Positions 1 through 64,000 are shown, counted from the stretch's first letter. The stretch is DNA of 64,000 nucleotides from Bacilli bacterium (GCA_017962745.1 JAGCUR010000018.1:62001-126000), one strand, 5' to 3'. The notes: generated by a model from the letters alone, not told the origin. Made by a program: numbers and translations.

Positions 1-1
1 A

Positions 2-1483
2 TCATTAAGTTTTGAACAAGTTGATGATTTCTCGACAGGATCATTAGTTACTAGGGTTACTAACGATATTACTCAAGTTAGTAATGTAGTAGCGATGGCG
101 ATTAGAATGATTATTAGAACATTGATGCAATTTATCATGGGATCAATATTCTTACTAGCTATTGATATTAGATTTGGTTACATCTTATTAGTAACTTTGC
201 CTGTATTATTAGTAATCATTATCGTCTTCATTATTAAAGTAAGTCCTTACTTTAAAAAGATGCAAGAAAGAGTCGATGATGTTAATGCCGTTGTACAAGA
301 AAATATTACTGGTGCTAGAGTAGTTAAAGCATATACAGCAGAAGAAAAAGAAAATAAAAGATTTGGTAAAGCTAACGATAATTTATATAACGTTAACTGG
401 ATAGTAATTAAAAGATTATCACTAATTAGTCCTGTATTAAGTGTTATCTTAATTTCAGGAATGATTGCAATCATTTATTTAGGTGGAGCTGATATTTCTA
501 GCAGAGTAATTGATGTCAGCGGTCAAATTGGAATCGTTAGTGGACTAGGTGTTGGCGATATAATCGCTGCTGTTAACTACTTAAATGTATTAGTTAATGG
601 ATTCGTAATGTTAGCTTTAATGTTCCAGATGTTTGTAAGAGGTAAAGCTAGTATTGATAGATTAAATGCAGTACTTGATACTAATCCAGTAGTTAAGCAA
701 GGTAGTGAAACTTTTGAAGAAGAATCATTAAAAGGAACAATTGAATTTAGAGATGTAAGCTTTGCATATCCTGGTGAAACTGATGAAATGATTTTAAATC
801 ATATCAATCTAAAAATTAACCAAGGAGAAAAGATTGGTATCCTTGGCGCTACGGGCTGCGGAAAGAGTACACTTGTCAACTTAATTGCAAGATTCTATGA
901 TGTCAATGAAGGTGAAGTATTAGTCGATAACCATAATGTTAAGGATTATACTTTTAATGCCTTAAGAGGAAAAGTTGCTATGTGCTTACAAAAGAGCGAA
1001 CTTTACTCTAAGACAATCAAAGAAAACATCTGCTGGGGTAAGAAAGATGCAAGCGATGAAGAAGTAATTGAGGCTGCTAAGATTGCGCAAGCTCATGACT
1101 TTATCAGCAGTTTCCCTGAAGGCTATGATACAAAAGTAGCTGAAAAAGGTGCTAGCTTATCAGGTGGTCAAAAACAAAGAATTTCAATTGCGCGTGCAAT
1201 TGTCAAGAAGCCTGAAATTGTTGTGTTTGACGACTCTACAAGTGCTCTAGATTTAGAAACTGAAGCCAAACTTTACAAAGCAATCGAAGCTAACTTAAAA
1301 GATATGACAGTTATTACGATTGCCCAAAGGGTTGCTAGTGTTAAAAACTGCGATAAGATTATTGTTTTAAATGAAGGTGAAATAGCTTCAATTGGTAACC
1401 ATCAAGAATTGATGGCAACAAGTCCAATTTATCAAGACATTTATAATTCACAACTAAAGAGAGGAGATGAGATCAATGGCTAA
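2..1483 (+). CDS. ABC exporter half-transporter, degenerate ATPase partner (5' truncated)
   Basis: This is a membrane-spanning half of a type IV ABC exporter, with transmembrane helices first and a nucleotide-binding domain from about residue 245 of the visible part. The window begins inside the gene: the frame is open from base 2 and encodes exporter-like sequence upstream of the first ATG at 95, so 95 is not the true start. The ATPase domain has a Walker A (GATGCGKST) and an intact signature (LSGGQKQR). The Walker B is followed by Asp rather than the catalytic Glu (VVFDDSTSALD), and the switch histidine is Gln (AQRVASV). These losses are typical of the non-catalytic partner in heterodimeric exporters of the BmrC/LmrC/TM287 type. 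It overlaps the next gene by 8 bases, which fits a co-translated heterodimer. The substrate cannot be read from the sequence; drug or lipid export is the family norm. Confidence 0.92.
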   Translation, partial: SLSFEQVDDFSTGSLVTRVTNDITQVSNVVAMAIRMIIRTLMQFIMGSIFLLAIDIRFGYILLVTLPVLLVIIIVFIIKVSPYFKKMQERVDDVNAVVQENITGARVVKAYTAEEKENKRFGKANDNLYNVNWIVIKRLSLISPVLSVILISGMIAIIYLGGADISSRVIDVSGQIGIVSGLGVGDIIAAVNYLNVLVNGFVMLALMFQMFVRGKASIDRLNAVLDTNPVVKQGSETFEEESLKGTIEFRDVSFAYPGETDEMILNHINLKINQGEKIGILGATGCGKSTLVNLIARFYDVNEGEVLVDNHNVKDYTFNALRGKVAMCLQKSELYSKTIKENICWGKKDASDEEVIEAAKIAQAHDFISSFPEGYDTKVAEKGASLSGGQKQRISIARAIVKKPEIVVFDDSTSALDLETEAKLYKAIEANLKDMTVITIAQRVASVKNCDKIIVLNEGEIASIGNHQELMATSPIYQDIYNSQLKRGDEING

Positions 1484-3329
1484 CGAAGAAAAGTCAAAGA
1501 ATCAGGCCCCTCAAAGACCAATGGGTGGAGGTAGACATGGCTACCGCCCAGTAGAAAAACCAAAAGATTTTAAAGGGACAATTAAAAAAATTTCTAAATA
1601 CATTGGTTATTCTAAAGGATTATTTATCGCCTTATTTATTATTGTAGTTATCGTAACTGTATTATCATTACTTGCTCCAATCGTGCAAAAGAATGTCTTC
1701 AATGATTTATGGAGCATTGAAGAGATTGGTGTTGCTGGTTTTGAAAATGCAATTTACTGGATTATTGTACTTGCTATTGTATATGGTGCTAACTGTATTG
1801 TAGCTCTATTTAGAAACTTAGTAAGTGGTAAGTTATCACAAAGAACTGTTCACAAACTTCGTAGCGACCTATTCGCTAAGTTTGTAAAACTACCAATTAA
1901 GTTTATTGATAACCATTCACATGGTGACTTAATGAGTAGAATGACAAATGACGTAGATAGTATATCTAATGCTATTAGCCAAGTATTAGCATCTTTAATT
2001 AGTGGTGTACTTTTAATACTAGGTACTTTAGTAATGATGCTTTATTATAGCTGGCTACTAACTATAGTAACACTAGTATCAACTGCCTTAACAATTGTCG
2101 CTAGTATGATTCTAACTAAGAAGATGGGTAAATATTTCAAGCGTCAATCTGCCCTACTTGGTGAACTTAATGGTCATACCGAAGAAATGATTACCGGTTA
2201 TAGGACAGTTGTAGCTTATAATAAAGAGAAGGATGTAGAAGAAGAGTTCTATGAAATTAGTGACCGTTATACTAAGACTAGTATAATCGCTCAAATCTGG
2301 GGTGGATCAATGGGTCCAGTTATGAATTTCATCGGTAACTTAACTTATGTATTAATCGCGATTGTTGGTGGATGGATGGCACTAACTCATCCATGGGGAC
2401 TAGCAATGGACGTTGGTACAATCGCCTTATTCTTAACTTGCTCACGTCAATTTAGTCGTCCAATTAACGAAATAGCCCAACTTTATGGTCAAATCTTAAC
2501 AGCTACAGCTGGAGCTGAGCGTGTATTCGAAGTATTAGAATCACCTAATGAAATTGATGAAGGTACAATTCATCTAAGTTATGAAGATTTCCAAGGTAAT
2601 ATCGAATTCAAAGGTGTTAACTTCGGGTATGTGGAAGAAAAACCAGTACTTAAAGACTTTACACTAGATGTTAAACGTGGCCAAAAGATTGCTTTAGTTG
2701 GTGCAACTGGATCAGGTAAGACAACAGTAGTTAACTTGTTAATGCGTTTCTATGAAATTGATAGCGGTGAAATCTTAATCGATGGTATCAATATTAAAGA
2801 TATCTATAAAGATGATTTGCGTAAAACAATCGCTATTGTTTTACAAGATACGGTTTTATTCAAAGATACCATTGAAGCCAATATCAAGTATGGAAATGAT
2901 AATGCTACCTTTGATGAGATGAAAGCAGCAGCAATACTTGCTAATGCTAACTATTTCGTTAAGAAGTTACCAGAAAAATATGAGACCGTCTTAAGTGAAG
3001 GTGGTAGCAATATTTCGCAAGGTCAAAGACAGTTATTAACAATAGCTAGAGCAGTTCTAGCTGATCCAAAGATTTTGATTTTGGATGAAGCTACGTCTAA
3101 CGTAGATACAAGAACGGAAAAGAATATCCAAGACGCGATGGTTAACTTAATGGCTAATCGTACAAGCTTAATCATTGCTCACCGTCTATCTACAATCCAA
3201 GATGCCGATGTAATCGTCGTAATGGATCAAGGTCGTATTTGTGAAATGGGTAACCATGAAAAGTTACTTGAAGTTAAAGGTAAATATTATGATTTATACA
3301 TGACTCAGTTTGCTGGTCGTGAAATATAA
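1476..3329 (+). CDS. ABC exporter half-transporter, catalytic partner
   Basis: This is the second half of a heterodimeric ABC exporter of about 617 residues. A 45-residue basic, Gly-rich N-terminus precedes six transmembrane helices and a C-terminal ATPase domain. The start at 1476 is preferred over an in-frame ATG at 1467 because the ribosome site GAGGAG (1461-1466) directly abuts 1467 but lies 9 bases from 1476. The domain has a Walker A (GATGSGKTT), a complete Walker B with catalytic Glu (LILDEATSNVD) and a switch His (IIAHRLSTI). Its signature is altered to ISQGQRQ. Paired with the upstream protein, which has a good signature but a poor Walker B, this gives one working and one degenerate ATP site, the classic asymmetry of this subfamily. 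A perfect hairpin terminator follows. Confidence 0.94.
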   Translation: MANEEKSKNQAPQRPMGGGRHGYRPVEKPKDFKGTIKKISKYIGYSKGLFIALFIIVVIVTVLSLLAPIVQKNVFNDLWSIEEIGVAGFENAIYWIIVLAIVYGANCIVALFRNLVSGKLSQRTVHKLRSDLFAKFVKLPIKFIDNHSHGDLMSRMTNDVDSISNAISQVLASLISGVLLILGTLVMMLYYSWLLTIVTLVSTALTIVASMILTKKMGKYFKRQSALLGELNGHTEEMITGYRTVVAYNKEKDVEEEFYEISDRYTKTSIIAQIWGGSMGPVMNFIGNLTYVLIAIVGGWMALTHPWGLAMDVGTIALFLTCSRQFSRPINEIAQLYGQILTATAGAERVFEVLESPNEIDEGTIHLSYEDFQGNIEFKGVNFGYVEEKPVLKDFTLDVKRGQKIALVGATGSGKTTVVNLLMRFYEIDSGEILIDGINIKDIYKDDLRKTIAIVLQDTVLFKDTIEANIKYGNDNATFDEMKAAAILANANYFVKKLPEKYETVLSEGGSNISQGQRQLLTIARAVLADPKILILDEATSNVDTRTEKNIQDAMVNLMANRTSLIIAHRLSTIQDADVIVVMDQGRICEMGNHEKLLEVKGKYYDLYMTQFAGREI

Positions 3330-3332
3330 AAG

Positions 3333-3364
3333 AAAAGAGCTTAAACATTTGTTTAAGCTCTTTT
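3333..3364. terminator. Bidirectional intrinsic terminator
   Basis: A perfect 14-bp inverted repeat (arm AAAAGAGCTTAAAC) with a 4-base loop lies between the convergent exporter and MATE genes. Runs of A on one side and T on the other make it work in both directions. The stop codon of the MATE gene lies inside it. Confidence 0.9.
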
Positions 3365-4741
3365 ATCTATCCATTTAAGATTTAAAAATCTTAAAATATT
3401 TGTAGTACATCTAATTACTTGATCGATTAACATACCTAAATATGATCCGACTACTCCTAAACCTAATGGGTAACATAAGATATATGAACATATTGGTCTA
3501 ATAATACCGATACTAATTAAGCTCATTCTAGCGGTAAAGGCGGTATCACCAGCACCTTTTAGTACGGTAGTAGTAGTCCACTGAACGCTTTGAGGAAGGA
3601 AGATAATCCATACAATTAATAAGTCCTTAGCAGATTCTAAAACAACTGCTTCGTCTTCCGCAAAGCACCAACAAATTGGCTCTCTTACTAGTAATACAAT
3701 GCCTGCCATGACAAGACCTATCAAAAAGGCGAGGGCTTGAGCAAGCCTTCCATAAGCAAAGGCTTTGGCGGGCCTTCTTTCGCCTAAGGACTGACCGACT
3801 AGGGCGCTGGCACCTAAAGCGAAACCATCGATTAAGTTGAAGTTTAGAGCAACGATATTGCTCAATATCGCATTTACAGCTGCCGCATCAGTTCCAAGCT
3901 CGTTTACGATCTTCGCTACAATAAAGAATCCAATTCTATTGATGAATTGTTCAAAGAAAGCAGGAGTGGCAACTCTTAGTAAGATGCCTATACCATCTTT
4001 AGAAAAGCCCCAAGATTCTTTGAAACTTATATGCAAGAAATCTTTACCTCTTAAGACGATCACTAATACAATTACGGCAGCTACGGTATTACCAATATCA
4101 GTAGCAATGGCAGCACCTTTTACACCAAGGGCAGGAGCACCAAAGTGACCATTGATTAAAATGTAGTTACAAATTACGTTAACCGTATTTGAGATGACAT
4201 TTACAACTAAAGTAAGTTTAGTTCTACCGATTGATCTTTGCGCGCTACATAAGGCTAGCCTAATGTAGTTTATCGGTAGGCAGTAAGTTACAATTCTTGA
4301 ATAAGTTAGGGCAAGCTCGATTGTATCTTCTTTAGCACCAGCAAGTTCTAGAATGTAACGGCCAAATACTTGCATCAATACTACAAATATGCTTGACATT
4401 ATTAGGGCAAACAGTAAGCCTTGCCTTAAGATCTTATTAGCGCCTTCCGCATTTCCTTCGCCACGACGCCTTGAAATGCAAGCAACGATGCCGTTGTTTA
4501 ACCCGAAGGCACAAGCAAAAGTAATCATTACCGGCTGTTGCGATATTGATACAGCTGCTAGAGCTTCCTTCGAGTAGTTACCTACCATCATCGTATCGAT
4601 CATTCCCATTAAGCCAACGAAGAATGTTTCAATGGCTGATGGGATAGCGATCTTTAATAATCTTGATAAAAGTAGGCGAACGCGTGGAAGGGGTTCATCG
4701 GGATATCTTTGTTTAATTTTACGCGATAATAGTAGTTCCAT
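3353..4741 (-). CDS. MATE family multidrug/Na+ antiporter
   Basis: This is a 462-residue polytopic membrane protein with the twelve-helix pattern of MATE transporters. The N-terminal signature reads IPSAIETFFVGLMGMIDTMMVG, with the typical Ile-Pro and Asp-Thr-Met-Met-Val-Gly elements of the first helix. The internal repeat (FFEQFINRIGFFIVAKIVN) marks the second half. The family exports cationic drugs or other organic compounds in exchange for Na+ or H+; the natural substrate here is unknown. The start has AGAAGG eight bases upstream, and a TATAAT -10 element reads on the minus strand at 4770-4765. It stands alone, convergent with the ABC exporter and divergent from the lipoprotein gene at 4895. 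Confidence 0.92.
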   Translation of the reverse strand: MELLLSRKIKQRYPDEPLPRVRLLLSRLLKIAIPSAIETFFVGLMGMIDTMMVGNYSKEALAAVSISQQPVMITFACAFGLNNGIVACISRRRGEGNAEGANKILRQGLLFALIMSSIFVVLMQVFGRYILELAGAKEDTIELALTYSRIVTYCLPINYIRLALCSAQRSIGRTKLTLVVNVISNTVNVICNYILINGHFGAPALGVKGAAIATDIGNTVAAVIVLVIVLRGKDFLHISFKESWGFSKDGIGILLRVATPAFFEQFINRIGFFIVAKIVNELGTDAAAVNAILSNIVALNFNLIDGFALGASALVGQSLGERRPAKAFAYGRLAQALAFLIGLVMAGIVLLVREPICWCFAEDEAVVLESAKDLLIVWIIFLPQSVQWTTTTVLKGAGDTAFTARMSLISIGIIRPICSYILCYPLGLGVVGSYLGMLIDQVIRCTTNILRFLNLKWIDKRA

Positions 4742-4851
4742 AATTTGCCTTCTAGATAATATTCATTATACTCTTAATAATTTAAAATTGCCATTCAATA
4801 ACAAATAATTATAACTAATTTATTTTTTAACTTTTATTGATAAGTAATTTA

Positions 4852-4860
4852 TGATACAAT
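4852..4860 (+). promoter_or_regulatory. Extended -10 promoter
   Basis: TGATACAAT is an extended -10 element (TG, one base, TACAAT) about 35 bases before the start of the lipoprotein gene. The -35 region at 17-base spacing is poor, which is normal for extended -10 promoters. Confidence 0.55.
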
Positions 4861-4894
4861 GGATGTGTATAAGGTATATTTTTAGGAGAAGTGT

Positions 4895-5659
4895 ATGAAA
4901 AAGAAATTAATTATCGTTTTAACATTTTTATTCGCTTTATTATTAATTGGTTGTAAAGGTGGCAATGACAATCCTCCAGTAGAAGGATTTAACTGGTCTG
5001 GCAAAGAAGCAACTAAAATAACTGTCGTTAAAGATAAATTAGCTGAAGAATACGATCTTGAAGAATTTACAATCGGCATGATTACAGTAAAAGTAGAATT
5101 CTCAGATGGTTCTAGTCATGAATTTACTTGTGATGATTCGCATTTTGCATTAAGCAAGGAAATCACTACTGTTGGTAAACCAAGATTACAAATTATCTGT
5201 ACAGATGACGCTGGTAATGAAATTGAAACTGCTAACTTCACAATTACAATTGTAAGTTATACTACTCAAGATACAAGAGCAATCGAAGCAGCAAACAATG
5301 CGATCGTTGCTAAGAGAAATGGCGATAAGATTGATTTCGTAGTTGCTAAAACTAACGGCTTAGCTAGTGGACAATTACAATATTCATATAATACAGAAAA
5401 GATGACTCTTGGAGAAGTTACAAAAGGTAGCGCAGCAGGTTATGTAAATGTAGAAGTTAAAGATGGTAAGATTTCTTTAGGCTTCGCAAATGATGAAAAC
5501 CTAGAAGAAGGAGCAGTTATTTGTTCTATCGCCTACACTGGTGATTATCGTAATAGTGAGTTAGCTATCAACGAAGAATTCGAAAACACTTGTTGGATGG
5601 TTGCTCAAGATGCTCCAGTACTTGTTGCTGATGTAACTTATCACGTATCTAGAAAATAA
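4895..5659 (+). CDS. Surface lipoprotein with Ig-like and cohesin-like folds
   Basis: This is a 254-residue lipoprotein: a lysine-rich start and hydrophobic stretch end in the lipobox LIGC, with the lipidated Cys at residue 20. Residues about 35-120 look like a bacterial Ig-like domain (a beta-rich run including KVEFSDGSSHEFTC). Residues about 140-230 have the alternating pattern of a cohesin or carbohydrate-binding-like beta sandwich (LQYSYNTEKMTLGEV, then GKISLGFAND and ICSIAYTGDY). That second assignment is weak and made by eye. No catalytic motif is visible. The gene is monocistronic, with its own promoter upstream and a hairpin downstream. A role in surface adhesion or glycan binding is inference. 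Confidence 0.75.
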   Translation: MKKKLIIVLTFLFALLLIGCKGGNDNPPVEGFNWSGKEATKITVVKDKLAEEYDLEEFTIGMITVKVEFSDGSSHEFTCDDSHFALSKEITTVGKPRLQIICTDDAGNEIETANFTITIVSYTTQDTRAIEAANNAIVAKRNGDKIDFVVAKTNGLASGQLQYSYNTEKMTLGEVTKGSAAGYVNVEVKDGKISLGFANDENLEEGAVICSIAYTGDYRNSELAINEEFENTCWMVAQDAPVLVADVTYHVSRK

Positions 5660-5688
5660 TATTTATTAGAATTAATAAATTAAATATT

Positions 5689-5720
5689 AAGGATGAAGCA
5701 ACGCTTCATCCTTATTAATT
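5689..5720 (+). terminator. Intrinsic terminator (weak U tail)
   Basis: An 11-bp perfect stem (AAGGATGAAGC / GCTTCATCCTT) with a 3-base loop follows the lipoprotein gene. Only a short AT-rich tail (ATTAATTT) follows, so termination may be incomplete and could let some transcription run into 5735. Confidence 0.65.
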
Positions 5721-5734
5721 TATAAAGGTGGATT

Positions 5735-6607
5735 ATGAGTAATATTCAAAACAATAATTTAATACTTATAAATGCTTTAAATGAATACTTAAGAACTATG
5801 CCTGATCAAATTGATCCTAAGACTTTAGAAGAAGTTAAAGCGAGTGGCGTTAGGGAATTATATGCTTATGCATCATTACTTAATAGTTATATGGGCTTAG
5901 ATGAGATGTTTATTGATCGTTATTTACTTAATATGCTTATTAAAGATGATGTAGATAAATATCTAAATAATCCTTTCTATTTAAAAATGGATAATTTAGA
6001 ACAAGCAGCAAGTGGCAAATTAAAACTAGATTATAGCTTTATTGAACAATATGAATTATTTGCCCAAGATGAAATTGATACTGCGATTGATGGTAGAATC
6101 TATCCTCAAATTGCATACTTTGATGATTTTTTAAAGTGCATAACTATTTATGATCACGAAAGAATACTTTCTCGCTTTAACCCGCTTGTAGTTAATGCAT
6201 GTATAGTACCACTAGATGAGGTTAAAGGAAAAGTAGCATGTTTTGGTTTAGGTAATGGCTATTTTGCTTATATGGCTCACTTAAAAGATAATGTAAGTGC
6301 ACTAACTATATATGAAGCAAACAATGACTTAATTGAATTATTTAAAAAGGGCATGTTACCTAAATTTGATTATCCAGAAAAGATAAAAATCGTAAAAGCA
6401 GATCCATACTTGTTCTTAAAGAATAAAACAAATAAGCTAAGCGTTGATTATGCATTTATTAACTGTTGGTCTGATTATAAGACAGGAGTTAAAGATTATC
6501 ATCGTTTTAAAAAGCTAGAAGCAAATCGCCCTAGGGTTAAGTATATGTATTACTTAGAAAATTCTATTCTAGCTTATCCAAAAGAGGAAGATAATGAGAA
6601 CAATTGA
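5735..6607 (+). CDS. Methyltransferase-fold protein of unknown function
   Basis: This is a 290-residue cytoplasmic protein. The first half is helical and shows no recognised motif. From about residue 165 there is a Rossmann-type core: VACFGLGNGYFAYMA resembles the glycine-rich SAM loop, followed by an acidic residue at the end of strand 2 (LTIYEANND) and an aspartate in KADPYLF. This layout matches class I SAM-dependent methyltransferases or spermidine-synthase-like proteins, but I do not recognise the family. It overlaps the next gene, a clear TrmN6-like methyltransferase, by 14 bases, so the two are co-translated and may act on the same RNA or protein substrate. The start has AAAGGTGG upstream at good spacing. 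Confidence 0.7.
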   Translation: MSNIQNNNLILINALNEYLRTMPDQIDPKTLEEVKASGVRELYAYASLLNSYMGLDEMFIDRYLLNMLIKDDVDKYLNNPFYLKMDNLEQAASGKLKLDYSFIEQYELFAQDEIDTAIDGRIYPQIAYFDDFLKCITIYDHERILSRFNPLVVNACIVPLDEVKGKVACFGLGNGYFAYMAHLKDNVSALTIYEANNDLIELFKKGMLPKFDYPEKIKIVKADPYLFLKNKTNKLSVDYAFINCWSDYKTGVKDYHRFKKLEANRPRVKYMYYLENSILAYPKEEDNENN

Positions 6608-7262
6608 TTACTTGCCTAATCATGAAGATATTAAAATTATCCAAGATGATGAGATGTTTAGAATAAACACTGATACAGCATGTCTTGGGGAATTTTTAGA
6701 GATTTATAAAGAAGATACAGTCTTAGATATTGGTACTAATAATGGGGCCTTACTGATGTATGCTAGCCTCTTTAAACCAAAGAAACTAATTGGTATTGAC
6801 ATTAATGAAAAAGCCTTAGAATTAGCTAAATTAAACTTAGATAGTCTCAACTTAACAAATTATGAATTAATTAAAGCAGATGCTAATACATACATATCTG
6901 AAGAGGTGGATGTAATCATTTGTAATCCACCTTACTTTAAGACGAGAAAAGAAGATTTAAGTAAAAATCCATACCTTGCATTAGCAAAGCATGAGGAAAA
7001 CTTAAAACTAGATAATTTAATTAAGACTATTTATAAAAACTTAAAGTTAAATGGTACGCTTTTTATGTTATTTCAAACGACTAGATTAGATGAAGTAATG
7101 TTAGAGCTAAAGAAAAATAAACTAAATGTTAAGTTATTACAGTTTGTTTATGATGAAAACAAAGAGTATTCAAATGTAGTTTTAATTAAAGCGGTTAAGT
7201 GTGGACAGACTGGCTTAAATGTTATTAAGCCAATTGTCATAAATCGTAAAAAAGGTATTTAA
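6594..7262 (+). CDS. TrmN6/YfiC-like tRNA (adenine-N6)-methyltransferase
   Basis: This is a 222-residue class I SAM-dependent methyltransferase. Motif I is VLDIGTNNGALL (about residues 44-55), an acidic residue in GIDINEKAL follows, and the catalytic N6-adenine methylation motif is NPPYF (about residues 111-115). The N-terminal stretch with DTACLGEFL matches the TrmN6/YabB group, which methylates adenine 37 of tRNA1(Val) in Escherichia coli. The exact target in this organism is inferred from the family. It overlaps the preceding methyltransferase-fold gene by 14 bases. No terminator hairpin was found downstream. Confidence 0.87.
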   Translation: MRTIDYLPNHEDIKIIQDDEMFRINTDTACLGEFLEIYKEDTVLDIGTNNGALLMYASLFKPKKLIGIDINEKALELAKLNLDSLNLTNYELIKADANTYISEEVDVIICNPPYFKTRKEDLSKNPYLALAKHEENLKLDNLIKTIYKNLKLNGTLFMLFQTTRLDEVMLELKKNKLNVKLLQFVYDENKEYSNVVLIKAVKCGQTGLNVIKPIVINRKKGI

Positions 7263-7277
7263 TTTTAAAAATTGTTG

Positions 7278-7286
7278 TGTTAAAAT
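7278..7286 (+). promoter_or_regulatory. Possible extended -10 promoter
   Basis: TGTTAAAAT fits an extended -10 element, with a loose -35 (TTTAAT, 7258-7263) at 17-base spacing. It sits about 45 bases before the UPF0371 gene. This is a weak prediction in AT-rich DNA. Confidence 0.35.
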
Positions 7287-7329
7287 TTTTATAAGTTTGG
7301 AAAAAATGGCAAAATAAATGGGGGCATTT

Positions 7330-8799
7330 ATGAAAAGTTTAGATAGCAAGTTGTATCTAAAAATACAAACCGAAAACATTTTAAAAAGAGTTGAAAAGTT
7401 TGATAAGTTGTATTTGGAATTTGGTGGTAAAATATTTGATGATTATCACTGCGCTAGAGTTTTACAAGGCTTTGAAATTGACTTGAAAGTCAAGATGTTA
7501 GCAAAGATTAAAAACAAAGTAGAAGTAGTTATTGTAATTAATGCTAACGATATTGAAAAGAGTAAACAAAGAAGTGATATCAATATATCTTATGCCGATG
7601 ATGTACTTAGATTAATGGATGAATTTGAAAAGATGGGCATTATGGTTAGTAGCGTAGTTATTACCCAGTATGCTAATCAACCTTTTGCTAACGTTTATCG
7701 TAACAAACTAGATCATCTTGGCATTAAATCATATATCCATTATCCAATTGCGGGTTACCCTCATAATATGGATTTAATCTTAAGCGATGAAGGTTATGGT
7801 AAAAATGATTATATTGAAACTACTAGACCAATCGTCGTTGTTTGCGCTCCCGGCCCAGGAAGTGGTAAGCTTGCCACATGTCTATCTCAACTTTATAATG
7901 AAAACCAAAGAGGAATTAAAGCAGGTTATGCGAAATATGAAACATTCCCTGTTTGGAACTTGCCGCTAAAGCATCCAGTTAATATGGCGTATGAAGCAGC
8001 AACTGCTGACTTAAACGATGTTAACATGATCGACTATTTCCATAAAGAAGCATATGGAATTGATGCTGTTAACTATAACCGTGATTTAGAAGCATTCCCA
8101 GTTTTAAAGAAGATATTTGAAAGAATTTATGGTGAAAGTCCTTATGCATCACCTACTGATATGGGTGTTAATGCCCTAGGTTATGCAATTATTAATGAAG
8201 ATGCTGCCATTGAAACTAGTAAACAAGAAATTATTAGAAGATATTTAGATGCAATCGTTAATTATAAAATTGGTAAAGTTAATCAAACAGCAATCGATAA
8301 GATTAGTTTATTAATGAACCACTTAAATATTAGCGTAGAAGATCGTAAATGCGTAAAAGCTGCCATCGATGCTTCAAAGAAAAAAGGTGTACCATGTGTT
8401 GCTTTACAAATCGGTAATAAAAAGTTTATTACCGGTAAGCAATCAGACATGTTTGAAGCAACAGCTGCTTGTATCATTAATGCGATTAAGCATTTAGCAA
8501 AAATACCTGATGATATGCCACTTTTATCATATGCCATAATTGGCCCGATCCAAGAGTTAAAGAAGAACCAACTTCATAGTAGCGTTTTAAGACTTAACTT
8601 AGAAGAAGTATTAGTAACGCTAGCAATTACCGCTACTACAAACGCTATGAGTCAAAGAGCGATGGAACAATTAGCAAAACTAGAGGGGGCGCAAATGCAT
8701 TCTAGCGTTATGTTATCTAGTGATGATATTAAAGTATTAAAGAAACTAAAAATTGATGTAACGATGGAAGATGTCCAAAGCACAAAGTTACTAAATTAA
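7330..8799 (+). CDS. UPF0371 (DUF1846) family protein
   Basis: This protein of about 489 residues matches the UPF0371/DUF1846 family over its full length, including the conserved N-terminal KLYLKIQTENILKRVEKFD and the central CAPGPGSGKLATCLSQ loop. The loop resembles a nucleotide-binding P-loop but is not a classical Walker A. Streptococcal members have been structurally studied, but the biochemical function is not settled to my knowledge. The start at 7330 is chosen over the in-frame ATG at 7318 because the GGGGG ribosome site (7320-7324) overlaps 7318 and is well spaced for 7330. The gene is monocistronic and ends at a strong terminator. Confidence 0.9.
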   Translation: MKSLDSKLYLKIQTENILKRVEKFDKLYLEFGGKIFDDYHCARVLQGFEIDLKVKMLAKIKNKVEVVIVINANDIEKSKQRSDINISYADDVLRLMDEFEKMGIMVSSVVITQYANQPFANVYRNKLDHLGIKSYIHYPIAGYPHNMDLILSDEGYGKNDYIETTRPIVVVCAPGPGSGKLATCLSQLYNENQRGIKAGYAKYETFPVWNLPLKHPVNMAYEAATADLNDVNMIDYFHKEAYGIDAVNYNRDLEAFPVLKKIFERIYGESPYASPTDMGVNALGYAIINEDAAIETSKQEIIRRYLDAIVNYKIGKVNQTAIDKISLLMNHLNISVEDRKCVKAAIDASKKKGVPCVALQIGNKKFITGKQSDMFEATAACIINAIKHLAKIPDDMPLLSYAIIGPIQELKKNQLHSSVLRLNLEEVLVTLAITATTNAMSQRAMEQLAKLEGAQMHSSVMLSSDDIKVLKKLKIDVTMEDVQSTKLLN

Positions 8800-8804
8800 T
8801 TAAT

Positions 8805-8842
8805 AAACCTGTTTCCTAAAATGTTAGGTAAACAGGTTTTTT
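8805..8842 (+). terminator. Intrinsic terminator
   Basis: A long stem (AAACCTGTTT with CCTAA, pairing to TTAGG and TAAACAGGTTT, one bulge) is followed by a run of T. It closes the UPF0371 transcription unit. Confidence 0.88.
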
Positions 8843-8896
8843 ATTTTTATTTTTGAGATTTGGTTTTTATTTATTGTGTAAAAATAAAAAAAGTGT

Positions 8897-8905
8897 GTTA
8901 TAATG
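8897..8905 (+). promoter_or_regulatory. Extended -10 promoter
   Basis: TGTTATAAT is a consensus extended -10 element 19 bases before the start of the PAS/GGDEF gene. The -35 region is poor, as expected for this class. The ribosome site GAGGT lies between it and the start. Confidence 0.65.
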
Positions 8906-8924
8906 GTATAAAATGAGGTAGTTT

Positions 8925-9800
8925 ATGAGTAGTTTAGAGAGAAAATTCGGAATTGAACAAACTTACAGTGATAAAGTCGCTAAAAAGGAATCAATTGCTT
9001 ATCAAGATATCGTTAATTGGTTGATCAAAGATACTTTTACAATTTATTATGTTAACCTAGAAAACGACAATTACGTAGAATATAGCTCTAACGATGGCTT
9101 TAGAACGATGAATGTAGAACAGTGTGGGGAAGATTTCTTTTTAGATGCAAGAAGAAATACGCGTAAAGTAATATTTCCTGAAGATTATGAAAAAGTAATC
9201 ACAATGTTTGATAAAGATTATTTACTTAAATCTTTAGAAGAAGGTAGCGTATCAATTACTTATCGTTTATTAATTGAAGGCTCTCCAACATACATCAATG
9301 CTACAATCGACTATTCTGATAGCAAGAAAGATCACTTACTATTCAATATTAGAAGAGTAGATAATGAAATGAAATGGTTAAAGAGTTATGAAAAATACAT
9401 TAACAAAAATGTTACTTATTCTTCAATTGCTTATAGCTTAGCTAGAGATTTCTTCATTATTTATTATATTGATTTAGAAAATGATGAATTTATTGAATAT
9501 AGTTCTAATTCTGCTTATAAACAATTAATGGTAGAAAAGAGCGGATCAAACTTCTTCAATATTCTTCAAGGATTAATCTTTAGATTAGCCCATCCAGATG
9601 ATGTCAATAAAATCAATTTAGCTTTAGGAAAAGATAAGATTATTCGTGGACTTGCCAAGAATAAAACTTATGCAGTTAACTTTAGAATTGATTACAATGG
9701 TGAATATAAATATGTTCGTGCTAAAGCGATTAAAATGGAAGATGATGATCGCCATATCGTAATCGGTGTCAGCGACGTAGATGCACAAGTACGTGCTTAA
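8925..9800 (+). CDS. Tandem PAS-like sensor half of a split GGDEF protein
   Basis: These 291 residues contain two copies of a PAS-like unit (about residues 25-145 and 155-285). Matching landmarks recur: FTIYYVNLENDNYVEYSS versus FIIYYIDLENDEFIEYSS, then a PEDY or PDDV element and a closing beta pair. The frame ends with TAA at 9798-9800, but the same frame continues into a GGDEF domain without a shift. The two parts therefore look like a single diguanylate cyclase of about 454 residues broken by one nonsense codon. Alone, this half would sense a signal but make no cyclic di-GMP. Possible explanations are a recent pseudogene, a sequencing error or translational readthrough. No transmembrane segment is visible, so the sensor is cytoplasmic. 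Confidence 0.82.
   Translation: MSSLERKFGIEQTYSDKVAKKESIAYQDIVNWLIKDTFTIYYVNLENDNYVEYSSNDGFRTMNVEQCGEDFFLDARRNTRKVIFPEDYEKVITMFDKDYLLKSLEEGSVSITYRLLIEGSPTYINATIDYSDSKKDHLLFNIRRVDNEMKWLKSYEKYINKNVTYSSIAYSLARDFFIIYYIDLENDEFIEYSSNSAYKQLMVEKSGSNFFNILQGLIFRLAHPDDVNKINLALGKDKIIRGLAKNKTYAVNFRIDYNGEYKYVRAKAIKMEDDDRHIVIGVSDVDAQVRA
9798..9800 (+). other. In-frame TAA splitting the PAS/GGDEF gene
   Basis: The codons on both sides of this TAA encode a normal linker (SDVDAQVRA, then QDYERAMQLANRDALTG) in the same frame. A single substitution from AAA, GAA or CAA would create it. Each of those residues would fit a coiled linker before a GGDEF domain. Confidence 0.8.
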
Positions 9801-9818
9801 CAAGATTATGAAAGAGCA

Positions 9819-10289
9819 ATGCAACTAGCTAATCGTGATGCTTTAACTGGTGTTAAGAGTAAATATGCTTATGACATTAAAGAAAAGAAGATAAACGAAA
9901 TGATCGAAAGTGGTGAACTTTCAGAATTTGCAGTTGTAGTATGCGATGTTAATGACTTAAAGGTTGTTAACGATCATAAAGGCCACCAAGAAGGCGATAA
10001 ATATTTGTGTGGAGCATGCCAAATCATTTGTGAAGTATTTAAGCATTCACCAGTTTATCGTATCGGTGGTGATGAATTCGTAGCAATTCTTACTGGCTAT
10101 GATTTTAAGAATCGCAACGAACTTGTAGAAGAGATTAAGAAGATTTCATTATTTAATAAGACTAATGAAGATGCAGTAGTTGCTGTTGGTATTAGTGAAT
10201 ATAAGCCAGGCGATAAGTTTGCTAATGTCTTTGAAAGAGCAGACGAAGCAATGTATGTTCATAAAGCATTTTTAAAGGAAAACAAATAA
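9819..10289 (+). CDS. GGDEF diguanylate cyclase domain (3' part of split gene)
   Basis: This 156-residue piece is a complete GGDEF domain: the family opening NRDALTGVKSKYAYD, the substrate region CDVNDLKVVNDHKGHQEGD and an intact active-site loop YRIGGDEFVAI. No RxxD inhibitory site precedes the active loop. It would make cyclic di-GMP from two GTP. The first ATG after the upstream in-frame stop is at 9819, with only a weak purine-rich sequence before it, so independent translation would be poor. It more likely represents the output domain of the interrupted sensor gene at 8925. Its stop overlaps the start of the next gene (TAATG). Confidence 0.82.
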   Translation: MQLANRDALTGVKSKYAYDIKEKKINEMIESGELSEFAVVVCDVNDLKVVNDHKGHQEGDKYLCGACQIICEVFKHSPVYRIGGDEFVAILTGYDFKNRNELVEEIKKISLFNKTNEDAVVAVGISEYKPGDKFANVFERADEAMYVHKAFLKENK

Positions 10290-11626
10290 TGATTGATCTA
10301 AAAAAGATAGATTTAATCGATAAAGATATCACTAACAACTTAACAAAAATATTTAAAAGTAAACTATATAATAGTTTACTTTTAGATTTAAAGCGCTCTC
10401 TTTATCAACATAAATCAGTATTTCTAGTAGGACTAGCTGATCTAGGCAGGCAAGCTATCCAAATAGAAGGTAGTTTTAGAAAGTTTTGGTTAAACTTAAT
10501 CAACATTATTCCTGACCGTAAAGATGAGTTCTTAGCTAATTATAATTTTGTTAGTAGCTTACCAATTGGTGGCGATGTGACGATCATTAATCCGGAAATT
10601 GACTTTAAGGATTTATACATGATTGGTAACCGCCAAGTAGAAAATGAAGTGGATGATGGCGATATTTGCATCATCTATGGTGGTAAAGCTACATCGCGTG
10701 CGATTAACCAAGCGGCAATTAATGCTAGCAAAAGAGGAGCTAGCGTATACTACTTATACGATGAAGCTAAAGAAAAAATCGCTAGTATTGATGTAGCTAA
10801 AGGAATTGTTTCAAATAAAAACATCATTAAAATCTCACTAGCAACAGAAGATAGTAAATGTCACCTTTTAAAAGAACTAATATTTACTTATTCAGCTTTA
10901 GAAATAATTAGTGCAGAATGGTTAAAAGAAAACTTAACCGATAGTGAATATAAAGTAGTTAGCGATTTAGGATATATTGCTTTAAGCCTAAATGATTATG
11001 CTAAATGCTTTAATGTAATCGCTAAAGGATGCCAAAAAGAAAAGGCATTAAAAGGGTTATCTAGTTTGTCTAGTTTAATGAGCCAAGATAATATTTATTT
11101 AAGTCATAATTATTTATGCGATATTTTAACTAGCTTAGTTGATAACCAGGTTAAAAGTGGTCTCCCTACTTTTAAAAAACGCCTTGATAAAAGCGGTGAG
11201 CACAATAAGGATTTAGTAATTGATCCGCTATTCCCAACCGCAGTTGCTTGGCAACACATCTTTAGAAGAAGCATAAAGGGATTAGATGAATCGAAAAACA
11301 CTTATAAACTACTTGGTCTAAATCATCCGCATATTGTAAGTTATCATTCAAGCGAATTGTTTGAATATATGATTGGGTATGAAGAAGAAGCTAGTATCAA
11401 TAAATATAATTTAGTGTTACTAGATTTAAACGAAAACTATGAAAATATGGAAGTTTCATATTTTACTAAAGTGGCACCGTTAGCCCCATCTGCTATAGTC
11501 TTAAGAATTGGAAATGTTTCAAGGAATAAAATATTTGCTAATGAATTAATAATTCCTTTAAAGATGCCAACTAGTATTCTAGATATATTTAGCCACTTAT
11601 TAATTAAAGTATTATTTACAGATTAG
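10289..11626 (+). CDS. SIS-fold-like protein of unknown function
   Basis: This is a 445-residue cytoplasmic protein. The first 200 residues resemble a sugar isomerase (SIS) fold: VFLVGLADLGRQAIQIEG recalls the first SIS strand-loop, and DICIIYGGKATSRAINQAAINASKRGASVYYLYDEA recalls the second half. MurNAc-6-phosphate etherase and glucokinase-regulator proteins share this arrangement. The C-terminal half is mixed alpha/beta with no motif I recognise. The assignment is by eye and tentative. It is translationally coupled to the GGDEF gene (TAATG overlap), which would link it to cyclic di-GMP signalling or simply to shared expression. Its stop codon lies inside the terminator stem. Confidence 0.55.
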   Translation: MIDLKKIDLIDKDITNNLTKIFKSKLYNSLLLDLKRSLYQHKSVFLVGLADLGRQAIQIEGSFRKFWLNLINIIPDRKDEFLANYNFVSSLPIGGDVTIINPEIDFKDLYMIGNRQVENEVDDGDICIIYGGKATSRAINQAAINASKRGASVYYLYDEAKEKIASIDVAKGIVSNKNIIKISLATEDSKCHLLKELIFTYSALEIISAEWLKENLTDSEYKVVSDLGYIALSLNDYAKCFNVIAKGCQKEKALKGLSSLSSLMSQDNIYLSHNYLCDILTSLVDNQVKSGLPTFKKRLDKSGEHNKDLVIDPLFPTAVAWQHIFRRSIKGLDESKNTYKLLGLNHPHIVSYHSSELFEYMIGYEEEASINKYNLVLLDLNENYENMEVSYFTKVAPLAPSAIVLRIGNVSRNKIFANELIIPLKMPTSILDIFSHLLIKVLFTD

Positions 11627-11655
11627 CTATTAGGAAACTAATAGCTTTTTCTTTT
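11625..11655 (+). terminator. Intrinsic terminator
   Basis: A perfect 9-bp stem (AGCTATTAG / CTAATAGCT) with a GAAA tetraloop is followed by TTTTCTTTT. It ends the GGDEF/SIS unit, directly before the gdhA promoter. Confidence 0.9.
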
Positions 11656-11674
11656 AAAATGATAGTAAGAGTGC

Positions 11675-11680
11675 TATAAT
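11675..11680 (+). promoter_or_regulatory. gdhA -10 element
   Basis: A consensus TATAAT lies 26 bases before the preferred start codon of gdhA. It contains the upstream in-frame ATG at 11679, which argues strongly that this ATG is not the start. Confidence 0.6.
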
Positions 11681-11705
11681 GAATTATAATAAGAAGGTGA
11701 AAAAT

Positions 11706-13049
11706 ATGAATGACTATTTAAAACGAGTTTACGAAGATGTGAAAAGAAGAGATGCTAATGAGCCTGAATTTCTACAAGCTGTGGAAGAAGTATTTGAATC
11801 ATTAAGCGAATACGTCGATAAACATCCAGAACTTGAAGCTAATGCGATTATGGAAAGAATCACTGAGCCTGAGCGTAGTATTGAATTTAGAGTTACATGG
11901 GTAGATGATAATAATATTACTCATGTTAATAGAGGCTATAGAATTCAGTTTAATAGCGCTATTGGACCATATAAAGGTGGACTTCGCTTACACCCAAGTG
12001 TAAACAAGAGCATCATTAAGTTTTTAGGATTTGAACAAATCTTTAAAAACTCATTAACTGGTCTTGCAATGGGTGGTGGCAAAGGTGGATCTGATTTTGA
12101 TCCTAAAGGAAAATCAGATTCCGAAATCATGAGATTTTGCCAAAACTTTATGTTAGAACTAAATAGACATATTGGAGAAAATGTAGATGTACCAGCTGGT
12201 GATATTGGTGTTGGTGCTAGAGAAATTGGTTATTTATTTGGTGCGTATAAGAAATACCGTAATTCTTACGATGCTGGAGTATTAACTGGTAAAGGCTTAG
12301 AATATGGTGGAAGCTTAGCTAGAAAGGAAGCAACTGGCTTTGGCTTATGTTATTTTGTCAATAAGATGTTAGATAAAATGGCTAAAGATTCTTTTAAAGA
12401 TAAAAAAGTAATCATTAGCGGATCTGGTAATGTTGCTTTATATGCTTGTAAAAAAGTGTATGAATTAGGTGGAACTGTACTTGCTATGAGCGATTCTAAT
12501 GGTTATGTATATAGTTCTAAAGGCATTAAATTTGATTTAATCAGAGAATTAAAAGAAGATAAACGTGCAAGAATTTCTGAATATGCAAAACTAGATAAAG
12601 ATGCTACATATTTTGAAGGCTCAAAAGGTATTTGGAATAACCCATGTGATATTGCCTTACCTTGTGCAACACAAAATGAAATTGATTTAGATATCGCTAA
12701 AACCCTTGTTGCCAATGGTGTAAAAGCAGTCGGTGAAGGCGCTAATATGCCTTGCACTCTCCCTGCTACAAACTTCTTTATTGAAAGTAAGATTTTATAT
12801 GCCCCTGCAAAAGCAGCTAATGCTGGTGGAGTTATGGTATCAGGATTAGAAATGGCGCAAAATGCTAGTAGATTAGCTTGGAGTTTTGAAGAAGTTGATA
12901 ACTACTTACATAAACAAATGGAAGCCATCTGCGATAAAGTATTTAATATTGCTAAAGATTATGATGATCCATTCAATTCAGTAAAAGGTGCTAATATTGC
13001 AGGATTCGAAAAAGTGGCTAAAGCAATGATTGCTCAAGGCATCATTTAA
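11706..13049 (+). CDS. gdhA: NADP-type glutamate dehydrogenase
   Basis: This catalyses reductive amination of 2-oxoglutarate to glutamate, the usual ammonia-assimilating hexameric enzyme. The 447-residue length from 11706 equals the family norm. The start is chosen because AAGGTG lies just upstream and because an in-frame ATG at 11679 falls inside the promoter. Visible features are the substrate and catalytic lysine region (GPYKGGLRLHPSV and GGGKGGSDFDPKGKS), the PAGDIGVGAREIGYL stretch, and a dinucleotide-binding fold (VIISGSGNVALYACKK). It is a single-gene unit between a terminator and the SAM-riboswitch promoter. Confidence 0.96.
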   Translation: MNDYLKRVYEDVKRRDANEPEFLQAVEEVFESLSEYVDKHPELEANAIMERITEPERSIEFRVTWVDDNNITHVNRGYRIQFNSAIGPYKGGLRLHPSVNKSIIKFLGFEQIFKNSLTGLAMGGGKGGSDFDPKGKSDSEIMRFCQNFMLELNRHIGENVDVPAGDIGVGAREIGYLFGAYKKYRNSYDAGVLTGKGLEYGGSLARKEATGFGLCYFVNKMLDKMAKDSFKDKKVIISGSGNVALYACKKVYELGGTVLAMSDSNGYVYSSKGIKFDLIRELKEDKRARISEYAKLDKDATYFEGSKGIWNNPCDIALPCATQNEIDLDIAKTLVANGVKAVGEGANMPCTLPATNFFIESKILYAPAKAANAGGVMVSGLEMAQNASRLAWSFEEVDNYLHKQMEAICDKVFNIAKDYDDPFNSVKGANIAGFEKVAKAMIAQGII

Positions 13050-13059
13050 TTTGTTTTAG

Positions 13060-13088
13060 TTGACATAAAGTATAAAAAAAAGTAAAAT
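13060..13088 (+). promoter_or_regulatory. Sigma-70 type promoter of the SAM riboswitch operon
   Basis: TTGACA (13060-13065) and TAAAAT (13083-13088) are separated by exactly 17 bases. This near-consensus promoter lies about 20 bases upstream of the riboswitch aptamer. Confidence 0.88.
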
Positions 13089-13108
13089 CTATATAGAATT
13101 AAATAATC

Positions 13109-13187
13109 CATAAAGAGATGGCTAGAGGCAAGCTCTGTGACCCATCAGCAACCTACCGTTAGGCAAGGTGCTAAAGCTTGAACGATG
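13109..13187 (+). ncRNA. SAM-I (S-box) riboswitch aptamer
   Basis: The leader carries the S-box core: P2 arms GATGG/CCATC with an inner AGAG/CTCT stem, the conserved AGCAACC junction, and then GGCAAGGTGCTAAAGCTTG, whose ends form P4 (CAAG/CTTG). CCTA/TAGG forms P3, and CCAT (13109-13112) can close P1 with ATGG (13184-13187). SAM binding should stabilise P1 and release the terminator immediately downstream, lowering expression when SAM is plentiful. The last gene of the operon is metK, which makes SAM. The class was assigned from conserved bases, not a covariance search; related SAM-I/IV variants cannot be excluded. Confidence 0.88.
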
Positions 13188-13196
13188 GTAAAAATA

Positions 13197-13225
13197 AGAC
13201 TCATCGTGGATGAGTCTATTTTTTT
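13197..13225 (+). terminator. Riboswitch-controlled terminator
   Basis: A perfect 9-bp stem (AGACTCATC / GATGAGTCT) with a GTG loop is followed by ATTTTTTT, 12 bases before the gltX-tldD start. The first arm contains CATC, which could alternatively pair with the 3' side of the aptamer (GATGG), giving a simple antiterminator switch. Confidence 0.88.
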
Positions 13226-13236
13226 AGGAGGAAAAT

Positions 13237-16059
13237 ATGAATAAAGTAAGAACAAGATTTGCTCCAAGTCCTACCGGATTTCTTCATGTTGGGGGACTTC
13301 GTACAGCGTTATATGCATATTTATATGCTAAACAAAATGGTGGTGACTTCATTTTAAGAATTGAAGATACTGACCTGGAAAGATACGTTGAAGGAGCAGT
13401 CGAAGCGATATATAAAGCTCTTGACTTAACGGGTATTAAACCTGATGAAGGACCTAACGAAGGTGGAAAATATGGCCCTTATGTGCAAACCCAAAGAAAA
13501 GAAATATATTTAAAGTACGCGAAAGAATTAATCGATAAAGGAGCTGCTTATTATTGCTTCTGTGATAAAGAAAGACTTGATACCCTTGTTAATGAAAATG
13601 GCTTTAAAAGATATGACAAGCATTGCTTACATTTATCTAAAGAAGAAGTTGAAGCAAAACTAGCAAGTGGAGTTCCTTACGTTATTCGCCAAAACATTAA
13701 TAATGAAGGCGTATCTAGTTTTGAAGATATGGTATATGGACATGTGGAAGTACCAAATAATGAATTAGAAGATCAAATCTTAATTAAGAGTGATGGTCTA
13801 CCTACATATAACTTCGCTAATGTTATTGATGACCACTTGATGGGAATTACGCATGTTATTAGAGGTAATGAATATTTATCATCTACTCCTAAATATAATT
13901 TATTATATGATGCATTTGGGTGGGAAAGACCTTTCTATATGCATGTAACACCAATTATGAGAGATGAAACTCATAAATTATCAAAGCGTTATGGTGATGC
14001 TAACTTTGAAGACTTCATCGCTAAAGGTTACTTACCAGAAGCAATTATTAATTACATTGCTTTAGTTGGTTGGAGTCCAAAAGGTGAAGAAGAAAAGTTT
14101 ACTTTAGACGAGTTAGTTGAAAAGTTTAGCGTTGATGGTATTTCTAAATCAAGTTCTATCTTTGATGCAAAGAAGATGAGATGGCTTAATGGTGAATATA
14201 TTAAAGAATTACCATTTGACAAGTTTATGGAATATGCTAAGCCATTCTTTGATGCTAGTAGTATTGCTAATAAATATGATTATGAAAAGTTTGGTAAACT
14301 TCTCCAAAGTCGTATTGAAATCTTTAGTGAAATTGAAGATAAAGTTAAATTTATTACTAACTTCAAGAAGTTTGATCCAGCATTATATTTAAATAAAAAG
14401 TTTAAGATTGATTTAGATGTAGCAAAAACAGTAATTAAAACTTCAATCCCAGTTTTTGAGAAAATCAAAGATTGGACTGAAGATAACTTACATGCTGCCA
14501 CATTAAAAGTAGCAGAAATGCTAGGTGCTAAAAGCGGTCAAGTATATAGCGTACTAAGAGTTGCTTTAAGTGGAGTAGAAGTTACTCCTGGTGGAAGCGT
14601 AGAAATAGCAGATATTTTAGGAAAAGAGGAAAGTATGGATAGATTAAATAAGAGTCTTAACTGGTTAGAGGAAAACGAAAAATTAAAAGATGAATATAAA
14701 TTAGTATTAGAAGCATGCTTAGCAACTGGTGCTAATTTTGGAGAATTATTTATTGAAGATACAAATCATCATAACTATATGATGTCTAATGGCGAATTAG
14801 CCGAAGTTGATGCTGAAAGCGTTCATGGTGTTGGTATTAGAATCCTAAAAGGTGCCGAAGAAGTATATGGTTATACTAATGATACTTCAACTAGTGCAAT
14901 GCTTGCTTTAGCTAAAAAGTTGGCTTCAAGCTTTAGCGGTGAAAAAGTATGTGATGTTGCTCCACTTAATTTAGTTAAATTGCCTAAGATTGTAGAGATT
15001 AAGAAACATCCAAGAGATGTTAAGTTAGAAGATAAAGTTGCTTTAATGAAAAAAGCCAATGATGCATGCTTAGCAGTAGAAGGTGTTATTCAATCAATGA
15101 CACGTTTAGGCGAAGCTTGCCAAGATGTTACAATTGTTAATTCAAATGGTACAATTGCTCATGATGAAAGATGTAACTTACGTCTTTACCAAATAGCAAT
15201 TGCATCTAATGGTAAAGAATCACAAAATGGTGCTCGTAATTATGGTAGAAATCAAGGCTATGAAATGTTTGATGGCTACAATGTAGCAGCTTTAGGTAAA
15301 GAAGCAGCTGAAGCAGCTGTTAGAATGTTAAGCGCTGAAGATATCGCTGGTGGTAAGATGACAGTAGTTATCGATAACGCCTTTGGTGGTGTAATCTTAC
15401 ACGAAGCATGCGTTCACTCACTTGAAGCCACAAGCGTTGCAAGAGGCTTATCAGTATTCTGCGGAAAACTTGGTCAAAAGATTGCTAATGATTGTGTAAC
15501 TGCAGTGGACGATGGAACTATTGCCGGTGAATGGGGTTCAATCAACTGTGATGATGAAGGTAACCCAACTCATAAGAATATCTTAATTGAAAATGGTGTT
15601 TTAAAATCATATTTAGTTGACTATCGTAATTCATTTAGAATGAATCATCCTATTACTGGATCAGGAAGACGTGAATCATATAAATATTCACCTACATCAC
15701 GTATGACAAATACATTCTTTGCTCCTGGCAAATTCACTAAAGAAGAAATTATAGCTAGCGTTAAAAACGGCTTCTTTGCTGCTCAAATGGGTGGTGGAAG
15801 TGTCAATCCATCAACTGGCGAATTTAACTTCGCTGTTCAAGAAGGTTACTTAATTGAAGATGGTAAATTAACTACTCCAATTAAAGGTGCTACTTTAATC
15901 GGATCAGGCGCAGAAGTATTGATGAATGTAGATATGATTGCTAGTGACAACTTAGAACTTGCTGCTGGTATGTGTGGATCTTTAAGTGGATCAATACCTA
16001 CTAATGTTGGTCAACCAACAATAAGGGTACAAAATATTACTGTAGGAGGTAGAAAATAA
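13237..16059 (+). CDS. gltX-tldD: Glutamyl-tRNA synthetase fused to TldD-type metalloprotease
   Basis: This 940-residue frame joins two normally separate proteins. Residues 1 to about 490 are a complete glutamyl-tRNA synthetase, with the HIGH-type motif in SPTGFLHVGGLRTALY, the KMSKS-type motif HKLSKRYGD near residue 247, and the normal C-terminus SGVEVTPGGSVEIADILGK. From about residue 497 it is a complete TldD, with a HExxxH zinc motif (HEACVH, near residue 722). There is no stop between them. An in-frame ATG at 14635 (inside the last gltX helix) has AGAGG six bases upstream, so a separate TldD could also be made by internal initiation. TldD pairs with the downstream TldE/PmbA as a peptide-processing protease. 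A lost stop codon or assembly error is the alternative to a true fusion. Confidence 0.88.
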   Translation: MNKVRTRFAPSPTGFLHVGGLRTALYAYLYAKQNGGDFILRIEDTDLERYVEGAVEAIYKALDLTGIKPDEGPNEGGKYGPYVQTQRKEIYLKYAKELIDKGAAYYCFCDKERLDTLVNENGFKRYDKHCLHLSKEEVEAKLASGVPYVIRQNINNEGVSSFEDMVYGHVEVPNNELEDQILIKSDGLPTYNFANVIDDHLMGITHVIRGNEYLSSTPKYNLLYDAFGWERPFYMHVTPIMRDETHKLSKRYGDANFEDFIAKGYLPEAIINYIALVGWSPKGEEEKFTLDELVEKFSVDGISKSSSIFDAKKMRWLNGEYIKELPFDKFMEYAKPFFDASSIANKYDYEKFGKLLQSRIEIFSEIEDKVKFITNFKKFDPALYLNKKFKIDLDVAKTVIKTSIPVFEKIKDWTEDNLHAATLKVAEMLGAKSGQVYSVLRVALSGVEVTPGGSVEIADILGKEESMDRLNKSLNWLEENEKLKDEYKLVLEACLATGANFGELFIEDTNHHNYMMSNGELAEVDAESVHGVGIRILKGAEEVYGYTNDTSTSAMLALAKKLASSFSGEKVCDVAPLNLVKLPKIVEIKKHPRDVKLEDKVALMKKANDACLAVEGVIQSMTRLGEACQDVTIVNSNGTIAHDERCNLRLYQIAIASNGKESQNGARNYGRNQGYEMFDGYNVAALGKEAAEAAVRMLSAEDIAGGKMTVVIDNAFGGVILHEACVHSLEATSVARGLSVFCGKLGQKIANDCVTAVDDGTIAGEWGSINCDDEGNPTHKNILIENGVLKSYLVDYRNSFRMNHPITGSGRRESYKYSPTSRMTNTFFAPGKFTKEEIIASVKNGFFAAQMGGGSVNPSTGEFNFAVQEGYLIEDGKLTTPIKGATLIGSGAEVLMNVDMIASDNLELAAGMCGSLSGSIPTNVGQPTIRVQNITVGGRK

Positions 16060-17378
16060 TGCTTAACTACCAAGAACTAATTAATAAAGCTAAAGATTAT
16101 GGCTTTAGCGATATTCAAGTAAACGAAAGTACCGAAGAATCACTAACTCTATTTGTTTCAAATGGTTTAGTAGAAAAGAATAATAGCGCTAATCTAACTT
16201 CAGTAATTATTAAAGGAATTTATAATGGTAAACTTGCTACTTTAGAGTTAGAAGACTTAAATAGAGATGTAGATGCTATTTTAAGTGAATTAAAAGAAAG
16301 CGCAAGCTTCATTACTTCTAAAGAAGAATGCGAAATCTTTGCCGGTAGCGCATCATACCCAGAAGTTAAAGAAGAAGCAAGTGATTATGTAAATTATCCT
16401 ACTTCTTATAAAATTGAAAAGTTAATTCAATTAGAAAAAGATATTAAAGCAGTTGATCCTCGAATCGTAGCTGTTCCATATTGTGTATATGGAGAAGAAA
16501 AACATGCTTTAAAAATCGTTAATTCTAAAGGGTTAGACTTAGCTAAAAGCGTAAATGAATGCGCAGTATTCGCTCAAGTAGTAGCTATGGAAAATGGCCA
16601 AGCATCTAATGGTTCTAAAGAAACTGCGAAAATCAATTTAGCTGATCTTGATTTTGATAAAGTATTAAAAGATTCTACAAAAGAAGCACTAGATCACTTA
16701 AATGCTAAATCTACAAAGAGCGGTGCATATGATGTAGTTATTGAAAACAATGCGATGAGCTCTTTATTCTCTACTTATCAAACAATGTACAATGGCGAAG
16801 CAGCCCTTCGTAAAATGGCATTCTTAGCTGGTAAAGAAAATACTAAAGTATTTAATGAAATGGTAAATATCATCGATGATCCACTAATGAATCACGAAGA
16901 AGTATTACATAAAACACCATTCGATTCTGAAGGCGTAGCATGCTACACTAAAGATTTAGTTAAAGATGGCGTATTTAAAGGTTTAATTCATAACTTAAAG
17001 ACTGCTAAAGCATTTGGTACAACATCAACTGGTAATGCTTCTAATACATCAGTTAGAGGGTATAATACATATATTGCTCCAGGTAAAAAGTCTAAAGAAG
17101 AATTATTAGCTGATTTAGGAAATGGCTTATTAATTACTGATTTTGATGGCCTACATGCTGGTGTAAATCCAATCAGTGGTGATTTCAACCTTAAGTGTGC
17201 TGGCTTTGTTATTGAAAATGGTAAAATCGTTCGTCCAGTTACTTTAATAGTTATGGCTGGTAATTTCTATAAGATGTTAAATGATAACATTTTTGAAATT
17301 GGCTCTGACTTAACATTCAGTAGAGGAATCGGAGCTCCTTCAATTCTATTCAAGAATGTAGCTATTTCAGGAGAATAA
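16059..17378 (+). CDS. pmbA: TldE/PmbA-type metalloprotease partner
   Basis: This is a 439-residue member of the U62 family, partner of TldD. It has the family pattern near [33 protein letters not shown] and the C-terminal [19 protein letters not shown]. It lacks the HExxxH motif present in TldD, as expected for TldE. The TldD/TldE pair degrades unfolded peptides and matures some ribosomally made peptides, such as microcins, in other bacteria. No precursor peptide gene was seen nearby. It starts within the stop codon region of the GltX-TldD frame (ATAATG, one-base overlap), so the two subunits are co-translated in the SAM-controlled operon. Confidence 0.9.
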
Positions 17379-17379
17379 T

Positions 17380-18516
17380 ATGGCTGATATTATTAAATTA
17401 GTAACTAGTGAATCAGTTACTGAAGGCCATCCTGATAAGGTCTGTGATCAAATCGCTGACGCAATACTAGATGAGTTACTTGCTCAAGATAAAAATGCCA
17501 GAAGCGCTGTAGAAGTATGTGCTACAACGGGACTTGTATTTGTTATGGGTGAAGTAACAGCTGAAGCTTATGTGGATGTACAAGGAGTGGCAAGAAGAGT
17601 AGTCAACGATATTGGTTATAATAGAGGTAAGATCGGCTTTGATGCGGATAACTTAGCAGTAATGGTTGCTCTAGATGAACAATCTAGCGATATCGCGCTC
17701 GGCGTTGATCATGATGGCGCTGGTGACCAAGGTATGATGTTTGGTTATGCTTCAAACGAAACAGCTGAATATATGCCTTTATCAATATCACTTGCGCATA
17801 AGCTAACTAAAAGATTAACTGATGTTCGAAAGAGCGGTATGGTTGATTACTTAAGACCAGATGGTAAAAGCCAAGTAACTGTAGAGTATGTTAATGGTAA
17901 AGTTAATAGAATTGATAATGTAGTCATCTCAACTCAACATAACGATAATGTTTCAATGGAAGAATTAAAGAACTTCATTATTGAAAATGTTATTAAATAT
18001 GTAATCCCTGCTAACTTACTAGATGATAAAACCGTATTTTATGTTAATCCAACCGGAAGATTTGTAATCGGTGGACCAAAAGGTGATACAGGTTTAACAG
18101 GAAGAAAGATAATTGTGGATACATATGGTGGAGTAGCGCACCATGGTGGTGGCGCCTTTAGCGGCAAAGACCCAACTAAAGTTGATAGAAGCGCTGCTTA
18201 TATGGCTCGTTACATCGCTAAAAATGTTGTGGCAGCAGGGATGGCTGACAAGTGTGAAGTAAGCTTAAGCTACGCAATTGGTGTAGCTAAACCTACTAGT
18301 ATTGGTGTTAATACCTTTGGCACTAATAAAATAGCTGAAGAAAAGATTCAAAAAGCAATAGAAGAAAACTTTAACTTAACGCCTAAAGGAATTATCGATA
18401 CATTTGATTTGCGTAGACCAATCTACCGCGCAACTTCAAATTATGGCCATTTCGGAAGAGATGGTTTCCCTTGGGAAAAACTAGATAAAGTAGAAGTTTT
18501 AAAGAAATATTGTTAA
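17380..18516 (+). CDS. metK: S-adenosylmethionine synthetase
   Basis: This makes SAM from methionine and ATP in the cytosol. The 378-residue length is normal. The N-terminal signature [20 protein letters not shown], the hexapeptide-like [12 protein letters not shown] and the P-loop-like [19 protein letters not shown] are all intact. It is the last gene of the operon behind the SAM-I riboswitch, so it should be repressed by its own product. It starts two bases after the pmbA stop, with AGGAG upstream. A strong bidirectional terminator follows. Confidence 0.97.
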
Positions 18517-18518
18517 AT

Positions 18519-18553
18519 AAAAACAAGAATAACATTTGTTATTCTTGTTTTTT
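18519..18553. terminator. Bidirectional intrinsic terminator
   Basis: A long inverted repeat (AAAACAAGAATAAC / GTTATTCTTGTTTT, 4-base loop) flanked by A and T runs separates the convergent metK operon and radical SAM gene. Confidence 0.92.
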
Positions 18554-19471
18554 ATTATATTCATTACCTTGGTGAATATTATGTATTCGCATGTATTTAT
18601 CTAGTTCATTCATTACTACAAATTTCTTTAATCCCCAAAGGGGAGCAAGTAAGCTATCTTTTGGTGCATCACCGCTTATACGGTGAATGATGATACTTGG
18701 TTTTAGTAAAACTAACTGTTTAGCAGTTATAGCAACATAATCATCTAGACTCATTAAACTAAATTCATTATTTTCATACATCGCTTCTAGAGGTGTATTT
18801 TTCAAGATATATAATGAATGAATTTTAAGACCTTGAATATCTAGTCTGTTTAGATCTTCAATAGTCTTTAGCATATCGCTACTAGTCTCATGAGGTAGTC
18901 CATTGATGATATGGACGATGCAATCGATACTTTCTTTTCTAAGTTTTGCTACTGCATCATAAAATACATTATTATCATAGCCGCGATTGATAAACTTAGC
19001 AGTAGCCTCATTAGTAGTTTGCAGTCCAAGTTCGACCCAAACCGGTTTGATCTTATTGATTTCGGATAGTAAGGCTATTACTTCATTAGATAAGCAATCT
19101 GGTCTTGTGGCAATTGATAATGCAACAATGTTGGGATCTAGGTTTATTGCTTCATAATATAGACTCTTTAATTTATCAATTGGTCCATAAGTATTAGTAT
19201 TTGCTTGAAAATAAGCGATGTATAAACTATTTGGCCATTTAATAGAAATGATATTTTTGACTTCCTCAAATTGATCTTTTAAAGGAGTGCCACGCTTTCC
19301 CGCAAATTCACCGCTTCCTTCGCTGCTACAAAAGATACATCCACCTTTGGAAATGGTACCATCACGGTTAGGACAAGTGAAGTTACCATTTAAAGCCACT
19401 TTAAAGACTTTTTGTTTATATTTAGCCTTTAGATAGTCATCTAAAGTGTTGTAATTATGCTGTTTATTCAT
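18539..19471 (-). CDS. YtqA-like radical SAM protein (TIGR01212 family)
   Basis: This is a 310-residue radical SAM enzyme of the YtqA/YhcC group, related to the Elp3 radical SAM domain. The cluster cysteines are C33, C45 and C48 in TCPNRDGTISKGGCIFCSS. The Elp3-like core continues with VALSIATRPDCLSNEVI and VWVELGLQTTNEATAKFINRG. Two possible starts share the same region; the one used has AGGTGATAAT before it, and a minus-strand extended -10 (TGTTAAAAT, 19496-19488) lies just upstream. The reaction is not established for this subgroup; RNA modification is a common guess. Genes of this type are typical of anaerobes and Firmicutes. Confidence 0.9.
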   Translation of the reverse strand: MNKQHNYNTLDDYLKAKYKQKVFKVALNGNFTCPNRDGTISKGGCIFCSSEGSGEFAGKRGTPLKDQFEEVKNIISIKWPNSLYIAYFQANTNTYGPIDKLKSLYYEAINLDPNIVALSIATRPDCLSNEVIALLSEINKIKPVWVELGLQTTNEATAKFINRGYDNNVFYDAVAKLRKESIDCIVHIINGLPHETSSDMLKTIEDLNRLDIQGLKIHSLYILKNTPLEAMYENNEFSLMSLDDYVAITAKQLVLLKPSIIIHRISGDAPKDSLLAPLWGLKKFVVMNELDKYMRIHNIHQGNEYNKKQE

Positions 19472-19572
19472 ATTATCACCTACCTAAATTTTAACATATT
19501 TTGCATCTTTTTACCTACTTATTTTTGCTATCTTAAGTCAACCATAAAGCCCTTTAATAAATGCCATATTTC

Positions 19573-19601
19573 TTGATTTTTTGCCAAAAAAGGACTAAAA
19601 T
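19573..19601 (+). promoter_or_regulatory. Promoter of the glycan-utilisation locus
   Basis: TTGATT (19573-19578) and TAAAAT (19596-19601) are spaced by 17 bases. Transcription would begin near 19608, right before a long palindrome. It is the only clear promoter found upstream of the roughly 29-kb gene block. Confidence 0.75.
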
Positions 19602-19610
19602 GTATATGTA

Positions 19611-19655
19611 TTAAGGAAAGCGTTTGCAAGCATTTTTGCAAAGATTTTTCCTTAA
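19611..19655. promoter_or_regulatory. Long palindrome with LacI/CcpA-like operator at the transcript start
   Basis: Two nested inverted repeats share one axis: outer arms TTAAGGAAA (19611-19619) and TTTCCTTAA (19647-19655), and inner arms TTTGCAA (19623-19629) and TTGCAAA (19636-19642). GGAAAGCGTTTGCA within the left half resembles a LacI-family or catabolite-response operator, with two mismatches to the cre consensus. In DNA it could bind a repressor just downstream of the start site. In RNA it would form a 5'-terminal stem-loop. No T run follows, so it is not a normal terminator. About 50 bases separate it from the first start codon. Confidence 0.65.
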
Positions 19656-19706
19656 AAATCATGCGAAGACTAACCAATAAAGAATTTTATAAAAGAGGAG
19701 GAAATA

Positions 19707-21848
19707 ATGAAATCTTTTAAAATTTTTTGGATATTTTTGGTTTTAACTTTAGCTCTTGTAGGAATGGTGGGATGTAAGAATGGTCCTACTCCAGATCCTG
19801 GCGAAGGCGGAGATGGCCACGTTCACTCTTGGACAGATTGGAAAATTACCCAAGACCCTACATGTATGGATGGTGGCGAAGAGCAAAGAACTTGCGAATG
19901 CGGTGCTTTAGAAATTCGTCCAGTTGATCCAATTGATCACAATTATCAACTAGTTAAAATAGTTCCTGCTACAGCTAATACTAAAGGTACACAAGAACAT
20001 TATGAATGTTCTATGTGTCATAAACTATTTGATGCAAATAAGAGAGAAGTAACTAGTTCTAGTTTAGAATTAGCTATTCTTGAAGGTACATATGTATCTA
20101 ATCCTATTGTTGGTATATTAAATGCATATGGCGATATTCAAATCTATGATGGAAGTGTAGAAGTAGATAAAGGCGATATCGAAGGATATGTATTCGGAAT
20201 TAATGCTCAAGGAAGAATCATTTACGCTTCATACTATAGTTCTTCATATGGTGGACCAAGTGATGGATTCTATCACGATGGCACATATGCTCTAAATGCT
20301 GGTAGTGTATGCGGAATCTTTAATATTGATGCAGCATTCCAACCATGGCCAGCTACTACTGCAGTAAATGGCGAACAAGTTAACGCTTGGACATTATATG
20401 ATGTAGTTGTTCCTGCAGGGGGATACTTAATCTCTATTAAACGTAATGCAGCTAATCAATTCATTAGTGATTTAACTAAGAATAGCGCATTTGTTGAAGA
20501 AGAAGATAATACATTATTTGAAGCTACATTAGCTGATGGTGCTTTAAATAACATTAAAATCACTATCACTAAAGGTATTAAGAATGCAGCCGTAACTGCT
20601 ACTACAACAGAATCTCAAGAAGATGTTCATTTGACTGGTGTTAAAGTATCAGGTAGCGCAGAAGCAAGTTTTGCTTTAAACGCAGAAACTGGTAAATATG
20701 AAGGAACATTTACTTTAGCAGAGCTTTGGAATAGTGTTCAATTCGATTTAGTTTATAGCGATACAACAGTTACTAGAATGACATATGCCAATACAACATT
20801 TAATGGTACAGGTATTCTTTCTGCTATGGTTGATGGTGCTCCATATACAGCTATGTTATATGCTGATACTGAAGAATTAGTTACAAATGGTACATTCTTC
20901 TATAGTGCTAATGCCGAAACAACTTATGATGTTAGCTATGATCCTGAACAAGAAACATTAACTGTTAATGTTCATGTTAACGAACCAGCTGGATCAGGTG
21001 CTAGAGTCGTTGTTAGCGGAAGCACTGATGCTGCTCTTTCATTAAACGCAGAAACTGGTAAATATGAAGGGCAATTCAAATTAACTGCTATTTGGCAAAA
21101 TATATTCTTTGATTTAGTAGACGAAGAAGGTAGTTCATTAAGATTAACTTATGCAAATACTACATTTGCTGGTTCGGGAGTATTAAGCGAACAAGCATCA
21201 GCTCCTTGGACAGCAGCCTTATATTCAGAAGGCAATGAAGCAGTAGCAACGGGTAATTTCTGGTACAGTATTGATAAAGAAACAACTTATATTGCATCAT
21301 ATGATCCAGACACAGCTACAATGACAATTGAAGTATATGTTCCTGAAGCAACAGTTACTGAAGATTCATTTGTTCTTGATGGAACTACTAGAATTGCTAT
21401 CGCTGATGGCGTAACAATTTATGATTCTAGCGCTACTGATATTACATTTGGTGAATATACAATTGCAGTAGATGGCGATGGAAAAATCTTCTTCGCATCT
21501 AGAACAAGTGGTGGCTATGGCGGACCTGGCGATGGATTCTACCATGATGGTAACTACCAAGTAGTTGTAGGACAAGTATGTGGTGTCTTCTATATTCAAG
21601 AAGGATTCAAGAGCTGGAATGATTGCAGCGCTGCAGAAAGAACCCAAGAAGTAAAACCTTGGTCTTTATATACACGCGTATGTCCTGAAAACTGCCATAT
21701 TATTACTGGTAGCCAATCGGCAATGTCTAATTTAATTAAAGCTATTTGCAATATTGATACATTCAATGAATCAGCTAACACATTATTCGAAACAACTATT
21801 GCAGATGGCACATTAACAGTTGTTATTACATTCGAATTCAAAGAATAG
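19707..21848 (+). CDS. Large surface lipoprotein with A-B-B-A repeat architecture
   Basis: This 713-residue lipoprotein has its lipidated Cys at 23 (MVGC). Residues 40-115 carry two Cys-rich knots (TCECGA and YECSMCHKLF with nearby Cys), like those found in other gut surface proteins. Then follow domain A (about 130-300), two copies of domain B (about 310-415 and 430-545) and a second A copy (about 550-713). The A copies share YGGPSDGFYHDGTY versus YGGPGDGFYHDGNY, VCGIF versus VCGVF, WTLY versus WSLY, and a closing NTLFE stretch. The B copies share LNAETGKYEG and YANTTF. I recognise no enzyme motif. As first gene of the sugar-uptake locus it may bind the target glycan; that is inference. Confidence 0.8.
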   Translation: MKSFKIFWIFLVLTLALVGMVGCKNGPTPDPGEGGDGHVHSWTDWKITQDPTCMDGGEEQRTCECGALEIRPVDPIDHNYQLVKIVPATANTKGTQEHYECSMCHKLFDANKREVTSSSLELAILEGTYVSNPIVGILNAYGDIQIYDGSVEVDKGDIEGYVFGINAQGRIIYASYYSSSYGGPSDGFYHDGTYALNAGSVCGIFNIDAAFQPWPATTAVNGEQVNAWTLYDVVVPAGGYLISIKRNAANQFISDLTKNSAFVEEEDNTLFEATLADGALNNIKITITKGIKNAAVTATTTESQEDVHLTGVKVSGSAEASFALNAETGKYEGTFTLAELWNSVQFDLVYSDTTVTRMTYANTTFNGTGILSAMVDGAPYTAMLYADTEELVTNGTFFYSANAETTYDVSYDPEQETLTVNVHVNEPAGSGARVVVSGSTDAALSLNAETGKYEGQFKLTAIWQNIFFDLVDEEGSSLRLTYANTTFAGSGVLSEQASAPWTAALYSEGNEAVATGNFWYSIDKETTYIASYDPDTATMTIEVYVPEATVTEDSFVLDGTTRIAIADGVTIYDSSATDITFGEYTIAVDGDGKIFFASRTSGGYGGPGDGFYHDGNYQVVVGQVCGVFYIQEGFKSWNDCSAAERTQEVKPWSLYTRVCPENCHIITGSQSAMSNLIKAICNIDTFNESANTLFETTIADGTLTVVITFEFKE

Positions 21849-21860
21849 GAGTAAACGAAT

Positions 21861-24452
21861 ATGAAAAAAACTTTTAAATTTCTATTAGGCTGTTTCATCT
21901 TAACTCTTGCATGCTTTATGATTGCATGTAAAAACGGGGGAAATGGTGGAAATGGCGGTAATGGCGGCCAAGGTGGAAATGGCGGAAACGGTGGTAATAG
22001 TGGCCAAACTACATTCGGAAACGAAGAAGATGGCTTATATATTGACTACGTAGAAGCTAAAGAATTCACTGCTACACGTGCAGAAGTTAGACAAAATGCC
22101 TACACTGCATATGCTCCTGATGGATCAAAAATTGGTGATTTCATCACAATCGCTGATGCTATCAACACTTGTGTTGATTATGATGTAGAATACAACTCAA
22201 GTTTAAAGAGTGGTCAAGAAGAAGTATATGGTAGTTATGTTACTAAACTTGGATCTACATTCAAGATGTTTGTAAACCATAAAGGTTTCTCTGAAGATAA
22301 CAATGACCAATTCTGGTACTATGAAAATGGTACATCTTTAGCAGCTTATAACTGCTGGGATGGAGCAGATTCAATCACTACGTTACAAAACACTAATTTA
22401 ATTGCTCATAAAGTATCAGGCTTTGGAACAGTTGCTGAACAAACTTGGAATTCATATGCATTACTTGATGCATTTGGGGAACCAATTAATGATGTAAGTG
22501 CTCAAGTTTGGGAACTTTCAAGCACAATGGATGCAGCAGTACTTCAATTCCCTGCAAGACTTGGTGGTATTACAGGAATGAAATACAATATCGATTTATC
22601 TAATGTATCAATCGTTCCTCCATACGATGGAGCCGATTCTACATACGCATTCATGGGATTCTATGCATGGCAAGATTACTATGTAATTGCTATCGGTATT
22701 GCTTGCGATACTAGAACTGGTAACTGGTATCCATTCATCGGTACATCACGTGATGACTCATTCTCTGATGTAACTTATAACATTGGTAAATGTTTATTCA
22801 CATCAACTTGGTCAGAAGATGGTTACTTCAGACCAGATGTAACTGAAGTTGAATTAGAAATTAAAACTCTTAAACTTCATGATGATGAAGAAGATGAAGA
22901 TTATCAAATCGATGATTTCAAAGTAACTATTGATAGTAAATTGAAATATGAAAGACATATTACTGATTCACTATTAAATAACTACTTTAGTGGTTATCCA
23001 CTATCTTGGGAAAACGGTTATGTATTTATCGCTGGTCTTGATATTAAGAACAAAGTTGTTCAATCTCAATTTACTGAAAGCACAGATTACTTCAATGGTA
23101 GTCAATTCACTGGCTTCAAAGTAACTAGCGCTAAAGCATATGTACCTACAAAAGATGAAATTAGCGATATTACTTATGGTTATCCAATTGAAGATACATG
23201 GCGTGGCAAATGGCATGATATCTTAATGGCAAATACAGATGATACTGCAGAAGTATTAGATTATACAATTTTAAATACTTGCGTATGTGCAAGTTATCAA
23301 AAAGTTAATGGTTGCGATGTTTACTCATTCTCATATGATGGCAATAACGCAAGCGTTAGCGAACTTGGTACAAAACTACGTTCTTATCAAGCTAAGATTA
23401 ATGCTTTAGCAGATTTAGACGTAAGCGATATTTTAAATGATTCAAGTTTACTTGATGAAGTAGGAAGCTGGCTTGTAGAAAACCAAACAATCATTCCTCA
23501 AAAATACTTCTTATGTTTAGATTTCAGCGCATACTATGCTGCTAAAGAATTATTTGAAAGCACTTCAATGAGCGCTGAAGCTAAAGCAGTAGTAGGCCAA
23601 CTTCAAGCATTAAGCCCTGCTGATTATCAAGGATTTGATGCAATCGTTGCTTCAACATATGCAGCTTTAACTGAAGATGAACAAAATGTTGTAAGATTAG
23701 TATTCGGTGCTACTGCATTCGATAACTTACAAGAATTAAGCACATTCGTTAAGAGCTTAGAAGAAGTAAATGGTGTGTTTGTTACTTACCAAAATATTTT
23801 ATATGTAAATGGTAATGCCCTTACTTGTGCAAAAGATAAGAGCATGAGCGTTAAAGAAGCATTTGAACAATTAATGTGGTTATCAAATGGTATCGCAAAT
23901 AAAGTTCAATACAATCAAGCCGATGAATTCGGTGGCATCAATGATGACCCTAACAGTGGTCACTTAACTGGTGTTATGAATGGTGATAACCATTTCTATC
24001 CATCAATGAGAATTGTAGCAATCGTTGAATTCTTTGAAGGATTAGGTATTGAATTACCTGCATATGAAAAAGATTTATTAGAAACTATTGGATATGAAGA
24101 CTTCTATACTGGTTTCTATTATCCAATCTATAATACAGTAAAACTTGCTGTATCAATTCAAACTAATAGCAAAGCTGCGATCAGTGATCTAAGCGAAAGT
24201 GAATTAGCATTCTTAAATGAAGTATGGGTTAGTTCATATTTCATCAGCAACCAAATCGTATGGAACTGGAACTCTGGTAATAGATTCTTAATGTTCTACG
24301 ATGGAAGAACAAGAGCCATATCAGTAGAAGCTGGTGGCGATATCAGCGTAGCAGTTAAAGACTACTTCGCAGTTGTAGCTAATTTCTTAGAAGATTGTGG
24401 TTACACAGTACAAGGCAATGGCTGGGGCGTAACTGCTACAACAATTCAATAA
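21861..24452 (+). CDS. Large lipoprotein with Gly-Asn linker, unknown function
   Basis: This 863-residue lipoprotein has lipobox MIAC with Cys 23. A flexible linker of repeated GGN units follows (about residues 25-50), a way to hold a domain away from the membrane. The ectodomain is rich in aromatic residues and Asp/Asn, with beta-type stretches (for example ITGMKYNIDLSNVSIVPP, then YAFMGFYAWQDYYVIAIG) up to about residue 430. A helical second half follows (residues 520-860). No catalytic motif or known family was recognised. It lies 12 bases after the preceding lipoprotein, with AGGAG before its start. It ends in a hairpin that precedes the solute-binding protein gene, suggesting that the first two genes are made in excess. 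Confidence 0.75.
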   Translation: MKKTFKFLLGCFILTLACFMIACKNGGNGGNGGNGGQGGNGGNGGNSGQTTFGNEEDGLYIDYVEAKEFTATRAEVRQNAYTAYAPDGSKIGDFITIADAINTCVDYDVEYNSSLKSGQEEVYGSYVTKLGSTFKMFVNHKGFSEDNNDQFWYYENGTSLAAYNCWDGADSITTLQNTNLIAHKVSGFGTVAEQTWNSYALLDAFGEPINDVSAQVWELSSTMDAAVLQFPARLGGITGMKYNIDLSNVSIVPPYDGADSTYAFMGFYAWQDYYVIAIGIACDTRTGNWYPFIGTSRDDSFSDVTYNIGKCLFTSTWSEDGYFRPDVTEVELEIKTLKLHDDEEDEDYQIDDFKVTIDSKLKYERHITDSLLNNYFSGYPLSWENGYVFIAGLDIKNKVVQSQFTESTDYFNGSQFTGFKVTSAKAYVPTKDEISDITYGYPIEDTWRGKWHDILMANTDDTAEVLDYTILNTCVCASYQKVNGCDVYSFSYDGNNASVSELGTKLRSYQAKINALADLDVSDILNDSSLLDEVGSWLVENQTIIPQKYFLCLDFSAYYAAKELFESTSMSAEAKAVVGQLQALSPADYQGFDAIVASTYAALTEDEQNVVRLVFGATAFDNLQELSTFVKSLEEVNGVFVTYQNILYVNGNALTCAKDKSMSVKEAFEQLMWLSNGIANKVQYNQADEFGGINDDPNSGHLTGVMNGDNHFYPSMRIVAIVEFFEGLGIELPAYEKDLLETIGYEDFYTGFYYPIYNTVKLAVSIQTNSKAAISDLSESELAFLNEVWVSSYFISNQIVWNWNSGNRFLMFYDGRTRAISVEAGGDISVAVKDYFAVVANFLEDCGYTVQGNGWGVTATTIQ

Positions 24453-24456
24453 ATAT

Positions 24457-24489
24457 AATAATGGCAGGTTCTGCCTGCCATTATTTTTA
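24457..24489 (+). terminator. Intercistronic terminator
   Basis: A 12-bp stem (AATAATGGCAGG / CCTGCCATTATT, 5-base loop) is followed by TTT. It lies between the two surface lipoproteins and the transporter genes and may let only part of transcription pass. A separate promoter between 24490 and 24549 is possible but not clear. Confidence 0.8.
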
Positions 24490-24549
24490 ATTAGAAAATT
24501 ACTAGTTTACTAGAATTTATATAGATTATTTAAATAAGGAGATAGAAAT

Positions 24550-26544
24550 ATGCGTAAATTTAGTAGAACACTACTTGCATTCTTACTAATTATGGTTGGT
24601 GCCTTGATGGCAGCATGCGGAAAGGGACCAGATGATGTGAATGATGCTACCTCAAAAATTAAATGGGATGTAGATTTATCTAATCCAATTACAATTAATG
24701 CAATGTTCCCAGCAGCCGGAATTTCTGGCTTTGGTGCTGATGACACTGCTAAGATAATTGAAGCAACAACTGGTTATAAAACTAAATATAGTGAATTATC
24801 AGAAGCTAATGCGGATAATGATGTATCAAATATTTTCTTAAACCAAGAAAAATATCACATCATTAAATTAACAGAAGCCCAATATCATCCTAATGCTAAA
24901 GAAGGAACATTACTTGACTTAACTACTCTACTTCAAAATACTGAACAAGGTAGAATGTTATATGCCTTAATCGATTTAATGGATTATGGTTGGGATGCTG
25001 TTACATATGAAAAAGAAGACGGAACTAAAGGTATTTATGCAGTTCCTGACTTTGGATATTGCGTAATGGAAGATTCCGCATTCGTTTGGAATGTAGATCA
25101 TTTAAAACAAATCGGTTATGTTAATGAAGATGGTAGCGTTAAGATCCCATCTACAATCGGTGAATTTAGCGATGCTTTAGTTAAGTTACAAACTAAATAT
25201 GGTGCAAGTAATGATAGTTATCGTGCTTTAACGATACCTGGTTCTAACTGGAGTAACATTAATACTTTAATGTCTGCATTCGATGTCCCTAATTCATACT
25301 ATGTAGATGAAAATGGAAACATTCAAATGTATATCTTCCACGAAGGCGTTACTAAATACGTTAATTATATGCATGATCTAAGAAATAAAGGTGTTATTTC
25401 TAAGAACTGGCAAAATACTGACCAAGCAAACTGCATCGCAAGCTTTGCTAATGGTAACTCATCAGTTACTATGATTGCTTATTGGTGGGTTGAATCATTA
25501 ATCAACAGCGTCGTAGCTAAAGGTAATTTAGCAAAAGATGCTGGTGTTACTAATGATTATCAAACAGTTCATGATCAAGTTATCTGCTGGGCAACTAGAC
25601 TAAGAGGCGATGGAACTAACGGTTCTGTTAACCAAGAAAAAGCTAGATATATCGGTGGTGAAGCCGGCGTTTCATATTATACTGGTATTCCATACTATAT
25701 GGCTGAAGATGCTGTTTATATCATCGACTACTTAGCAAAGAAGATGTTATACTTCGCAGAATATTATGGTGGAACTGGCTTATCTAAAGAAGAAATCTCA
25801 GCTGGTAAAACTAATGCTGGTGTTACTATTGATGAAAACTACATCAAGAATAATGTCCATTGGGTAGAAGTAGATGCTCCAGCAGGCGCTAATGCATTCT
25901 ATGATAAAGATGATTATGGCTACCAACAATACGAAGATTATACAAATAAGATCATTTACCTAAGACCTTATAGTTATGAAATTGAATATAAAATTGATTC
26001 TAAACTATCTCATCCAGTAGCTGATGGGGAAACAAAAGTTATTAAGAGCAATTGTCAAGAAATTACATATCATCTAGTTGGTGATACAATGCATCTTTCT
26101 GTTCAAGGTGGTGGAAGATGGGTTCAACTTACTAGCCGTTATATGGAACAAATCGTTGATAATTCACAATATTGTAACGGAACAAATAGCATTGCTGCTA
26201 ATGTGTTATTCCATTTAAGAGAAACTGGATTTGATGCATGGCAAGTAACTGTTCCAATGGATGATTCAATTATCACTTGTCCAATGGAAATGATGCCTCC
26301 TATGAAATACTGGGCACCAATTTCAATTTTATCTAGAACAGTAGCTAAGCGTGGTATTGCAAGTGCCATCGATTGCCCTGATTCTACAACTCCAGAAAAA
26401 GCCCTAAACCTTACAAGACAATCATTATATGAAAAGTATTCTAAAGGTTTAGATGGTACTAAATATTATTATTGGTCAGATGATATTGTAAATGAAATGA
26501 CTACTTGGTACAAAAACGTTAAATTAAAAAGAGATGAAAAATAA
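24550..26544 (+). CDS. Extracellular solute-binding lipoprotein, sugar ABC transporter (family 1)
   Basis: This 664-residue lipoprotein (lipobox LMAAC, Cys 23) has the layout of large LplA/LipO-type binding proteins that accompany LplB/LplC permeases for oligosaccharides. Recognisable regions are NPITINAMFPAAG near the mature N-terminus, IFLNQEKYHIIKL, and DGTKGIYAVPDFGYC, where the chain enters the first lobe. At 664 residues it is longer than the usual 450-550. It is directly followed by two permease genes, 13 bases and then 9 bases apart. The ligand is probably an oligosaccharide released by the locus glycosidases (inference). Confidence 0.88.
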   Translation: MRKFSRTLLAFLLIMVGALMAACGKGPDDVNDATSKIKWDVDLSNPITINAMFPAAGISGFGADDTAKIIEATTGYKTKYSELSEANADNDVSNIFLNQEKYHIIKLTEAQYHPNAKEGTLLDLTTLLQNTEQGRMLYALIDLMDYGWDAVTYEKEDGTKGIYAVPDFGYCVMEDSAFVWNVDHLKQIGYVNEDGSVKIPSTIGEFSDALVKLQTKYGASNDSYRALTIPGSNWSNINTLMSAFDVPNSYYVDENGNIQMYIFHEGVTKYVNYMHDLRNKGVISKNWQNTDQANCIASFANGNSSVTMIAYWWVESLINSVVAKGNLAKDAGVTNDYQTVHDQVICWATRLRGDGTNGSVNQEKARYIGGEAGVSYYTGIPYYMAEDAVYIIDYLAKKMLYFAEYYGGTGLSKEEISAGKTNAGVTIDENYIKNNVHWVEVDAPAGANAFYDKDDYGYQQYEDYTNKIIYLRPYSYEIEYKIDSKLSHPVADGETKVIKSNCQEITYHLVGDTMHLSVQGGGRWVQLTSRYMEQIVDNSQYCNGTNSIAANVLFHLRETGFDAWQVTVPMDDSIITCPMEMMPPMKYWAPISILSRTVAKRGIASAIDCPDSTTPEKALNLTRQSLYEKYSKGLDGTKYYYWSDDIVNEMTTWYKNVKLKRDEK

Positions 26545-26557
26545 AACGAGGTAATTT

Positions 26558-27562
26558 ATGGAACAAAATGAAGAATTACTAGTTCCAAAAAATACAGAGA
26601 AAAAGAAAAGAAGAAGAAAATACTGGGAAACGCAAAGACTAAATCTAAAAAGAAATAAAAGTATTTTATGGTTTATCGTACCTGCTGCTTTATTTACGAT
26701 AGTCTTTTCGTATATTCCAATGTTTGGTGTCTTGTTCGCATTCAAAGATCCTGCTTTTGATTCCGCAATGCGTAGAGGTGCTGATATCATTGGCGCATTA
26801 AAGTATTCTAATTGGACACTTGAAACCTTTAAATCAATATTTAATGATAGTTTTTGGCTATCACTTAAAAACAGTGTTCTAATTAACTTAATAAAGCTAG
26901 TATTTGTCTTTCCTTTGTCTATTCTAATAGCTATTCAGCTATCAGAAATGAAGAATCAAAAATTAAGTAAATTAATCTTAATTATTATTTGTATTCCAAA
27001 CTTCTTAAGCTGGACTGTAGTTATTAAAGCATGGACAAGCTTCTTTGATCCCGATATTGGTTTCTTAGGAAAACTATTAAGCAAAGCTACTAATGGGGAA
27101 ATCATTAGTTACTATGAAGCTTCCTTTAAACCATTATTCGTATTCTATTCCGCTTGGAAAGGTGCCGGCTGGGGATCAATTCTTTATTACGCGGCGATTA
27201 TGAGTATCGATAAATCATACTATGAATCAGCCACAATCGAAGGAGCTAATAAAATCCAAAAAGCATTCTACTTAACAATCCCAGCAATTGGGGGAACAAT
27301 TGCTTTAATGTTAGTTATGATGTTTAGTGGATTTACTGGTGTAGGTCTAGAACAATTAAAATTAATGTTAGACCCAACAAACTATATCGAGAGTCAACAA
27401 ACTCTAGACTACTATATTTATGAATTATCAATCGGCCAAGGAGCAGGTGTTTCATACGTTCAAGCTGCTGCTCTAGGTGTATTTAATGGTTTAGTAGGAC
27501 TATTGTTACTACTTGGTGGTAATGCCTTAACTACTAAGACATTAAAGCGAGGGTTATGGTAG
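26558..27562 (+). CDS. Sugar ABC transporter permease (LplB-like)
   Basis: This 334-residue inner membrane permease has a basic cytoplasmic N-terminus (KKKRRRKYWETQRLNLKRNK) and then six transmembrane helices. The EAA loop that contacts the ATPase reads YYESATIEGANKIQKAFYLTIPAI (positions about 222-245). It is the first of the permease pair for the upstream binding protein. No ATPase gene lies in this window near it, so the complex probably uses a shared MsmX-type ATPase encoded elsewhere, as in other Firmicutes. Confidence 0.93.
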   Translation: MEQNEELLVPKNTEKKKRRRKYWETQRLNLKRNKSILWFIVPAALFTIVFSYIPMFGVLFAFKDPAFDSAMRRGADIIGALKYSNWTLETFKSIFNDSFWLSLKNSVLINLIKLVFVFPLSILIAIQLSEMKNQKLSKLILIIICIPNFLSWTVVIKAWTSFFDPDIGFLGKLLSKATNGEIISYYEASFKPLFVFYSAWKGAGWGSILYYAAIMSIDKSYYESATIEGANKIQKAFYLTIPAIGGTIALMLVMMFSGFTGVGLEQLKLMLDPTNYIESQQTLDYYIYELSIGQGAGVSYVQAAALGVFNGLVGLLLLLGGNALTTKTLKRGLW

Positions 27563-27571
27563 GAGGTAGAC

Positions 27572-28504
27572 ATGAATAAAACAATTGATCAACCTAACAT
27601 AACTAAGAGAAGATTATTTAAGAAGAACCCAAATAAAATCAAAGAAACATTAAGTGACCGTATCATTCATGCAGTTAGCGTTTCATTACTTATTTTCTTT
27701 GTTATCTTAATTGTCTTTCCACTTCTTAATTATTTCTCACTAGCATTTAATAATTACGCATTTAACGATAAAATCATTTTATGGCCAGCAAAACTAGATT
27801 TAGCACCAATTAAATATGTATTTAGTGCAAACTCAAAAGATTTCTGGCGTTCATTCTTAAATTCAGTAATTATTACTTTAATCGTAACATTCGTATCTAA
27901 CTTAGTAGAAGCAATGGCAGCTTATCCGCTTTCTAAAAAGAATTGTCCTTTTAGATCAGGAATCTTAATGTTCTTCATCATTACCATGCTATTTTCTGCT
28001 GGTGTAGTACCAATTTATTTATTAATGAGATCATTTAATTTACTAAATACTATTTGGTCAATTATCTTAATCTCAATTAGTAATGTTACTAACTTATTAT
28101 TCTTTAAGACATTTTTTGAAAATGTACCATCGGAAATTCAAGAAGCAGCGATCATTGATGGAGCAAGCCCGTTACAGATGTTCTTTAGAATTATCGTGCC
28201 AATGGCCCTACCGGTATTTGGTAGCTGTTGCTTCTTCACAATTGTTGGTATGTGGAACGGATATGGGGCTGCGCTAATCTTCATTAACTCTGAAGCAACT
28301 GAGGCAATGCCACTAGCATATTATTTATACATTAGCCTAACTAATGGCCAAGCCGCTACAATGTATGATGATTTCTTAAGAAATTACTTACCAAATATCC
28401 AAGCGGCATCAATGTTAATATCAATCATTCCAATCTTAATCATTTATCCTTATGTAATTAAATATATTAAGAGTGGAGCCACTTTAGGATCTGTAAAAGG
28501 ATAG
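27572..28504 (+). CDS. Sugar ABC transporter permease (LplC-like)
   Basis: This 310-residue permease of the carbohydrate uptake family has six predicted membrane helices. Its EAA loop is EIQEAAIIDGASPLQMFFRIIVPMALP. The C-terminus LIIYPYVIKYIKSGATLGSVKG is typical for LplC-type subunits, whose last residues read GxxxGxVKG. It forms the heterodimeric pore with the preceding gene. The ribosome site GGAGGT is strong. Confidence 0.94.
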   Translation: MNKTIDQPNITKRRLFKKNPNKIKETLSDRIIHAVSVSLLIFFVILIVFPLLNYFSLAFNNYAFNDKIILWPAKLDLAPIKYVFSANSKDFWRSFLNSVIITLIVTFVSNLVEAMAAYPLSKKNCPFRSGILMFFIITMLFSAGVVPIYLLMRSFNLLNTIWSIILISISNVTNLLFFKTFFENVPSEIQEAAIIDGASPLQMFFRIIVPMALPVFGSCCFFTIVGMWNGYGAALIFINSEATEAMPLAYYLYISLTNGQAATMYDDFLRNYLPNIQAASMLISIIPILIIYPYVIKYIKSGATLGSVKG

Positions 28505-28517
28505 AAAGAGGTTTAAA

Positions 28518-30017
28518 GTGAAAATCTTATTAGTTCCTCTAGATGATAGACCATGTAATTTATACTTCCCAAAAATATTACCTTATAAAAAAGAAGAGGT
28601 GTTAATCACACCAAAGCATATTATGGGTAATAAAAAAAGAAGTGCCAAAATTAATGAATTAAAATTATGGATAAAAGAAAACATAATTGATTGTGATTAT
28701 TTAATTATTTCACTTGATACATTAATTTATGGTGGACTTATTCCATCTAGACTACATCATTCGTCCCTAGAGGAACTAATCTTTAATTTAGACTATATTA
28801 AAGAAATTAAAGAATTAAATCCGAAACTAAAGATCTATGGCTTTTTAACTATTATGCGTACTCCTAATTCTAACTTTAATGGGGAAGAGCCAACCTATTA
28901 TGCTAAATACGGCAAGATGATTTTTAGAATCGGTCAATTATTAAACAAACAAAAAATAAATATTATAACTGAAGCTGAAAACAAAGAATTAATTACTTTA
29001 AAGAAGAAAGTTCCTTCAAAAGTAATTAATGATTATATAGATCGTAGAATTATAAATATGAAAGTGCTTCGCCATGCATATGATATGTATGTAGATGGGG
29101 TATTTGATTATTTTTATATTCCTCAAGATGATTCTTCCCCATTTGGCTTTACAAGAATCGACCAAATGGAGATTAAAGAATACATGAAAGATAAAGATGT
29201 TTTATTATTCCCTGGTGCTGATGAAGTGGGAATGGTAATGATTGCTAGGGCAATCAATGATTATTATCAAATAAGCCCTAAAATATATGTTCATTATGCA
29301 TCTAGCATGGGAGCATACGTTATTCCTTGCTTTGAAGATCGCATGATTGATTTAACTATTAATTCCCAGATTACTTCAATTGGTGGAATTAGGGTTGAAT
29401 CAGTAACGGGTGCTGATATCGTGCTAATGGTTAATATCGGAAGCGCGATGATATACTTCCCAACAGCAGAAGAGAGGATTATTCCATACGATATCAACCG
29501 TAACTTAAGTGAATTTATTAGTTTTCTAAAGTATGCGAAGAGTTTAGAAAAAATAGTTGGGCTAGCTGATGTAGCTGATCCCGTATTTTCGGATTTAGAA
29601 TTAGTAAATTTACTAAATAATCATCATTTACTTTTAGAAATTGATGGTTATGCTGGCTGGAATACCGCTAGTAATACCGTAGGTACAGTATTAGCTGAAA
29701 CTTCAATTTTAAATATTACGAAAAATAAAAAAGCAAATAAGAAGTTTTTAATCCATAGATACTATGATGATGTAGGCTATTGCAGTCATGCAAGAGGCTG
29801 GACGGATGTCAATGCGGCTTTAGCTAGAGGATATAGTGAAGGTAAGCTTGATGGTAAAAACGGGACTTGTGTAGCTATGGCAAGAGGTGAACTTATGGAT
29901 TACATGGAAAAGATGTATCCGGATGTTAGCAAGTACGTAAAAGATATCAAAGTATCAAGTCCTTGGAACCGTACTTTTGAAATGCAATTTAATATCAAAT
30001 ATAAAAATATAAAATAG
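28518..30017 (+). CDS. DUF4127 family protein (copy 1)
   Basis: This 499-residue cytoplasmic protein starts at GTG with AGAGG upstream. It belongs to DUF4127, whose hallmark is the N-terminal VPLDDRPCN. Both copies in this locus share further blocks: SLDTLIYGGLIPSRLHH, a MR-P..EEP-YY block, PQDDSSPFGFTRIDQM, PGADEVGMVMIARAI, FEDRM, TSIGGIRVESVTGADIV, and WNTASNTVGT. The many invariant Asp and Glu residues suggest a metal- or sugar-handling enzyme, but the activity is unknown to me. It sits between permease and GH31 genes, and the position of both copies next to glycosidases points to a role in processing imported sugar (inference). Confidence 0.88.
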   Translation: MKILLVPLDDRPCNLYFPKILPYKKEEVLITPKHIMGNKKRSAKINELKLWIKENIIDCDYLIISLDTLIYGGLIPSRLHHSSLEELIFNLDYIKEIKELNPKLKIYGFLTIMRTPNSNFNGEEPTYYAKYGKMIFRIGQLLNKQKINIITEAENKELITLKKKVPSKVINDYIDRRIINMKVLRHAYDMYVDGVFDYFYIPQDDSSPFGFTRIDQMEIKEYMKDKDVLLFPGADEVGMVMIARAINDYYQISPKIYVHYASSMGAYVIPCFEDRMIDLTINSQITSIGGIRVESVTGADIVLMVNIGSAMIYFPTAEERIIPYDINRNLSEFISFLKYAKSLEKIVGLADVADPVFSDLELVNLLNNHHLLLEIDGYAGWNTASNTVGTVLAETSILNITKNKKANKKFLIHRYYDDVGYCSHARGWTDVNAALARGYSEGKLDGKNGTCVAMARGELMDYMEKMYPDVSKYVKDIKVSSPWNRTFEMQFNIKYKNIK

Positions 30018-30025
30018 GTATAGTT

Positions 30026-31999
30026 ATGTATAAATTATTAGATGAAATCAAAGTTAATAATGGTAAATGTAGCCTAAGGATCAAAAAAACATATGATGCT
30101 GTTTATGGTTTAGGAGAAAAGTTTGATTCGGTTAACCAAAAAGGATTGTATGTAAGAAGCGTTGTTAGGGAAAAATGCTTTGCCCAAGGCGAATACACAT
30201 ATTGCCCAATCCCATTTTTTGTTACACCAAATGGCTTTGGCGTGTATGTAGATAGTTATGTGGAAGTGGACTTTGATTTTAGAAATGATAATTATATCGA
30301 TATTTCATTTGGCCTAGATTCATTTGGTAATATTGCTAAAGTATATTATTTTGAAGGCACAATGAAAGAAATAATTACAAGCTACCGTGAAATTGCAGGC
30401 ATGCCAAGATTATTCCCTAAATGGGTACTTGGTGCTTGGATGAGCTCTAATAGATGGCATAATGATGGTGAAGTTAGAGAACAACTATTAGAAAATAAGC
30501 AAAATGGATTTAGTCATAATGTTTTAGTAATCGAACCTTGGAGTGATCTTACTACCCATTATGTAGTAAATGGTTGTAAAGTAAACTTAAAAGGTAATGG
30601 GGACTATGCCAAATTAGAAGATTTAGATTTTAAAAATAATGATATTTGGCCAGATTTTCCATCTTTAGTAGATGACATTCATAAAGATAACATCAAATTA
30701 TTATTGTGGGTTGTTCCAATTTATGCTCAAGATGAAAATCTAGAAACTCATTGCAACATATCTTCATCTCTAAAAGAAAATGAATATGTAAAGAATAAAA
30801 AATATGTAGTGATGAAGCAAGATGGGACTGAATATATCATCCCACGCGTATGGTGTATCGGTAGTATGATTCCTGATTTTACTAATAGAGAAGCTACTAA
30901 ATACTGGTTTGACCGCTTTGACTATTTAAAGAAAATTGGCATTGATGGTTTTAAAACTGACGGTGGTGAATTCGTTCACGAAACTGATACCGTCTTTTCT
31001 AACGGCTTAACGGGAATTGAAGGTATTAATGCTTATCCAGAGATGTATGAGGCTGCCTTCAGTAATTTCATCGGTGATAAAGGTATTATTTATTCAAGGG
31101 CTGGTGGCGTTAAAACACCACTTAATTCAATCCTTTGGGCTGGTGACCAAGAATCAACTTGGGATGAATTTAGAGCGATGGTAAAAGCAGGCTTATCTAG
31201 TGGAATGTCAGGAATTAGCGCTTGGGGCTATGATATAGCTGGCTTTAGTGGCTACTTACCTACAAGAAGCCTATATTTAAGAAGTGTCCAGTTTGCTAGC
31301 TTTATTCCAATTATGCAGTGGCATTCAGATCCAGTTAGCAATAATCGATGCGATTTTTCTGGTGCATGGAAATGTAACGACCGCAGCCCTTGGAATATGG
31401 CCCGCTACTTAAAAGATGATAAATTAATCGACTTACTGCGTAAGAAATTCGATATGCATTATAACTTATTACCTTATCAATATATGCTAATGGTTGAATC
31501 AAGTGAAACAGGCATTCCCGCAATGCGCCATTTAGCATTAGAATTTGAGGATGATAAGAATACTTATAATATCGAAAATGAATTTATGCTAGGCGAAAGC
31601 TTACTAGTATGTCCAGTTTTAGATGATTATATTGATGAAGCTGAAATCTATTTACCAAAAGGTAATTGGTATAACATTTATACTAATGAATTATTAAAAG
31701 GTGGTAAACACAAGGTTAGCCTAAGCGATGAATTAATTCCAGTTTACATGAAGGATAACTCATGTATTCCACTTAACTTAAAAGGTGGCGTTATTGAATC
31801 GAGTGTTGGCAATGCGATGGATTCATACCAAGAACTAACATTTTTAGTAAGTGGAAAAGGTAGTTTTAAATTCAGTGATGATTTAGGTAACGAAATCGAT
31901 CTTACTTGGGATAAAGATAGTTATCAAGAATTAGCAAACAAACAAGGCATTAAATATAATGTTCTTCATATCGAGAAAGATAAGATTTACCGAGGTTAA
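30026..31999 (+). CDS. GH31 family glycoside hydrolase (type 1)
   Basis: This is a 657-residue retaining alpha-glycosidase without signal peptide, hence cytoplasmic. A beta-sandwich N-terminus (YGLGEKFDSVNQKG) precedes the barrel. The GH31 nucleophile is D312 in GIDGFKTDGGEF, and the likely acid/base is D374 in WAGDQESTWDEF, followed by the family block SGISAWGYDIAGFSG. The TDGGE nucleophile context differs from the WNDMNEP context of the second GH31 in this locus, so the two should cut different bonds. TDxGE-type members include alpha-xylosidases and other non-glucosidase activities. The exact sugar is not predictable by eye. Confidence 0.9.
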   Translation: MYKLLDEIKVNNGKCSLRIKKTYDAVYGLGEKFDSVNQKGLYVRSVVREKCFAQGEYTYCPIPFFVTPNGFGVYVDSYVEVDFDFRNDNYIDISFGLDSFGNIAKVYYFEGTMKEIITSYREIAGMPRLFPKWVLGAWMSSNRWHNDGEVREQLLENKQNGFSHNVLVIEPWSDLTTHYVVNGCKVNLKGNGDYAKLEDLDFKNNDIWPDFPSLVDDIHKDNIKLLLWVVPIYAQDENLETHCNISSSLKENEYVKNKKYVVMKQDGTEYIIPRVWCIGSMIPDFTNREATKYWFDRFDYLKKIGIDGFKTDGGEFVHETDTVFSNGLTGIEGINAYPEMYEAAFSNFIGDKGIIYSRAGGVKTPLNSILWAGDQESTWDEFRAMVKAGLSSGMSGISAWGYDIAGFSGYLPTRSLYLRSVQFASFIPIMQWHSDPVSNNRCDFSGAWKCNDRSPWNMARYLKDDKLIDLLRKKFDMHYNLLPYQYMLMVESSETGIPAMRHLALEFEDDKNTYNIENEFMLGESLLVCPVLDDYIDEAEIYLPKGNWYNIYTNELLKGGKHKVSLSDELIPVYMKDNSCIPLNLKGGVIESSVGNAMDSYQELTFLVSGKGSFKFSDDLGNEIDLTWDKDSYQELANKQGIKYNVLHIEKDKIYRG

Positions 32000-32004
32000 A
32001 ATAG

Positions 32005-32598
32005 ATGAAAAGAAGATTTATTTTAATTTTAATCTTATTACTAGTTAGTGTATTTTCTTTTTCTTGCAAAGGAAAAGAAGATTTAAATGTTGCTAGCATT
32101 GAAGAAGCATCATTAGAACTAGAACTTGGTAGAACTTATACAGTTTCTGTTAATACAGAAATGATGGAAAGCTTATCATTTGTGCTAAGTGATGAAGACA
32201 TTGCTAGTTATGAAATAGAAAACAATAATTTACTAGTAAAAGCAAATAAAATTGGTAGTGCCAAACTAGATGTTATTTATAAAGAACAAGTAATTGATAG
32301 CGTAGATTTAGAAGTTATTGAAGAAGTTATATATTTACCAATTCCAACGGGAATGATTTTACTTAAAGGTGTTGATAAAGAAGCATCAGTTAAGATTATC
32401 TTGACTAAAGAAGGTTTAGATAATGAAGAAGTGAAATGGAGCTTAGATACTGAAGGTATCGTAGAAGTGCAAACCCAAGGTAAAATTGCTCATTTTCATT
32501 CTTTATCAAGAGGTAAAGTAGAAGTAACAGTAAGTGTTGGTAATTATACTAATTCATTTATAGTTTATGTGACTAATATTAGAGGAGATATCGACTGA
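32005..32598 (+). CDS. Small lipoprotein with Ig-like (BIG2-type) folds
   Basis: This 197-residue lipoprotein (lipobox FSFSC, Cys 21) contains two beta-rich units. The second, LPTGMILLKGVDKEASVKIILTKEG with VEVQTQGKIAHFHSLSRGKVEVTVSVG, has the pattern of bacterial Ig-like group 2 domains (EVKWSLDTEGIVEV, then G-K-A-VTV). No catalytic motif is seen. Its stop overlaps the start of the GDPD gene (TGATG), so it probably works with that enzyme, for example as a surface anchor or substrate-binding module (inference). Confidence 0.72.
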   Translation: MKRRFILILILLLVSVFSFSCKGKEDLNVASIEEASLELELGRTYTVSVNTEMMESLSFVLSDEDIASYEIENNNLLVKANKIGSAKLDVIYKEQVIDSVDLEVIEEVIYLPIPTGMILLKGVDKEASVKIILTKEGLDNEEVKWSLDTEGIVEVQTQGKIAHFHSLSRGKVEVTVSVGNYTNSFIVYVTNIRGDID

Positions 32599-34373
32599 TG
32601 AAAAAGATTAGATTAGCTTCTTTATTATTAGTATTTGGTGTTTTAGTACTATGTTTATTAAGTATTAAAACAAAAGCAGCAAGTGTTTATTCTAATTATT
32701 TAAATGCTAAGAAATTAAATAGTGGCCTAGTTTATGAGCCTACTTTAATCTTAGAATTAAATGATTTAGATGAATTGAATGATGATGCAAATAAATGCAT
32801 AACTTCAGTCATTTTAAACTTAGATAATAACTTAAATGTTATTCTAGGTAGTGAGACTTACCAATTTAATACATTCTTTGATGATTATCTAAAAGGTAAA
32901 TACATTCCAATTGTTAGATTAAATAATAAGAATGTAGATGGGTTTATTAATTATTATAAAAATGTTTATACAATTTATGATTTGATGATTATATCAGATG
33001 ACCTTGATGTAATTGGTAAAGTTTATAATGATGATGCTACTTATATTTTAAATAGTGTTTATGATATGACAAGTATCGATTTACCAGCTAGCAGGTTTGC
33101 TAACTGGGAATATGTATCAGGATGTAATAGAGTTGGCTGTAATATCTTAATGGCTAATGCTACTGATTCTAATTTAGAAGTGTTTACCGAATACGTACAA
33201 GCGATGAGCAAAGTATGTTGGGCAAAAGGGGATAGCTTACTAGATAATGTTAATACATTAGCATCAGGCTGCTATGGGGCAGTTGGAAGTAGTACTGCGA
33301 ACTTAAAAGAAGCCATTAGTTATTTTGAAAGAAGCGGCTGGAACCATGCTCAATATGTAGCAGCGCATAGAGGAATTACTAAATATTGTAATGAAAATAG
33401 CTTAACCGGGTGCCTTGCAGCTTATTCAGAAGGGGCTACCCATATTGAAGTCGATTTACAAGTATTAGCTGATAACAATATTGTGTTATGTCATAATTCG
33501 CAAACTAATTTTAATTCGGATAAGAATGGTTGGTATTTTGTTAATGTAACCTTAGATAATTTACGTAAAGCTAAATTAAATGATTACAATATCAATTATT
33601 CGGAAACTTATACTACTTTAGAAGAATTAGTTAATAACATGATTAAGACTGATGTTATTATGATTATCGAATTAAAGTTTGATAATGGTAGTATTGAAGC
33701 AGTTGATAACTTAGCATGTATTGAAAACTTTAAGCGTATTATGGATTCAATTCCAGGTGCATATGGACACTTTTATGCGATTACATTCTTTGCACCACTA
33801 GCCGAAAAGATGAAGCAGTTGATGCCAGAAGTTCCACTAGGCTACATTGGTGGTGCTCGTAGTGGAAAAGAAACTACGCTTAACCAGACAGCTTGGGGAG
33901 CAGGTGGGGGCCACAAAGAAATGTATGATTATGCTAATAAGATTAAATTCTTAAGGCATTATAATATCGGCTTAGATGAAAGTTATACTTACACTAATAC
34001 AAGTGGAGAATATTACTCAAATCTAACAGCTGGCTTTTATTTAGCAAGAGGATATGTACAAAATACTTGGACATATGAAGATACGCTTCATTTCAGGATG
34101 CAATCTTCCATCGCTACAAGCAATGCCGCTGAAGAGTGCGCATATTTAATTAAGAAAATTGATAATGCTAAAATGGAGTTAACAAAAGCAGAACTAGCTA
34201 GCGGCAAAGTAAATGTTAAGACTTATTCATATAATGGCTGGGAAAGCGTTAAAGAGTGCGATATTATCATCTTAGAGCAAGATGAGAAATGCGCTAAAGT
34301 ATTACTATATTACTATGAAGAAGAAGGCCAATACGGCTTATATAGTAATATCGTGAATGTGGATATAAAGTAA
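32598..34373 (+). CDS. Secreted glycerophosphodiester phosphodiesterase-family protein
   Basis: This 591-residue protein has a Sec signal peptide (cleavage probably after KTKA, near residue 29) and no lipobox. Residues about 30-240 form an N-terminal domain of unknown type. From about residue 250 there is a GDPD barrel: VAAHRGITKYCNENSLTG supplies the HR and EN pair, then IEVDLQVLADNNIVLCHN gives the E-D metal ligands and a His, and VIMIIELKF the later Glu. Family members hydrolyse glycerophosphodiesters, including glycerol-phosphate teichoic acids (GlpQ). It is exported, so it should act on a polymer outside the cell. The Asp after the last His (HD in most members) is Asn here. Confidence 0.85.
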   Translation: MKKIRLASLLLVFGVLVLCLLSIKTKAASVYSNYLNAKKLNSGLVYEPTLILELNDLDELNDDANKCITSVILNLDNNLNVILGSETYQFNTFFDDYLKGKYIPIVRLNNKNVDGFINYYKNVYTIYDLMIISDDLDVIGKVYNDDATYILNSVYDMTSIDLPASRFANWEYVSGCNRVGCNILMANATDSNLEVFTEYVQAMSKVCWAKGDSLLDNVNTLASGCYGAVGSSTANLKEAISYFERSGWNHAQYVAAHRGITKYCNENSLTGCLAAYSEGATHIEVDLQVLADNNIVLCHNSQTNFNSDKNGWYFVNVTLDNLRKAKLNDYNINYSETYTTLEELVNNMIKTDVIMIIELKFDNGSIEAVDNLACIENFKRIMDSIPGAYGHFYAITFFAPLAEKMKQLMPEVPLGYIGGARSGKETTLNQTAWGAGGGHKEMYDYANKIKFLRHYNIGLDESYTYTNTSGEYYSNLTAGFYLARGYVQNTWTYEDTLHFRMQSSIATSNAAEECAYLIKKIDNAKMELTKAELASGKVNVKTYSYNGWESVKECDIIILEQDEKCAKVLLYYYEEEGQYGLYSNIVNVDIK

Positions 34374-34385
34374 GAGGAGAATAAA

Positions 34386-36401
34386 ATGAAATTTAGAGGA
34401 TTTTTATTATTTTTAATGATTTTCATTTTGGGTTTAGGTTTAGTTGCCTGCGGTAATGAAAACGAAGGTGGCGGAACTGATCCAATTGTAGACCCTGATG
34501 ATGGGGGCGGAAATAGCGGTGAAGGAGGAGAAACTGTGGGGAAAATTGAATTAGATGATGCGAAAACACTAAGTTATGTATTTGAAAGTGTCTACACTAA
34601 TGGAGAAGTAAAAGATAGCGCTAATGGCTTTAGTACAGTAGATGATGTAAAGATGGCTAAAGTATTTAGAAATGGTAGCTATGTAGATGAATTCTCAAGC
34701 TTTTCTAGTCGTCATGACATTAAGATGGAAATATATAACGATTCTAAGATGCGTTTTGTTAACTTAGCAAATGGTTATGCTTTAACTATCCCATCTAAAA
34801 ATGTAACAGTCGACTATAATATCGCTAAATACCGTGTACAAATGGCATTTGATGATTCAATTTTATCTTTATCATTTGAATCAAGTAATCCATACACATC
34901 ACTTTCTACGCCATGGTACACTTATGGATCTGAATGGTTGATGGAACATTTAATGAATGAATCATTCATCACTAATAATGGTCTAGAACGTACTATTCCA
35001 ATGGGCTACAAGTTCTCTGCTAGTAATCCATATGGTGATTTAGAGTTTAAAGATGGCTATGATTGTTATTTCTTTGGTATTAAGATTAAAGATCCTAATA
35101 ACCAAATTGAAAGACCATATTATAATATCGCTGTTGTAAGACAAAAGAACGATCCAAAGAACTTTATCTTACTAGTTATGAAATCAAAGACTGAAAAGAG
35201 CCAAGTAATGTATGATTTAGTTACTAGTTATTCACGTATTACTTCTAAAGGTACAGCACGTAACTATTTTTATAGTGAAAAAGCAACTCCTAACCCTAAA
35301 TGGGATAGTGAAACTAGTGCTTTCTTTAATAAGCTATTAACTACTGAATATGTTAACTGGGGTGTATTTACATATTCACTTCCAGGTGATGAAAATGGAT
35401 TACATCCAGGCCAAACTAATTATGATAACGTATTAAGAAACTCAAAGTACGTTCAAAACTTAATTGAAACAGCTTGGAACCATAAATATGAAATCTTCCC
35501 AACATATACCCATCTTCGCGATGCCTTCCCGGTAGAGATGGCAGGCGAACTTGCTGGTGGCAATGGCTTCGATGATAAACCAGTTTTACAATTTACATTC
35601 CAATATACAACTAACAATAACTTAGTTGGTCAAGAATTAACACCTATGTTTGATATCATGCGTGGAAATTATGATGAAAAGTTCAGAGCTTTAGCCCGCG
35701 GTATTAAAGAATATGGTAAACCAGTCTTATTCCGTCTTAATAACGAAATGAATACTGACTGGACAAGTTACTGCGGAATGATGACTCTACTTGACCCAGA
35801 TATCTTCACAATGACATGGAGGAGACTATATGACATTTGTGTAGAAGAAGGCTGCACTAATATGATTTGGATTTGGAATCCAATTTCTAAGAGTTGTCCA
35901 TATTCTAGCTGGGGTGAAGACTTATGTTACTTCCCAGGATTTGATTATGTTCAATTACTAGGTGGAACAAGTTATGAATTTAATAACTATTCAGCTCAAA
36001 CTGCTGCAGCAGAAATCAAGTCATTTAGAACTTTATATCAAGAATTATTCACTAAGAACTGCAAGTCATTCTCAACAGAATGGAAACTAATCATTTCAGA
36101 ATTCGCTTGCGGAAGCGGTGGAGCATATAGCGGTGTAGAAGGTAGAAATGCGAAAGTTCAAGCTCAATGGGTTACAGAAATGTTTGAAGAGATGAATGCT
36201 GCTACCCCTGCTGATTACATTAAACAAATCAGAGGCGCTGTATGGTTCAATGCTAATGACTATGTAGGTAATGTAATCTCTAACCGTTTACAACTTGTTG
36301 CTCGTCCATCAAGTAGTGAAAAGTATGATGACTTAGCTGATACGATGGCTGCATTCCAAAAAGGATTTGCAGACCAAGATGCAAGAATTGGTAAAAAATA
36401 A
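34386..36401 (+). CDS. GH26-like glycosidase lipoprotein
   Basis: This 671-residue lipoprotein (lipobox LVAC, Cys 22) has an acidic, Gly-rich linker up to about residue 55. A beta-sandwich region follows to about residue 300. The C-terminal barrel (about 310-650) resembles GH26: FRLNNEMNTDW contains the likely acid/base Glu 454, and LIISEFACGSGG contains the likely nucleophile Glu 572. NMIWIWNPIS matches the family's W-W-P block. GH26 enzymes mostly cut beta-mannan or related beta-1,3-xylan. Surface location fits initial attack on a polymer. The family call is moderately secure; substrate is not. Confidence 0.78.
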   Translation: MKFRGFLLFLMIFILGLGLVACGNENEGGGTDPIVDPDDGGGNSGEGGETVGKIELDDAKTLSYVFESVYTNGEVKDSANGFSTVDDVKMAKVFRNGSYVDEFSSFSSRHDIKMEIYNDSKMRFVNLANGYALTIPSKNVTVDYNIAKYRVQMAFDDSILSLSFESSNPYTSLSTPWYTYGSEWLMEHLMNESFITNNGLERTIPMGYKFSASNPYGDLEFKDGYDCYFFGIKIKDPNNQIERPYYNIAVVRQKNDPKNFILLVMKSKTEKSQVMYDLVTSYSRITSKGTARNYFYSEKATPNPKWDSETSAFFNKLLTTEYVNWGVFTYSLPGDENGLHPGQTNYDNVLRNSKYVQNLIETAWNHKYEIFPTYTHLRDAFPVEMAGELAGGNGFDDKPVLQFTFQYTTNNNLVGQELTPMFDIMRGNYDEKFRALARGIKEYGKPVLFRLNNEMNTDWTSYCGMMTLLDPDIFTMTWRRLYDICVEEGCTNMIWIWNPISKSCPYSSWGEDLCYFPGFDYVQLLGGTSYEFNNYSAQTAAAEIKSFRTLYQELFTKNCKSFSTEWKLIISEFACGSGGAYSGVEGRNAKVQAQWVTEMFEEMNAATPADYIKQIRGAVWFNANDYVGNVISNRLQLVARPSSSEKYDDLADTMAAFQKGFADQDARIGKK

Positions 36402-36407
36402 AAAATA

Positions 36408-36433
36408 ATAGCGCTTATTTATAAGCGCTATTT
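36408..36433 (+). terminator. Intercistronic hairpin, weak terminator
   Basis: A perfect 11-bp stem (ATAGCGCTTAT / ATAAGCGCTAT) with a 2-base loop is followed by only TTT. It lies in the gap between the GH26-like gene and the AGE gene and may act in RNA processing or partial termination. Confidence 0.6.
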
Positions 36434-36444
36434 GTGGGAATAAT

Positions 36445-37638
36445 ATGAATAAAGAATTAAAAGAAAAATATTTAAAACAATATAAAGATGAATTGTTTAC
36501 ATATTGTGCACCATTCTGGCTAAAATATGGCTGGGATAAAGAAAATGGTGGCTTACTAAACTGTCTAGATGAAAAAGGACAAGTATATTCATCAGATAAA
36601 AGCGTTTGGTTACAAGGTAGATGTGCATGGATGTACGCCTATTTATCAAATAACTTTGGTAAGAATGATGAATATTTAGCATTTAGTAAATCATGCCTAG
36701 ACTTTCTAGATAATCACTGCTTTGATGAAGATGGTAGAATGTACTTTTTAGTTACTAAAGATGGCAAACCTTTAAGAAAAAGAAGATATTTCTTTAGTGA
36801 AACATTCTATGTTATGGCAGCAGCAGAATATTATAAAGCAACTGGTGATGCTAGATACTTAGAGAAAGCAAGAAAAGTTTATGATTTAGTATGGAATATC
36901 TTTATTGATCCTAAGTTGGATCCATTCAAGATCTTCCCTAAGGTATATCCTGAAACTAGATCAACTAAGGCCATGGCTTGCCCAATGATTATTCTAAATA
37001 TTAACTATATCATGCGTGAATATGATGAAGAGCGTTTATCTTATTACAATGATAATGCGAAAAAGTGTATTGAAGAGATTAAACTTCACTACAATAAAGA
37101 GTTGCATGGCATGTTTGAAAATATCACAGCTGATAATAAGTTTAACCTAGATGTATCAACTGAAAGAATTATTAATCCAGGTCACGATTTAGAATGTGCA
37201 TTCTTCTTAGCACAAGAAGCAAAATATGCAAATGATAAAGATTTATTTGATTTTGCACAAATTGTCTTTAAAGATGCGATTAAAAGAGGATGGGACAATG
37301 AATTTGGTGGCATCAAATATTTTGTAGATGCTTTAGGTTATCCTGTAGAAGCATATGAACATGATATGAAATTATGGTGGACACATAACGAAGGAATCAA
37401 TGCTAGTTTATTTATGTATAAACAAACTAAAGATGAATATTATTTAGATTGGTTTATTAAACTAACTGATTATGCATTTGATCATTTTAGTGAACATAAA
37501 TATGGTGAATGGTATGGTTACTTACGCCGCGATGGCCACGTAACTGAGCCACCTTGCAAAGGTCATACTTATAAAGGACCATTCCACGTTATGAGATGTC
37601 TTGCTACTGTTATTAAATTATTAGAAAGTATGGAATAA
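36445..37638 (+). CDS. AGE-family sugar 2-epimerase
   Basis: This 397-residue cytoplasmic protein belongs to the N-acylglucosamine 2-epimerase / cellobiose epimerase superfamily of alpha/alpha barrels. Diagnostic blocks are WLKYGWDKENGGLLNCLDEKG, SVWLQGRCAWMYAYL, and INPGHDLECAFFLAQEA with the catalytic His. KLWWTHNEGINASLFM adds the second His. Members interconvert GlcNAc and ManNAc, or glucose and mannose ends of disaccharides. In this locus, with a GH26-like and a GH20-like enzyme, either is possible. The ribosome site (GTGGGAA) is modest. Confidence 0.88.
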   Translation: MNKELKEKYLKQYKDELFTYCAPFWLKYGWDKENGGLLNCLDEKGQVYSSDKSVWLQGRCAWMYAYLSNNFGKNDEYLAFSKSCLDFLDNHCFDEDGRMYFLVTKDGKPLRKRRYFFSETFYVMAAAEYYKATGDARYLEKARKVYDLVWNIFIDPKLDPFKIFPKVYPETRSTKAMACPMIILNINYIMREYDEERLSYYNDNAKKCIEEIKLHYNKELHGMFENITADNKFNLDVSTERIINPGHDLECAFFLAQEAKYANDKDLFDFAQIVFKDAIKRGWDNEFGGIKYFVDALGYPVEAYEHDMKLWWTHNEGINASLFMYKQTKDEYYLDWFIKLTDYAFDHFSEHKYGEWYGYLRRDGHVTEPPCKGHTYKGPFHVMRCLATVIKLLESME

Positions 37639-37641
37639 ATT

Positions 37642-39039
37642 ATGAAAAAGTTTAAGAAAATAATATTTTTATTAATATTATTTGCGCTTGCCTTTCTAGT
37701 TGCATGCGGAGGGACTAATAATCCGCCTGTTGAACCTGATGGAGGCGGTCAAAGCCAAGGCGATGATGGTGGAGGAAGCCAAACAGTTGATCCACCAAAA
37801 GAAACACCACGCTTTAAAGAAGATTATACCCCAACACTATTTTCTAATGTTACATATGAAGAAAAAAAACTAGTAGAAGGCTTAACGCTATTTACTTACA
37901 CAGTTACTAAAGCCAACGGGCAAATATGTGTAATTAGATGCCTTGAAGCTGACTTAACAAAAGTAGATATTAAAGCAGGTACAAAAGATAATGTATCAAT
38001 TGGTTTTGATTATTCTAAAACTACACCTTATGCAGCAGGTCTTGCTTACAAAGAAGCAACCGGTAAAGATGTTTATGCTACTTTAAACGCCGATTTCTTT
38101 GGTTCAATATGCGTAAATGCATTTGTAAAGGATGGATTTATTGTTAAGGCTAGTCATAATGATAATAATAATTATGATTACTTAAATTCTTCATCCGATG
38201 TTCCCGCATCCGCTCCAATGTTATTTGGGGTTAAAGGGGTAACTGCCCAAGTTGCACCAATTATTAAGTATGAAGGTGATATTACTAGTGTACCAGTTAA
38301 AAAACCAGTTATTAGAGCAAGCTTAAATTATGTAATAACAGCTGGAATTAAGACGATGGAAACATCTAGTTCATTTAAGATTGTAAATACTACTCTATAT
38401 TTAAATAGTGGTGATATGTATGCGATCTTAGATGTATCAAAAGGGGCTAGTAATATTGAAGTATTAGAACTAAACGTAGCTACAAAACAAACTACTCTTA
38501 ATCCACTAGCAAGTGGCAAAGCATATTTATATTGTGCTAGTACAAATAGTGATGCGGCTAGTTTTCTAAATAGAATTGCCGCTGGCGAAAAGATTAGCCT
38601 TGCCGTTGCATCACCTGATGCCACTTGGGATGGATATGAAACAATCTTAGGTTGTAGACAAGCATTAGTAATTGATGGAAAAGTAGCAGATACTGTTAAA
38701 CTAGAAAATACTAATGGTGCTCAGTATGGTGAAGTACCAAGATCAGCCGTAGGTGTAAATTTGGATGGAATTGTATGCATTTATGCAGTAGAATCGCTAT
38801 ATTATGGCAGTAAAGCACATGATGGTGATTCACACGGCTGTGATTTAAATATGCTAGCGGAATTTATGATGTATAACAATGTAATAAATGGTGCCAACTT
38901 TGATGGTGGCGGATCAACACAACTTGTATGTAAAGTAGATGGTGTTGATCAAGTACTTGTTAGATCTAGTGATACTGGATCAACAAGCTTAACAAATACA
39001 AGACTCGTAATGAATGTCATTATGGTCACAGAAAAATAG
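37642..39039 (+). CDS. Phosphodiester glycosidase (NAGPA-like) lipoprotein
   Basis: This 465-residue lipoprotein (lipobox LVAC, Cys 22) has a Gly/Asp-rich linker to about residue 55. Its main domain is of the phosphodiester glycosidase family (formerly DUF2233), related to the mammalian uncovering enzyme that removes GlcNAc from GlcNAc-1-phospho-6-mannose. The signature NFDGGGSTQLV lies near residue 415; YATLNADFF and RSAVGVNLDGIVCIYAVE are further family blocks. It should cut a sugar-1-phosphate diester on the surface. Its presence beside a GDPD enzyme is the main hint that the target polymer contains phosphodiesters. Confidence 0.88.
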   Translation: MKKFKKIIFLLILFALAFLVACGGTNNPPVEPDGGGQSQGDDGGGSQTVDPPKETPRFKEDYTPTLFSNVTYEEKKLVEGLTLFTYTVTKANGQICVIRCLEADLTKVDIKAGTKDNVSIGFDYSKTTPYAAGLAYKEATGKDVYATLNADFFGSICVNAFVKDGFIVKASHNDNNNYDYLNSSSDVPASAPMLFGVKGVTAQVAPIIKYEGDITSVPVKKPVIRASLNYVITAGIKTMETSSSFKIVNTTLYLNSGDMYAILDVSKGASNIEVLELNVATKQTTLNPLASGKAYLYCASTNSDAASFLNRIAAGEKISLAVASPDATWDGYETILGCRQALVIDGKVADTVKLENTNGAQYGEVPRSAVGVNLDGIVCIYAVESLYYGSKAHDGDSHGCDLNMLAEFMMYNNVINGANFDGGGSTQLVCKVDGVDQVLVRSSDTGSTSLTNTRLVMNVIMVTEK

Positions 39040-39046
39040 GTGAATT

Positions 39047-40552
39047 ATGAAAAGAATAGTGATGATCCCTTTAGATGATAGACCTTGTAATTATAAATAT
39101 CCCCTTCTTTTACCAAAAGAAGATTATGAAATAATATTACCAGGTAAGGATATTATGTGCTTCCATAAGCAGGAAGCCGACTTCAAAAATCTATCTAAAT
39201 TCTTATTAGATAATGTTAAGGGAGCTGATGCACTAGTTTTATCCCTAGATTGTTTAATCTTTGGTGGACTAGTACCATCTAGATTACATCACTATTCTTT
39301 TTCTACTTTAATTAAAAGACTAGAAATAATTAAAAGAATCAAAGAAATAAACAAAAATATTAAGATTTATGGATTTGAGTTAATAATGAGGTGCCCAAGT
39401 TATAGTAGTGATGCGGAAGAGCCGGCATATTATAAGACTTGCGGAAAAGAGATCTTTAGACTTGGTGAGCTAACTCATTTAGAATCTTTAAACAAATTAA
39501 CTGAAGCTGAAATTAAGGAAATGAAAGAATTAAAATCTTTCATTAAAGAAGAATATATTAATGATTATTTGGAAAGAAGAAATACTAACCGTAGCGTTTT
39601 AATGGAAACACTAAAACTAGTAAAAGATGGCTACTTTGATTATTTCATCGTTCCTCAAGATGATGCCGCAGTTTATGGATATACCGCAATGGATCAAATT
39701 AAAGTTAGAGAATACATTAAATCTAACTTGCTTCATACAACTGTTAGCATGTATCCATCAGCTGATGATGTAGGCTTATCGCTAATTGGAAAAGCAATTA
39801 GTGATTTAAATAATTACAAACCAAAAGTATTTGTAAAGTATTCAAGTCCAAAGGCCCCATTTTGTATTCCTTGGTTTGAAGATAGAATGCAAGATGAAAC
39901 GATTAAATACCAAATATTATCAATTGGGGGCATTAGAGTATACTCGGTTGAAGAAGCAGATATCGTGCTAGCGATCAATATGACATCAAAGATGCTGCAC
40001 AGAGATGATCCAGAGTATGTTGCCGTATATGATATTGAAAGAAACTTAGCGGAATTTATTAATTATATTAAATATGTTAAGTCTTTAGGTAAAATAGTAG
40101 CAATTGGCGATACCGCCTTTTGTAATGGCAGTGACCCAGAATTTGTAAGGTTGTTAGCCAAAAACAATTTACTTTTAGATGTAGATATATATGCAGGATG
40201 GAATACATCTTCAAATACGATTGGTACGACTTTAGCTGCTGCAACCGCATATTTCTTTGGGAAAGATGAAAAATCTAAAGTAAGATTTTTGATATATCGT
40301 TACTATGAAGATTATGGTTATATGGTATATGCGCGAAAAATAATAAGCGAAAATGTTTTACCAGCATATAATCTAGATCCATTTAATCTAGAAGATAAAA
40401 ATGAAATTATTTCTAAATGTGTAAAAGAAGAAATTAATAAAGTAATAAAAAAAGATTTAGGCGAATTAACTAAATATGTAGATGACATAAAAGTTAAGAT
40501 GCCTTGGAATAGAATGTTTGAATGCGACTTAGATATTATATTTAAGAAATAG
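39047..40552 (+). CDS. DUF4127 family protein (copy 2)
   Basis: This 501-residue paralogue of the protein at 28518 shares the full set of DUF4127 blocks: IPLDDRPCN near residue 6, SLDCLIFGGLVPSRLHH, VPQDDAAVYGYTAMDQI, PSADDVGLSLIGKAI, FEDRM, LSIGGIRVYSVEEADIV, and WNTSSNTIGTTLA. Divergence between the copies is considerable, so they are probably old duplicates with distinct substrates rather than a recent repeat. No signal peptide is present. It lies 7 bases downstream of the NAGPA-like gene and 8 bases upstream of the GH20-like gene. Confidence 0.88.
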   Translation: MKRIVMIPLDDRPCNYKYPLLLPKEDYEIILPGKDIMCFHKQEADFKNLSKFLLDNVKGADALVLSLDCLIFGGLVPSRLHHYSFSTLIKRLEIIKRIKEINKNIKIYGFELIMRCPSYSSDAEEPAYYKTCGKEIFRLGELTHLESLNKLTEAEIKEMKELKSFIKEEYINDYLERRNTNRSVLMETLKLVKDGYFDYFIVPQDDAAVYGYTAMDQIKVREYIKSNLLHTTVSMYPSADDVGLSLIGKAISDLNNYKPKVFVKYSSPKAPFCIPWFEDRMQDETIKYQILSIGGIRVYSVEEADIVLAINMTSKMLHRDDPEYVAVYDIERNLAEFINYIKYVKSLGKIVAIGDTAFCNGSDPEFVRLLAKNNLLLDVDIYAGWNTSSNTIGTTLAAATAYFFGKDEKSKVRFLIYRYYEDYGYMVYARKIISENVLPAYNLDPFNLEDKNEIISKCVKEEINKVIKKDLGELTKYVDDIKVKMPWNRMFECDLDIIFKK

Positions 40553-40560
40553 GAGTTATT

Positions 40561-42438
40561 ATGATACTAAATATTCACTGCCCAAATGAATTTAAGAAAG
40601 GTCTAGAAGAACTAGCTAAAGAATTTGATTTTGAAATCGGAAATAGCGATATTGAAGTCTTTATTGAAAAGAGTGAAGAAGATAAAGTTTTATTTATAAA
40701 TAATGCATATCATATTTATTATACAGAAGATGTATATGCTTTTAGAATGTTCTTCCATGTTTTAACTAGATATAAAATTAATCGCTATTTTGATTATAAT
40801 TTTGAATTTAAAGCGGAAATTGAAAAATTAACATTTATGTTAGACTGTTCTAGAAATGCAGTGATGAAGCTAGATAGCTTAAAAAGATTAATTAGATATT
40901 TAGCTTGTATGGGCTATAATGGTTTAATGCTTTATACTGAAGATACATATGAAGTTAAAGATTACCCATATTTTGGATATTTACGTACTCCTTATAAAAA
41001 GGAAGATATTAAAGAAATCGATGCTTACTGCAAACTATTTGGTATTGAATTAATACCATGTATTCAAACATTAGCTCATTTTAATAGTATTGTTAGATAT
41101 CCTAGTATGAATCATTTATTTGATTGCGATGATATTTTATTAATCGGAGAAGATGAAACATATAAGTTTATTGAGGAATTAATTAAAACTTGTAAAGAAT
41201 GTTTTAGTTCAAATAAGATTCATATCGGTATGGATGAAGCTCATATGGTAGGTAGAGGTAAATACCTCGATAAATTTGGCTACCATGAACGTGGTGAACT
41301 GATGAACTATCATGTGAAAAGAGTGTTAGATATTTGTAATAAATATGGATTAGATGCCATGATGTGGAGTGATATGTATGTATCACTAGCTACTGGAGCA
41401 TCTAATGTATCAAAAGATAAATTAAAAGAAATACCTGATGGTATTGAATTAATATACTGGGATTATTATCACACTAATGTAGCTCATTACGAAAATGTCC
41501 TAAATATTCATAAAAGATTAGATAAGAAAATTGGCTTTGCCGGTGGTGCTTGGAAGTGGTTAGGATTTACACCTGACAATAGATATTCAAATATTGAAAT
41601 TGATGCATCGATGAGAGCATGTAAACTGACTAATACTAATAACTATATTTTAACAGCTTGGGGTGATAATGGAACGGAAACTAGTCCGTTTGCGGTTCTA
41701 CCTGCTATCTTTTATGCAAGCTTAGCTAGATATAATTATTTAGATCTAGATAAAGATATTAATAAATTAGTATTTAATAATGAATTTATGGTGCTTAGTG
41801 ATGGAATCACATATGATGATTATATGAAGCTAGATTTAGCTAATAGAATCACGCATAATGATGACTTTAACGAAAAGAATAGCGCTAATAAATATTTATT
41901 ATTTAATGATATTTTACTAGGTACTCTAGATACTATTATTGATGATAATATTACTAATATGTATTTAGAACATATCGAAGAATTTGAAAAAGTAAATTAT
42001 CAAAATACTAAATTTGGTTATTTATTTACTAATCAACTTAACTTATGCAAAGTATTAAGCAAGAAAGCTCATTTAGGTATTGATTTAAGACGTGACTATA
42101 AGGCTAATAATAAAGCAGGTCTAAAAGAAGATTTAAATATATTAAAAGAATTACTTCCTTTAATTGAAGAGTTTTATAATTCATTTAATTACCAATGGCA
42201 TTTAGAAAATAGAGCTAATGGCTTTGATGTCCAAGACATTAGAATTGGTGCTTTAGAGAAACGAATTAAAGTAGCTATTAAAAAGCTAAGTGATTATTTA
42301 GAAGGTAAGACAAAAGTTATAGAAGAATTAGAAGAAGAATTATTATGTTTTAATGGACATGATAAAGATTTTGAAAAAGATTACGATAACTGCGAATATA
42401 GATGGAGAAGAATGACATCAGTTAATGTCAATGATTAA
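40561..42438 (+). CDS. GH20-like beta-hexosaminidase
   Basis: This 625-residue protein has no signal peptide. After an N-terminal alpha/beta domain comes a (beta/alpha)8 barrel: LDSLKRLIRYLACMGYNGLMLYTEDTYE opens it, and the catalytic Asp-Glu pair of GH20 is D225-E226 in KIHIGMDEAHM. HFNSI and MMWSDMY are further typical blocks, and GAWKWLGFTPDN lies near the sugar pocket. GH20 enzymes remove terminal beta-GlcNAc or GalNAc by substrate-assisted catalysis. The C-terminal 200 residues are helical and acidic, of unknown role. It should act in the cytosol on imported oligosaccharides. Confidence 0.85.
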   Translation: MILNIHCPNEFKKGLEELAKEFDFEIGNSDIEVFIEKSEEDKVLFINNAYHIYYTEDVYAFRMFFHVLTRYKINRYFDYNFEFKAEIEKLTFMLDCSRNAVMKLDSLKRLIRYLACMGYNGLMLYTEDTYEVKDYPYFGYLRTPYKKEDIKEIDAYCKLFGIELIPCIQTLAHFNSIVRYPSMNHLFDCDDILLIGEDETYKFIEELIKTCKECFSSNKIHIGMDEAHMVGRGKYLDKFGYHERGELMNYHVKRVLDICNKYGLDAMMWSDMYVSLATGASNVSKDKLKEIPDGIELIYWDYYHTNVAHYENVLNIHKRLDKKIGFAGGAWKWLGFTPDNRYSNIEIDASMRACKLTNTNNYILTAWGDNGTETSPFAVLPAIFYASLARYNYLDLDKDINKLVFNNEFMVLSDGITYDDYMKLDLANRITHNDDFNEKNSANKYLLFNDILLGTLDTIIDDNITNMYLEHIEEFEKVNYQNTKFGYLFTNQLNLCKVLSKKAHLGIDLRRDYKANNKAGLKEDLNILKELLPLIEEFYNSFNYQWHLENRANGFDVQDIRIGALEKRIKVAIKKLSDYLEGKTKVIEELEEELLCFNGHDKDFEKDYDNCEYRWRRMTSVNVND

Positions 42439-42440
42439 TT

Positions 42441-44486
42441 ATGAGTGTTTTAAGATTTGGATTTGGAGAAAAAATCATAACTAATTCAGTTATTAAAGAT
42501 TATCAATATAATGATTTAAAATTATTAAATCATTATTTTGAAGTGCAATTAACTGATGGTGTTGTCACACTAAGTAGAAAACTAGATGATGATAAAATCT
42601 ATGGTCTTGGGGAAAACGTAAAAGGGATTAATAAAAGAGGATGTATGTTTACATCATTTAATGAAGATGATCCAGATATTACAGAAGATCGTAAGAGTTT
42701 ATATGCAGCTCATAACTTTTTAATCATTGCGGGTAAAAATACATTTGGGTTATTTATCGATACACCAAAAGTAGTAGATTATGATTTAGGATTTAGTGAT
42801 TTAGATAATTTAGTTATTAAAACTAAAGATGGATTTGATTTATATATAATTGATATAGAATCTAGCACACCAGAACTAGATATAATCCATGAATTTAGAG
42901 AAATGATTGGTAAAAGTTATATTGCGCCATTTTGGGCATTTGGTGTTGCTCAATCTAGATGGGGATATAAGAGCAAGCAAGATTTAGAAGATGTAATAAA
43001 TGGTTTTAAAGAAAAGAAATTACCACTAGATATGCTATTTTGTGATATTGACTGTTTAGAAGAGTTTGAAGATTTTACTTTCAATAATACTTTTTATAAA
43101 AATGGTAAGATTGATAGTGGTTTCTTTAAAGGACTAAAAGAAGATAAGATTCATTTAGTTCCAATTGTAGACGCTGCAGTTAAAGTTAAAGATGGTTATT
43201 TCTTATATGAAGAGCTAATGAAAGAAAAAGGGTATTGCACAGATAAAGATGGTAACCCATATATCGTTGGCGTATGGCCAGGGGATAGCCTACTACCAGA
43301 TTATTTATCTAAATCTGGTAGTGAAGTATTTGGTAGAGGCTATAAGAAATATCTAGATTTAGGAATTGATGGCTTCTGGAATGATATGAATGAGCCAGCC
43401 TTATTCTATAGTAAAAAGTATATAAATGAGTTTGCAAACCATTTAAGAAATATAGATTATGATAAATTTCATGAAATGGATTTTTACATCATCCGTGATA
43501 AAGTAAATCAGATTAAAAACAATATTGATGATTATAAGAGTATTTATCATAAATATGATTTAGCCTATAAAGATAATAATATCGTTAACCATTATGATGT
43601 TCATAATATGTATGGATATAAAATGGTAGAAGCAGCTCATAATTATTTTGAAAAATATAATTTAGAAAATAATATAAATAAGAAGTATTTATTATTTAGT
43701 AGATCATCAATGATTGGCTCACACCGCTATAGTGGTATTTGGACAGGTGATAATGCGGCTTACTGGAATCATTTATTATTAAATCTAAAGATGATGCCAT
43801 CTTTAAATATGTGTGGCTATTTATATAGTGGGGCTGATATTGGTGGCTTTGGTCACAATGCGAGTGAAGATTTACTGATTAGATGGATGGGTCTTGGTAT
43901 CTTTACACCATTATTTAGAAATCATACATGTAACTGGGTAAGGGCTAAAGATTATCATTTGATGCAGAGGACTAATATAATAAGAAACATATTATCGATT
44001 AGATATGCATTACTGCCTTATATTTATTCCGAATACATTAAAGCAGTGAATAATGATACTTTGTTATTTACGCCATTAGCATTTAGATTTAGAGATGATG
44101 AGAGATGTGCTGATATTGAAGATGAGTTATTATTTGGTGATAGTTTGTTAATTGCCCCAGTCTATTCTCAAAATGCAAATGGTAGAATGGTATATCTACC
44201 AACTGATGCCATTGAAGTTAGAATGAAGAGTGGTAAGGATTATAAGCTAACAAATCTACCAAAAGGTGATCATTATATTAAAGTTGATCTAGATGAAGTC
44301 GTATTCTTTATTTTAGATGGTGGTATCTTACCACTTGCTAAGATAGATGAAGTTGATAAGATTAAAAATATCGAAAGCGTTAATTATAATGATTTAGAGT
44401 TTATAGGTAATATATATAATAAGAAAGAGTATATTTTATATTACGAGCAAGATACTATAAAAGAGAAAAAGATTAAGTTGAATTAG
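42441..44486 (+). CDS. GH31 family alpha-glucosidase-like enzyme (type 2)
   Basis: This 681-residue cytoplasmic enzyme is of the alpha-glucosidase branch of GH31. The nucleophile is D315 in GIDGFWNDMNEPALFY, and the acid/base is D437 in IWTGDNAAYWNH, followed by CGYLYSGADIGGFG. PLFRNHTCNW lines the pocket. Compared with the GH31 at 30026, both catalytic contexts differ, so this is the better candidate for a true alpha-1,4 or alpha-1,6-glucosidase. It starts two bases after the GH20-like stop with almost no ribosome site (no purine block within 12 bases), suggesting translational coupling. Confidence 0.92.
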   Translation: MSVLRFGFGEKIITNSVIKDYQYNDLKLLNHYFEVQLTDGVVTLSRKLDDDKIYGLGENVKGINKRGCMFTSFNEDDPDITEDRKSLYAAHNFLIIAGKNTFGLFIDTPKVVDYDLGFSDLDNLVIKTKDGFDLYIIDIESSTPELDIIHEFREMIGKSYIAPFWAFGVAQSRWGYKSKQDLEDVINGFKEKKLPLDMLFCDIDCLEEFEDFTFNNTFYKNGKIDSGFFKGLKEDKIHLVPIVDAAVKVKDGYFLYEELMKEKGYCTDKDGNPYIVGVWPGDSLLPDYLSKSGSEVFGRGYKKYLDLGIDGFWNDMNEPALFYSKKYINEFANHLRNIDYDKFHEMDFYIIRDKVNQIKNNIDDYKSIYHKYDLAYKDNNIVNHYDVHNMYGYKMVEAAHNYFEKYNLENNINKKYLLFSRSSMIGSHRYSGIWTGDNAAYWNHLLLNLKMMPSLNMCGYLYSGADIGGFGHNASEDLLIRWMGLGIFTPLFRNHTCNWVRAKDYHLMQRTNIIRNILSIRYALLPYIYSEYIKAVNNDTLLFTPLAFRFRDDERCADIEDELLFGDSLLIAPVYSQNANGRMVYLPTDAIEVRMKSGKDYKLTNLPKGDHYIKVDLDEVVFFILDGGILPLAKIDEVDKIKNIESVNYNDLEFIGNIYNKKEYILYYEQDTIKEKKIKLN

Positions 44487-44496
44487 AGGTAAGCTT

Positions 44497-46785
44497 ATGC
44501 CTAAAAAGTTAATAATCATTTTATTATTTGTTTTATGCTTATTGATGATTGGCTGTAAAGAAAAAGAACCGAATGGTGATGGCGGTGGAAGCCAAATCGT
44601 AGAACCAGACCCAATTAGTAGTATCAAACAAGGAGAAGAGGATAATTTTAAAAATTATCTAGTTTTGTTTGGTAGAACTTATTTTAGTAATGGGCGCTTA
44701 GCGCTAGATCACTGCGGAACGGGGTTTGAAGCTTCATTTACGGGTTCGAGCATGACGCTTGATGTCATAGCCGCAAGTACTACCACATTACTAGTCGTTT
44801 ATATTGATGGAGAAGAATATAAAACTATTAGATTAACGAGAAATGGGACCGTTAATGTTTGTAAAGATTTAGAAAATGGTGAACATATTGTTAGAGTAAT
44901 TAAAGCTTCATCAACTGCTAGTGGCCCAGTATTCATTAATGAAATTAATACCGATGGTGTTATCAATAAATACCAAAAAGAATTTAAACTAAGAATTGAA
45001 TTCGTAGGAGACTCGATAACTTGTGGAGCAGGGAGCTTGGCGGATAATACTACGCCAACTACATCATTTGATAACAATGATGTAACTAAAGCATATTCAT
45101 ATGTATGTGCAAATTTACTTGGTGCTTATTTTTCAATATCAGCTACTGAAGGTATTTGCGTTAAAGCAACAACTGCAGTTAAAGCCCAAAGTATTGATTT
45201 ATATCAAAGTTATTCTTTAAATAATCATTCTAAATATGATTTCAGTAATCCTAGCGATATCGTAGTAATCGATTTAGGAACTAACGATGCGGATTACTTA
45301 GCAGGCCATCCTGAATACGGTAATGACTTTGCTACTGATTATTTAGAACTAGTTAATTTAATTAGAGAAAAGAATCCAAACGCAGAAATTATTTGCATGT
45401 ATGGCCATATGGGTATTAACTCTAAAATCAGAGATGGTATTAGAAAAGTAGTATCAGACTTACAATCTAGTGGTGATGAACACATTTACTGGTTCCAAGC
45501 TACAAGTGATTTTAGTGGTGCTGGTAGCCATCCAGGAATGGCTGGAGCATACAAGCAAGGAGTAGAACTATATAAATTTATAGTGGATAATAATATCGTG
45601 GATGCTAGTTTAATTGATAATACGCAAAATAAAGAAAAAGAATATATCGATGGTAAAAAACTAGTTGTTTTTGGGGATTCAATTACCGCTCTTGGCACTT
45701 GGGGCGAAGATGCGGCTGATGAGCTTAATATGTATTTTTATAATGGAGCAATGGGTGGCATTACTTCTGCCCAAGGAATTGATCGTTTCAATGCAGTAGT
45801 AAAAGATTCTGGTGCTGATTTTGTTACACTGTGTTTTGGTCAAAACGATTTAATCATGAATACATATAATACCCCTAAAGTTGGCTTAGCTGATTTTAAA
45901 GCAAATATGACTAGATTAGTCGAAATGGTTAGAAGCATTGGGGCTACCCCAATATTACTAACTACTAACCCACTTAACCCTGATATTTTCTGGACTGCGC
46001 AAGGACAAAAGAAAGAAAACTATACTGAAGTAGGTGGCAACCCCCTAGCATGGCTAGATGAATATAATAAAGTTACCCGCGAAGTAGCGCGTGAAACTAA
46101 CTGTGACTTAGTAGATATGCGTACCCAGTTTAGTGAAAAATATTACCGTAATGCTTTATCAGATGGGATTCACTTAAATGCTAGAGGTAACGAAATATTT
46201 AAAGATGCATTAGTACAATTCTTTAGAAATAAATATGCTAATGATCCTAATGCGCCAAAAGTTAGTAAAGAAGACTTAAATATTTATGTTACTGATACTA
46301 ATAAAGTAAGTTTAATTAGTAAAGAAGCAACTGATTGGTATACAGCTGATACTAGTCTAATGAAGATTGAAAAGCAAGATGAAGCAATCGTCTTTTATAA
46401 TACTAACAATTTATGGCCAGAAGCAATTTATGCAAGGTCTAATCCAATTGTAATTGATTATAATAGTGGTGTTTTATATTACGATATTGAGGTAAGTAGA
46501 GTAGATACAAGTATTATCATATTCTTTAATACATCTACACCATCTGCTTATAAAAATGGGGAATATGTAGTTATCAATTCGCATATATCTGAAAATGTCA
46601 ATACAGCTGGTGATATCATGGGACCGGGTCATTTTACAGGTGAGATTAAACTAAGCGATTTAAATATTGCGAAAGCATATTTAAATGATGGTAAATTAAC
46701 TATTAATGGCATTAAAGTATTTGCGGCTGGAACTAGTTACCAGAAAGTAACAATTAACGAGCTAAGTGTAGCACTAGGAGAGTAG
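44497..46785 (+). CDS. Double SGNH esterase lipoprotein (CE2-like plus GDSL)
   Basis: This 762-residue lipoprotein (lipobox MIGC, Cys 20) carries two hydrolase domains. Residues about 45-150 form a small beta-sandwich, followed by SGNH domain 1 (FVGDSITCGAG, LGTNDADY, GAGSHPGMAGA); this order matches carbohydrate esterase family 2. Residues about 385-590 form SGNH domain 2 (VFGDSITALG, CFGQNDLI, DGIHLNARG). The C-terminal 150 residues look like a carbohydrate-binding beta sandwich (INSHISENVN, GHFTGEIKLSDLN). Both domains should remove acyl groups, probably acetyl, from a glycan at the cell surface. In domain 1 the usual Asp three residues before the catalytic His is replaced (AGSH). Confidence 0.88.
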   Translation: MPKKLIIILLFVLCLLMIGCKEKEPNGDGGGSQIVEPDPISSIKQGEEDNFKNYLVLFGRTYFSNGRLALDHCGTGFEASFTGSSMTLDVIAASTTTLLVVYIDGEEYKTIRLTRNGTVNVCKDLENGEHIVRVIKASSTASGPVFINEINTDGVINKYQKEFKLRIEFVGDSITCGAGSLADNTTPTTSFDNNDVTKAYSYVCANLLGAYFSISATEGICVKATTAVKAQSIDLYQSYSLNNHSKYDFSNPSDIVVIDLGTNDADYLAGHPEYGNDFATDYLELVNLIREKNPNAEIICMYGHMGINSKIRDGIRKVVSDLQSSGDEHIYWFQATSDFSGAGSHPGMAGAYKQGVELYKFIVDNNIVDASLIDNTQNKEKEYIDGKKLVVFGDSITALGTWGEDAADELNMYFYNGAMGGITSAQGIDRFNAVVKDSGADFVTLCFGQNDLIMNTYNTPKVGLADFKANMTRLVEMVRSIGATPILLTTNPLNPDIFWTAQGQKKENYTEVGGNPLAWLDEYNKVTREVARETNCDLVDMRTQFSEKYYRNALSDGIHLNARGNEIFKDALVQFFRNKYANDPNAPKVSKEDLNIYVTDTNKVSLISKEATDWYTADTSLMKIEKQDEAIVFYNTNNLWPEAIYARSNPIVIDYNSGVLYYDIEVSRVDTSIIIFFNTSTPSAYKNGEYVVINSHISENVNTAGDIMGPGHFTGEIKLSDLNIAKAYLNDGKLTINGIKVFAAGTSYQKVTINELSVALGE

Positions 46786-46793
46786 GAGAAGTT

Positions 46794-48053
46794 ATGGAAA
46801 AATTAAAAGTAGCAATTATTGGTTGTGGATCTAGAGGATGTGAAACATACGGTAGATTAGTTTATGATTTACACGATAAGTTTGAAATTGTCGCTTTATG
46901 TGACATTAGACAAGATAGACTAGATAAATATAGTAGCGAATTTAAGATCGATAAGAAAAACACATTCTTAGATGAAGATGAGTTCTTTAAAGAAAAGAGA
47001 GCTGATGTTTTATTCATTTGTGTTTTAGATAAAGACCATGTCCGTGTTGCTATTAAAGGATTAAATCTAGGTTATCATTTGTTATTAGAAAAACCAATTA
47101 CAGCTGATTTAGACGAATGCAAGGCATTACTTGATGCGAAAAAGAAAAGCGGTAAAGAAGTTATTGTATGCCATGTCTTAAGATATGCTAATGCTTTTGT
47201 GAAGGTAAATGAATTAATTGAAGCAGGCGTAATTGGTAAGCTTGTATCAATCCAAGCCTTAGAACAAGTAGGCTGGTTCCACCAAGCTCATAGCTTTGTA
47301 AGAGGTAACTGGCGTGATACAAAAGAGACGACACCGATGATTATGGCTAAGTGCTGTCATGATTTAGACTTGTTACAGTTTTATGCAAAATCAAGATGTA
47401 AAACTATTTCCTCAATCGGCGATTTACGTTTCTTTAAAAAAGAAAATATGCCTTTTGATGCGACTCATATGTGCGTAGACTGTCCACATATTGATAAGTG
47501 CCCATATAGCGCTAAGATCATTTATCTAGATGGTTGGCTAAGCAGAGGTAAACCAGGTAACCAGTGGCCATTTAATGTTATTACAGAAGCTAACCCGTTA
47601 ACTTATGAAGCCTTAAGCGATGCTATTAAAAATACTAAATATGGTAGATGCGTATTTGACTGCGATAATGATGCGGTAGATAGCCAAATCGTTATGATGG
47701 AATTTGAAAATGGTATAACTGCAAGCCTTACTATGATGGGCTTTACGGGATGTGTTGGCCGTATTATGAAGTTTTATGGAACTATCGGTGAGATTGATTT
47801 AGATGAGGAAAAGAGCGTAATTGAAGTTAAAAGATTTGCATTACCAAAAGAAATCATTAAGATTGACGATCTAGTAAATCCAGATTCAATGGCTCATGGT
47901 GGTGGTGATTATATGATCGTTCAAAGCTTATATGATGCTATCATTGGAAAGAACGCAAAGACTACATTAGAACAATCAATTGAAAGCCACTTGATGGCAA
48001 TCGCAGCTGAAAGCTCAAGATTATCAGGCGGTAAGATGATAAAGGTTCACTAA
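46794..48053 (+). CDS. Gfo/Idh/MocA family oxidoreductase
   Basis: This 419-residue cytoplasmic NAD(P)-dependent oxidoreductase has an N-terminal Rossmann fold (VAIIGCGSRGCETYGRL) and the family block LLLEKPITADLDEC with the EKP lysine. The C-terminal alpha/beta domain has KCCHDLDLLQFY supplying the catalytic-region His and Asp. An unusual insertion near residues 220-245 has three cysteines (MCVDCPHIDKC), which could bind a metal or be structural. Substrates of this family are sugars, inositols or sugar acids. It sits at the end of the locus and likely acts on a released monosaccharide. Confidence 0.9.
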   Translation: MEKLKVAIIGCGSRGCETYGRLVYDLHDKFEIVALCDIRQDRLDKYSSEFKIDKKNTFLDEDEFFKEKRADVLFICVLDKDHVRVAIKGLNLGYHLLLEKPITADLDECKALLDAKKKSGKEVIVCHVLRYANAFVKVNELIEAGVIGKLVSIQALEQVGWFHQAHSFVRGNWRDTKETTPMIMAKCCHDLDLLQFYAKSRCKTISSIGDLRFFKKENMPFDATHMCVDCPHIDKCPYSAKIIYLDGWLSRGKPGNQWPFNVITEANPLTYEALSDAIKNTKYGRCVFDCDNDAVDSQIVMMEFENGITASLTMMGFTGCVGRIMKFYGTIGEIDLDEEKSVIEVKRFALPKEIIKIDDLVNPDSMAHGGGDYMIVQSLYDAIIGKNAKTTLEQSIESHLMAIAAESSRLSGGKMIKVH

Positions 48054-48054
48054 G

Positions 48055-48867
48055 ATGGGATATTTTAGAATCAAAAAATATAACGATAATTTGTATCAAT
48101 TAATTGATAAACTAGGCGTTATATCCACATTAGTAATAGGTGGTTCTAAAGCTTTAGTATATGATACATGTTACGGGTTTGCGAGTCTTTTAGAAGAAGT
48201 AAAAAAGATAACTGATAAAGAGTTAATAGTCGTAGATTCGCATGGTCATATGGATCATACGGCAGGAAATTTTCATTTCGCTAAAGTTTATATTAACGAA
48301 CTTGATTACCCTTTATGTAAGCGCCATAATAGTCTAGAAATGCGTAAAGCTAATATTGCTAGAGCGAAAGAAGCTAACGCTATTAGTGAAGATTTTGATA
48401 TTGATGATTATTTAGATAAAAGAGAAGGTAATCTAGAATTTATTAGCCCTGGTCATGTATTTGATTTAGGCGGACTACATGGTAAAGTCATCAATATGGA
48501 AGGCCACACACCAGGATCTATTGGCATCTTACTTGAAGAATGGAAACTACTATTAGTAGCTGATGCCACATGCCCATATGTATGGTTATTCTTAAATGAA
48601 TCTTTACCACTTCCTAAATATATTGAAATGTTAGAAAGGGTGTTAAAGCTAGACTTTGATAACTTCTTAGTAGGACATGATGCAAGATTATTTAAAAAAG
48701 AAGAAATGGTAGGATTTTTAGAGATAGCTAAAAGAGTAGATCCTGCTAAGTCATATAAAGTGAGTTATGGTGGCTTTGATGATCTAGAATCATATAGTTA
48801 TGAAGAACCATCAGGTAAAGATGGCGCAACAATTGCGGTTATCTTTAACCCGGATAAATTAAAATAA
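48055..48867 (+). CDS. Metallo-beta-lactamase fold hydrolase
   Basis: This 270-residue cytoplasmic protein has the MBL metal motif HGHMDHTAG (HxHxDH, about residues 62-70), the second-metal His in MEGHTPGS, the bridging Asp in LLLVADATCP and the last ligand in VGHDAR. This set suggests a glyoxalase II-like or thioester/ester hydrolase; no lactamase activity is implied. It starts one base after the preceding oxidoreductase stop and is the last gene of the locus before a strong terminator. The substrate may be a lactone or ester made by the oxidoreductase (inference). Confidence 0.9.
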   Translation: MGYFRIKKYNDNLYQLIDKLGVISTLVIGGSKALVYDTCYGFASLLEEVKKITDKELIVVDSHGHMDHTAGNFHFAKVYINELDYPLCKRHNSLEMRKANIARAKEANAISEDFDIDDYLDKREGNLEFISPGHVFDLGGLHGKVINMEGHTPGSIGILLEEWKLLLVADATCPYVWLFLNESLPLPKYIEMLERVLKLDFDNFLVGHDARLFKKEEMVGFLEIAKRVDPAKSYKVSYGGFDDLESYSYEEPSGKDGATIAVIFNPDKLK

Positions 48868-48872
48868 CCATA

Positions 48873-48907
48873 AAAAACAGCCAGTGAAAAACTCAGGCTG
48901 TTTTTTT
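48873..48907 (+). terminator. Intrinsic terminator ending the glycan locus
   Basis: A 9-bp stem (AAAACAGCC / GGCTGTTTT) with a 13-base loop is followed by a run of seven T. It marks the end of the gene block that starts at 19707. Confidence 0.9.
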
Positions 48908-48931
48908 GATGAAATATGAAAATAGTTGTTG

Positions 48932-48937
48932 TATAAT
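48932..48937 (+). promoter_or_regulatory. -10 element of the aminopeptidase gene
   Basis: A consensus TATAAT lies 30 bases before the start. No good -35 is present at standard spacing. Confidence 0.5.
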
Positions 48938-48966
48938 GGTTATATAGTGATATGGAGGTATTATAT

Positions 48967-50331
48967 ATGTACGCTAAAAATGCTTGGAAAAAATACGAAG
49001 GAAACACAAAAGTAGTTTTTGACTTTTGCGAAGGTTATAAAGATTATATAACTAAAGGCAAGACTGAAAGATTATGCGTAGATGAAGCAAAGAAGTTAGC
49101 TGAAGCTAAAGGATTTAAAGATTTAGCTAGCGTTAAATCTTTAAAAAAAGGTGATAAAGTATATGCCATTAACAAAGGCAAAAACATTGCTTGCTTTGTT
49201 ATCGGTAAAAAGCCAATTGAAGAAGGATTGCGAGTACTTGGAGCACATATTGATTCTCCTAGACTTGATATTAAACAAAACCCATTATATGAAAGAAATG
49301 GTTTTGCATTACTTGATACGCATTATTATGGTGGTATTAAGAAATACCAATGGGTTACAATTCCACTAGCAATGCACGGAGTTGTATGCTTAAAGGATGG
49401 TAAAAACATTATTGTTAACATCGGTGAAGATGAAAATGATCCAGTTCTAGGAATTGGTGATTTATTAATCCACTTATCAGCTGATCAATTACAAAAACCA
49501 GGTAATAAAGTTATTGAAGGCGAAGACTTAGATGTAACAATTGCGCATATGCCACTTAAAGAAACTGAAAAAGAAAATGTTAAGGCTAACGCATTAAATA
49601 TTTTAAAAGAACAATATGGCTTTGAAGAAGAAGATTTCTTAAGTGCCGAACTTGAAATCGTACCTGCTGGTAAAGCTAGAGATTACGGTCTAGACCGTAG
49701 CATGATAGCAGGTTACGGCCATGATGATCGAGTTTGTGGATACACATCATTAATGGCAGTACTTGATAGTCCAAAAGTAGAATATACAAGCTGTGCAATC
49801 TTAGTAGATAAAGAAGAAGTTGGATCAATTGGGGCAACTGGTGCTCAATCTAAATTCTTTGAAAATGTAATTGCAGAACTAATTAATAAAACTGGTGAAT
49901 ATTCTGATTTAAAACTACGTCAAGCATTTGAAAATACAATGATGTTAAGTTCAGATGTAAGTGCAGGCTTTGACCCACTTTATCCTGGTGTAAATGATTC
50001 TAAAAATGCTGCCTTCTTAGGAAATGGTATTTGCTTTAATAAGTTTACAGGACGTGGTGGTAAGGGTGGAGCAAATGATGCAATGCCTGAATACTTTGCA
50101 AAGATTAGAAATGTATTAGATAATGCTAATATCCACTATCAAACATCAGAAATTGGTAAAGTTGACCAAGGTGGTGGTGGCACAATCGCCTACATCTTAG
50201 GTAACTACAACATGAATGTAATCGATGCTGGCATTGCAGTTTTAAATATGCATGCACCAATGGAAATCGTATCTAAAGTGGATGTATATGAAGCATATAA
50301 AGCATATATCGAATTCATCACTAAGATGTAA
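48967..50331 (+). CDS. M18 family aminopeptidase
   Basis: This 454-residue dizinc aminopeptidase removes N-terminal acidic or neutral residues from peptides in the cytosol. It has the metal-binding GAHIDSPRLDIKQ, the catalytic Glu and metal ligand block LVDKEEVGSIG, MLSSDVSAGFDP, and the glycine-rich GGGGTIAYIL near the C-terminus. The start at 48967 is chosen because the in-frame ATG at 48952 lies inside the ribosome site (GGAGGT, 48954-48959). It has its own promoter. The next gene follows with only 13 bases between them and no terminator. Confidence 0.94.
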   Translation: MYAKNAWKKYEGNTKVVFDFCEGYKDYITKGKTERLCVDEAKKLAEAKGFKDLASVKSLKKGDKVYAINKGKNIACFVIGKKPIEEGLRVLGAHIDSPRLDIKQNPLYERNGFALLDTHYYGGIKKYQWVTIPLAMHGVVCLKDGKNIIVNIGEDENDPVLGIGDLLIHLSADQLQKPGNKVIEGEDLDVTIAHMPLKETEKENVKANALNILKEQYGFEEEDFLSAELEIVPAGKARDYGLDRSMIAGYGHDDRVCGYTSLMAVLDSPKVEYTSCAILVDKEEVGSIGATGAQSKFFENVIAELINKTGEYSDLKLRQAFENTMMLSSDVSAGFDPLYPGVNDSKNAAFLGNGICFNKFTGRGGKGGANDAMPEYFAKIRNVLDNANIHYQTSEIGKVDQGGGGTIAYILGNYNMNVIDAGIAVLNMHAPMEIVSKVDVYEAYKAYIEFITKM

Positions 50332-50344
50332 TAAGAGGTAGCTT

Positions 50345-50884
50345 ACGAAAAGTAAAAAGATTAGAGATTTAGTGTTTATGGGCATTGCCCTAGCACTAAT
50401 GATTGTATGTTCAAAGATTAGTTTTTTAGTTGGAGCAATTCCGATTACCTTGCAAACTTTTGCGGTATTTATATGTTCACTAATCTTAGGATGGAAAGCT
50501 AGCATTATATTTATAGTTTATACCGCGCTAGGTTTAATCGGATTACCAATCTTTTCTAGCGGTGGGGGCTTTGCATACATTTATGCCCCATCATTTGGCT
50601 TTATAATTAGTTTTATCCCTGCTAGCTTAATAATTGGTATTGCTTCAAAGTCAGATAAACGATATCTAAAATACATTACATCATTATGCGGATTGCTTTT
50701 AATCAATGTAATCGGTGTAGCTTATATGTATTTTATTTATAATTATTATATGGAAACGCAAAAGAGCTTGCTAACCATTATCCAAATTGGGGTTTTACCT
50801 TTCATCTTAAAAGATATAGTGGTAGCAGCAGTATCTTGCATTATTTATTCAAGAATAAAAATAGTATTAGATAAAAACGAATAA
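50345..50884 (+). CDS. bioY: BioY, biotin ECF transporter substrate-binding subunit (apparent ACG start)
   Basis: BioY captures biotin in the membrane and works with an ECF energy module. The family blocks are VGAIPITLQTFAVFICSLILG and ALGLIGLPIFSSGGGFAY, with about six membrane helices. The start is odd. The strong ribosome site (AGAGGT, 50334-50339) is followed at normal spacing by ACG at 50345, not ATG, and the frame closes at a TAG just upstream. Starting at ACG gives a protein of 179 residues with the usual short basic N-terminus. GTG at 50372 and ATG at 50378 are the alternatives, but they remove it and have weaker ribosome sites. ACG is a very rare initiator, so a sequencing error or a mutated ATG is possible. 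Confidence 0.85.
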   Translation, partial: TKSKKIRDLVFMGIALALMIVCSKISFLVGAIPITLQTFAVFICSLILGWKASIIFIVYTALGLIGLPIFSSGGGFAYIYAPSFGFIISFIPASLIIGIASKSDKRYLKYITSLCGLLLINVIGVAYMYFIYNYYMETQKSLLTIIQIGVLPFILKDIVVAAVSCIIYSRIKIVLDKNE

Positions 50885-50901
50885 AAAAAAGGAGAATGGT
50901 T

Positions 50902-51276
50902 ATGGAAATGAAATTTTATCGTTGTAAAGTATGTGGTCAAATTATTGCAATTGTGAAACAAACTAAAGTACCGCTTATGTGCTGCGGAAAGATGATGGAA
51001 GAAATCATCCCTGGTGAAGTTGATGCTTCAGCTGAAAAGCATGTACCAGTATGGGAAGTAAAAGATGGCGTTGTAGAAGTAAAAGTAGGAGAAGTTGCCC
51101 ATCCAATGATTGAAGAACATTATATTGAATGGATTGCTCTTCAAACTAAGAAAGGTAATCAAAGAGTAAAACTTAACCCAGGCGATGCTCCAGTTGCTCA
51201 TTTTGCAATTTTACCTGGCGATGAAGTATTAGCAGTATACGCATATTGCAACTTACATAGTTTATTTAAAGGATAA
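50902..51276 (+). CDS. Desulfoferrodoxin-type superoxide reductase
   Basis: This protein of about 124 residues reduces superoxide to hydrogen peroxide without making oxygen, a typical anaerobe defence. The N-terminal rubredoxin-like site has four cysteines (C8, C11, C27, C28 in CKVCG and MCCGK). The catalytic iron centre ligands are visible in EKHVPVWE, VAHPMIEEHYIEW and CNLHSLF (three or four His and one Cys). It is thus the two-iron desulfoferrodoxin form. The start at 50902 is chosen because the in-frame ATG at 50896 is only one base from the AAAGGAG ribosome site. Confidence 0.94.
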   Translation: MEMKFYRCKVCGQIIAIVKQTKVPLMCCGKMMEEIIPGEVDASAEKHVPVWEVKDGVVEVKVGEVAHPMIEEHYIEWIALQTKKGNQRVKLNPGDAPVAHFAILPGDEVLAVYAYCNLHSLFKG

Positions 51277-51281
51277 TATAA

Positions 51282-51638
51282 ATGTTATTTATTGAATATC
51301 CTAAATGCTCAACTTGCATTAAAGCTAAAAAGTGGTTAGAAGATAATGGCATAGATTTTATTGATCGTAACATTAAACTAGATAACCCTACTATTGAAGA
51401 ATTAAGAGAGTGGGTTAAATTATCTAGTCGACCACTAAATAAAGTTTTTAATACAAGTGGACTACTCTATAAAGAATATAATCTAAAAGATAAACTAGCT
51501 TTAATGAGCGATGAAGAAAAGCTAGAAATGCTTTCTTCAAACGGTATGTTAGTTAAAAGACCAATAATAGTAGATAAAGATTACGTATTATTTGGTTTTA
51601 AAGAAGAAGAGTGGAAAACATTTATTCTTAAGAGGTAA
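51282..51638 (+). CDS. ArsC/Spx-family thioredoxin-fold protein
   Basis: This 118-residue protein has the ArsC/Spx CxxC motif in YPKCSTCIKAKKWL, at the start of a thioredoxin fold, and the C-terminal block LVKRPIIVDKDYVLFGFKEEEW. The RPI motif after the conserved lysine is typical of the YffB/ArsC-like group. It may be a thiol oxidoreductase, arsenate reductase-like enzyme or Spx-like stress regulator; I cannot separate these. It is two bases upstream of the SemiSWEET gene and 6 bases after the superoxide reductase, consistent with a redox-stress operon. Confidence 0.88.
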   Translation: MLFIEYPKCSTCIKAKKWLEDNGIDFIDRNIKLDNPTIEELREWVKLSSRPLNKVFNTSGLLYKEYNLKDKLALMSDEEKLEMLSSNGMLVKRPIIVDKDYVLFGFKEEEWKTFILKR

Positions 51639-51640
51639 TT

Positions 51641-51949
51641 ATGTCAGAATTATTAGAAATAGTAATGTTAGTAGCATTTGGCTTTTCTTGGCCAATTAGT
51701 TTAGTTAAAAATATCAAAGCCAGATCAACTAAAGGAGTAAGTATCTTATTTTATATAATGATTCTATTTGGATATGTTGCTGGCATTATATCTAAATTTA
51801 CTAATGAAGCATACATGGCATCTTTCTCTACAAAATGGTATGTCCTAATTTTCTATTTCTTCAATTTCACCGTAGTTGGCCTAAATATAATTGTTTATTT
51901 TAGAAATAGACACCTAGAGAATAAAGAAAGTGAAGAAAAAGTAGCATAA
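51641..51949 (+). CDS. SemiSWEET-like PQ-loop membrane protein
   Basis: This 102-residue protein has three membrane helices in the pattern of bacterial SemiSWEET sugar transporters. FGFSWPISLVKNIKARSTKGVSILFY carries the pore-lining Trp-Pro and the Lys-Ser/Thr-Lys-Gly loop, and helix 3 ends in a basic tail. SemiSWEETs dimerise to move sugars down a gradient, but many small PQ-loop proteins are uncharacterised, so the transport role is family-based. It closes the small redox group before a terminator. Confidence 0.82.
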   Translation: MSELLEIVMLVAFGFSWPISLVKNIKARSTKGVSILFYIMILFGYVAGIISKFTNEAYMASFSTKWYVLIFYFFNFTVVGLNIIVYFRNRHLENKESEEKVA

Positions 51950-51970
51950 CGCAAGTTATGCTATTTTTTA
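51943..51970 (+). terminator. Intrinsic terminator
   Basis: A perfect 8-bp stem (AGCATAAC / GTTATGCT) with a GCAA tetraloop is followed by ATTTTTTA. It overlaps the stop codon of the SemiSWEET gene. Confidence 0.9.
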
Positions 51971-52006
51971 TAACAATTATTAAAAACGTTTTCTAATGCA
52001 ATATTA

Positions 52007-52034
52007 TTAACTATTCATATTTTTAATGTATAAT
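52007..52034 (+). promoter_or_regulatory. Promoter of the lysine riboswitch operon
   Basis: TTAACT (52007-52012) and TATAAT (52029-52034) are spaced by 16 bases. The predicted start lies just at the beginning of the aptamer P1 stem. Confidence 0.65.
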
Positions 52035-52036
52035 GT

Positions 52037-52206
52037 AATTAATAGAGGTAGCGATGCAAATTAGTAATACAAGAGAGAAGGCATTCGTTTGGATCTTGTA
52101 TGAAAGGTAATCATCGCCGAACATTTAATTTAGGCATAAATTAAATGTGGGGTTATAGACAATATCTATAACACTCCTACTATTAGTAGAGGCGCTATTT
52201 AATTAA
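52037..52206 (+). ncRNA. Lysine riboswitch (L-box) aptamer
   Basis: This 170-base leader has the conserved L-box elements in order: AGAGGTAGCGATGCAAATTAG at the 5' side (first 20 bases diagnostic), then GAAAGG and ATCGCCGAA in the middle, GTGGGG, and AGAGGCGCTATT at the 3' side. AATTAATAG (52037-52045) pairs with CTATTTAATT to close P1. Internal arms ATTTAATTTA/TAAATTAAAT and TTATAGA/TCTATAA form two of the five radial stems. Lysine binding should favour the downstream terminator and switch the ABC transporter off. The call rests on conserved bases and stems, not a covariance search. Confidence 0.92.
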
Positions 52207-52233
52207 GTTTTATACAAATACTTTTTTATGGTT

Positions 52234-52259
52234 GCGTCTTTATACAAGATGCTTTTTTT
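52234..52259 (+). terminator. Riboswitch-controlled terminator
   Basis: A 7-bp stem (GCGTCTT / AAGATGC, one G-T pair) with a 5-base loop and a run of seven T sits 29 bases before the solute-binding protein start. This is the expected expression platform of the lysine riboswitch. Confidence 0.82.
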
Positions 52260-52287
52260 ATTATTAGGCAATTAGAGGAGGTATATT

Positions 52288-53115
52288 ATGAAAAAGCTAT
52301 TTGTATTAATGATGTTAGCAGTAATTGGATTATTTTTAAGTGCATGCGGAGGTGTGAAGTTTCAAGAAAGTAAGGGCGAACTAGTAATTGGCCTAGAATG
52401 TGAATATTCTCCATTTAACTGGACTGAAACTACTAAAAGTGATGAAAATGTAGAGATATATGGGCAAAACGGCTTGTACGCTAATGGATATGATATCCAA
52501 ATCGCTAGAAGAATTGCTGATGATTTAGGATTAAAGTTAGTTGTTAAGAAGATTGCATGGGAGGGATTAATCCCGGCTTTACAAAGCGGTGATATCGATG
52601 CCATTATTGCGGGTATGAGCCCAACGGAAGAGAGAAAAGAATCGATTAGTTTTTCTGATCCATATTATCGAAGTGAACACGTAGTTATTGTAAAAGATGG
52701 TGGCAGATTTGCTAGTGCCACTAGCTTTGCGGATTTTGCAGGGGCAAATGTCATTGGTCAAAAAGGAACAGCTTATGAAGATTTAGCTAACCAGTTAGCA
52801 ACTCGCGCTGGTGCTACGGCTCAAGCACCTTTAGGCACAGTTCCACTAATTATTTCTTCAATTCTGGCTGATAGTACTGATGTTACGGTTGTAGAAAAGC
52901 CAGTAGCATTAGGTGTATGTGCATCTAATCCAGGACTTAAGTGGATTAAGTTGGCTGATGAATTTGAAGTTGATGAAGCAGATGTTGTTGTAAGCATTGG
53001 TGTTAGACAAGTAGATACAGGCTTACTTGCTAAGATTAACGATGCTTTAGCAAAGATTAGTGATGCAGAAAGAGAAACATTAATGGTTAATGCTGTTAAT
53101 GCGAATGCAGAATAA
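52288..53115 (+). CDS. Amino-acid ABC transporter binding lipoprotein, probably lysine
   Basis: This 275-residue lipoprotein (lipobox LSAC, Cys 20) is a family 3 periplasmic-type binding protein. GELVIGLECEYSPFNW, YANGYDIQIARRIADDLG, WEGLIPALQSGDIDAIIAGMSPTEER and ISFSDPYY are the classic blocks in order. It should bind a polar amino acid; the lysine riboswitch upstream makes lysine the leading candidate (inference from regulation). It overlaps the permease start by one base (TAATG). Confidence 0.92.
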   Translation: MKKLFVLMMLAVIGLFLSACGGVKFQESKGELVIGLECEYSPFNWTETTKSDENVEIYGQNGLYANGYDIQIARRIADDLGLKLVVKKIAWEGLIPALQSGDIDAIIAGMSPTEERKESISFSDPYYRSEHVVIVKDGGRFASATSFADFAGANVIGQKGTAYEDLANQLATRAGATAQAPLGTVPLIISSILADSTDVTVVEKPVALGVCASNPGLKWIKLADEFEVDEADVVVSIGVRQVDTGLLAKINDALAKISDAERETLMVNAVNANAE

Positions 53116-53825
53116 TGATTTTAACAGGATTTTTTGGTTGGATAGGAAGGATTATTAGCGAATATTCAAGACAAATCTTACTAGGTATCGGTAGAACATT
53201 ACTTTTATCACTAGTAGGTACTGTAGTAGGTTTTATCATAGCATGTCTTTTTTCATACATTAAAACGAAAAAAGAAGCAGGTATCGTTGGTAAAATCTTA
53301 AAAGGTTTTGTGAATGGATATGTAACGATCATTAGGGGAACCCCAATGATGGTTCAGGCACTAATCTTTTACTATTCCTTCAAAATGTTAGGTGTCAACT
53401 GGGACCCACTTACAGCTGGCTTATTTACCGTATCGGTAAATACAACAGCTTACTTAACTGAAGTTTTAAGAGGTGGAATTGAATCAGTTGATGAAGGACA
53501 ATACGAAGCAGCGCGTAGTATTGGTATGAGCGGGTTTAAATCGATGCTATTTATCGTTTATCCTCAAGCTATTAAAAACTCAATGGCATCAATTGGTAAT
53601 GAATTTATCGTTAACATTAAGGATACATCGGTGTTAAATGTAATCGGTGTTATAGAAGTATATAATGCTTGCTTGATGGCCGGAAATAAATACTATAAAG
53701 TAGTAGAAGCGATGTGCATCGCTGCTGTAATTTACCTAATTATGACTTTGACTTCTTCATATTTATTAAAGAGGCTAGAATTAAGAATCGGCAGCCCAGT
53801 TAAAGAAATAACTAGTTCTAACTGA
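53115..53825 (+). CDS. Amino-acid ABC transporter permease (HisM/GlnP type)
   Basis: This 236-residue polar amino-acid permease has five predicted membrane helices. The N-terminal family block is ILLGIGRTLLLSLVGTVVGF, followed by TIIRGTPMMVQALIFYYSF. The EAA loop is EAARSIGMSGFKSMLFIVYPQAIKNSM. It forms the membrane channel of the lysine-riboswitch transporter, between the binding protein and ATPase genes. Confidence 0.94.
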   Translation: MILTGFFGWIGRIISEYSRQILLGIGRTLLLSLVGTVVGFIIACLFSYIKTKKEAGIVGKILKGFVNGYVTIIRGTPMMVQALIFYYSFKMLGVNWDPLTAGLFTVSVNTTAYLTEVLRGGIESVDEGQYEAARSIGMSGFKSMLFIVYPQAIKNSMASIGNEFIVNIKDTSVLNVIGVIEVYNACLMAGNKYYKVVEAMCIAAVIYLIMTLTSSYLLKRLELRIGSPVKEITSSN

Positions 53826-53833
53826 GGTAGCTT

Positions 53834-54571
53834 ATGATTTTAGAGATTAAAAACTTAAAAAAGAAATTTGATAATCAAGAAGTATTAAAAGATGTTAGCT
53901 TGACGGTGGATAAAGGGGAAGTAATATGCGTCCTTGGATCATCAGGCTCTGGTAAATCTACGCTTCTTAGATGTATCAATTTACTTAATAATTATGATGA
54001 TGGGGAAATTTTATTCAATGGTAAGAATATCTTAGATGCCAATGTTAACGAGCTAAGAAGTAAAATAGGCATGGTATTTCAATCTTTCAACTTGTTTAAT
54101 AACTTAAATGTCTTAAAAAACTGTATGGTTGGTCAAACTAAAGTTTTAAAAAAGAATAAAGAAGAAGCTAGGGCTAAAGCATTAGAGACTCTAGAACTAG
54201 TTGGTATGAGTGATTTTATAAACAAAAACGTAAAACAACTATCGGGTGGACAAAAGCAACGCGTTGCTATTGCTAGAAGCTTATGTATGGAACCGGATAT
54301 TATTTTGTTTGATGAACCAACTAGTGCACTCGATCCCGAAATGGTGGGTGAAGTATTAAACGTTATTAAAAAGGTAAAAGAAACTGGTGTTACAATGATT
54401 ATTGTTACCCATGAAATGCAATTTGCGAAAGAAGTATCGAGTAGGGTTTTATTTATGAATGATGGTGTTATCTTAGAAGATAGCCCAACCAAAGAATTCT
54501 TCACAAATCCAAAGAATGATCGTACAAAAGAATTCTTAAAACGCTATTTAGATAATAAAGTTAACGATTAA
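53834..54571 (+). CDS. Amino-acid ABC transporter ATPase (GlnQ/HisP type)
   Basis: This 245-residue ATPase has Walker [11 protein letters not shown]-loop MVFQSFNLF, signature [15 protein letters not shown] and Walker [15 protein letters not shown], with the switch His in [10 protein letters not shown]. All catalytic residues are present. Its start follows the sequence GAGGTAGCTTATG, the same ribosome-site context that precedes the ACG start of bioY. It is the last gene of the operon; its stop overlaps the terminator stem. Confidence 0.95.
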
Positions 54572-54600
54572 AAGGAAAAGTTAATACTTTTCCTTTTTTT
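54570..54600 (+). terminator. Intrinsic terminator
   Basis: An 11-bp stem (AAAAGGAAAAG / CTTTTCCTTTT) with a 6-base loop and a T tail ends the amino-acid transporter operon. Confidence 0.9.
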
Positions 54601-54616
54601 AATGAGCATTTTCATT

Positions 54617-54622
54617 TATAAT
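54617..54622 (+). promoter_or_regulatory. -10 element before the membrane protein gene
   Basis: A consensus TATAAT lies 18 bases before the preferred start at 54641 and inside the longer reading frame that begins at 54602. No good -35 is visible, as the terminator T run occupies that place. Confidence 0.5.
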
Positions 54623-54640
54623 GTAAGTAAGGTAATAATT

Positions 54641-55309
54641 ATGAATAGATTAAAAATATCTTTAATACTAAATATCATAAATGTAGTGTTTGTGGCATTC
54701 GCTACGTTTTCAATGGTAACGGGCTTTTATTTCATGGGCGATGATGTAAGTTTGCAACTTGAGGGCTTTAGCGCCTTTCAGTTCTTTACATTTGATTCGA
54801 ATTTATTGTTAGGAATCGTATTGGTTGCTTTTATTGTCTATGAAATACTAATTCTAAAGAAGAAAATGGATAAAGTGCCTCATATTTTATATTTATTAAA
54901 ATATGTATCTACGATTGCGGTAAGTTTAACGATGTTAACAGTAATAATCTTCTTGTCTCCGCAAGCAGATAATTACTTTATCTTATTTAAAAATAGCAAT
55001 CTATTTTTCCATTTAATATGTCCACTTATGGCACTCATTGCCTTTGGCTTTTTTGAAAAAGACAATGATATTAAATTCAAAGATACAGTTTATGGCATCG
55101 TCCCAACATTCTTATATGGAATTTATTACACTACTAATGTATTAGTCCATATAGAAGGTGGTAGAGTCGCCCCAAAATATGACTGGTATGGCTTTGCTCA
55201 AGGCGGGACAATCGGTATGATTTTATCGGTAATTATTATGTTAGGCGCTACATACTTAATAAGTGTATTAGTTTATTTACTAAATAAGAAAGTATTAAAT
55301 AAAAAGTAG
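54641..55309 (+). CDS. Six-helix integral membrane protein (Pr6Pr-like)
   Basis: This protein of about 222 residues has about six membrane helices. FSAFQFFTFDSNLLLGIV and FFHLICPLMALIAFGFF resemble the FT-SNLL and H-P-L-A blocks of the Pr6Pr/FAR-17a-like group, whose function is unknown. The start at 54641 has AAGGTAATAATT before it; an upstream ATG at 54602 falls between terminator and promoter and is rejected. It lies 8 bases before the DtxR-type regulator gene, so the two form a small operon. Confidence 0.72.
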   Translation: MNRLKISLILNIINVVFVAFATFSMVTGFYFMGDDVSLQLEGFSAFQFFTFDSNLLLGIVLVAFIVYEILILKKKMDKVPHILYLLKYVSTIAVSLTMLTVIIFLSPQADNYFILFKNSNLFFHLICPLMALIAFGFFEKDNDIKFKDTVYGIVPTFLYGIYYTTNVLVHIEGGRVAPKYDWYGFAQGGTIGMILSVIIMLGATYLISVLVYLLNKKVLNKK

Positions 55310-55317
55310 GAGGAAGT

Positions 55318-55692
55318 ATGAATATTTACGAATCAGCAGAAGACTATTTAGAAAGAATACTTATATTAAAAGAAAAACAAGGCAAAGTAATTTCACTTGA
55401 TATCGCTAATTCGATGAATTATTCAAAACCTAGCGTATCTAGAGCGATGAAAAACCTAAGAGAAAATGGCTACATTTCAATCAATAGCTTAGGCGAAATA
55501 GACTTAACTCCAAAAGGGTCGGAAATTGCTCATAAGATTTACGAGCGCCATCAAGTAATATCAAATGTATTAGTGCAAATTGGTGTTAGCGAAGAGGTGG
55601 CTTTGCGCGATGCATGCAAAATCGAACACGATCTAAGTGAAGAAACATTTAATGCGATTAAAAAGCATAACGAACAATATGGTAAAAAATAA
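55318..55692 (+). CDS. DtxR/MntR-family metal-dependent repressor
   Basis: This 124-residue regulator has the DtxR-family winged helix (YLERILILKEKQGKVISLDIANSMNYSKPSVSRAMKNLRENGYI) and then the metal-binding dimerisation domain. That domain includes GSEIAHKIYERHQVISNVL and the ACKIEHDLSEETF block with its Cys, Glu and His ligands. It lacks the C-terminal SH3-like domain of DtxR, like MntR. The feo operon starts immediately downstream behind two palindromes that fit a DtxR-type operator, so it most likely controls ferrous iron uptake. Manganese remains possible. Confidence 0.9.
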   Translation: MNIYESAEDYLERILILKEKQGKVISLDIANSMNYSKPSVSRAMKNLRENGYISINSLGEIDLTPKGSEIAHKIYERHQVISNVLVQIGVSEEVALRDACKIEHDLSEETFNAIKKHNEQYGKK

Positions 55693-55718
55693 TGCTCAAT
55701 TTTGAGCATTTTTTTTAT
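55691..55718 (+). terminator. Intrinsic terminator
   Basis: A perfect 9-bp stem (AATGCTCAA / TTGAGCATT) with a 2-base loop and a run of T follows the regulator and overlaps its stop codon. Confidence 0.88.
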
Positions 55719-55726
55719 TGTATCTC

Positions 55727-55755
55727 TTGACAAGACTAATTTATGGGTATAAAAT
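55727..55755 (+). promoter_or_regulatory. feo operon promoter
   Basis: TTGACA (55727-55732) and TAAAAT (55750-55755) are spaced by 17 bases, a near-consensus promoter. The predicted start falls in the first palindrome downstream. Confidence 0.88.
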
Positions 55756-55760
55756 GTTTA

Positions 55761-55780
55761 TAGTTAGCAATGGCTAACTA
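55761..55780. promoter_or_regulatory. DtxR-type operator 1
   Basis: TAGTTAGC-AATG-GCTAACTA is a perfect inverted repeat with 8-base arms, covering the predicted transcription start. GTTAGC resembles the core of DtxR/IdeR boxes. Confidence 0.82.
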
Positions 55781-55795
55781 ATATTTATGACTATG

Positions 55796-55813
55796 AGTTA
55801 GCATATGCTAACT
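55796..55813. promoter_or_regulatory. DtxR-type operator 2
   Basis: AGTTAGC-ATAT-GCTAACT repeats the same 7-base arms as operator 1 with a different 4-base centre, 34 bases further on. It lies 14 bases before the first feoA start, so bound repressor could block elongation as well. Confidence 0.82.
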
Positions 55814-55827
55814 AGAAGGAGGATATT

Positions 55828-56040
55828 ATGCCAATCGTTGTAGCACCTGAAAATACAGTGCTTAAGATTATTAAGATTTTAGTTGATGAAAAGACTAAAA
55901 GGCATTTAGAAAATTTAGGTATTTTAGTTAATGCTAGTATTACTGTATTAGCTAGAAATGATGGAAATGTAATTGTAAAGATTAAAGATGGCAGATTAGC
56001 TTTAAATAAAGATACTGCTTTGAAAATATTTGTTGCTTAG
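55828..56040 (+). CDS. feoA: FeoA domain protein (copy 1)
   Basis: This 70-residue SH3-like FeoA protein is an accessory subunit of ferrous iron transport. The family pattern runs VLKIIKILVDEKTKRHLENLGIL (hydrophobic core, turn, strand) and ends with a beta hairpin containing KDGRLALNKDTALKIFVA. It is the first gene of the feo operon, behind GAAGGAGG and two operators. Confidence 0.88.
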   Translation: MPIVVAPENTVLKIIKILVDEKTKRHLENLGILVNASITVLARNDGNVIVKIKDGRLALNKDTALKIFVA

Positions 56041-56048
56041 GAGGAAAT

Positions 56049-56282
56049 ATGAATAAGTACGTAAATGAATTTAACATCGGAGAAGAAGGTAAAATTATTA
56101 AAGTTATAGCTGATGGCAAGATTAAAAGAAGACTATTTGATATGGGAGTTACACCTGGAGCTAGTATTGTTTTAAAGAAAGTGGCTCCACTAGGTGATCC
56201 TATTGAAGTAAAGTTAAGAGGATATGACTTAACTTTAAGAAAAGATGAAGCAAAATGTATTTATGCGGAGGTGATAGAATGA
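56049..56282 (+). CDS. feoA: FeoA domain protein (copy 2)
   Basis: This 77-residue FeoA protein has the better family match: IIKVIADGKIKRRLFDMGVTPGASIVLKKVAPLGDPIEVKLRGYDLTLRKDEA. The RL-DMG-TPG block and the DPIE-RGY-L-LR end are classic. It may assist FeoB directly. Its stop overlaps the FeoB start (ATGA), so these two are co-translated, in contrast to the more divergent copy upstream. Confidence 0.94.
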   Translation: MNKYVNEFNIGEEGKIIKVIADGKIKRRLFDMGVTPGASIVLKKVAPLGDPIEVKLRGYDLTLRKDEAKCIYAEVIE

Positions 56283-58501
56283 AGTTTGCATTAGCAGGTA
56301 ATCCTAACTGTGGTAAGACAACATTATTTAATTCACTAACTGGAGCTACTGCCCATGTTGGTAACTGGCCAGGAGTAACAGTTGATAAAAGAGAAGGTAT
56401 TTATAAGAAGTTAGAAGAAAAAGTAAGTATTATTGACTTACCTGGTATTTATTCTTTATCACCATATACACCAGAAGAAGTAGTTTCACGTAATTTCATC
56501 TTAGATGAAAAACCAGATTGTATCATCAATGTAGTCGATGCTACAAACCTAGAAAGAAACTTATACTTAACTACTCAAGTATTAGAGATTGATGTTCCAG
56601 TTGTTATTGCCTTAAACATGATGGATGCTCTAAGAAGTAGCGGATCTAAAATTAAAGTTGTTGATATAGAAAAAGCATTTGGGGTTAGATGCGTTGAAAT
56701 ATCAGCTTTAAAGAACCAAGGTTTAGATGAATTAATGAAAGTAGCTTATAGCGAAGCAAGACGTCCTAGACGTGGTATGAGCGTTTTAGCTAATAGTAGA
56801 ATTAGCAGAGTAATTGAAGAAACTACTAATAAATTAAACGAAGAAAAGATTGAAAGCCCTTTGTTTCATGCTATTAAATTAATTGAAAACGATGAAATAG
56901 AAATCAAGATGCATCCCGAGATTGCTAAGGGTGTAGAAGAATTAAAGACAAAAGAACCTAAGGATGAATTTGGTGGCGACTATGAAGCAATAGTTGCTGA
57001 TCAAAGATATAAATATATTAGCGAACATTTTGCTAATACAGTTATCAAATCACAAGATGATAGTGGTGTTACTAAATCAGATAAAATCGATAAAGTGTTA
57101 ACACATCGAATTTGGGGTATTCCTATTTTCCTTGCTATTATGTTTATCGTATTCCACTTAACATTTTCTGAAGATTTATTATTCTTAAATGGAATCTTTG
57201 GTTTAGAAATTAAAAATGAAGGATTCATTAACTTCTTAACCGGAATGGGAGCGGAATTTGATGAAGAAACTGGAGCTATTATTCCGCTAGCTGGCATTCC
57301 ATCATTAGGTGTCTTTTTACAAAACTGGATGGGATGGCTAACCGGAGCAATTATTGATTTGTTTAGAGGCTTTATGCCAGAAGGAACATGGTATACTGGC
57401 CTAGTTTGTGATGGTATTTTAACAGGTTTAGATTCTATTTTTAGTTTCTTACCACAAATCATCCTATTATTCTTATTTATATCAATTCTAGAAGATAGCG
57501 GCTATATGGCACGTGTAGCCTTTATCATGGATAGAGCATTTAGAAAGTTTGGTTTAAGCGGAAAAGCCTTTATCCCATTACTTATGGGATTTGGTTGTTC
57601 AGTACCAGCAATGATGGGTGCTAAGACTCTAGAAGACGAAAAAGAAAGAGATATGACAATTCGTCTAACACCTTTCTTTAGCTGTGGAGCAAAAGCACCA
57701 ACCTGGGCAATGCTTGCGGTAGCGGTTGCCGGATCGTTTTTAGGTGATATATTCGTATTTAGTATTTATTTACTAGGAATTGTAGTTGCTATTATTGCGG
57801 CTATCATCATGAAGGCATTCTCTAAGAATTATGATGTTCCACCATTCATTATGGAACTTCCATCATACCATGCACCACAATTTAGAAACTTAATGGCGCA
57901 TCTATGGGATAAAGCTAAACATTTCGTTGTAAAAGCATCGACTATTATTACAGCAGCCATTATTTTAATTTGGTTCTTATCGAGCTTCAGTTGGGCATTC
58001 TGGGAAGGCCTTGTTGATGACATCGATGAATCAATTCTTGCATCCCTTGGTAAAGTATTACAGTATTTCTTCTGGCCACTAGGCTGGGCACAAGGGGCAG
58101 AAGGTTGGAAATTTAGTGTTGCAACAATCACTGGCCTAATCGCCAAAGAAGACGTTGTTGCTACAATGGCCCAACTTGGCTTATGCGATGAAGCAGGAGA
58201 AACTATCTCATTTGCTTTGAGTAATTCTCGAATTTATGCTTTTGCCGCATACAACTTATTCACATTCCCATGCTTTGCAGCAATCGCAACAGCTAAGAGT
58301 GAATCAAGCAAAAAAGCATTCCCAATTACACTAGCATTTTGGTTCTTTGGATCATATGTGATTTCTTTATTTGTATTCTTAATTGGCTTAACATTTGAAG
58401 TTGCTTGGTGGGTCGGCTTAATCGTAGTATTAGTACTAGCCGGTGCAGTAGTGCTAGCAGGATTGCTAGTTAGTAAGCGCAAAAAACTACAACAAGCCTA
58501 A
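56279..58501 (+). CDS. feoB: Ferrous iron transporter FeoB
   Basis: This 740-residue ferrous iron permease has a cytoplasmic G-domain (Walker A GNPNCGKTT, switch DLPGIYSL, NMMD and SALKN), a helical GDI region and a membrane part with many helices. The membrane part includes the Gate block LMGFGCSVPAMMGAKTLEDEKERDMTIRLTPFFSCGAK, with the Cys residues lining the path. GAGGTGATAGA precedes the start. Length fits the standard FeoB. Iron uptake should be shut when the DtxR-type regulator is metal-loaded (inference from the operators). Confidence 0.97.
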   Translation: MKFALAGNPNCGKTTLFNSLTGATAHVGNWPGVTVDKREGIYKKLEEKVSIIDLPGIYSLSPYTPEEVVSRNFILDEKPDCIINVVDATNLERNLYLTTQVLEIDVPVVIALNMMDALRSSGSKIKVVDIEKAFGVRCVEISALKNQGLDELMKVAYSEARRPRRGMSVLANSRISRVIEETTNKLNEEKIESPLFHAIKLIENDEIEIKMHPEIAKGVEELKTKEPKDEFGGDYEAIVADQRYKYISEHFANTVIKSQDDSGVTKSDKIDKVLTHRIWGIPIFLAIMFIVFHLTFSEDLLFLNGIFGLEIKNEGFINFLTGMGAEFDEETGAIIPLAGIPSLGVFLQNWMGWLTGAIIDLFRGFMPEGTWYTGLVCDGILTGLDSIFSFLPQIILLFLFISILEDSGYMARVAFIMDRAFRKFGLSGKAFIPLLMGFGCSVPAMMGAKTLEDEKERDMTIRLTPFFSCGAKAPTWAMLAVAVAGSFLGDIFVFSIYLLGIVVAIIAAIIMKAFSKNYDVPPFIMELPSYHAPQFRNLMAHLWDKAKHFVVKASTIITAAIILIWFLSSFSWAFWEGLVDDIDESILASLGKVLQYFFWPLGWAQGAEGWKFSVATITGLIAKEDVVATMAQLGLCDEAGETISFALSNSRIYAFAAYNLFTFPCFAAIATAKSESSKKAFPITLAFWFFGSYVISLFVFLIGLTFEVAWWVGLIVVLVLAGAVVLAGLLVSKRKKLQQA

Positions 58502-58512
58502 AGAGGTAGACT

Positions 58513-58731
58513 ATGAAATGGTTTGAACCCATTATTGCCATAGTTGCAATATTTTTAGTAGTGTTACCAATCATTTTAAAAATTCGTGATTATAAAAAAG
58601 GTAAACACACTTGTAGCTGTGGGCAAGACTGCGCAAGCTGCTCAAAAGACTGTGCTAAGAACTTTAAAGAATACATTAATTCGAAAGAATTTAAGGAATG
58701 TTGTAAAAGTATTGTGAATGATAATAATTAA
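58513..58731 (+). CDS. FeoB-associated Cys-rich membrane protein
   Basis: This 72-residue protein has one N-terminal membrane helix (IIAIVAIFLVVLPIILKI) and a cytoplasmic tail with six cysteines in CSCGQDCASCSKDC and two more in KECCKS. Such small proteins regularly follow feoB in Firmicutes and may bind iron or help FeoB work. Exact function is unknown. It is the last gene of the operon before the terminator. Confidence 0.88.
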   Translation: MKWFEPIIAIVAIFLVVLPIILKIRDYKKGKHTCSCGQDCASCSKDCAKNFKEYINSKEFKECCKSIVNDNN

Positions 58732-58737
58732 TAAATG

Positions 58738-58770
58738 AAGCTAGTAACTCTGTTACTAGCTTTAATCATT
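58738..58770 (+). terminator. Intrinsic terminator
   Basis: An 11-bp stem (AAGCTAGTAAC / GTTACTAGCTT) with a TCT loop ends the feo operon. The tail (TAATCATTTC) is only moderately T-rich. Confidence 0.8.
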
Positions 58771-58786
58771 TCTCAGTACAAATATA

Positions 58787-58816
58787 TTGAAAAAAAGTGG
58801 CAAATTATAATATAAT
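58787..58816 (+). promoter_or_regulatory. Promoter of the response regulator operon
   Basis: TTGAAA (58787-58792) and TATAAT (58811-58816) are spaced by 18 bases, upstream of the GAGGT ribosome site of the regulator gene. Confidence 0.7.
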
Positions 58817-58871
58817 TTAATTGTATAAGGGAAATTGTGCGCTAATTTTAGATAGTAGAAATGAGGTTTAT

Positions 58872-60581
58872 ATGAAAAACATTTCGCGTTATAAAGATAA
58901 TATTCGCCGTAAGATTTTGATTGTAGAAGATGAAATGATTAATCGTCAGCTTCTAGGCTTTATTGTGAGCAAAGAGTATGACGTTGTTTATGCGGAAAAC
59001 GGAATGGAAGCATTAAAGATCTTAAGAACTAAGAATCATGGAATATCTTTAGTCTTATTAGATTTATTAATGCCAATCATGAGTGGATTTGTTGTATTAG
59101 AGCGCATTAAAGATGATCCAAACTTAAAGCGAATCCCAGTTATTGTCTTAACAAGTGAAAAGTATGCGGAAGTTAAGAGCTTACAAATGGGCGCCCAAGA
59201 CTTTATCCCAAAACCTTATGATATGCCAGATGTAATTTTGGCCCGTATCAAAAGAGCAATTGAACTATTTGAAGATACTAACTTAATTAGAAATACCGAA
59301 CGTGATAGCTTAACCGGCTTATTCACTAAGAGATATTTCTTTGAATACATTAGACAGTATGAAGAATACCAAGGCGCTATTCCAATGGATGCGGTAGTCT
59401 TAAATATTAGGCGTTTCCATATGATCAATGAAATCCATGGTCATGCATATGGTGACTACTTGTTATCACATGTAGCTAAAGCATTAAAATCATTATTAAA
59501 TGATTATGAAGGAATTGTATGTAGAACTGATTCAGATACTTTCTATTTATTCTTTGAACATCAAGAAGAAATTGAAAAGACATTAAACGATAACGTACTC
59601 ACAACTATTAACAAAGAATTCGTTGGTATCAATGTCGGATTACGTGTCGGTATTTATCAAAATGTTACTAGCCGTATGGATATTGAAGATATCTTCGATC
59701 GAGCATTACACGCTTGTAATGGCTTACGTAATAATTACAAAGATGTTTATGCATATTATGATGAGTCAATGCATAACAAAGAAATATATGATGAAAGATT
59801 ATTAGCTCAATTTGATGATGCCCTAGATAAAGGCCAGTTTATGGTTTATTATCAACCAAAATATAATATCAAGGGTGATGAGCCACGTCTTACTAGTGCG
59901 GAAGCCCTAGTTAGATGGAATCATCCAGAATATGGCCTAATCTCACCAGGTGTGTTCATTCCACTATTAGAAGATAATGGCTTAATTCAAAAACTCGACC
60001 GTTTCGTTTGGAATGGAGCAGCTGAACAAGCGCATATCTGGAATGTAAAATACAATTTCCAATTACCAATTTCGGTTAATGTTTCAAGAGTTGATATTTA
60101 TGATCAACAATTAGAAAGTACCTTACTTGATATAGTGCATTTGCATCATATCGAGCCAAAGCAGTTATTATTAGAAATTACCGAATCGGCTTATACTAAC
60201 GATGCCAAAGGTATTATCAATTCGATTAAACATTTAAGGGCAGATGGCTTTAAAATCGAAATGGATGATTTTGGAACAGGCTATTCTAGTTTAAATATGG
60301 TCTCTAACTTACCAATTGATGTATTAAAGATTGATAGAGAATTTATAATTCATATGTGCACCAGCGATAAAGATAAGAAGATGGTTGAAATCCTTTTAAA
60401 TATTTCGGATTTATTAGGAGTATCAGTTGTCGCTGAAGGCGTAGAAACAAAAGAACAATTTGATATGCTTAAGAAGATGGGTTGTGATATTATCCAAGGA
60501 TTCTATTTCTCTAAACCACTTCCGGCTGATCAATTTGCAAAACTAATTGAAGAAGAGGTAAAAAATAGTGGTCACAATTGA
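58872..60581 (+). CDS. Response regulator with degenerate GGDEF and intact EAL domain
   Basis: This 569-residue cytoplasmic protein degrades cyclic di-GMP in response to phosphorylation. The receiver domain (residues about 14-130) has phospho-acceptor D64 in VLLDLLMP, plus IVEDE and the KPYD lysine. The GGDEF domain (about 155-305) has lost its active loop: RTDSDTFYLFF replaces RxGGDEF, so it cannot make cyclic di-GMP and may only bind GTP. The EAL domain (about 325-565) is complete: AEALVRWNHPE, ITESAYT, DDFGTGYSSL, KIDREFI, VAEGVET and QGFYFSKPL. The start at 58872 has GAGGTTTAT upstream, better than the earlier ATG at 58821. It overlaps the Hpt gene by 14 bases. Confidence 0.92.
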   Translation: MKNISRYKDNIRRKILIVEDEMINRQLLGFIVSKEYDVVYAENGMEALKILRTKNHGISLVLLDLLMPIMSGFVVLERIKDDPNLKRIPVIVLTSEKYAEVKSLQMGAQDFIPKPYDMPDVILARIKRAIELFEDTNLIRNTERDSLTGLFTKRYFFEYIRQYEEYQGAIPMDAVVLNIRRFHMINEIHGHAYGDYLLSHVAKALKSLLNDYEGIVCRTDSDTFYLFFEHQEEIEKTLNDNVLTTINKEFVGINVGLRVGIYQNVTSRMDIEDIFDRALHACNGLRNNYKDVYAYYDESMHNKEIYDERLLAQFDDALDKGQFMVYYQPKYNIKGDEPRLTSAEALVRWNHPEYGLISPGVFIPLLEDNGLIQKLDRFVWNGAAEQAHIWNVKYNFQLPISVNVSRVDIYDQQLESTLLDIVHLHHIEPKQLLLEITESAYTNDAKGIINSIKHLRADGFKIEMDDFGTGYSSLNMVSNLPIDVLKIDREFIIHMCTSDKDKKMVEILLNISDLLGVSVVAEGVETKEQFDMLKKMGCDIIQGFYFSKPLPADQFAKLIEEEVKNSGHN

Positions 60582-60903
60582 TAATTTAAGAAAATTTGGT
60601 GCTGATGTAGATGACGGAATTGCAAGATGTGTAAATAATGAAGGTTTCTACTTAATGTTAGTAGGTAAACTTATAGAAGATAATCAACTAGCTGAATTAG
60701 CTAAGAAGATTGAAGAGAATGATCTTAATTCCGCATTCTTAATTAGCCATGCCTTAAAAGGAATGTATGGCAACTTATCAATCACACCTATTTATAATGA
60801 ATTAGTAGAGTTAACTGAAAACTTAAGAGCAAGTAGACAAATGGATTATGCTCCAGCTGTTAATAAACTACTTAAAATGAAAGAAGAGTTGAATAATTTA
60901 TAA
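60568..60903 (+). CDS. Histidine phosphotransfer (Hpt) protein
   Basis: This 111-residue helical protein has the Hpt signature SHALKGMYGNLSI, with phospho-acceptor H61. It starts at GTG 60568, 14 bases inside the end of the EAL-domain gene. Stand-alone Hpt proteins shuttle phosphate between a sensor kinase and a receiver; the fused receiver upstream is the natural partner. No histidine kinase gene was found in the window. It also overlaps the next gene start (TAATG). Confidence 0.9.
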   Translation: MVTIDNLRKFGADVDDGIARCVNNEGFYLMLVGKLIEDNQLAELAKKIEENDLNSAFLISHALKGMYGNLSITPIYNELVELTENLRASRQMDYAPAVNKLLKMKEELNNL

Positions 60904-61835
60904 TGGAAGAAAAGAAATATGTGTTAGAGACTTATGCTCTAACTAAAAAGTATAAAGAAAAACTAGCCGTCGATTGCGTAAATATGCATATTGAATATGG
61001 TGATATTTACGGATTTGTTGGGGAAAATGGTGCTGGTAAGACAACTATCATTCGTCTTATCACCGGCCTTGCTAACCCAACAAGTGGTAGATATGCTCTA
61101 TTTGGTATCAATAGTGCAGATAAGCGTATTGGTGATGCTAGAAAATATATGAGCGGAATCGTAGAAGCAGTATCGGTTAATAGATCGATGAATGCTTTAG
61201 ATAATTTAAAATTACAGTGTCTAATTAATGATATTAAGAAAACTGATGAAGAATTAATTGAATTAATTCATCGTGTTGGCCTTGATTATCAAGAAATTGC
61301 CAAGAAGAAAGCTGGTGACTTTTCTTTAGGTATGCGCCAAAGATTAGGTATTGCGATTGCGATGATTTCTAATCCTAAGTTCATCGTTTTAGATGAACCG
61401 ATGAATGGCTTAGATCCTCAAGGCTTTATTGATGTTAGAGAAACAATCGTTAAACTTAATAAAGAAGGTGTAACATTCTTAGTTTCTAGTCACATCCTAG
61501 CTGAACTTGATAAAGTATGTAACAAAATTGGTGTAATTTCCCATGGTAGATTACTTGATGAAATTACAATTGAGGACTTACATGCTAAATCAAGAAAGAG
61601 AATTGAAGTAGCAAGTGAAGATTTAGAAGGTCTAAAAGAATATTTAGTATCTAACTTAAATCTAGGTGAAGTTGAAATTGCTAATGATCATTTATTAATA
61701 TTTGATAATATCGATATTAATGAAGTGCTAAAAGCACTTGTTAATGGCAATAAACAAGTTAAAGATATATCACTTAAAGAAGATACAATTGAAGACTACT
61801 ACATTAACTTAGTAGTGGGAGGCAAACATGCTTAG
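60903..61835 (+). CDS. ABC transporter ATPase (CcmA/bacitracin-export type)
   Basis: This 310-residue ATPase has Walker A GENGAGKTT, signature FSLGMRQRLGIAIAMI, Walker B FIVLDEPMNGLDPQG and switch His SSHILAELD. The C-terminal 100 residues form a small alpha/beta domain, as in BcrA-type exporters and natural-product or peptide ABC systems. It overlaps the Hpt gene upstream and the permease downstream (8 bases), so the phosphotransfer and transport genes are in one operon. The cargo is unknown. Confidence 0.92.
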   Translation: MEEKKYVLETYALTKKYKEKLAVDCVNMHIEYGDIYGFVGENGAGKTTIIRLITGLANPTSGRYALFGINSADKRIGDARKYMSGIVEAVSVNRSMNALDNLKLQCLINDIKKTDEELIELIHRVGLDYQEIAKKKAGDFSLGMRQRLGIAIAMISNPKFIVLDEPMNGLDPQGFIDVRETIVKLNKEGVTFLVSSHILAELDKVCNKIGVISHGRLLDEITIEDLHAKSRKRIEVASEDLEGLKEYLVSNLNLGEVEIANDHLLIFDNIDINEVLKALVNGNKQVKDISLKEDTIEDYYINLVVGGKHA

Positions 61836-62649
61836 TTTACTTAAAGCCGATTTGTTTAGAATTTTTAGGGGTAAACTAGCACGAATTGGTTTAATCATTT
61901 CGGTAGTTTTGCCAGTAGTAATTGTACTTATTTATTATGCAGCTGATGCATCACTTGCATCGATTACTGATGGTGAAGATGTTACATTTGGATTATTTAG
62001 CGCTTCATCGTTAATTAAAACATCGTTTTCGGTTAGTGATAATATGGGTTTAGTAATAATCATATTCTCGGTAATATTTGTATCACTAGATATTGTTAAC
62101 GGAACACTTCGCAATAAAGTAATAGCTGGTCACTCGCGAACTTCAATATACTGTTCGCATTTATTATCATCAATTATTTATAACTTAGTAATGATAATAA
62201 TTTATACATCAATTACTACATTACTTACTTTATTATTATTTAAACGCAATAATCCTTTTTCCGCAGATGAAATTAGAGGATTAGTTTATTCAATAGTTTT
62301 AGGTTTAGTAACATATGTATTTATCGCAACTGTTACAACATTCTTAGCATTGATACTAGGCTCAATTGCCCCATCAATCATCTTAACGGTTGCTTATACA
62401 ATGGTTATTGCCTTTGTTACGATGATATTCTTCCTTATTTTCCAATGGGGAGCAATTGAAGACGCAGAAAGATTCGAGCCATTAAAATACATCTTATATT
62501 TTATTCCATTATTTGCTAATGGATCGACTTTGACGGTGGCCGAAGTTAATAATACAGTATTTATTGAAGGTATGGTTTCATACTTATTATTCGGTGGTCT
62601 TAATGTATTTTTAGGACTTCTAGCCTTTAACAGAAAAGATTTAAAATAG
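61828..62649 (+). CDS. ABC-2 type permease
   Basis: This 273-residue membrane protein has six predicted helices. The N-terminus LKADLFRIFRGKLARIGLIISVVLPVV (amphipathic helix, then first membrane span) is typical of ABC-2 permeases that pair with CcmA-like ATPases. A hydrophilic loop (ADASLASITDGEDVTFG) follows the first span. It completes the two-gene transporter with the upstream ATPase. It is probably an exporter or a lantibiotic/bacitracin-resistance-like module; the substrate is not determinable. Confidence 0.85.
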   Translation: MLSLLKADLFRIFRGKLARIGLIISVVLPVVIVLIYYAADASLASITDGEDVTFGLFSASSLIKTSFSVSDNMGLVIIIFSVIFVSLDIVNGTLRNKVIAGHSRTSIYCSHLLSSIIYNLVMIIIYTSITTLLTLLLFKRNNPFSADEIRGLVYSIVLGLVTYVFIATVTTFLALILGSIAPSIILTVAYTMVIAFVTMIFFLIFQWGAIEDAERFEPLKYILYFIPLFANGSTLTVAEVNNTVFIEGMVSYLLFGGLNVFLGLLAFNRKDLK

Positions 62650-62659
62650 GAGGATCAAG

Positions 62660-63532
62660 ATGGTTGGTAACACAAAACTCGTAAGACTAGATAAAATTTT
62701 AAAAGAATTCAATTGCCCAAATAATGTATATGCTAAGGTTGAAGCTACCAACCCGACAGGATCTATTAAAGATAGACCTTGCTACTTTATGCTTAAAAAG
62801 GATAAAGAAGCTGGTCTGTTAAAGGATGGCGGAACGGTAGTAGAAGCTACCAGCGGTAACATGGGTATATCGTTAGCTTATTTTCAAAAAGAGCTTAACT
62901 ATAACGCCATCATTGTTATGCCAACTAGTATGTCAGTTGAGCGCCGCCAGATGATTCAAAAATACGGCGCTAAACTAGAACTAGTTGATGGTGGCATTAT
63001 GCAATGCGCTCTCCGCGCTAAAGAAATCGTGGATAGCATTCCGGGCGCTATTATGTTTAGGCAGTTTGATGATTATAATAATGCGAGAGCGCATTACGAA
63101 ACAACCGGCCAAGAACTTGCTAGCCAGATTAAAGCTGATTATTTATTTGCCGGGATTGGTACTGGTGGCACCATTAGCGGAATTGGTAAATATTTTAAAG
63201 AACAAAAATTTGATACAAAACTTATCGGAATCGAACCATTCGAATCACCACTCTTAACAAAAGGCGAAGCTCATCCGCACTTAATTCAAGGAATTGGCGC
63301 TAACTTTATCCCAATCATTTTAGAATTAAAAGTTGTAGATGAAGTGATTACAGTTAGAGGAGAAGATGCAATCGCGATGGCTAAAAAGATAAGAGAATTA
63401 GAGCAAATTGACTGTGGATACTCATCTGGTGCTGCACTATGCGGATGCATCAATTACTTAAATTCCCATAATATCAAAGATAAAGATATTGTTGTTATAT
63501 TCCCTGATCGAGGTGATAGATACTCATGGTAG
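62660..63532 (+). CDS. cysK: Cysteine synthase (O-acetylserine sulfhydrylase)
   Basis: This 290-residue PLP enzyme makes cysteine from O-acetylserine and sulfide. The PLP lysine is in NPTGSIKDRPCYFML (about K37), the substrate loop is EATSGNMGISLAY, the phosphate loop is GIGTGGTISGIGKYF and the C-terminal pyridine contact is FPDRGDRY. It is followed by a serine acetyltransferase gene with a 7-base overlap, giving a complete cysteine pathway. No T-box or other leader was seen upstream; it follows the ABC permease by 10 bases with AGGAGG. Confidence 0.93.
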   Translation: MVGNTKLVRLDKILKEFNCPNNVYAKVEATNPTGSIKDRPCYFMLKKDKEAGLLKDGGTVVEATSGNMGISLAYFQKELNYNAIIVMPTSMSVERRQMIQKYGAKLELVDGGIMQCALRAKEIVDSIPGAIMFRQFDDYNNARAHYETTGQELASQIKADYLFAGIGTGGTISGIGKYFKEQKFDTKLIGIEPFESPLLTKGEAHPHLIQGIGANFIPIILELKVVDEVITVRGEDAIAMAKKIRELEQIDCGYSSGAALCGCINYLNSHNIKDKDIVVIFPDRGDRYSW

Positions 63533-64000
63533 GTATTTATAATAAAGAATGCTATTCATGCTTTTTAAAAGAAGCAACAAAATACTTAACTAAAAATGAA
63601 GATAATTTAGAAAAAGTTAAAGAATCATTTTTATGTAACATTAGTGAAGATAAAGATAGCTTAGCTAAGTTCATTGATAAAATCGATACCATCAAAAAAG
63701 AATTAAAAGAAGATTTAGATTTCTACATGATATCAGATCCGGCTATCGATTCAAGCGAAGAAGTAGTCCTAGCTTATCCAGGCTATAAAGCCATTACCTG
63801 CTACCGCATTGCTCATGCTTTAAGAGAAACAGGCTTAAAAGTGCAAGCAAGACTAATTAGTGAGTTAGCTCATTCAGCTACTGGTATTGATATTCACCCA
63901 GCTGCTAGAATCGGTACCCCATTTTTTATCGACCATGGCACCGGTATTGTAATTGGAGAAACTACTGTAATTGGTTCACGCGTTAAACTATACCAAGGGG
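63526..64000 (+). CDS. cysE: Serine O-acetyltransferase (3' truncated by window edge)
   Basis: The gene runs off the end of the window after 158 codons. It starts at ATG 63526 inside the cysK stop region. The visible part has the helical N-terminal domain (residues about 1-115) and the beginning of the left-handed beta helix with GIDIHPAARIG, FFIDHGTGIVIGETTVIG and the catalytic His in IDHGTG. This matches the EpsC/CysE type of serine acetyltransferase, which supplies O-acetylserine for the CysK upstream. Completeness cannot be judged. Confidence 0.9.
   Translation, partial: MVGIYNKECYSCFLKEATKYLTKNEDNLEKVKESFLCNISEDKDSLAKFIDKIDTIKKELKEDLDFYMISDPAIDSSEEVVLAYPGYKAITCYRIAHALRETGLKVQARLISELAHSATGIDIHPAARIGTPFFIDHGTGIVIGETTVIGSRVKLYQG

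Follow-up and report, generated by a model that had tools for sequence, protein, structure and literature searches.

A collinear glycan-utilisation locus from a rumen Bacilli bacterium, with two DUF4127 proteins: a candidate link to N-acetylmannosamine and wall glycopolymers

Several described systems share parts with the locus analysed here. The mannan loci MULL/MULS of Roseburia intestinalis (PMC6385246) resemble it in layout: a surface endo-enzyme, a binding protein with two permeases, CE2/SGNH esterases, cytosolic exo-enzymes and an epimerase of the AGE superfamily occur in both. Wall teichoic acid (WTA) degradation by GlpQ/PhoD in Bacillus subtilis (PMC7086022; PMC11488536) likewise involves a secreted GDPD-family enzyme and a substrate with alpha-glucose, esters and a ManNAc-GlcNAc linker, as predicted on the side of our operon. 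WTA bears alpha-glucose and D-alanine, is attached via ManNAc-beta-1,4-GlcNAc, with a phosphodiester to C6 of MurNAc, and is cut by GlpQ (PMC7086022). The nan operons (NanA/NanE/NanK, RpiR) have NanE, a ROK kinase and RpiR regulators in common with the wider set of genes found around DUF4127 genes. The GHL10 domain of Cwp19 is a peptidoglycan lytic transglycosylase (PMC6016235), and in other Bacilli GHL10 proteins often lie near DUF4127. Finally, the Listeria cycloalternan-forming enzyme, a GH31 protein, is the nearest solved relative of one of the operon enzymes.

The window, a stretch of 64,000 nucleotides from a rumen Bacilli bacterium (GCA_017962745.1 JAGCUR010000018.1:62001-126000), carried 18 open reading frames at positions 19707-48867, all on the plus strand and with no more than about 100 bases between neighbours. 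Pfam and NCBIfam searches recovered every family listed in the first-pass annotation, and the colinear locus described there was borne out; three of its genes had been missed, encoding a small lipoprotein with a Big2 domain, a Gfo/Idh dehydrogenase and a metallo-beta-lactamase-fold (MBL) protein. Catalytic motifs were unbroken in the recognised hydrolases and in the epimerase of the locus. As in Gram-positive polysaccharide utilisation loci, an ABC importer and several glycan-active enzymes lay in one co-directional cluster, and the earlier proposal of a glycan-utilisation system held. Compared with MULL/MULS, the operon lacked GH130, GH113, GH36, GH3 and a regulator (no regulator gene was found among the 18) and contained instead NAGPA, GDPD, GH20C, two DUF4127 proteins and an epimerase of GlcNAc type. 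Compared with GlpQ/PhoD, the GDPD was here placed within a glycan import operon, together with glycosidases. Set against both utilisation loci and teichoic acid genes, the importer layout and the secreted GDPD were shared, and the GH130 and the mannobiose-type epimerase of beta-mannan loci were missing.

The 18 genes are probably one operon, read from a single promoter. A promoter-like pair (TTGATT-17-TAAAAT, 19573-19601, plus strand) and an operator/cre-like element, GGAAAGCGTTTGCA (19615-19628, plus strand), were both kept in the sister species, while the sequence around them had drifted. Promoter-like matches in the upstream stretch were not more numerous than in shuffled sequences, so the case for the pair is its conservation. 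The strict cre pattern had no match at GGAAAGCGTTTGCA, which ruled out a perfect cre site upstream of the operon. A strong intrinsic terminator (48877-48906, plus strand) directly followed the last gene, and operon boundaries at 19707-48867 are plausible. The flanking genes were unrelated to the locus: a radical SAM gene on the opposite strand and an M18 peptidase gene with its own promoter-like site. Inside the operon, a 13-bp hairpin after the Lip2 gene (24457-24485, plus strand), conserved in the sister species, is possibly a partial terminator or an mRNA stabiliser; as a partial terminator it may give higher expression of the two surface proteins. An 11-bp hairpin was located between the GH26 and AGE genes (36407-36432, strand not assigned).

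All 18 genes were collinear in a second species of the genus (G001/JAFZWP01, MAG RGIG8164, water-buffalo rumen), which was the only congener in which the whole locus recurred. With dN/dS values of 0.04-0.35 between the two species (17 genes measured, AGE left out), the locus is under purifying selection, and the gene set is not due to chance. In a comparison of 43 genomes from the order, the GH26 protein was found at full length in these two species alone; as far as seen, the exact gene set is therefore peculiar to the genus.

Localisation signals were read by eye and with a simple motif. Seven proteins carried N-terminal lipoprotein signals (Lip1, Lip2, the solute-binding protein SBP, the Big2 protein, GH26, NAGPA and CE2/SGNH), GDPD carried a secretion signal, and DUF4127a, DUF4127b, both GH31 enzymes, AGE, GH20C, Gfo/Idh and MBL were signal-free; glycans would thus be trimmed outside the cell and finally digested inside. 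The surface lipoproteins Lip1 (19707-21848, with an internal repeat) and Lip2 (21861-24452) had no Pfam domain and are probably glycan-binding. The structure model of Lip2 was unusable (pLDDT 35); a distant relative (24% identity) adjoins DUF4127 in genome G273. The ABC importer consisted of the SBP (24550-26544), which matched Pfam SBP_bac_1 below the curated cut-off, and two permeases (26558-27562 and 27572-28504) with the Pfam BPD permease domain. The Big2 lipoprotein was encoded at 32005-32598.

The epimerase and the endo-enzyme bear on the possibility of a plant substrate. AGE (36445-37638), an N-acylglucosamine 2-epimerase (GlcNAc-ManNAc) by family, had the conserved active-site blocks and was closest to true GlcNAc 2-epimerases (284 bits, versus about 75 for cellobiose epimerase), with a score under the strict NCBIfam equivalog cut-off (320 versus 600 bits); it is accordingly predicted not to be of the cellobiose/mannobiose type. 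For the GH26-like surface lipoprotein (34386-36401), the match expected from the first-pass annotation was found, but it was weak (32.8 bits) and covered part of the domain, in the second half of the protein only; both candidate catalytic Glu residues were present, and the nearest structure was Endoglucanase H, a GH26 beta-glucanase. The CE2 lipoprotein (44497-46785) combined CE2_N with two SGNH stretches, the second being a further candidate esterase. Roseburia mannan loci are characterised by GH26, CE2 and an epimerase of the AGE superfamily (PMC6385246), and, with a beta-glucanase as the closest GH26 structure, the operon could be taken to act on acetylated plant hemicellulose, the GH26 protein serving as mannanase or lichenase on plant mannan or beta-glucan. 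This is improbable, since the epimerase is of GlcNAc type, the mannan partners GH130, GH113, GH36 and GH3 are all missing, and GH20C, NAGPA, GDPD and DUF4127 would be left without a role. A plain mannan locus was rejected on the same two grounds, missing partners and the wrong type of epimerase. The set of parts speaks against plain mannan, xyloglucan or starch, in line with the first-pass annotation.

The two GH31 enzymes, both signal-free, point to alpha-glucose. GH31a (30026-31999) most resembled Lmo2446, the cycloalternan-forming enzyme of Listeria, together with related GH31 proteins, and alpha-1,3- or alpha-1,6-linked glucose is therefore plausible; GH31a is cytosolic and shorter than the Listeria enzyme, and no cycloalternan partner genes were seen beside it. 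GH31b (42441-44486) was closest to the 3n04 alpha-glucosidase group. The resemblance of GH31a to enzymes of alpha-1,3/1,6 glucan (cycloalternan) metabolism would suit the scavenging of an exopolysaccharide or capsule, and not a teichoic acid, with repeats of alpha-glucose, beta-HexNAc including ManNAc, O-acetyl groups and sugar-1-phosphate (pneumococcal-19F-like). Such a polymer accounts for GH26 endo-cleavage, the CE2/SGNH esterases, both GH31 enzymes, GH20C, NAGPA and AGE; it leaves GDPD unexplained, and related gene sets around DUF4127 elsewhere include the peptidoglycan lytic GHL10, so that we regard it as rather unlikely.

GH20C (40561-42438), a predicted cytosolic exo-beta-N-acetylhexosaminidase with the catalytic D-E pair and the GH20C C-terminal domain, was closest to the N-acetyl-beta-glucosaminidase 2epk, which we take to be Paenibacillus Hex1, and to pneumococcal GH20C. 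Both the pneumococcal enzyme and Paenibacillus Hex1 act on complex glycans or glycolipids, and this kinship is what speaks for glycoconjugates of a host or of microbial eukaryotes (mucin, N-glycan, fungal or protozoal phosphoglycan) as the substrate. Little credence was given to that explanation: the operon has no sialidase, fucosidase, alpha-mannosidase, GH85 or GH18 gene, and NanA stayed below the cut-off in every DUF4127 genome tested. The last two genes encode the Gfo/Idh/MocA sugar dehydrogenase (46794-48053) and the MBL-fold hydrolase (48055-48867, motif HGHMDH).

Two proteins could act on phosphodiesters. The secreted GDPD (32598-34373; Pfam 58.9 bits) has a glycerophosphodiesterase fold plus an additional region at the N-terminus, and its motifs HRG, EN, ExD, H and E were unbroken, as for a secreted GDPD/GlpQ-type enzyme with intact catalytic residues; its similarity to solved glycerophosphodiesterases was weak. 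The NAGPA-like phosphodiester glycosidase (37642-39039; Pfam 56.3 bits, above cut-off), a surface lipoprotein, retained the core N-D-[FY]-F, PR and DGGGS. VDG or a close form is common to mammalian NAGPA, 3OHG and most of the aligned bacterial relatives, and is replaced here, and in the sister species, by VES. The activity of this NAGPA may have changed, and because of the divergence the phosphodiester step is not secure.

The DUF4127 proteins (DUF4127a, 28518-30017; DUF4127b, 39047-40552), both predicted to be cytosolic, matched the Pfam family with 454 and 477 bits. A confident AlphaFold2 model of DUF4127b was obtained from 46 sequences (pLDDT 95.5, pTM 0.94), and no solved homologue was found for it by sequence or by fold (best TM about 0.2, mostly TIM barrels). 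The secondary-structure string showed alternating strands and helices, with most of the family's invariant polar residues (D10, R12, N15, R79, R115, D206, D240, D355, N386, N390, D422) placed after strand ends; from this string we infer a barrel-like enzyme that may have a pocket for an anionic ligand. No paper on DUF4127 was found in the literature searched.

The occurrence of DUF4127 was examined in 382 genomes, all of the same class, so that the statistics are valid for Bacilli. DUF4127 was found in 20 of them and AGE in nine. NanE was present in 16/20 DUF4127 genomes versus 58/362 others, and each of the four without NanE (the window's own, G103, G273 and G400) had AGE. Either epimerase was thus present in all 20 DUF4127 genomes versus 59/362 others (p = 2.4e-15; counted by genus, p = 3e-10); these p-values are too small owing to the relatedness of the genomes, but the association spans 18 genera and is physical. 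In 17 genomes listed, at most 6.5 kb separated NanE from DUF4127; eight of these genomes were found only after the hypothesis had been formed. In a few others NanE lay about 20 to 26 kb away, distances above 15 kb being dependent on contig breaks in draft genomes, and in G196 it was on another contig. AGE was the next gene after DUF4127 in G273 (67% identical to the window AGE), on a separate contig in G400 and G103, and in the window two genes from DUF4127b, with NAGPA as the sole gene between. This link to ManNAc epimerases, a stronger signal than those noted earlier, had been missed.

NanE acts on ManNAc-6-phosphate and AGE on ManNAc, so ManNAc as the product of the DUF4127 pathway is the most economical interpretation. 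DUF4127 is accordingly put forward as a candidate new enzyme family that would release ManNAc, although the association is no proof that DUF4127 itself does so. The usual source of ManNAc is sialic acid. NanA was over the cut-off in 0/27 DUF4127 genomes tested (the cut-off is strict, and 1/14 control genomes passed it), with weaker matches resembling the related DapA in 13/27. Sialic acid is therefore an unlikely source and, unlike in nan operons, another one is required.

The neighbours of DUF4127 suggest where the ManNAc might come from. Among 107 neighbours at 17 loci of other Bacilli were GHL10 (12), FAD_oxidored (8), NanE (8), GDSL (8), ROK (5), RpiR (4), NAGPA (4), GH20C (4) and GH84 (3). 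Gene orders in compact clusters included NanE-GH84-DUF4127-GHL10-x-NAGPA (L086), GHL10-NanE-GH84-DUF4127-GNAT-x-NAGPA (L092), GHL10-GHL10-GNAT-DUF4127-GH20C-DUF4127 (L084) and NanE-x-x-DUF4127 (L116 to L118); in L116 the middle two genes were a PTS permease and an HAD phosphatase, followed by a GDSL esterase and an RpiR regulator. The presence of GHL10 in a genome was discarded as a marker of DUF4127 because it is common (67/120 genomes) and hence uninformative. Taken together, the epimerase link and the partners GHL10, GH84 and GH20C point to cell-wall aminosugar polymers.

From these associations a broader proposal can be framed, which we consider speculative and on balance unlikely to hold in full: DUF4127 would be a new type of enzyme that frees ManNAc from the ManNAc-GlcNAc units of bacterial wall polymers and, with NAGPA cutting the sugar-1-phosphate anchor and with NanE or AGE, would constitute a module, widespread and not described before, that lets Bacilli of the gut and rumen consume teichoic acids or secondary wall polymers from other bacteria, the present operon being the most elaborate version seen. 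Also tentative, and less likely than not, is that DUF4127 is tied to ManNAc without being a glycosidase, for example as a lyase, phosphatase or etherase on modified or phosphorylated ManNAc, which is compatible with any of the polymers considered. Its Arg/Asp-rich invariant residues (R12, R79, R115, D206, D240, D355) suit an anionic substrate, and some operons join DUF4127 with a PTS permease and an HAD phosphatase; in several loci, on the other hand, it directly adjoins the exo-glycosidases GH20C or GH84, as expected of another exo-glycosidase.

For the operon itself, the best explanation, held at slightly less than even confidence, is the scavenging of a ManNAc/GlcNAc-containing, alpha-glucosylated and esterified wall glycopolymer of Gram-positive bacteria. 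Seven lipoproteins and one secreted protein (the large Lip1 and Lip2, the Big2 protein, a GH26-type endo-enzyme, the double esterase, GDPD, NAGPA and the SBP) would trim the polymer at the surface and pass fragments to the ABC importer. In the cytosol, GH20C would take off beta-HexNAc and the two GH31 enzymes alpha-glucose, DUF4127a and DUF4127b would act in a step ending in free N-acetylmannosamine, AGE would convert ManNAc to GlcNAc for glycolysis, and the Gfo/Idh dehydrogenase and MBL hydrolase would process a further sugar. The polymer would contain ManNAc and GlcNAc, linked through a sugar-1-phosphodiester, and would bear alpha-glucose and esters; this description would match WTA, in view of its ManNAc-beta-1,4-GlcNAc linker, or a secondary wall polymer of ManNAc/GlcNAc. 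We infer the polymer, the DUF4127 reaction and the order of steps from families, motifs and association, on which the functional claims are based.

Candidate enzymes for most WTA bonds were present in the operon: GDPD, GH31, esterases, GH20C, NAGPA, AGE and, for the ManNAc linkage, DUF4127. The linker makes up little of WTA and so, by itself, would be poor food. These enzymes would also be suited to a secondary wall polymer of ManNAc/GlcNAc or to a sugar-phosphate-linked capsule, either of which would better explain GH26. Several observations count against a wall polymer: the window's genome lacked GHL10 and NanE, both typical of the module elsewhere (the genome is a MAG of 97% completeness, so that the absence is strong, not absolute); known teichoic acids need neither GH26 nor a cycloalternan-type GH31; the window NAGPA has lost VDG; and GDPD is not enriched near DUF4127. 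If true, the wall-polymer reading would describe a way in which dead bacteria are recycled in the rumen and provide tools to cut wall polymers, as well as a testable role for bacterial NAGPA proteins. For DUF4127, which in the sampled Bacilli never occurred without NanE or AGE, ManNAc release is now a testable prediction.

The first-pass annotation had deduced a phosphodiester polymer from the joint presence of GDPD and NAGPA, an interpretation that is partly supported. NAGPA was present in 15/20 DUF4127 genomes versus 47/362 others (p = 2e-9) and, outside the genus, 10/29 copies lay within 22 kb of DUF4127 versus 1.2 expected, in a proximity test that is approximate because contig ends were ignored. 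NAGPA thus truly recurs with DUF4127, and the two often share a gene cluster. GDPD was not enriched (1/29 within 22 kb outside the genus versus 1.1 expected), and GDPD plus NAGPA as a conserved pair was rejected as a general rule. Both enzymes were found together in two other loci: in G029 (C47) the GDPD adjoins DUF4127, and in G060 (C197) the GDPD, which resembles that of the window along the same N-terminal and catalytic part, is located near NanE and NAGPA.

A compact DUF4127 locus was found at L116, one of the DUF4127 loci of other Bacilli genomes, where an operon (7244-12970, locus coordinates) carries the genes in the order NanE, PTS EIIC, HAD phosphatase and DUF4127; after these come genes for a GDSL esterase and an RpiR-type regulator. 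Compact four-gene operons of this kind are also present at L117 and L118, and the Bacilli that carry them are unrelated. This operon is a minimal form of the DUF4127 module, and is a suitable starting point for its biochemistry.

A longer order was repeated at L091 and L120-L122: permeases, SBP, Ig-like protein, DUF4127, hydrolase, FAD oxidoreductase and NanE; the presence of DUF5696 upstream of this cluster was confirmed in L120. A second, more distant DUF4127 subfamily (~27% identity) was encountered at L069, L070 and L074-L077, several of which carry it in a conserved cassette with an FAD oxidoreductase, a DeoC-like protein, an SGNH esterase and a GntR regulator.

Within the operon under study, the GH26/AGE intergenic gap contains an 11-bp hairpin (window 36407-36432), at which RNA processing or attenuation may take place.

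Outside the operon, a single 940-residue ORF (window 13237-16059), preceded by a SAM riboswitch (13105-13191) and followed by a PmbA/TldE-like gene and MetK, encodes an uncommon fusion, in which residues 3-473 are a glutamyl-tRNA synthetase and residues 503-938 a TldD metallopeptidase. An amino-acid ABC importer (52288-53825) has a lysine riboswitch (52035-52205) upstream, and 58821-60581 encodes a response regulator that carries GGDEF and EAL domains, those of cyclic-di-GMP turnover.
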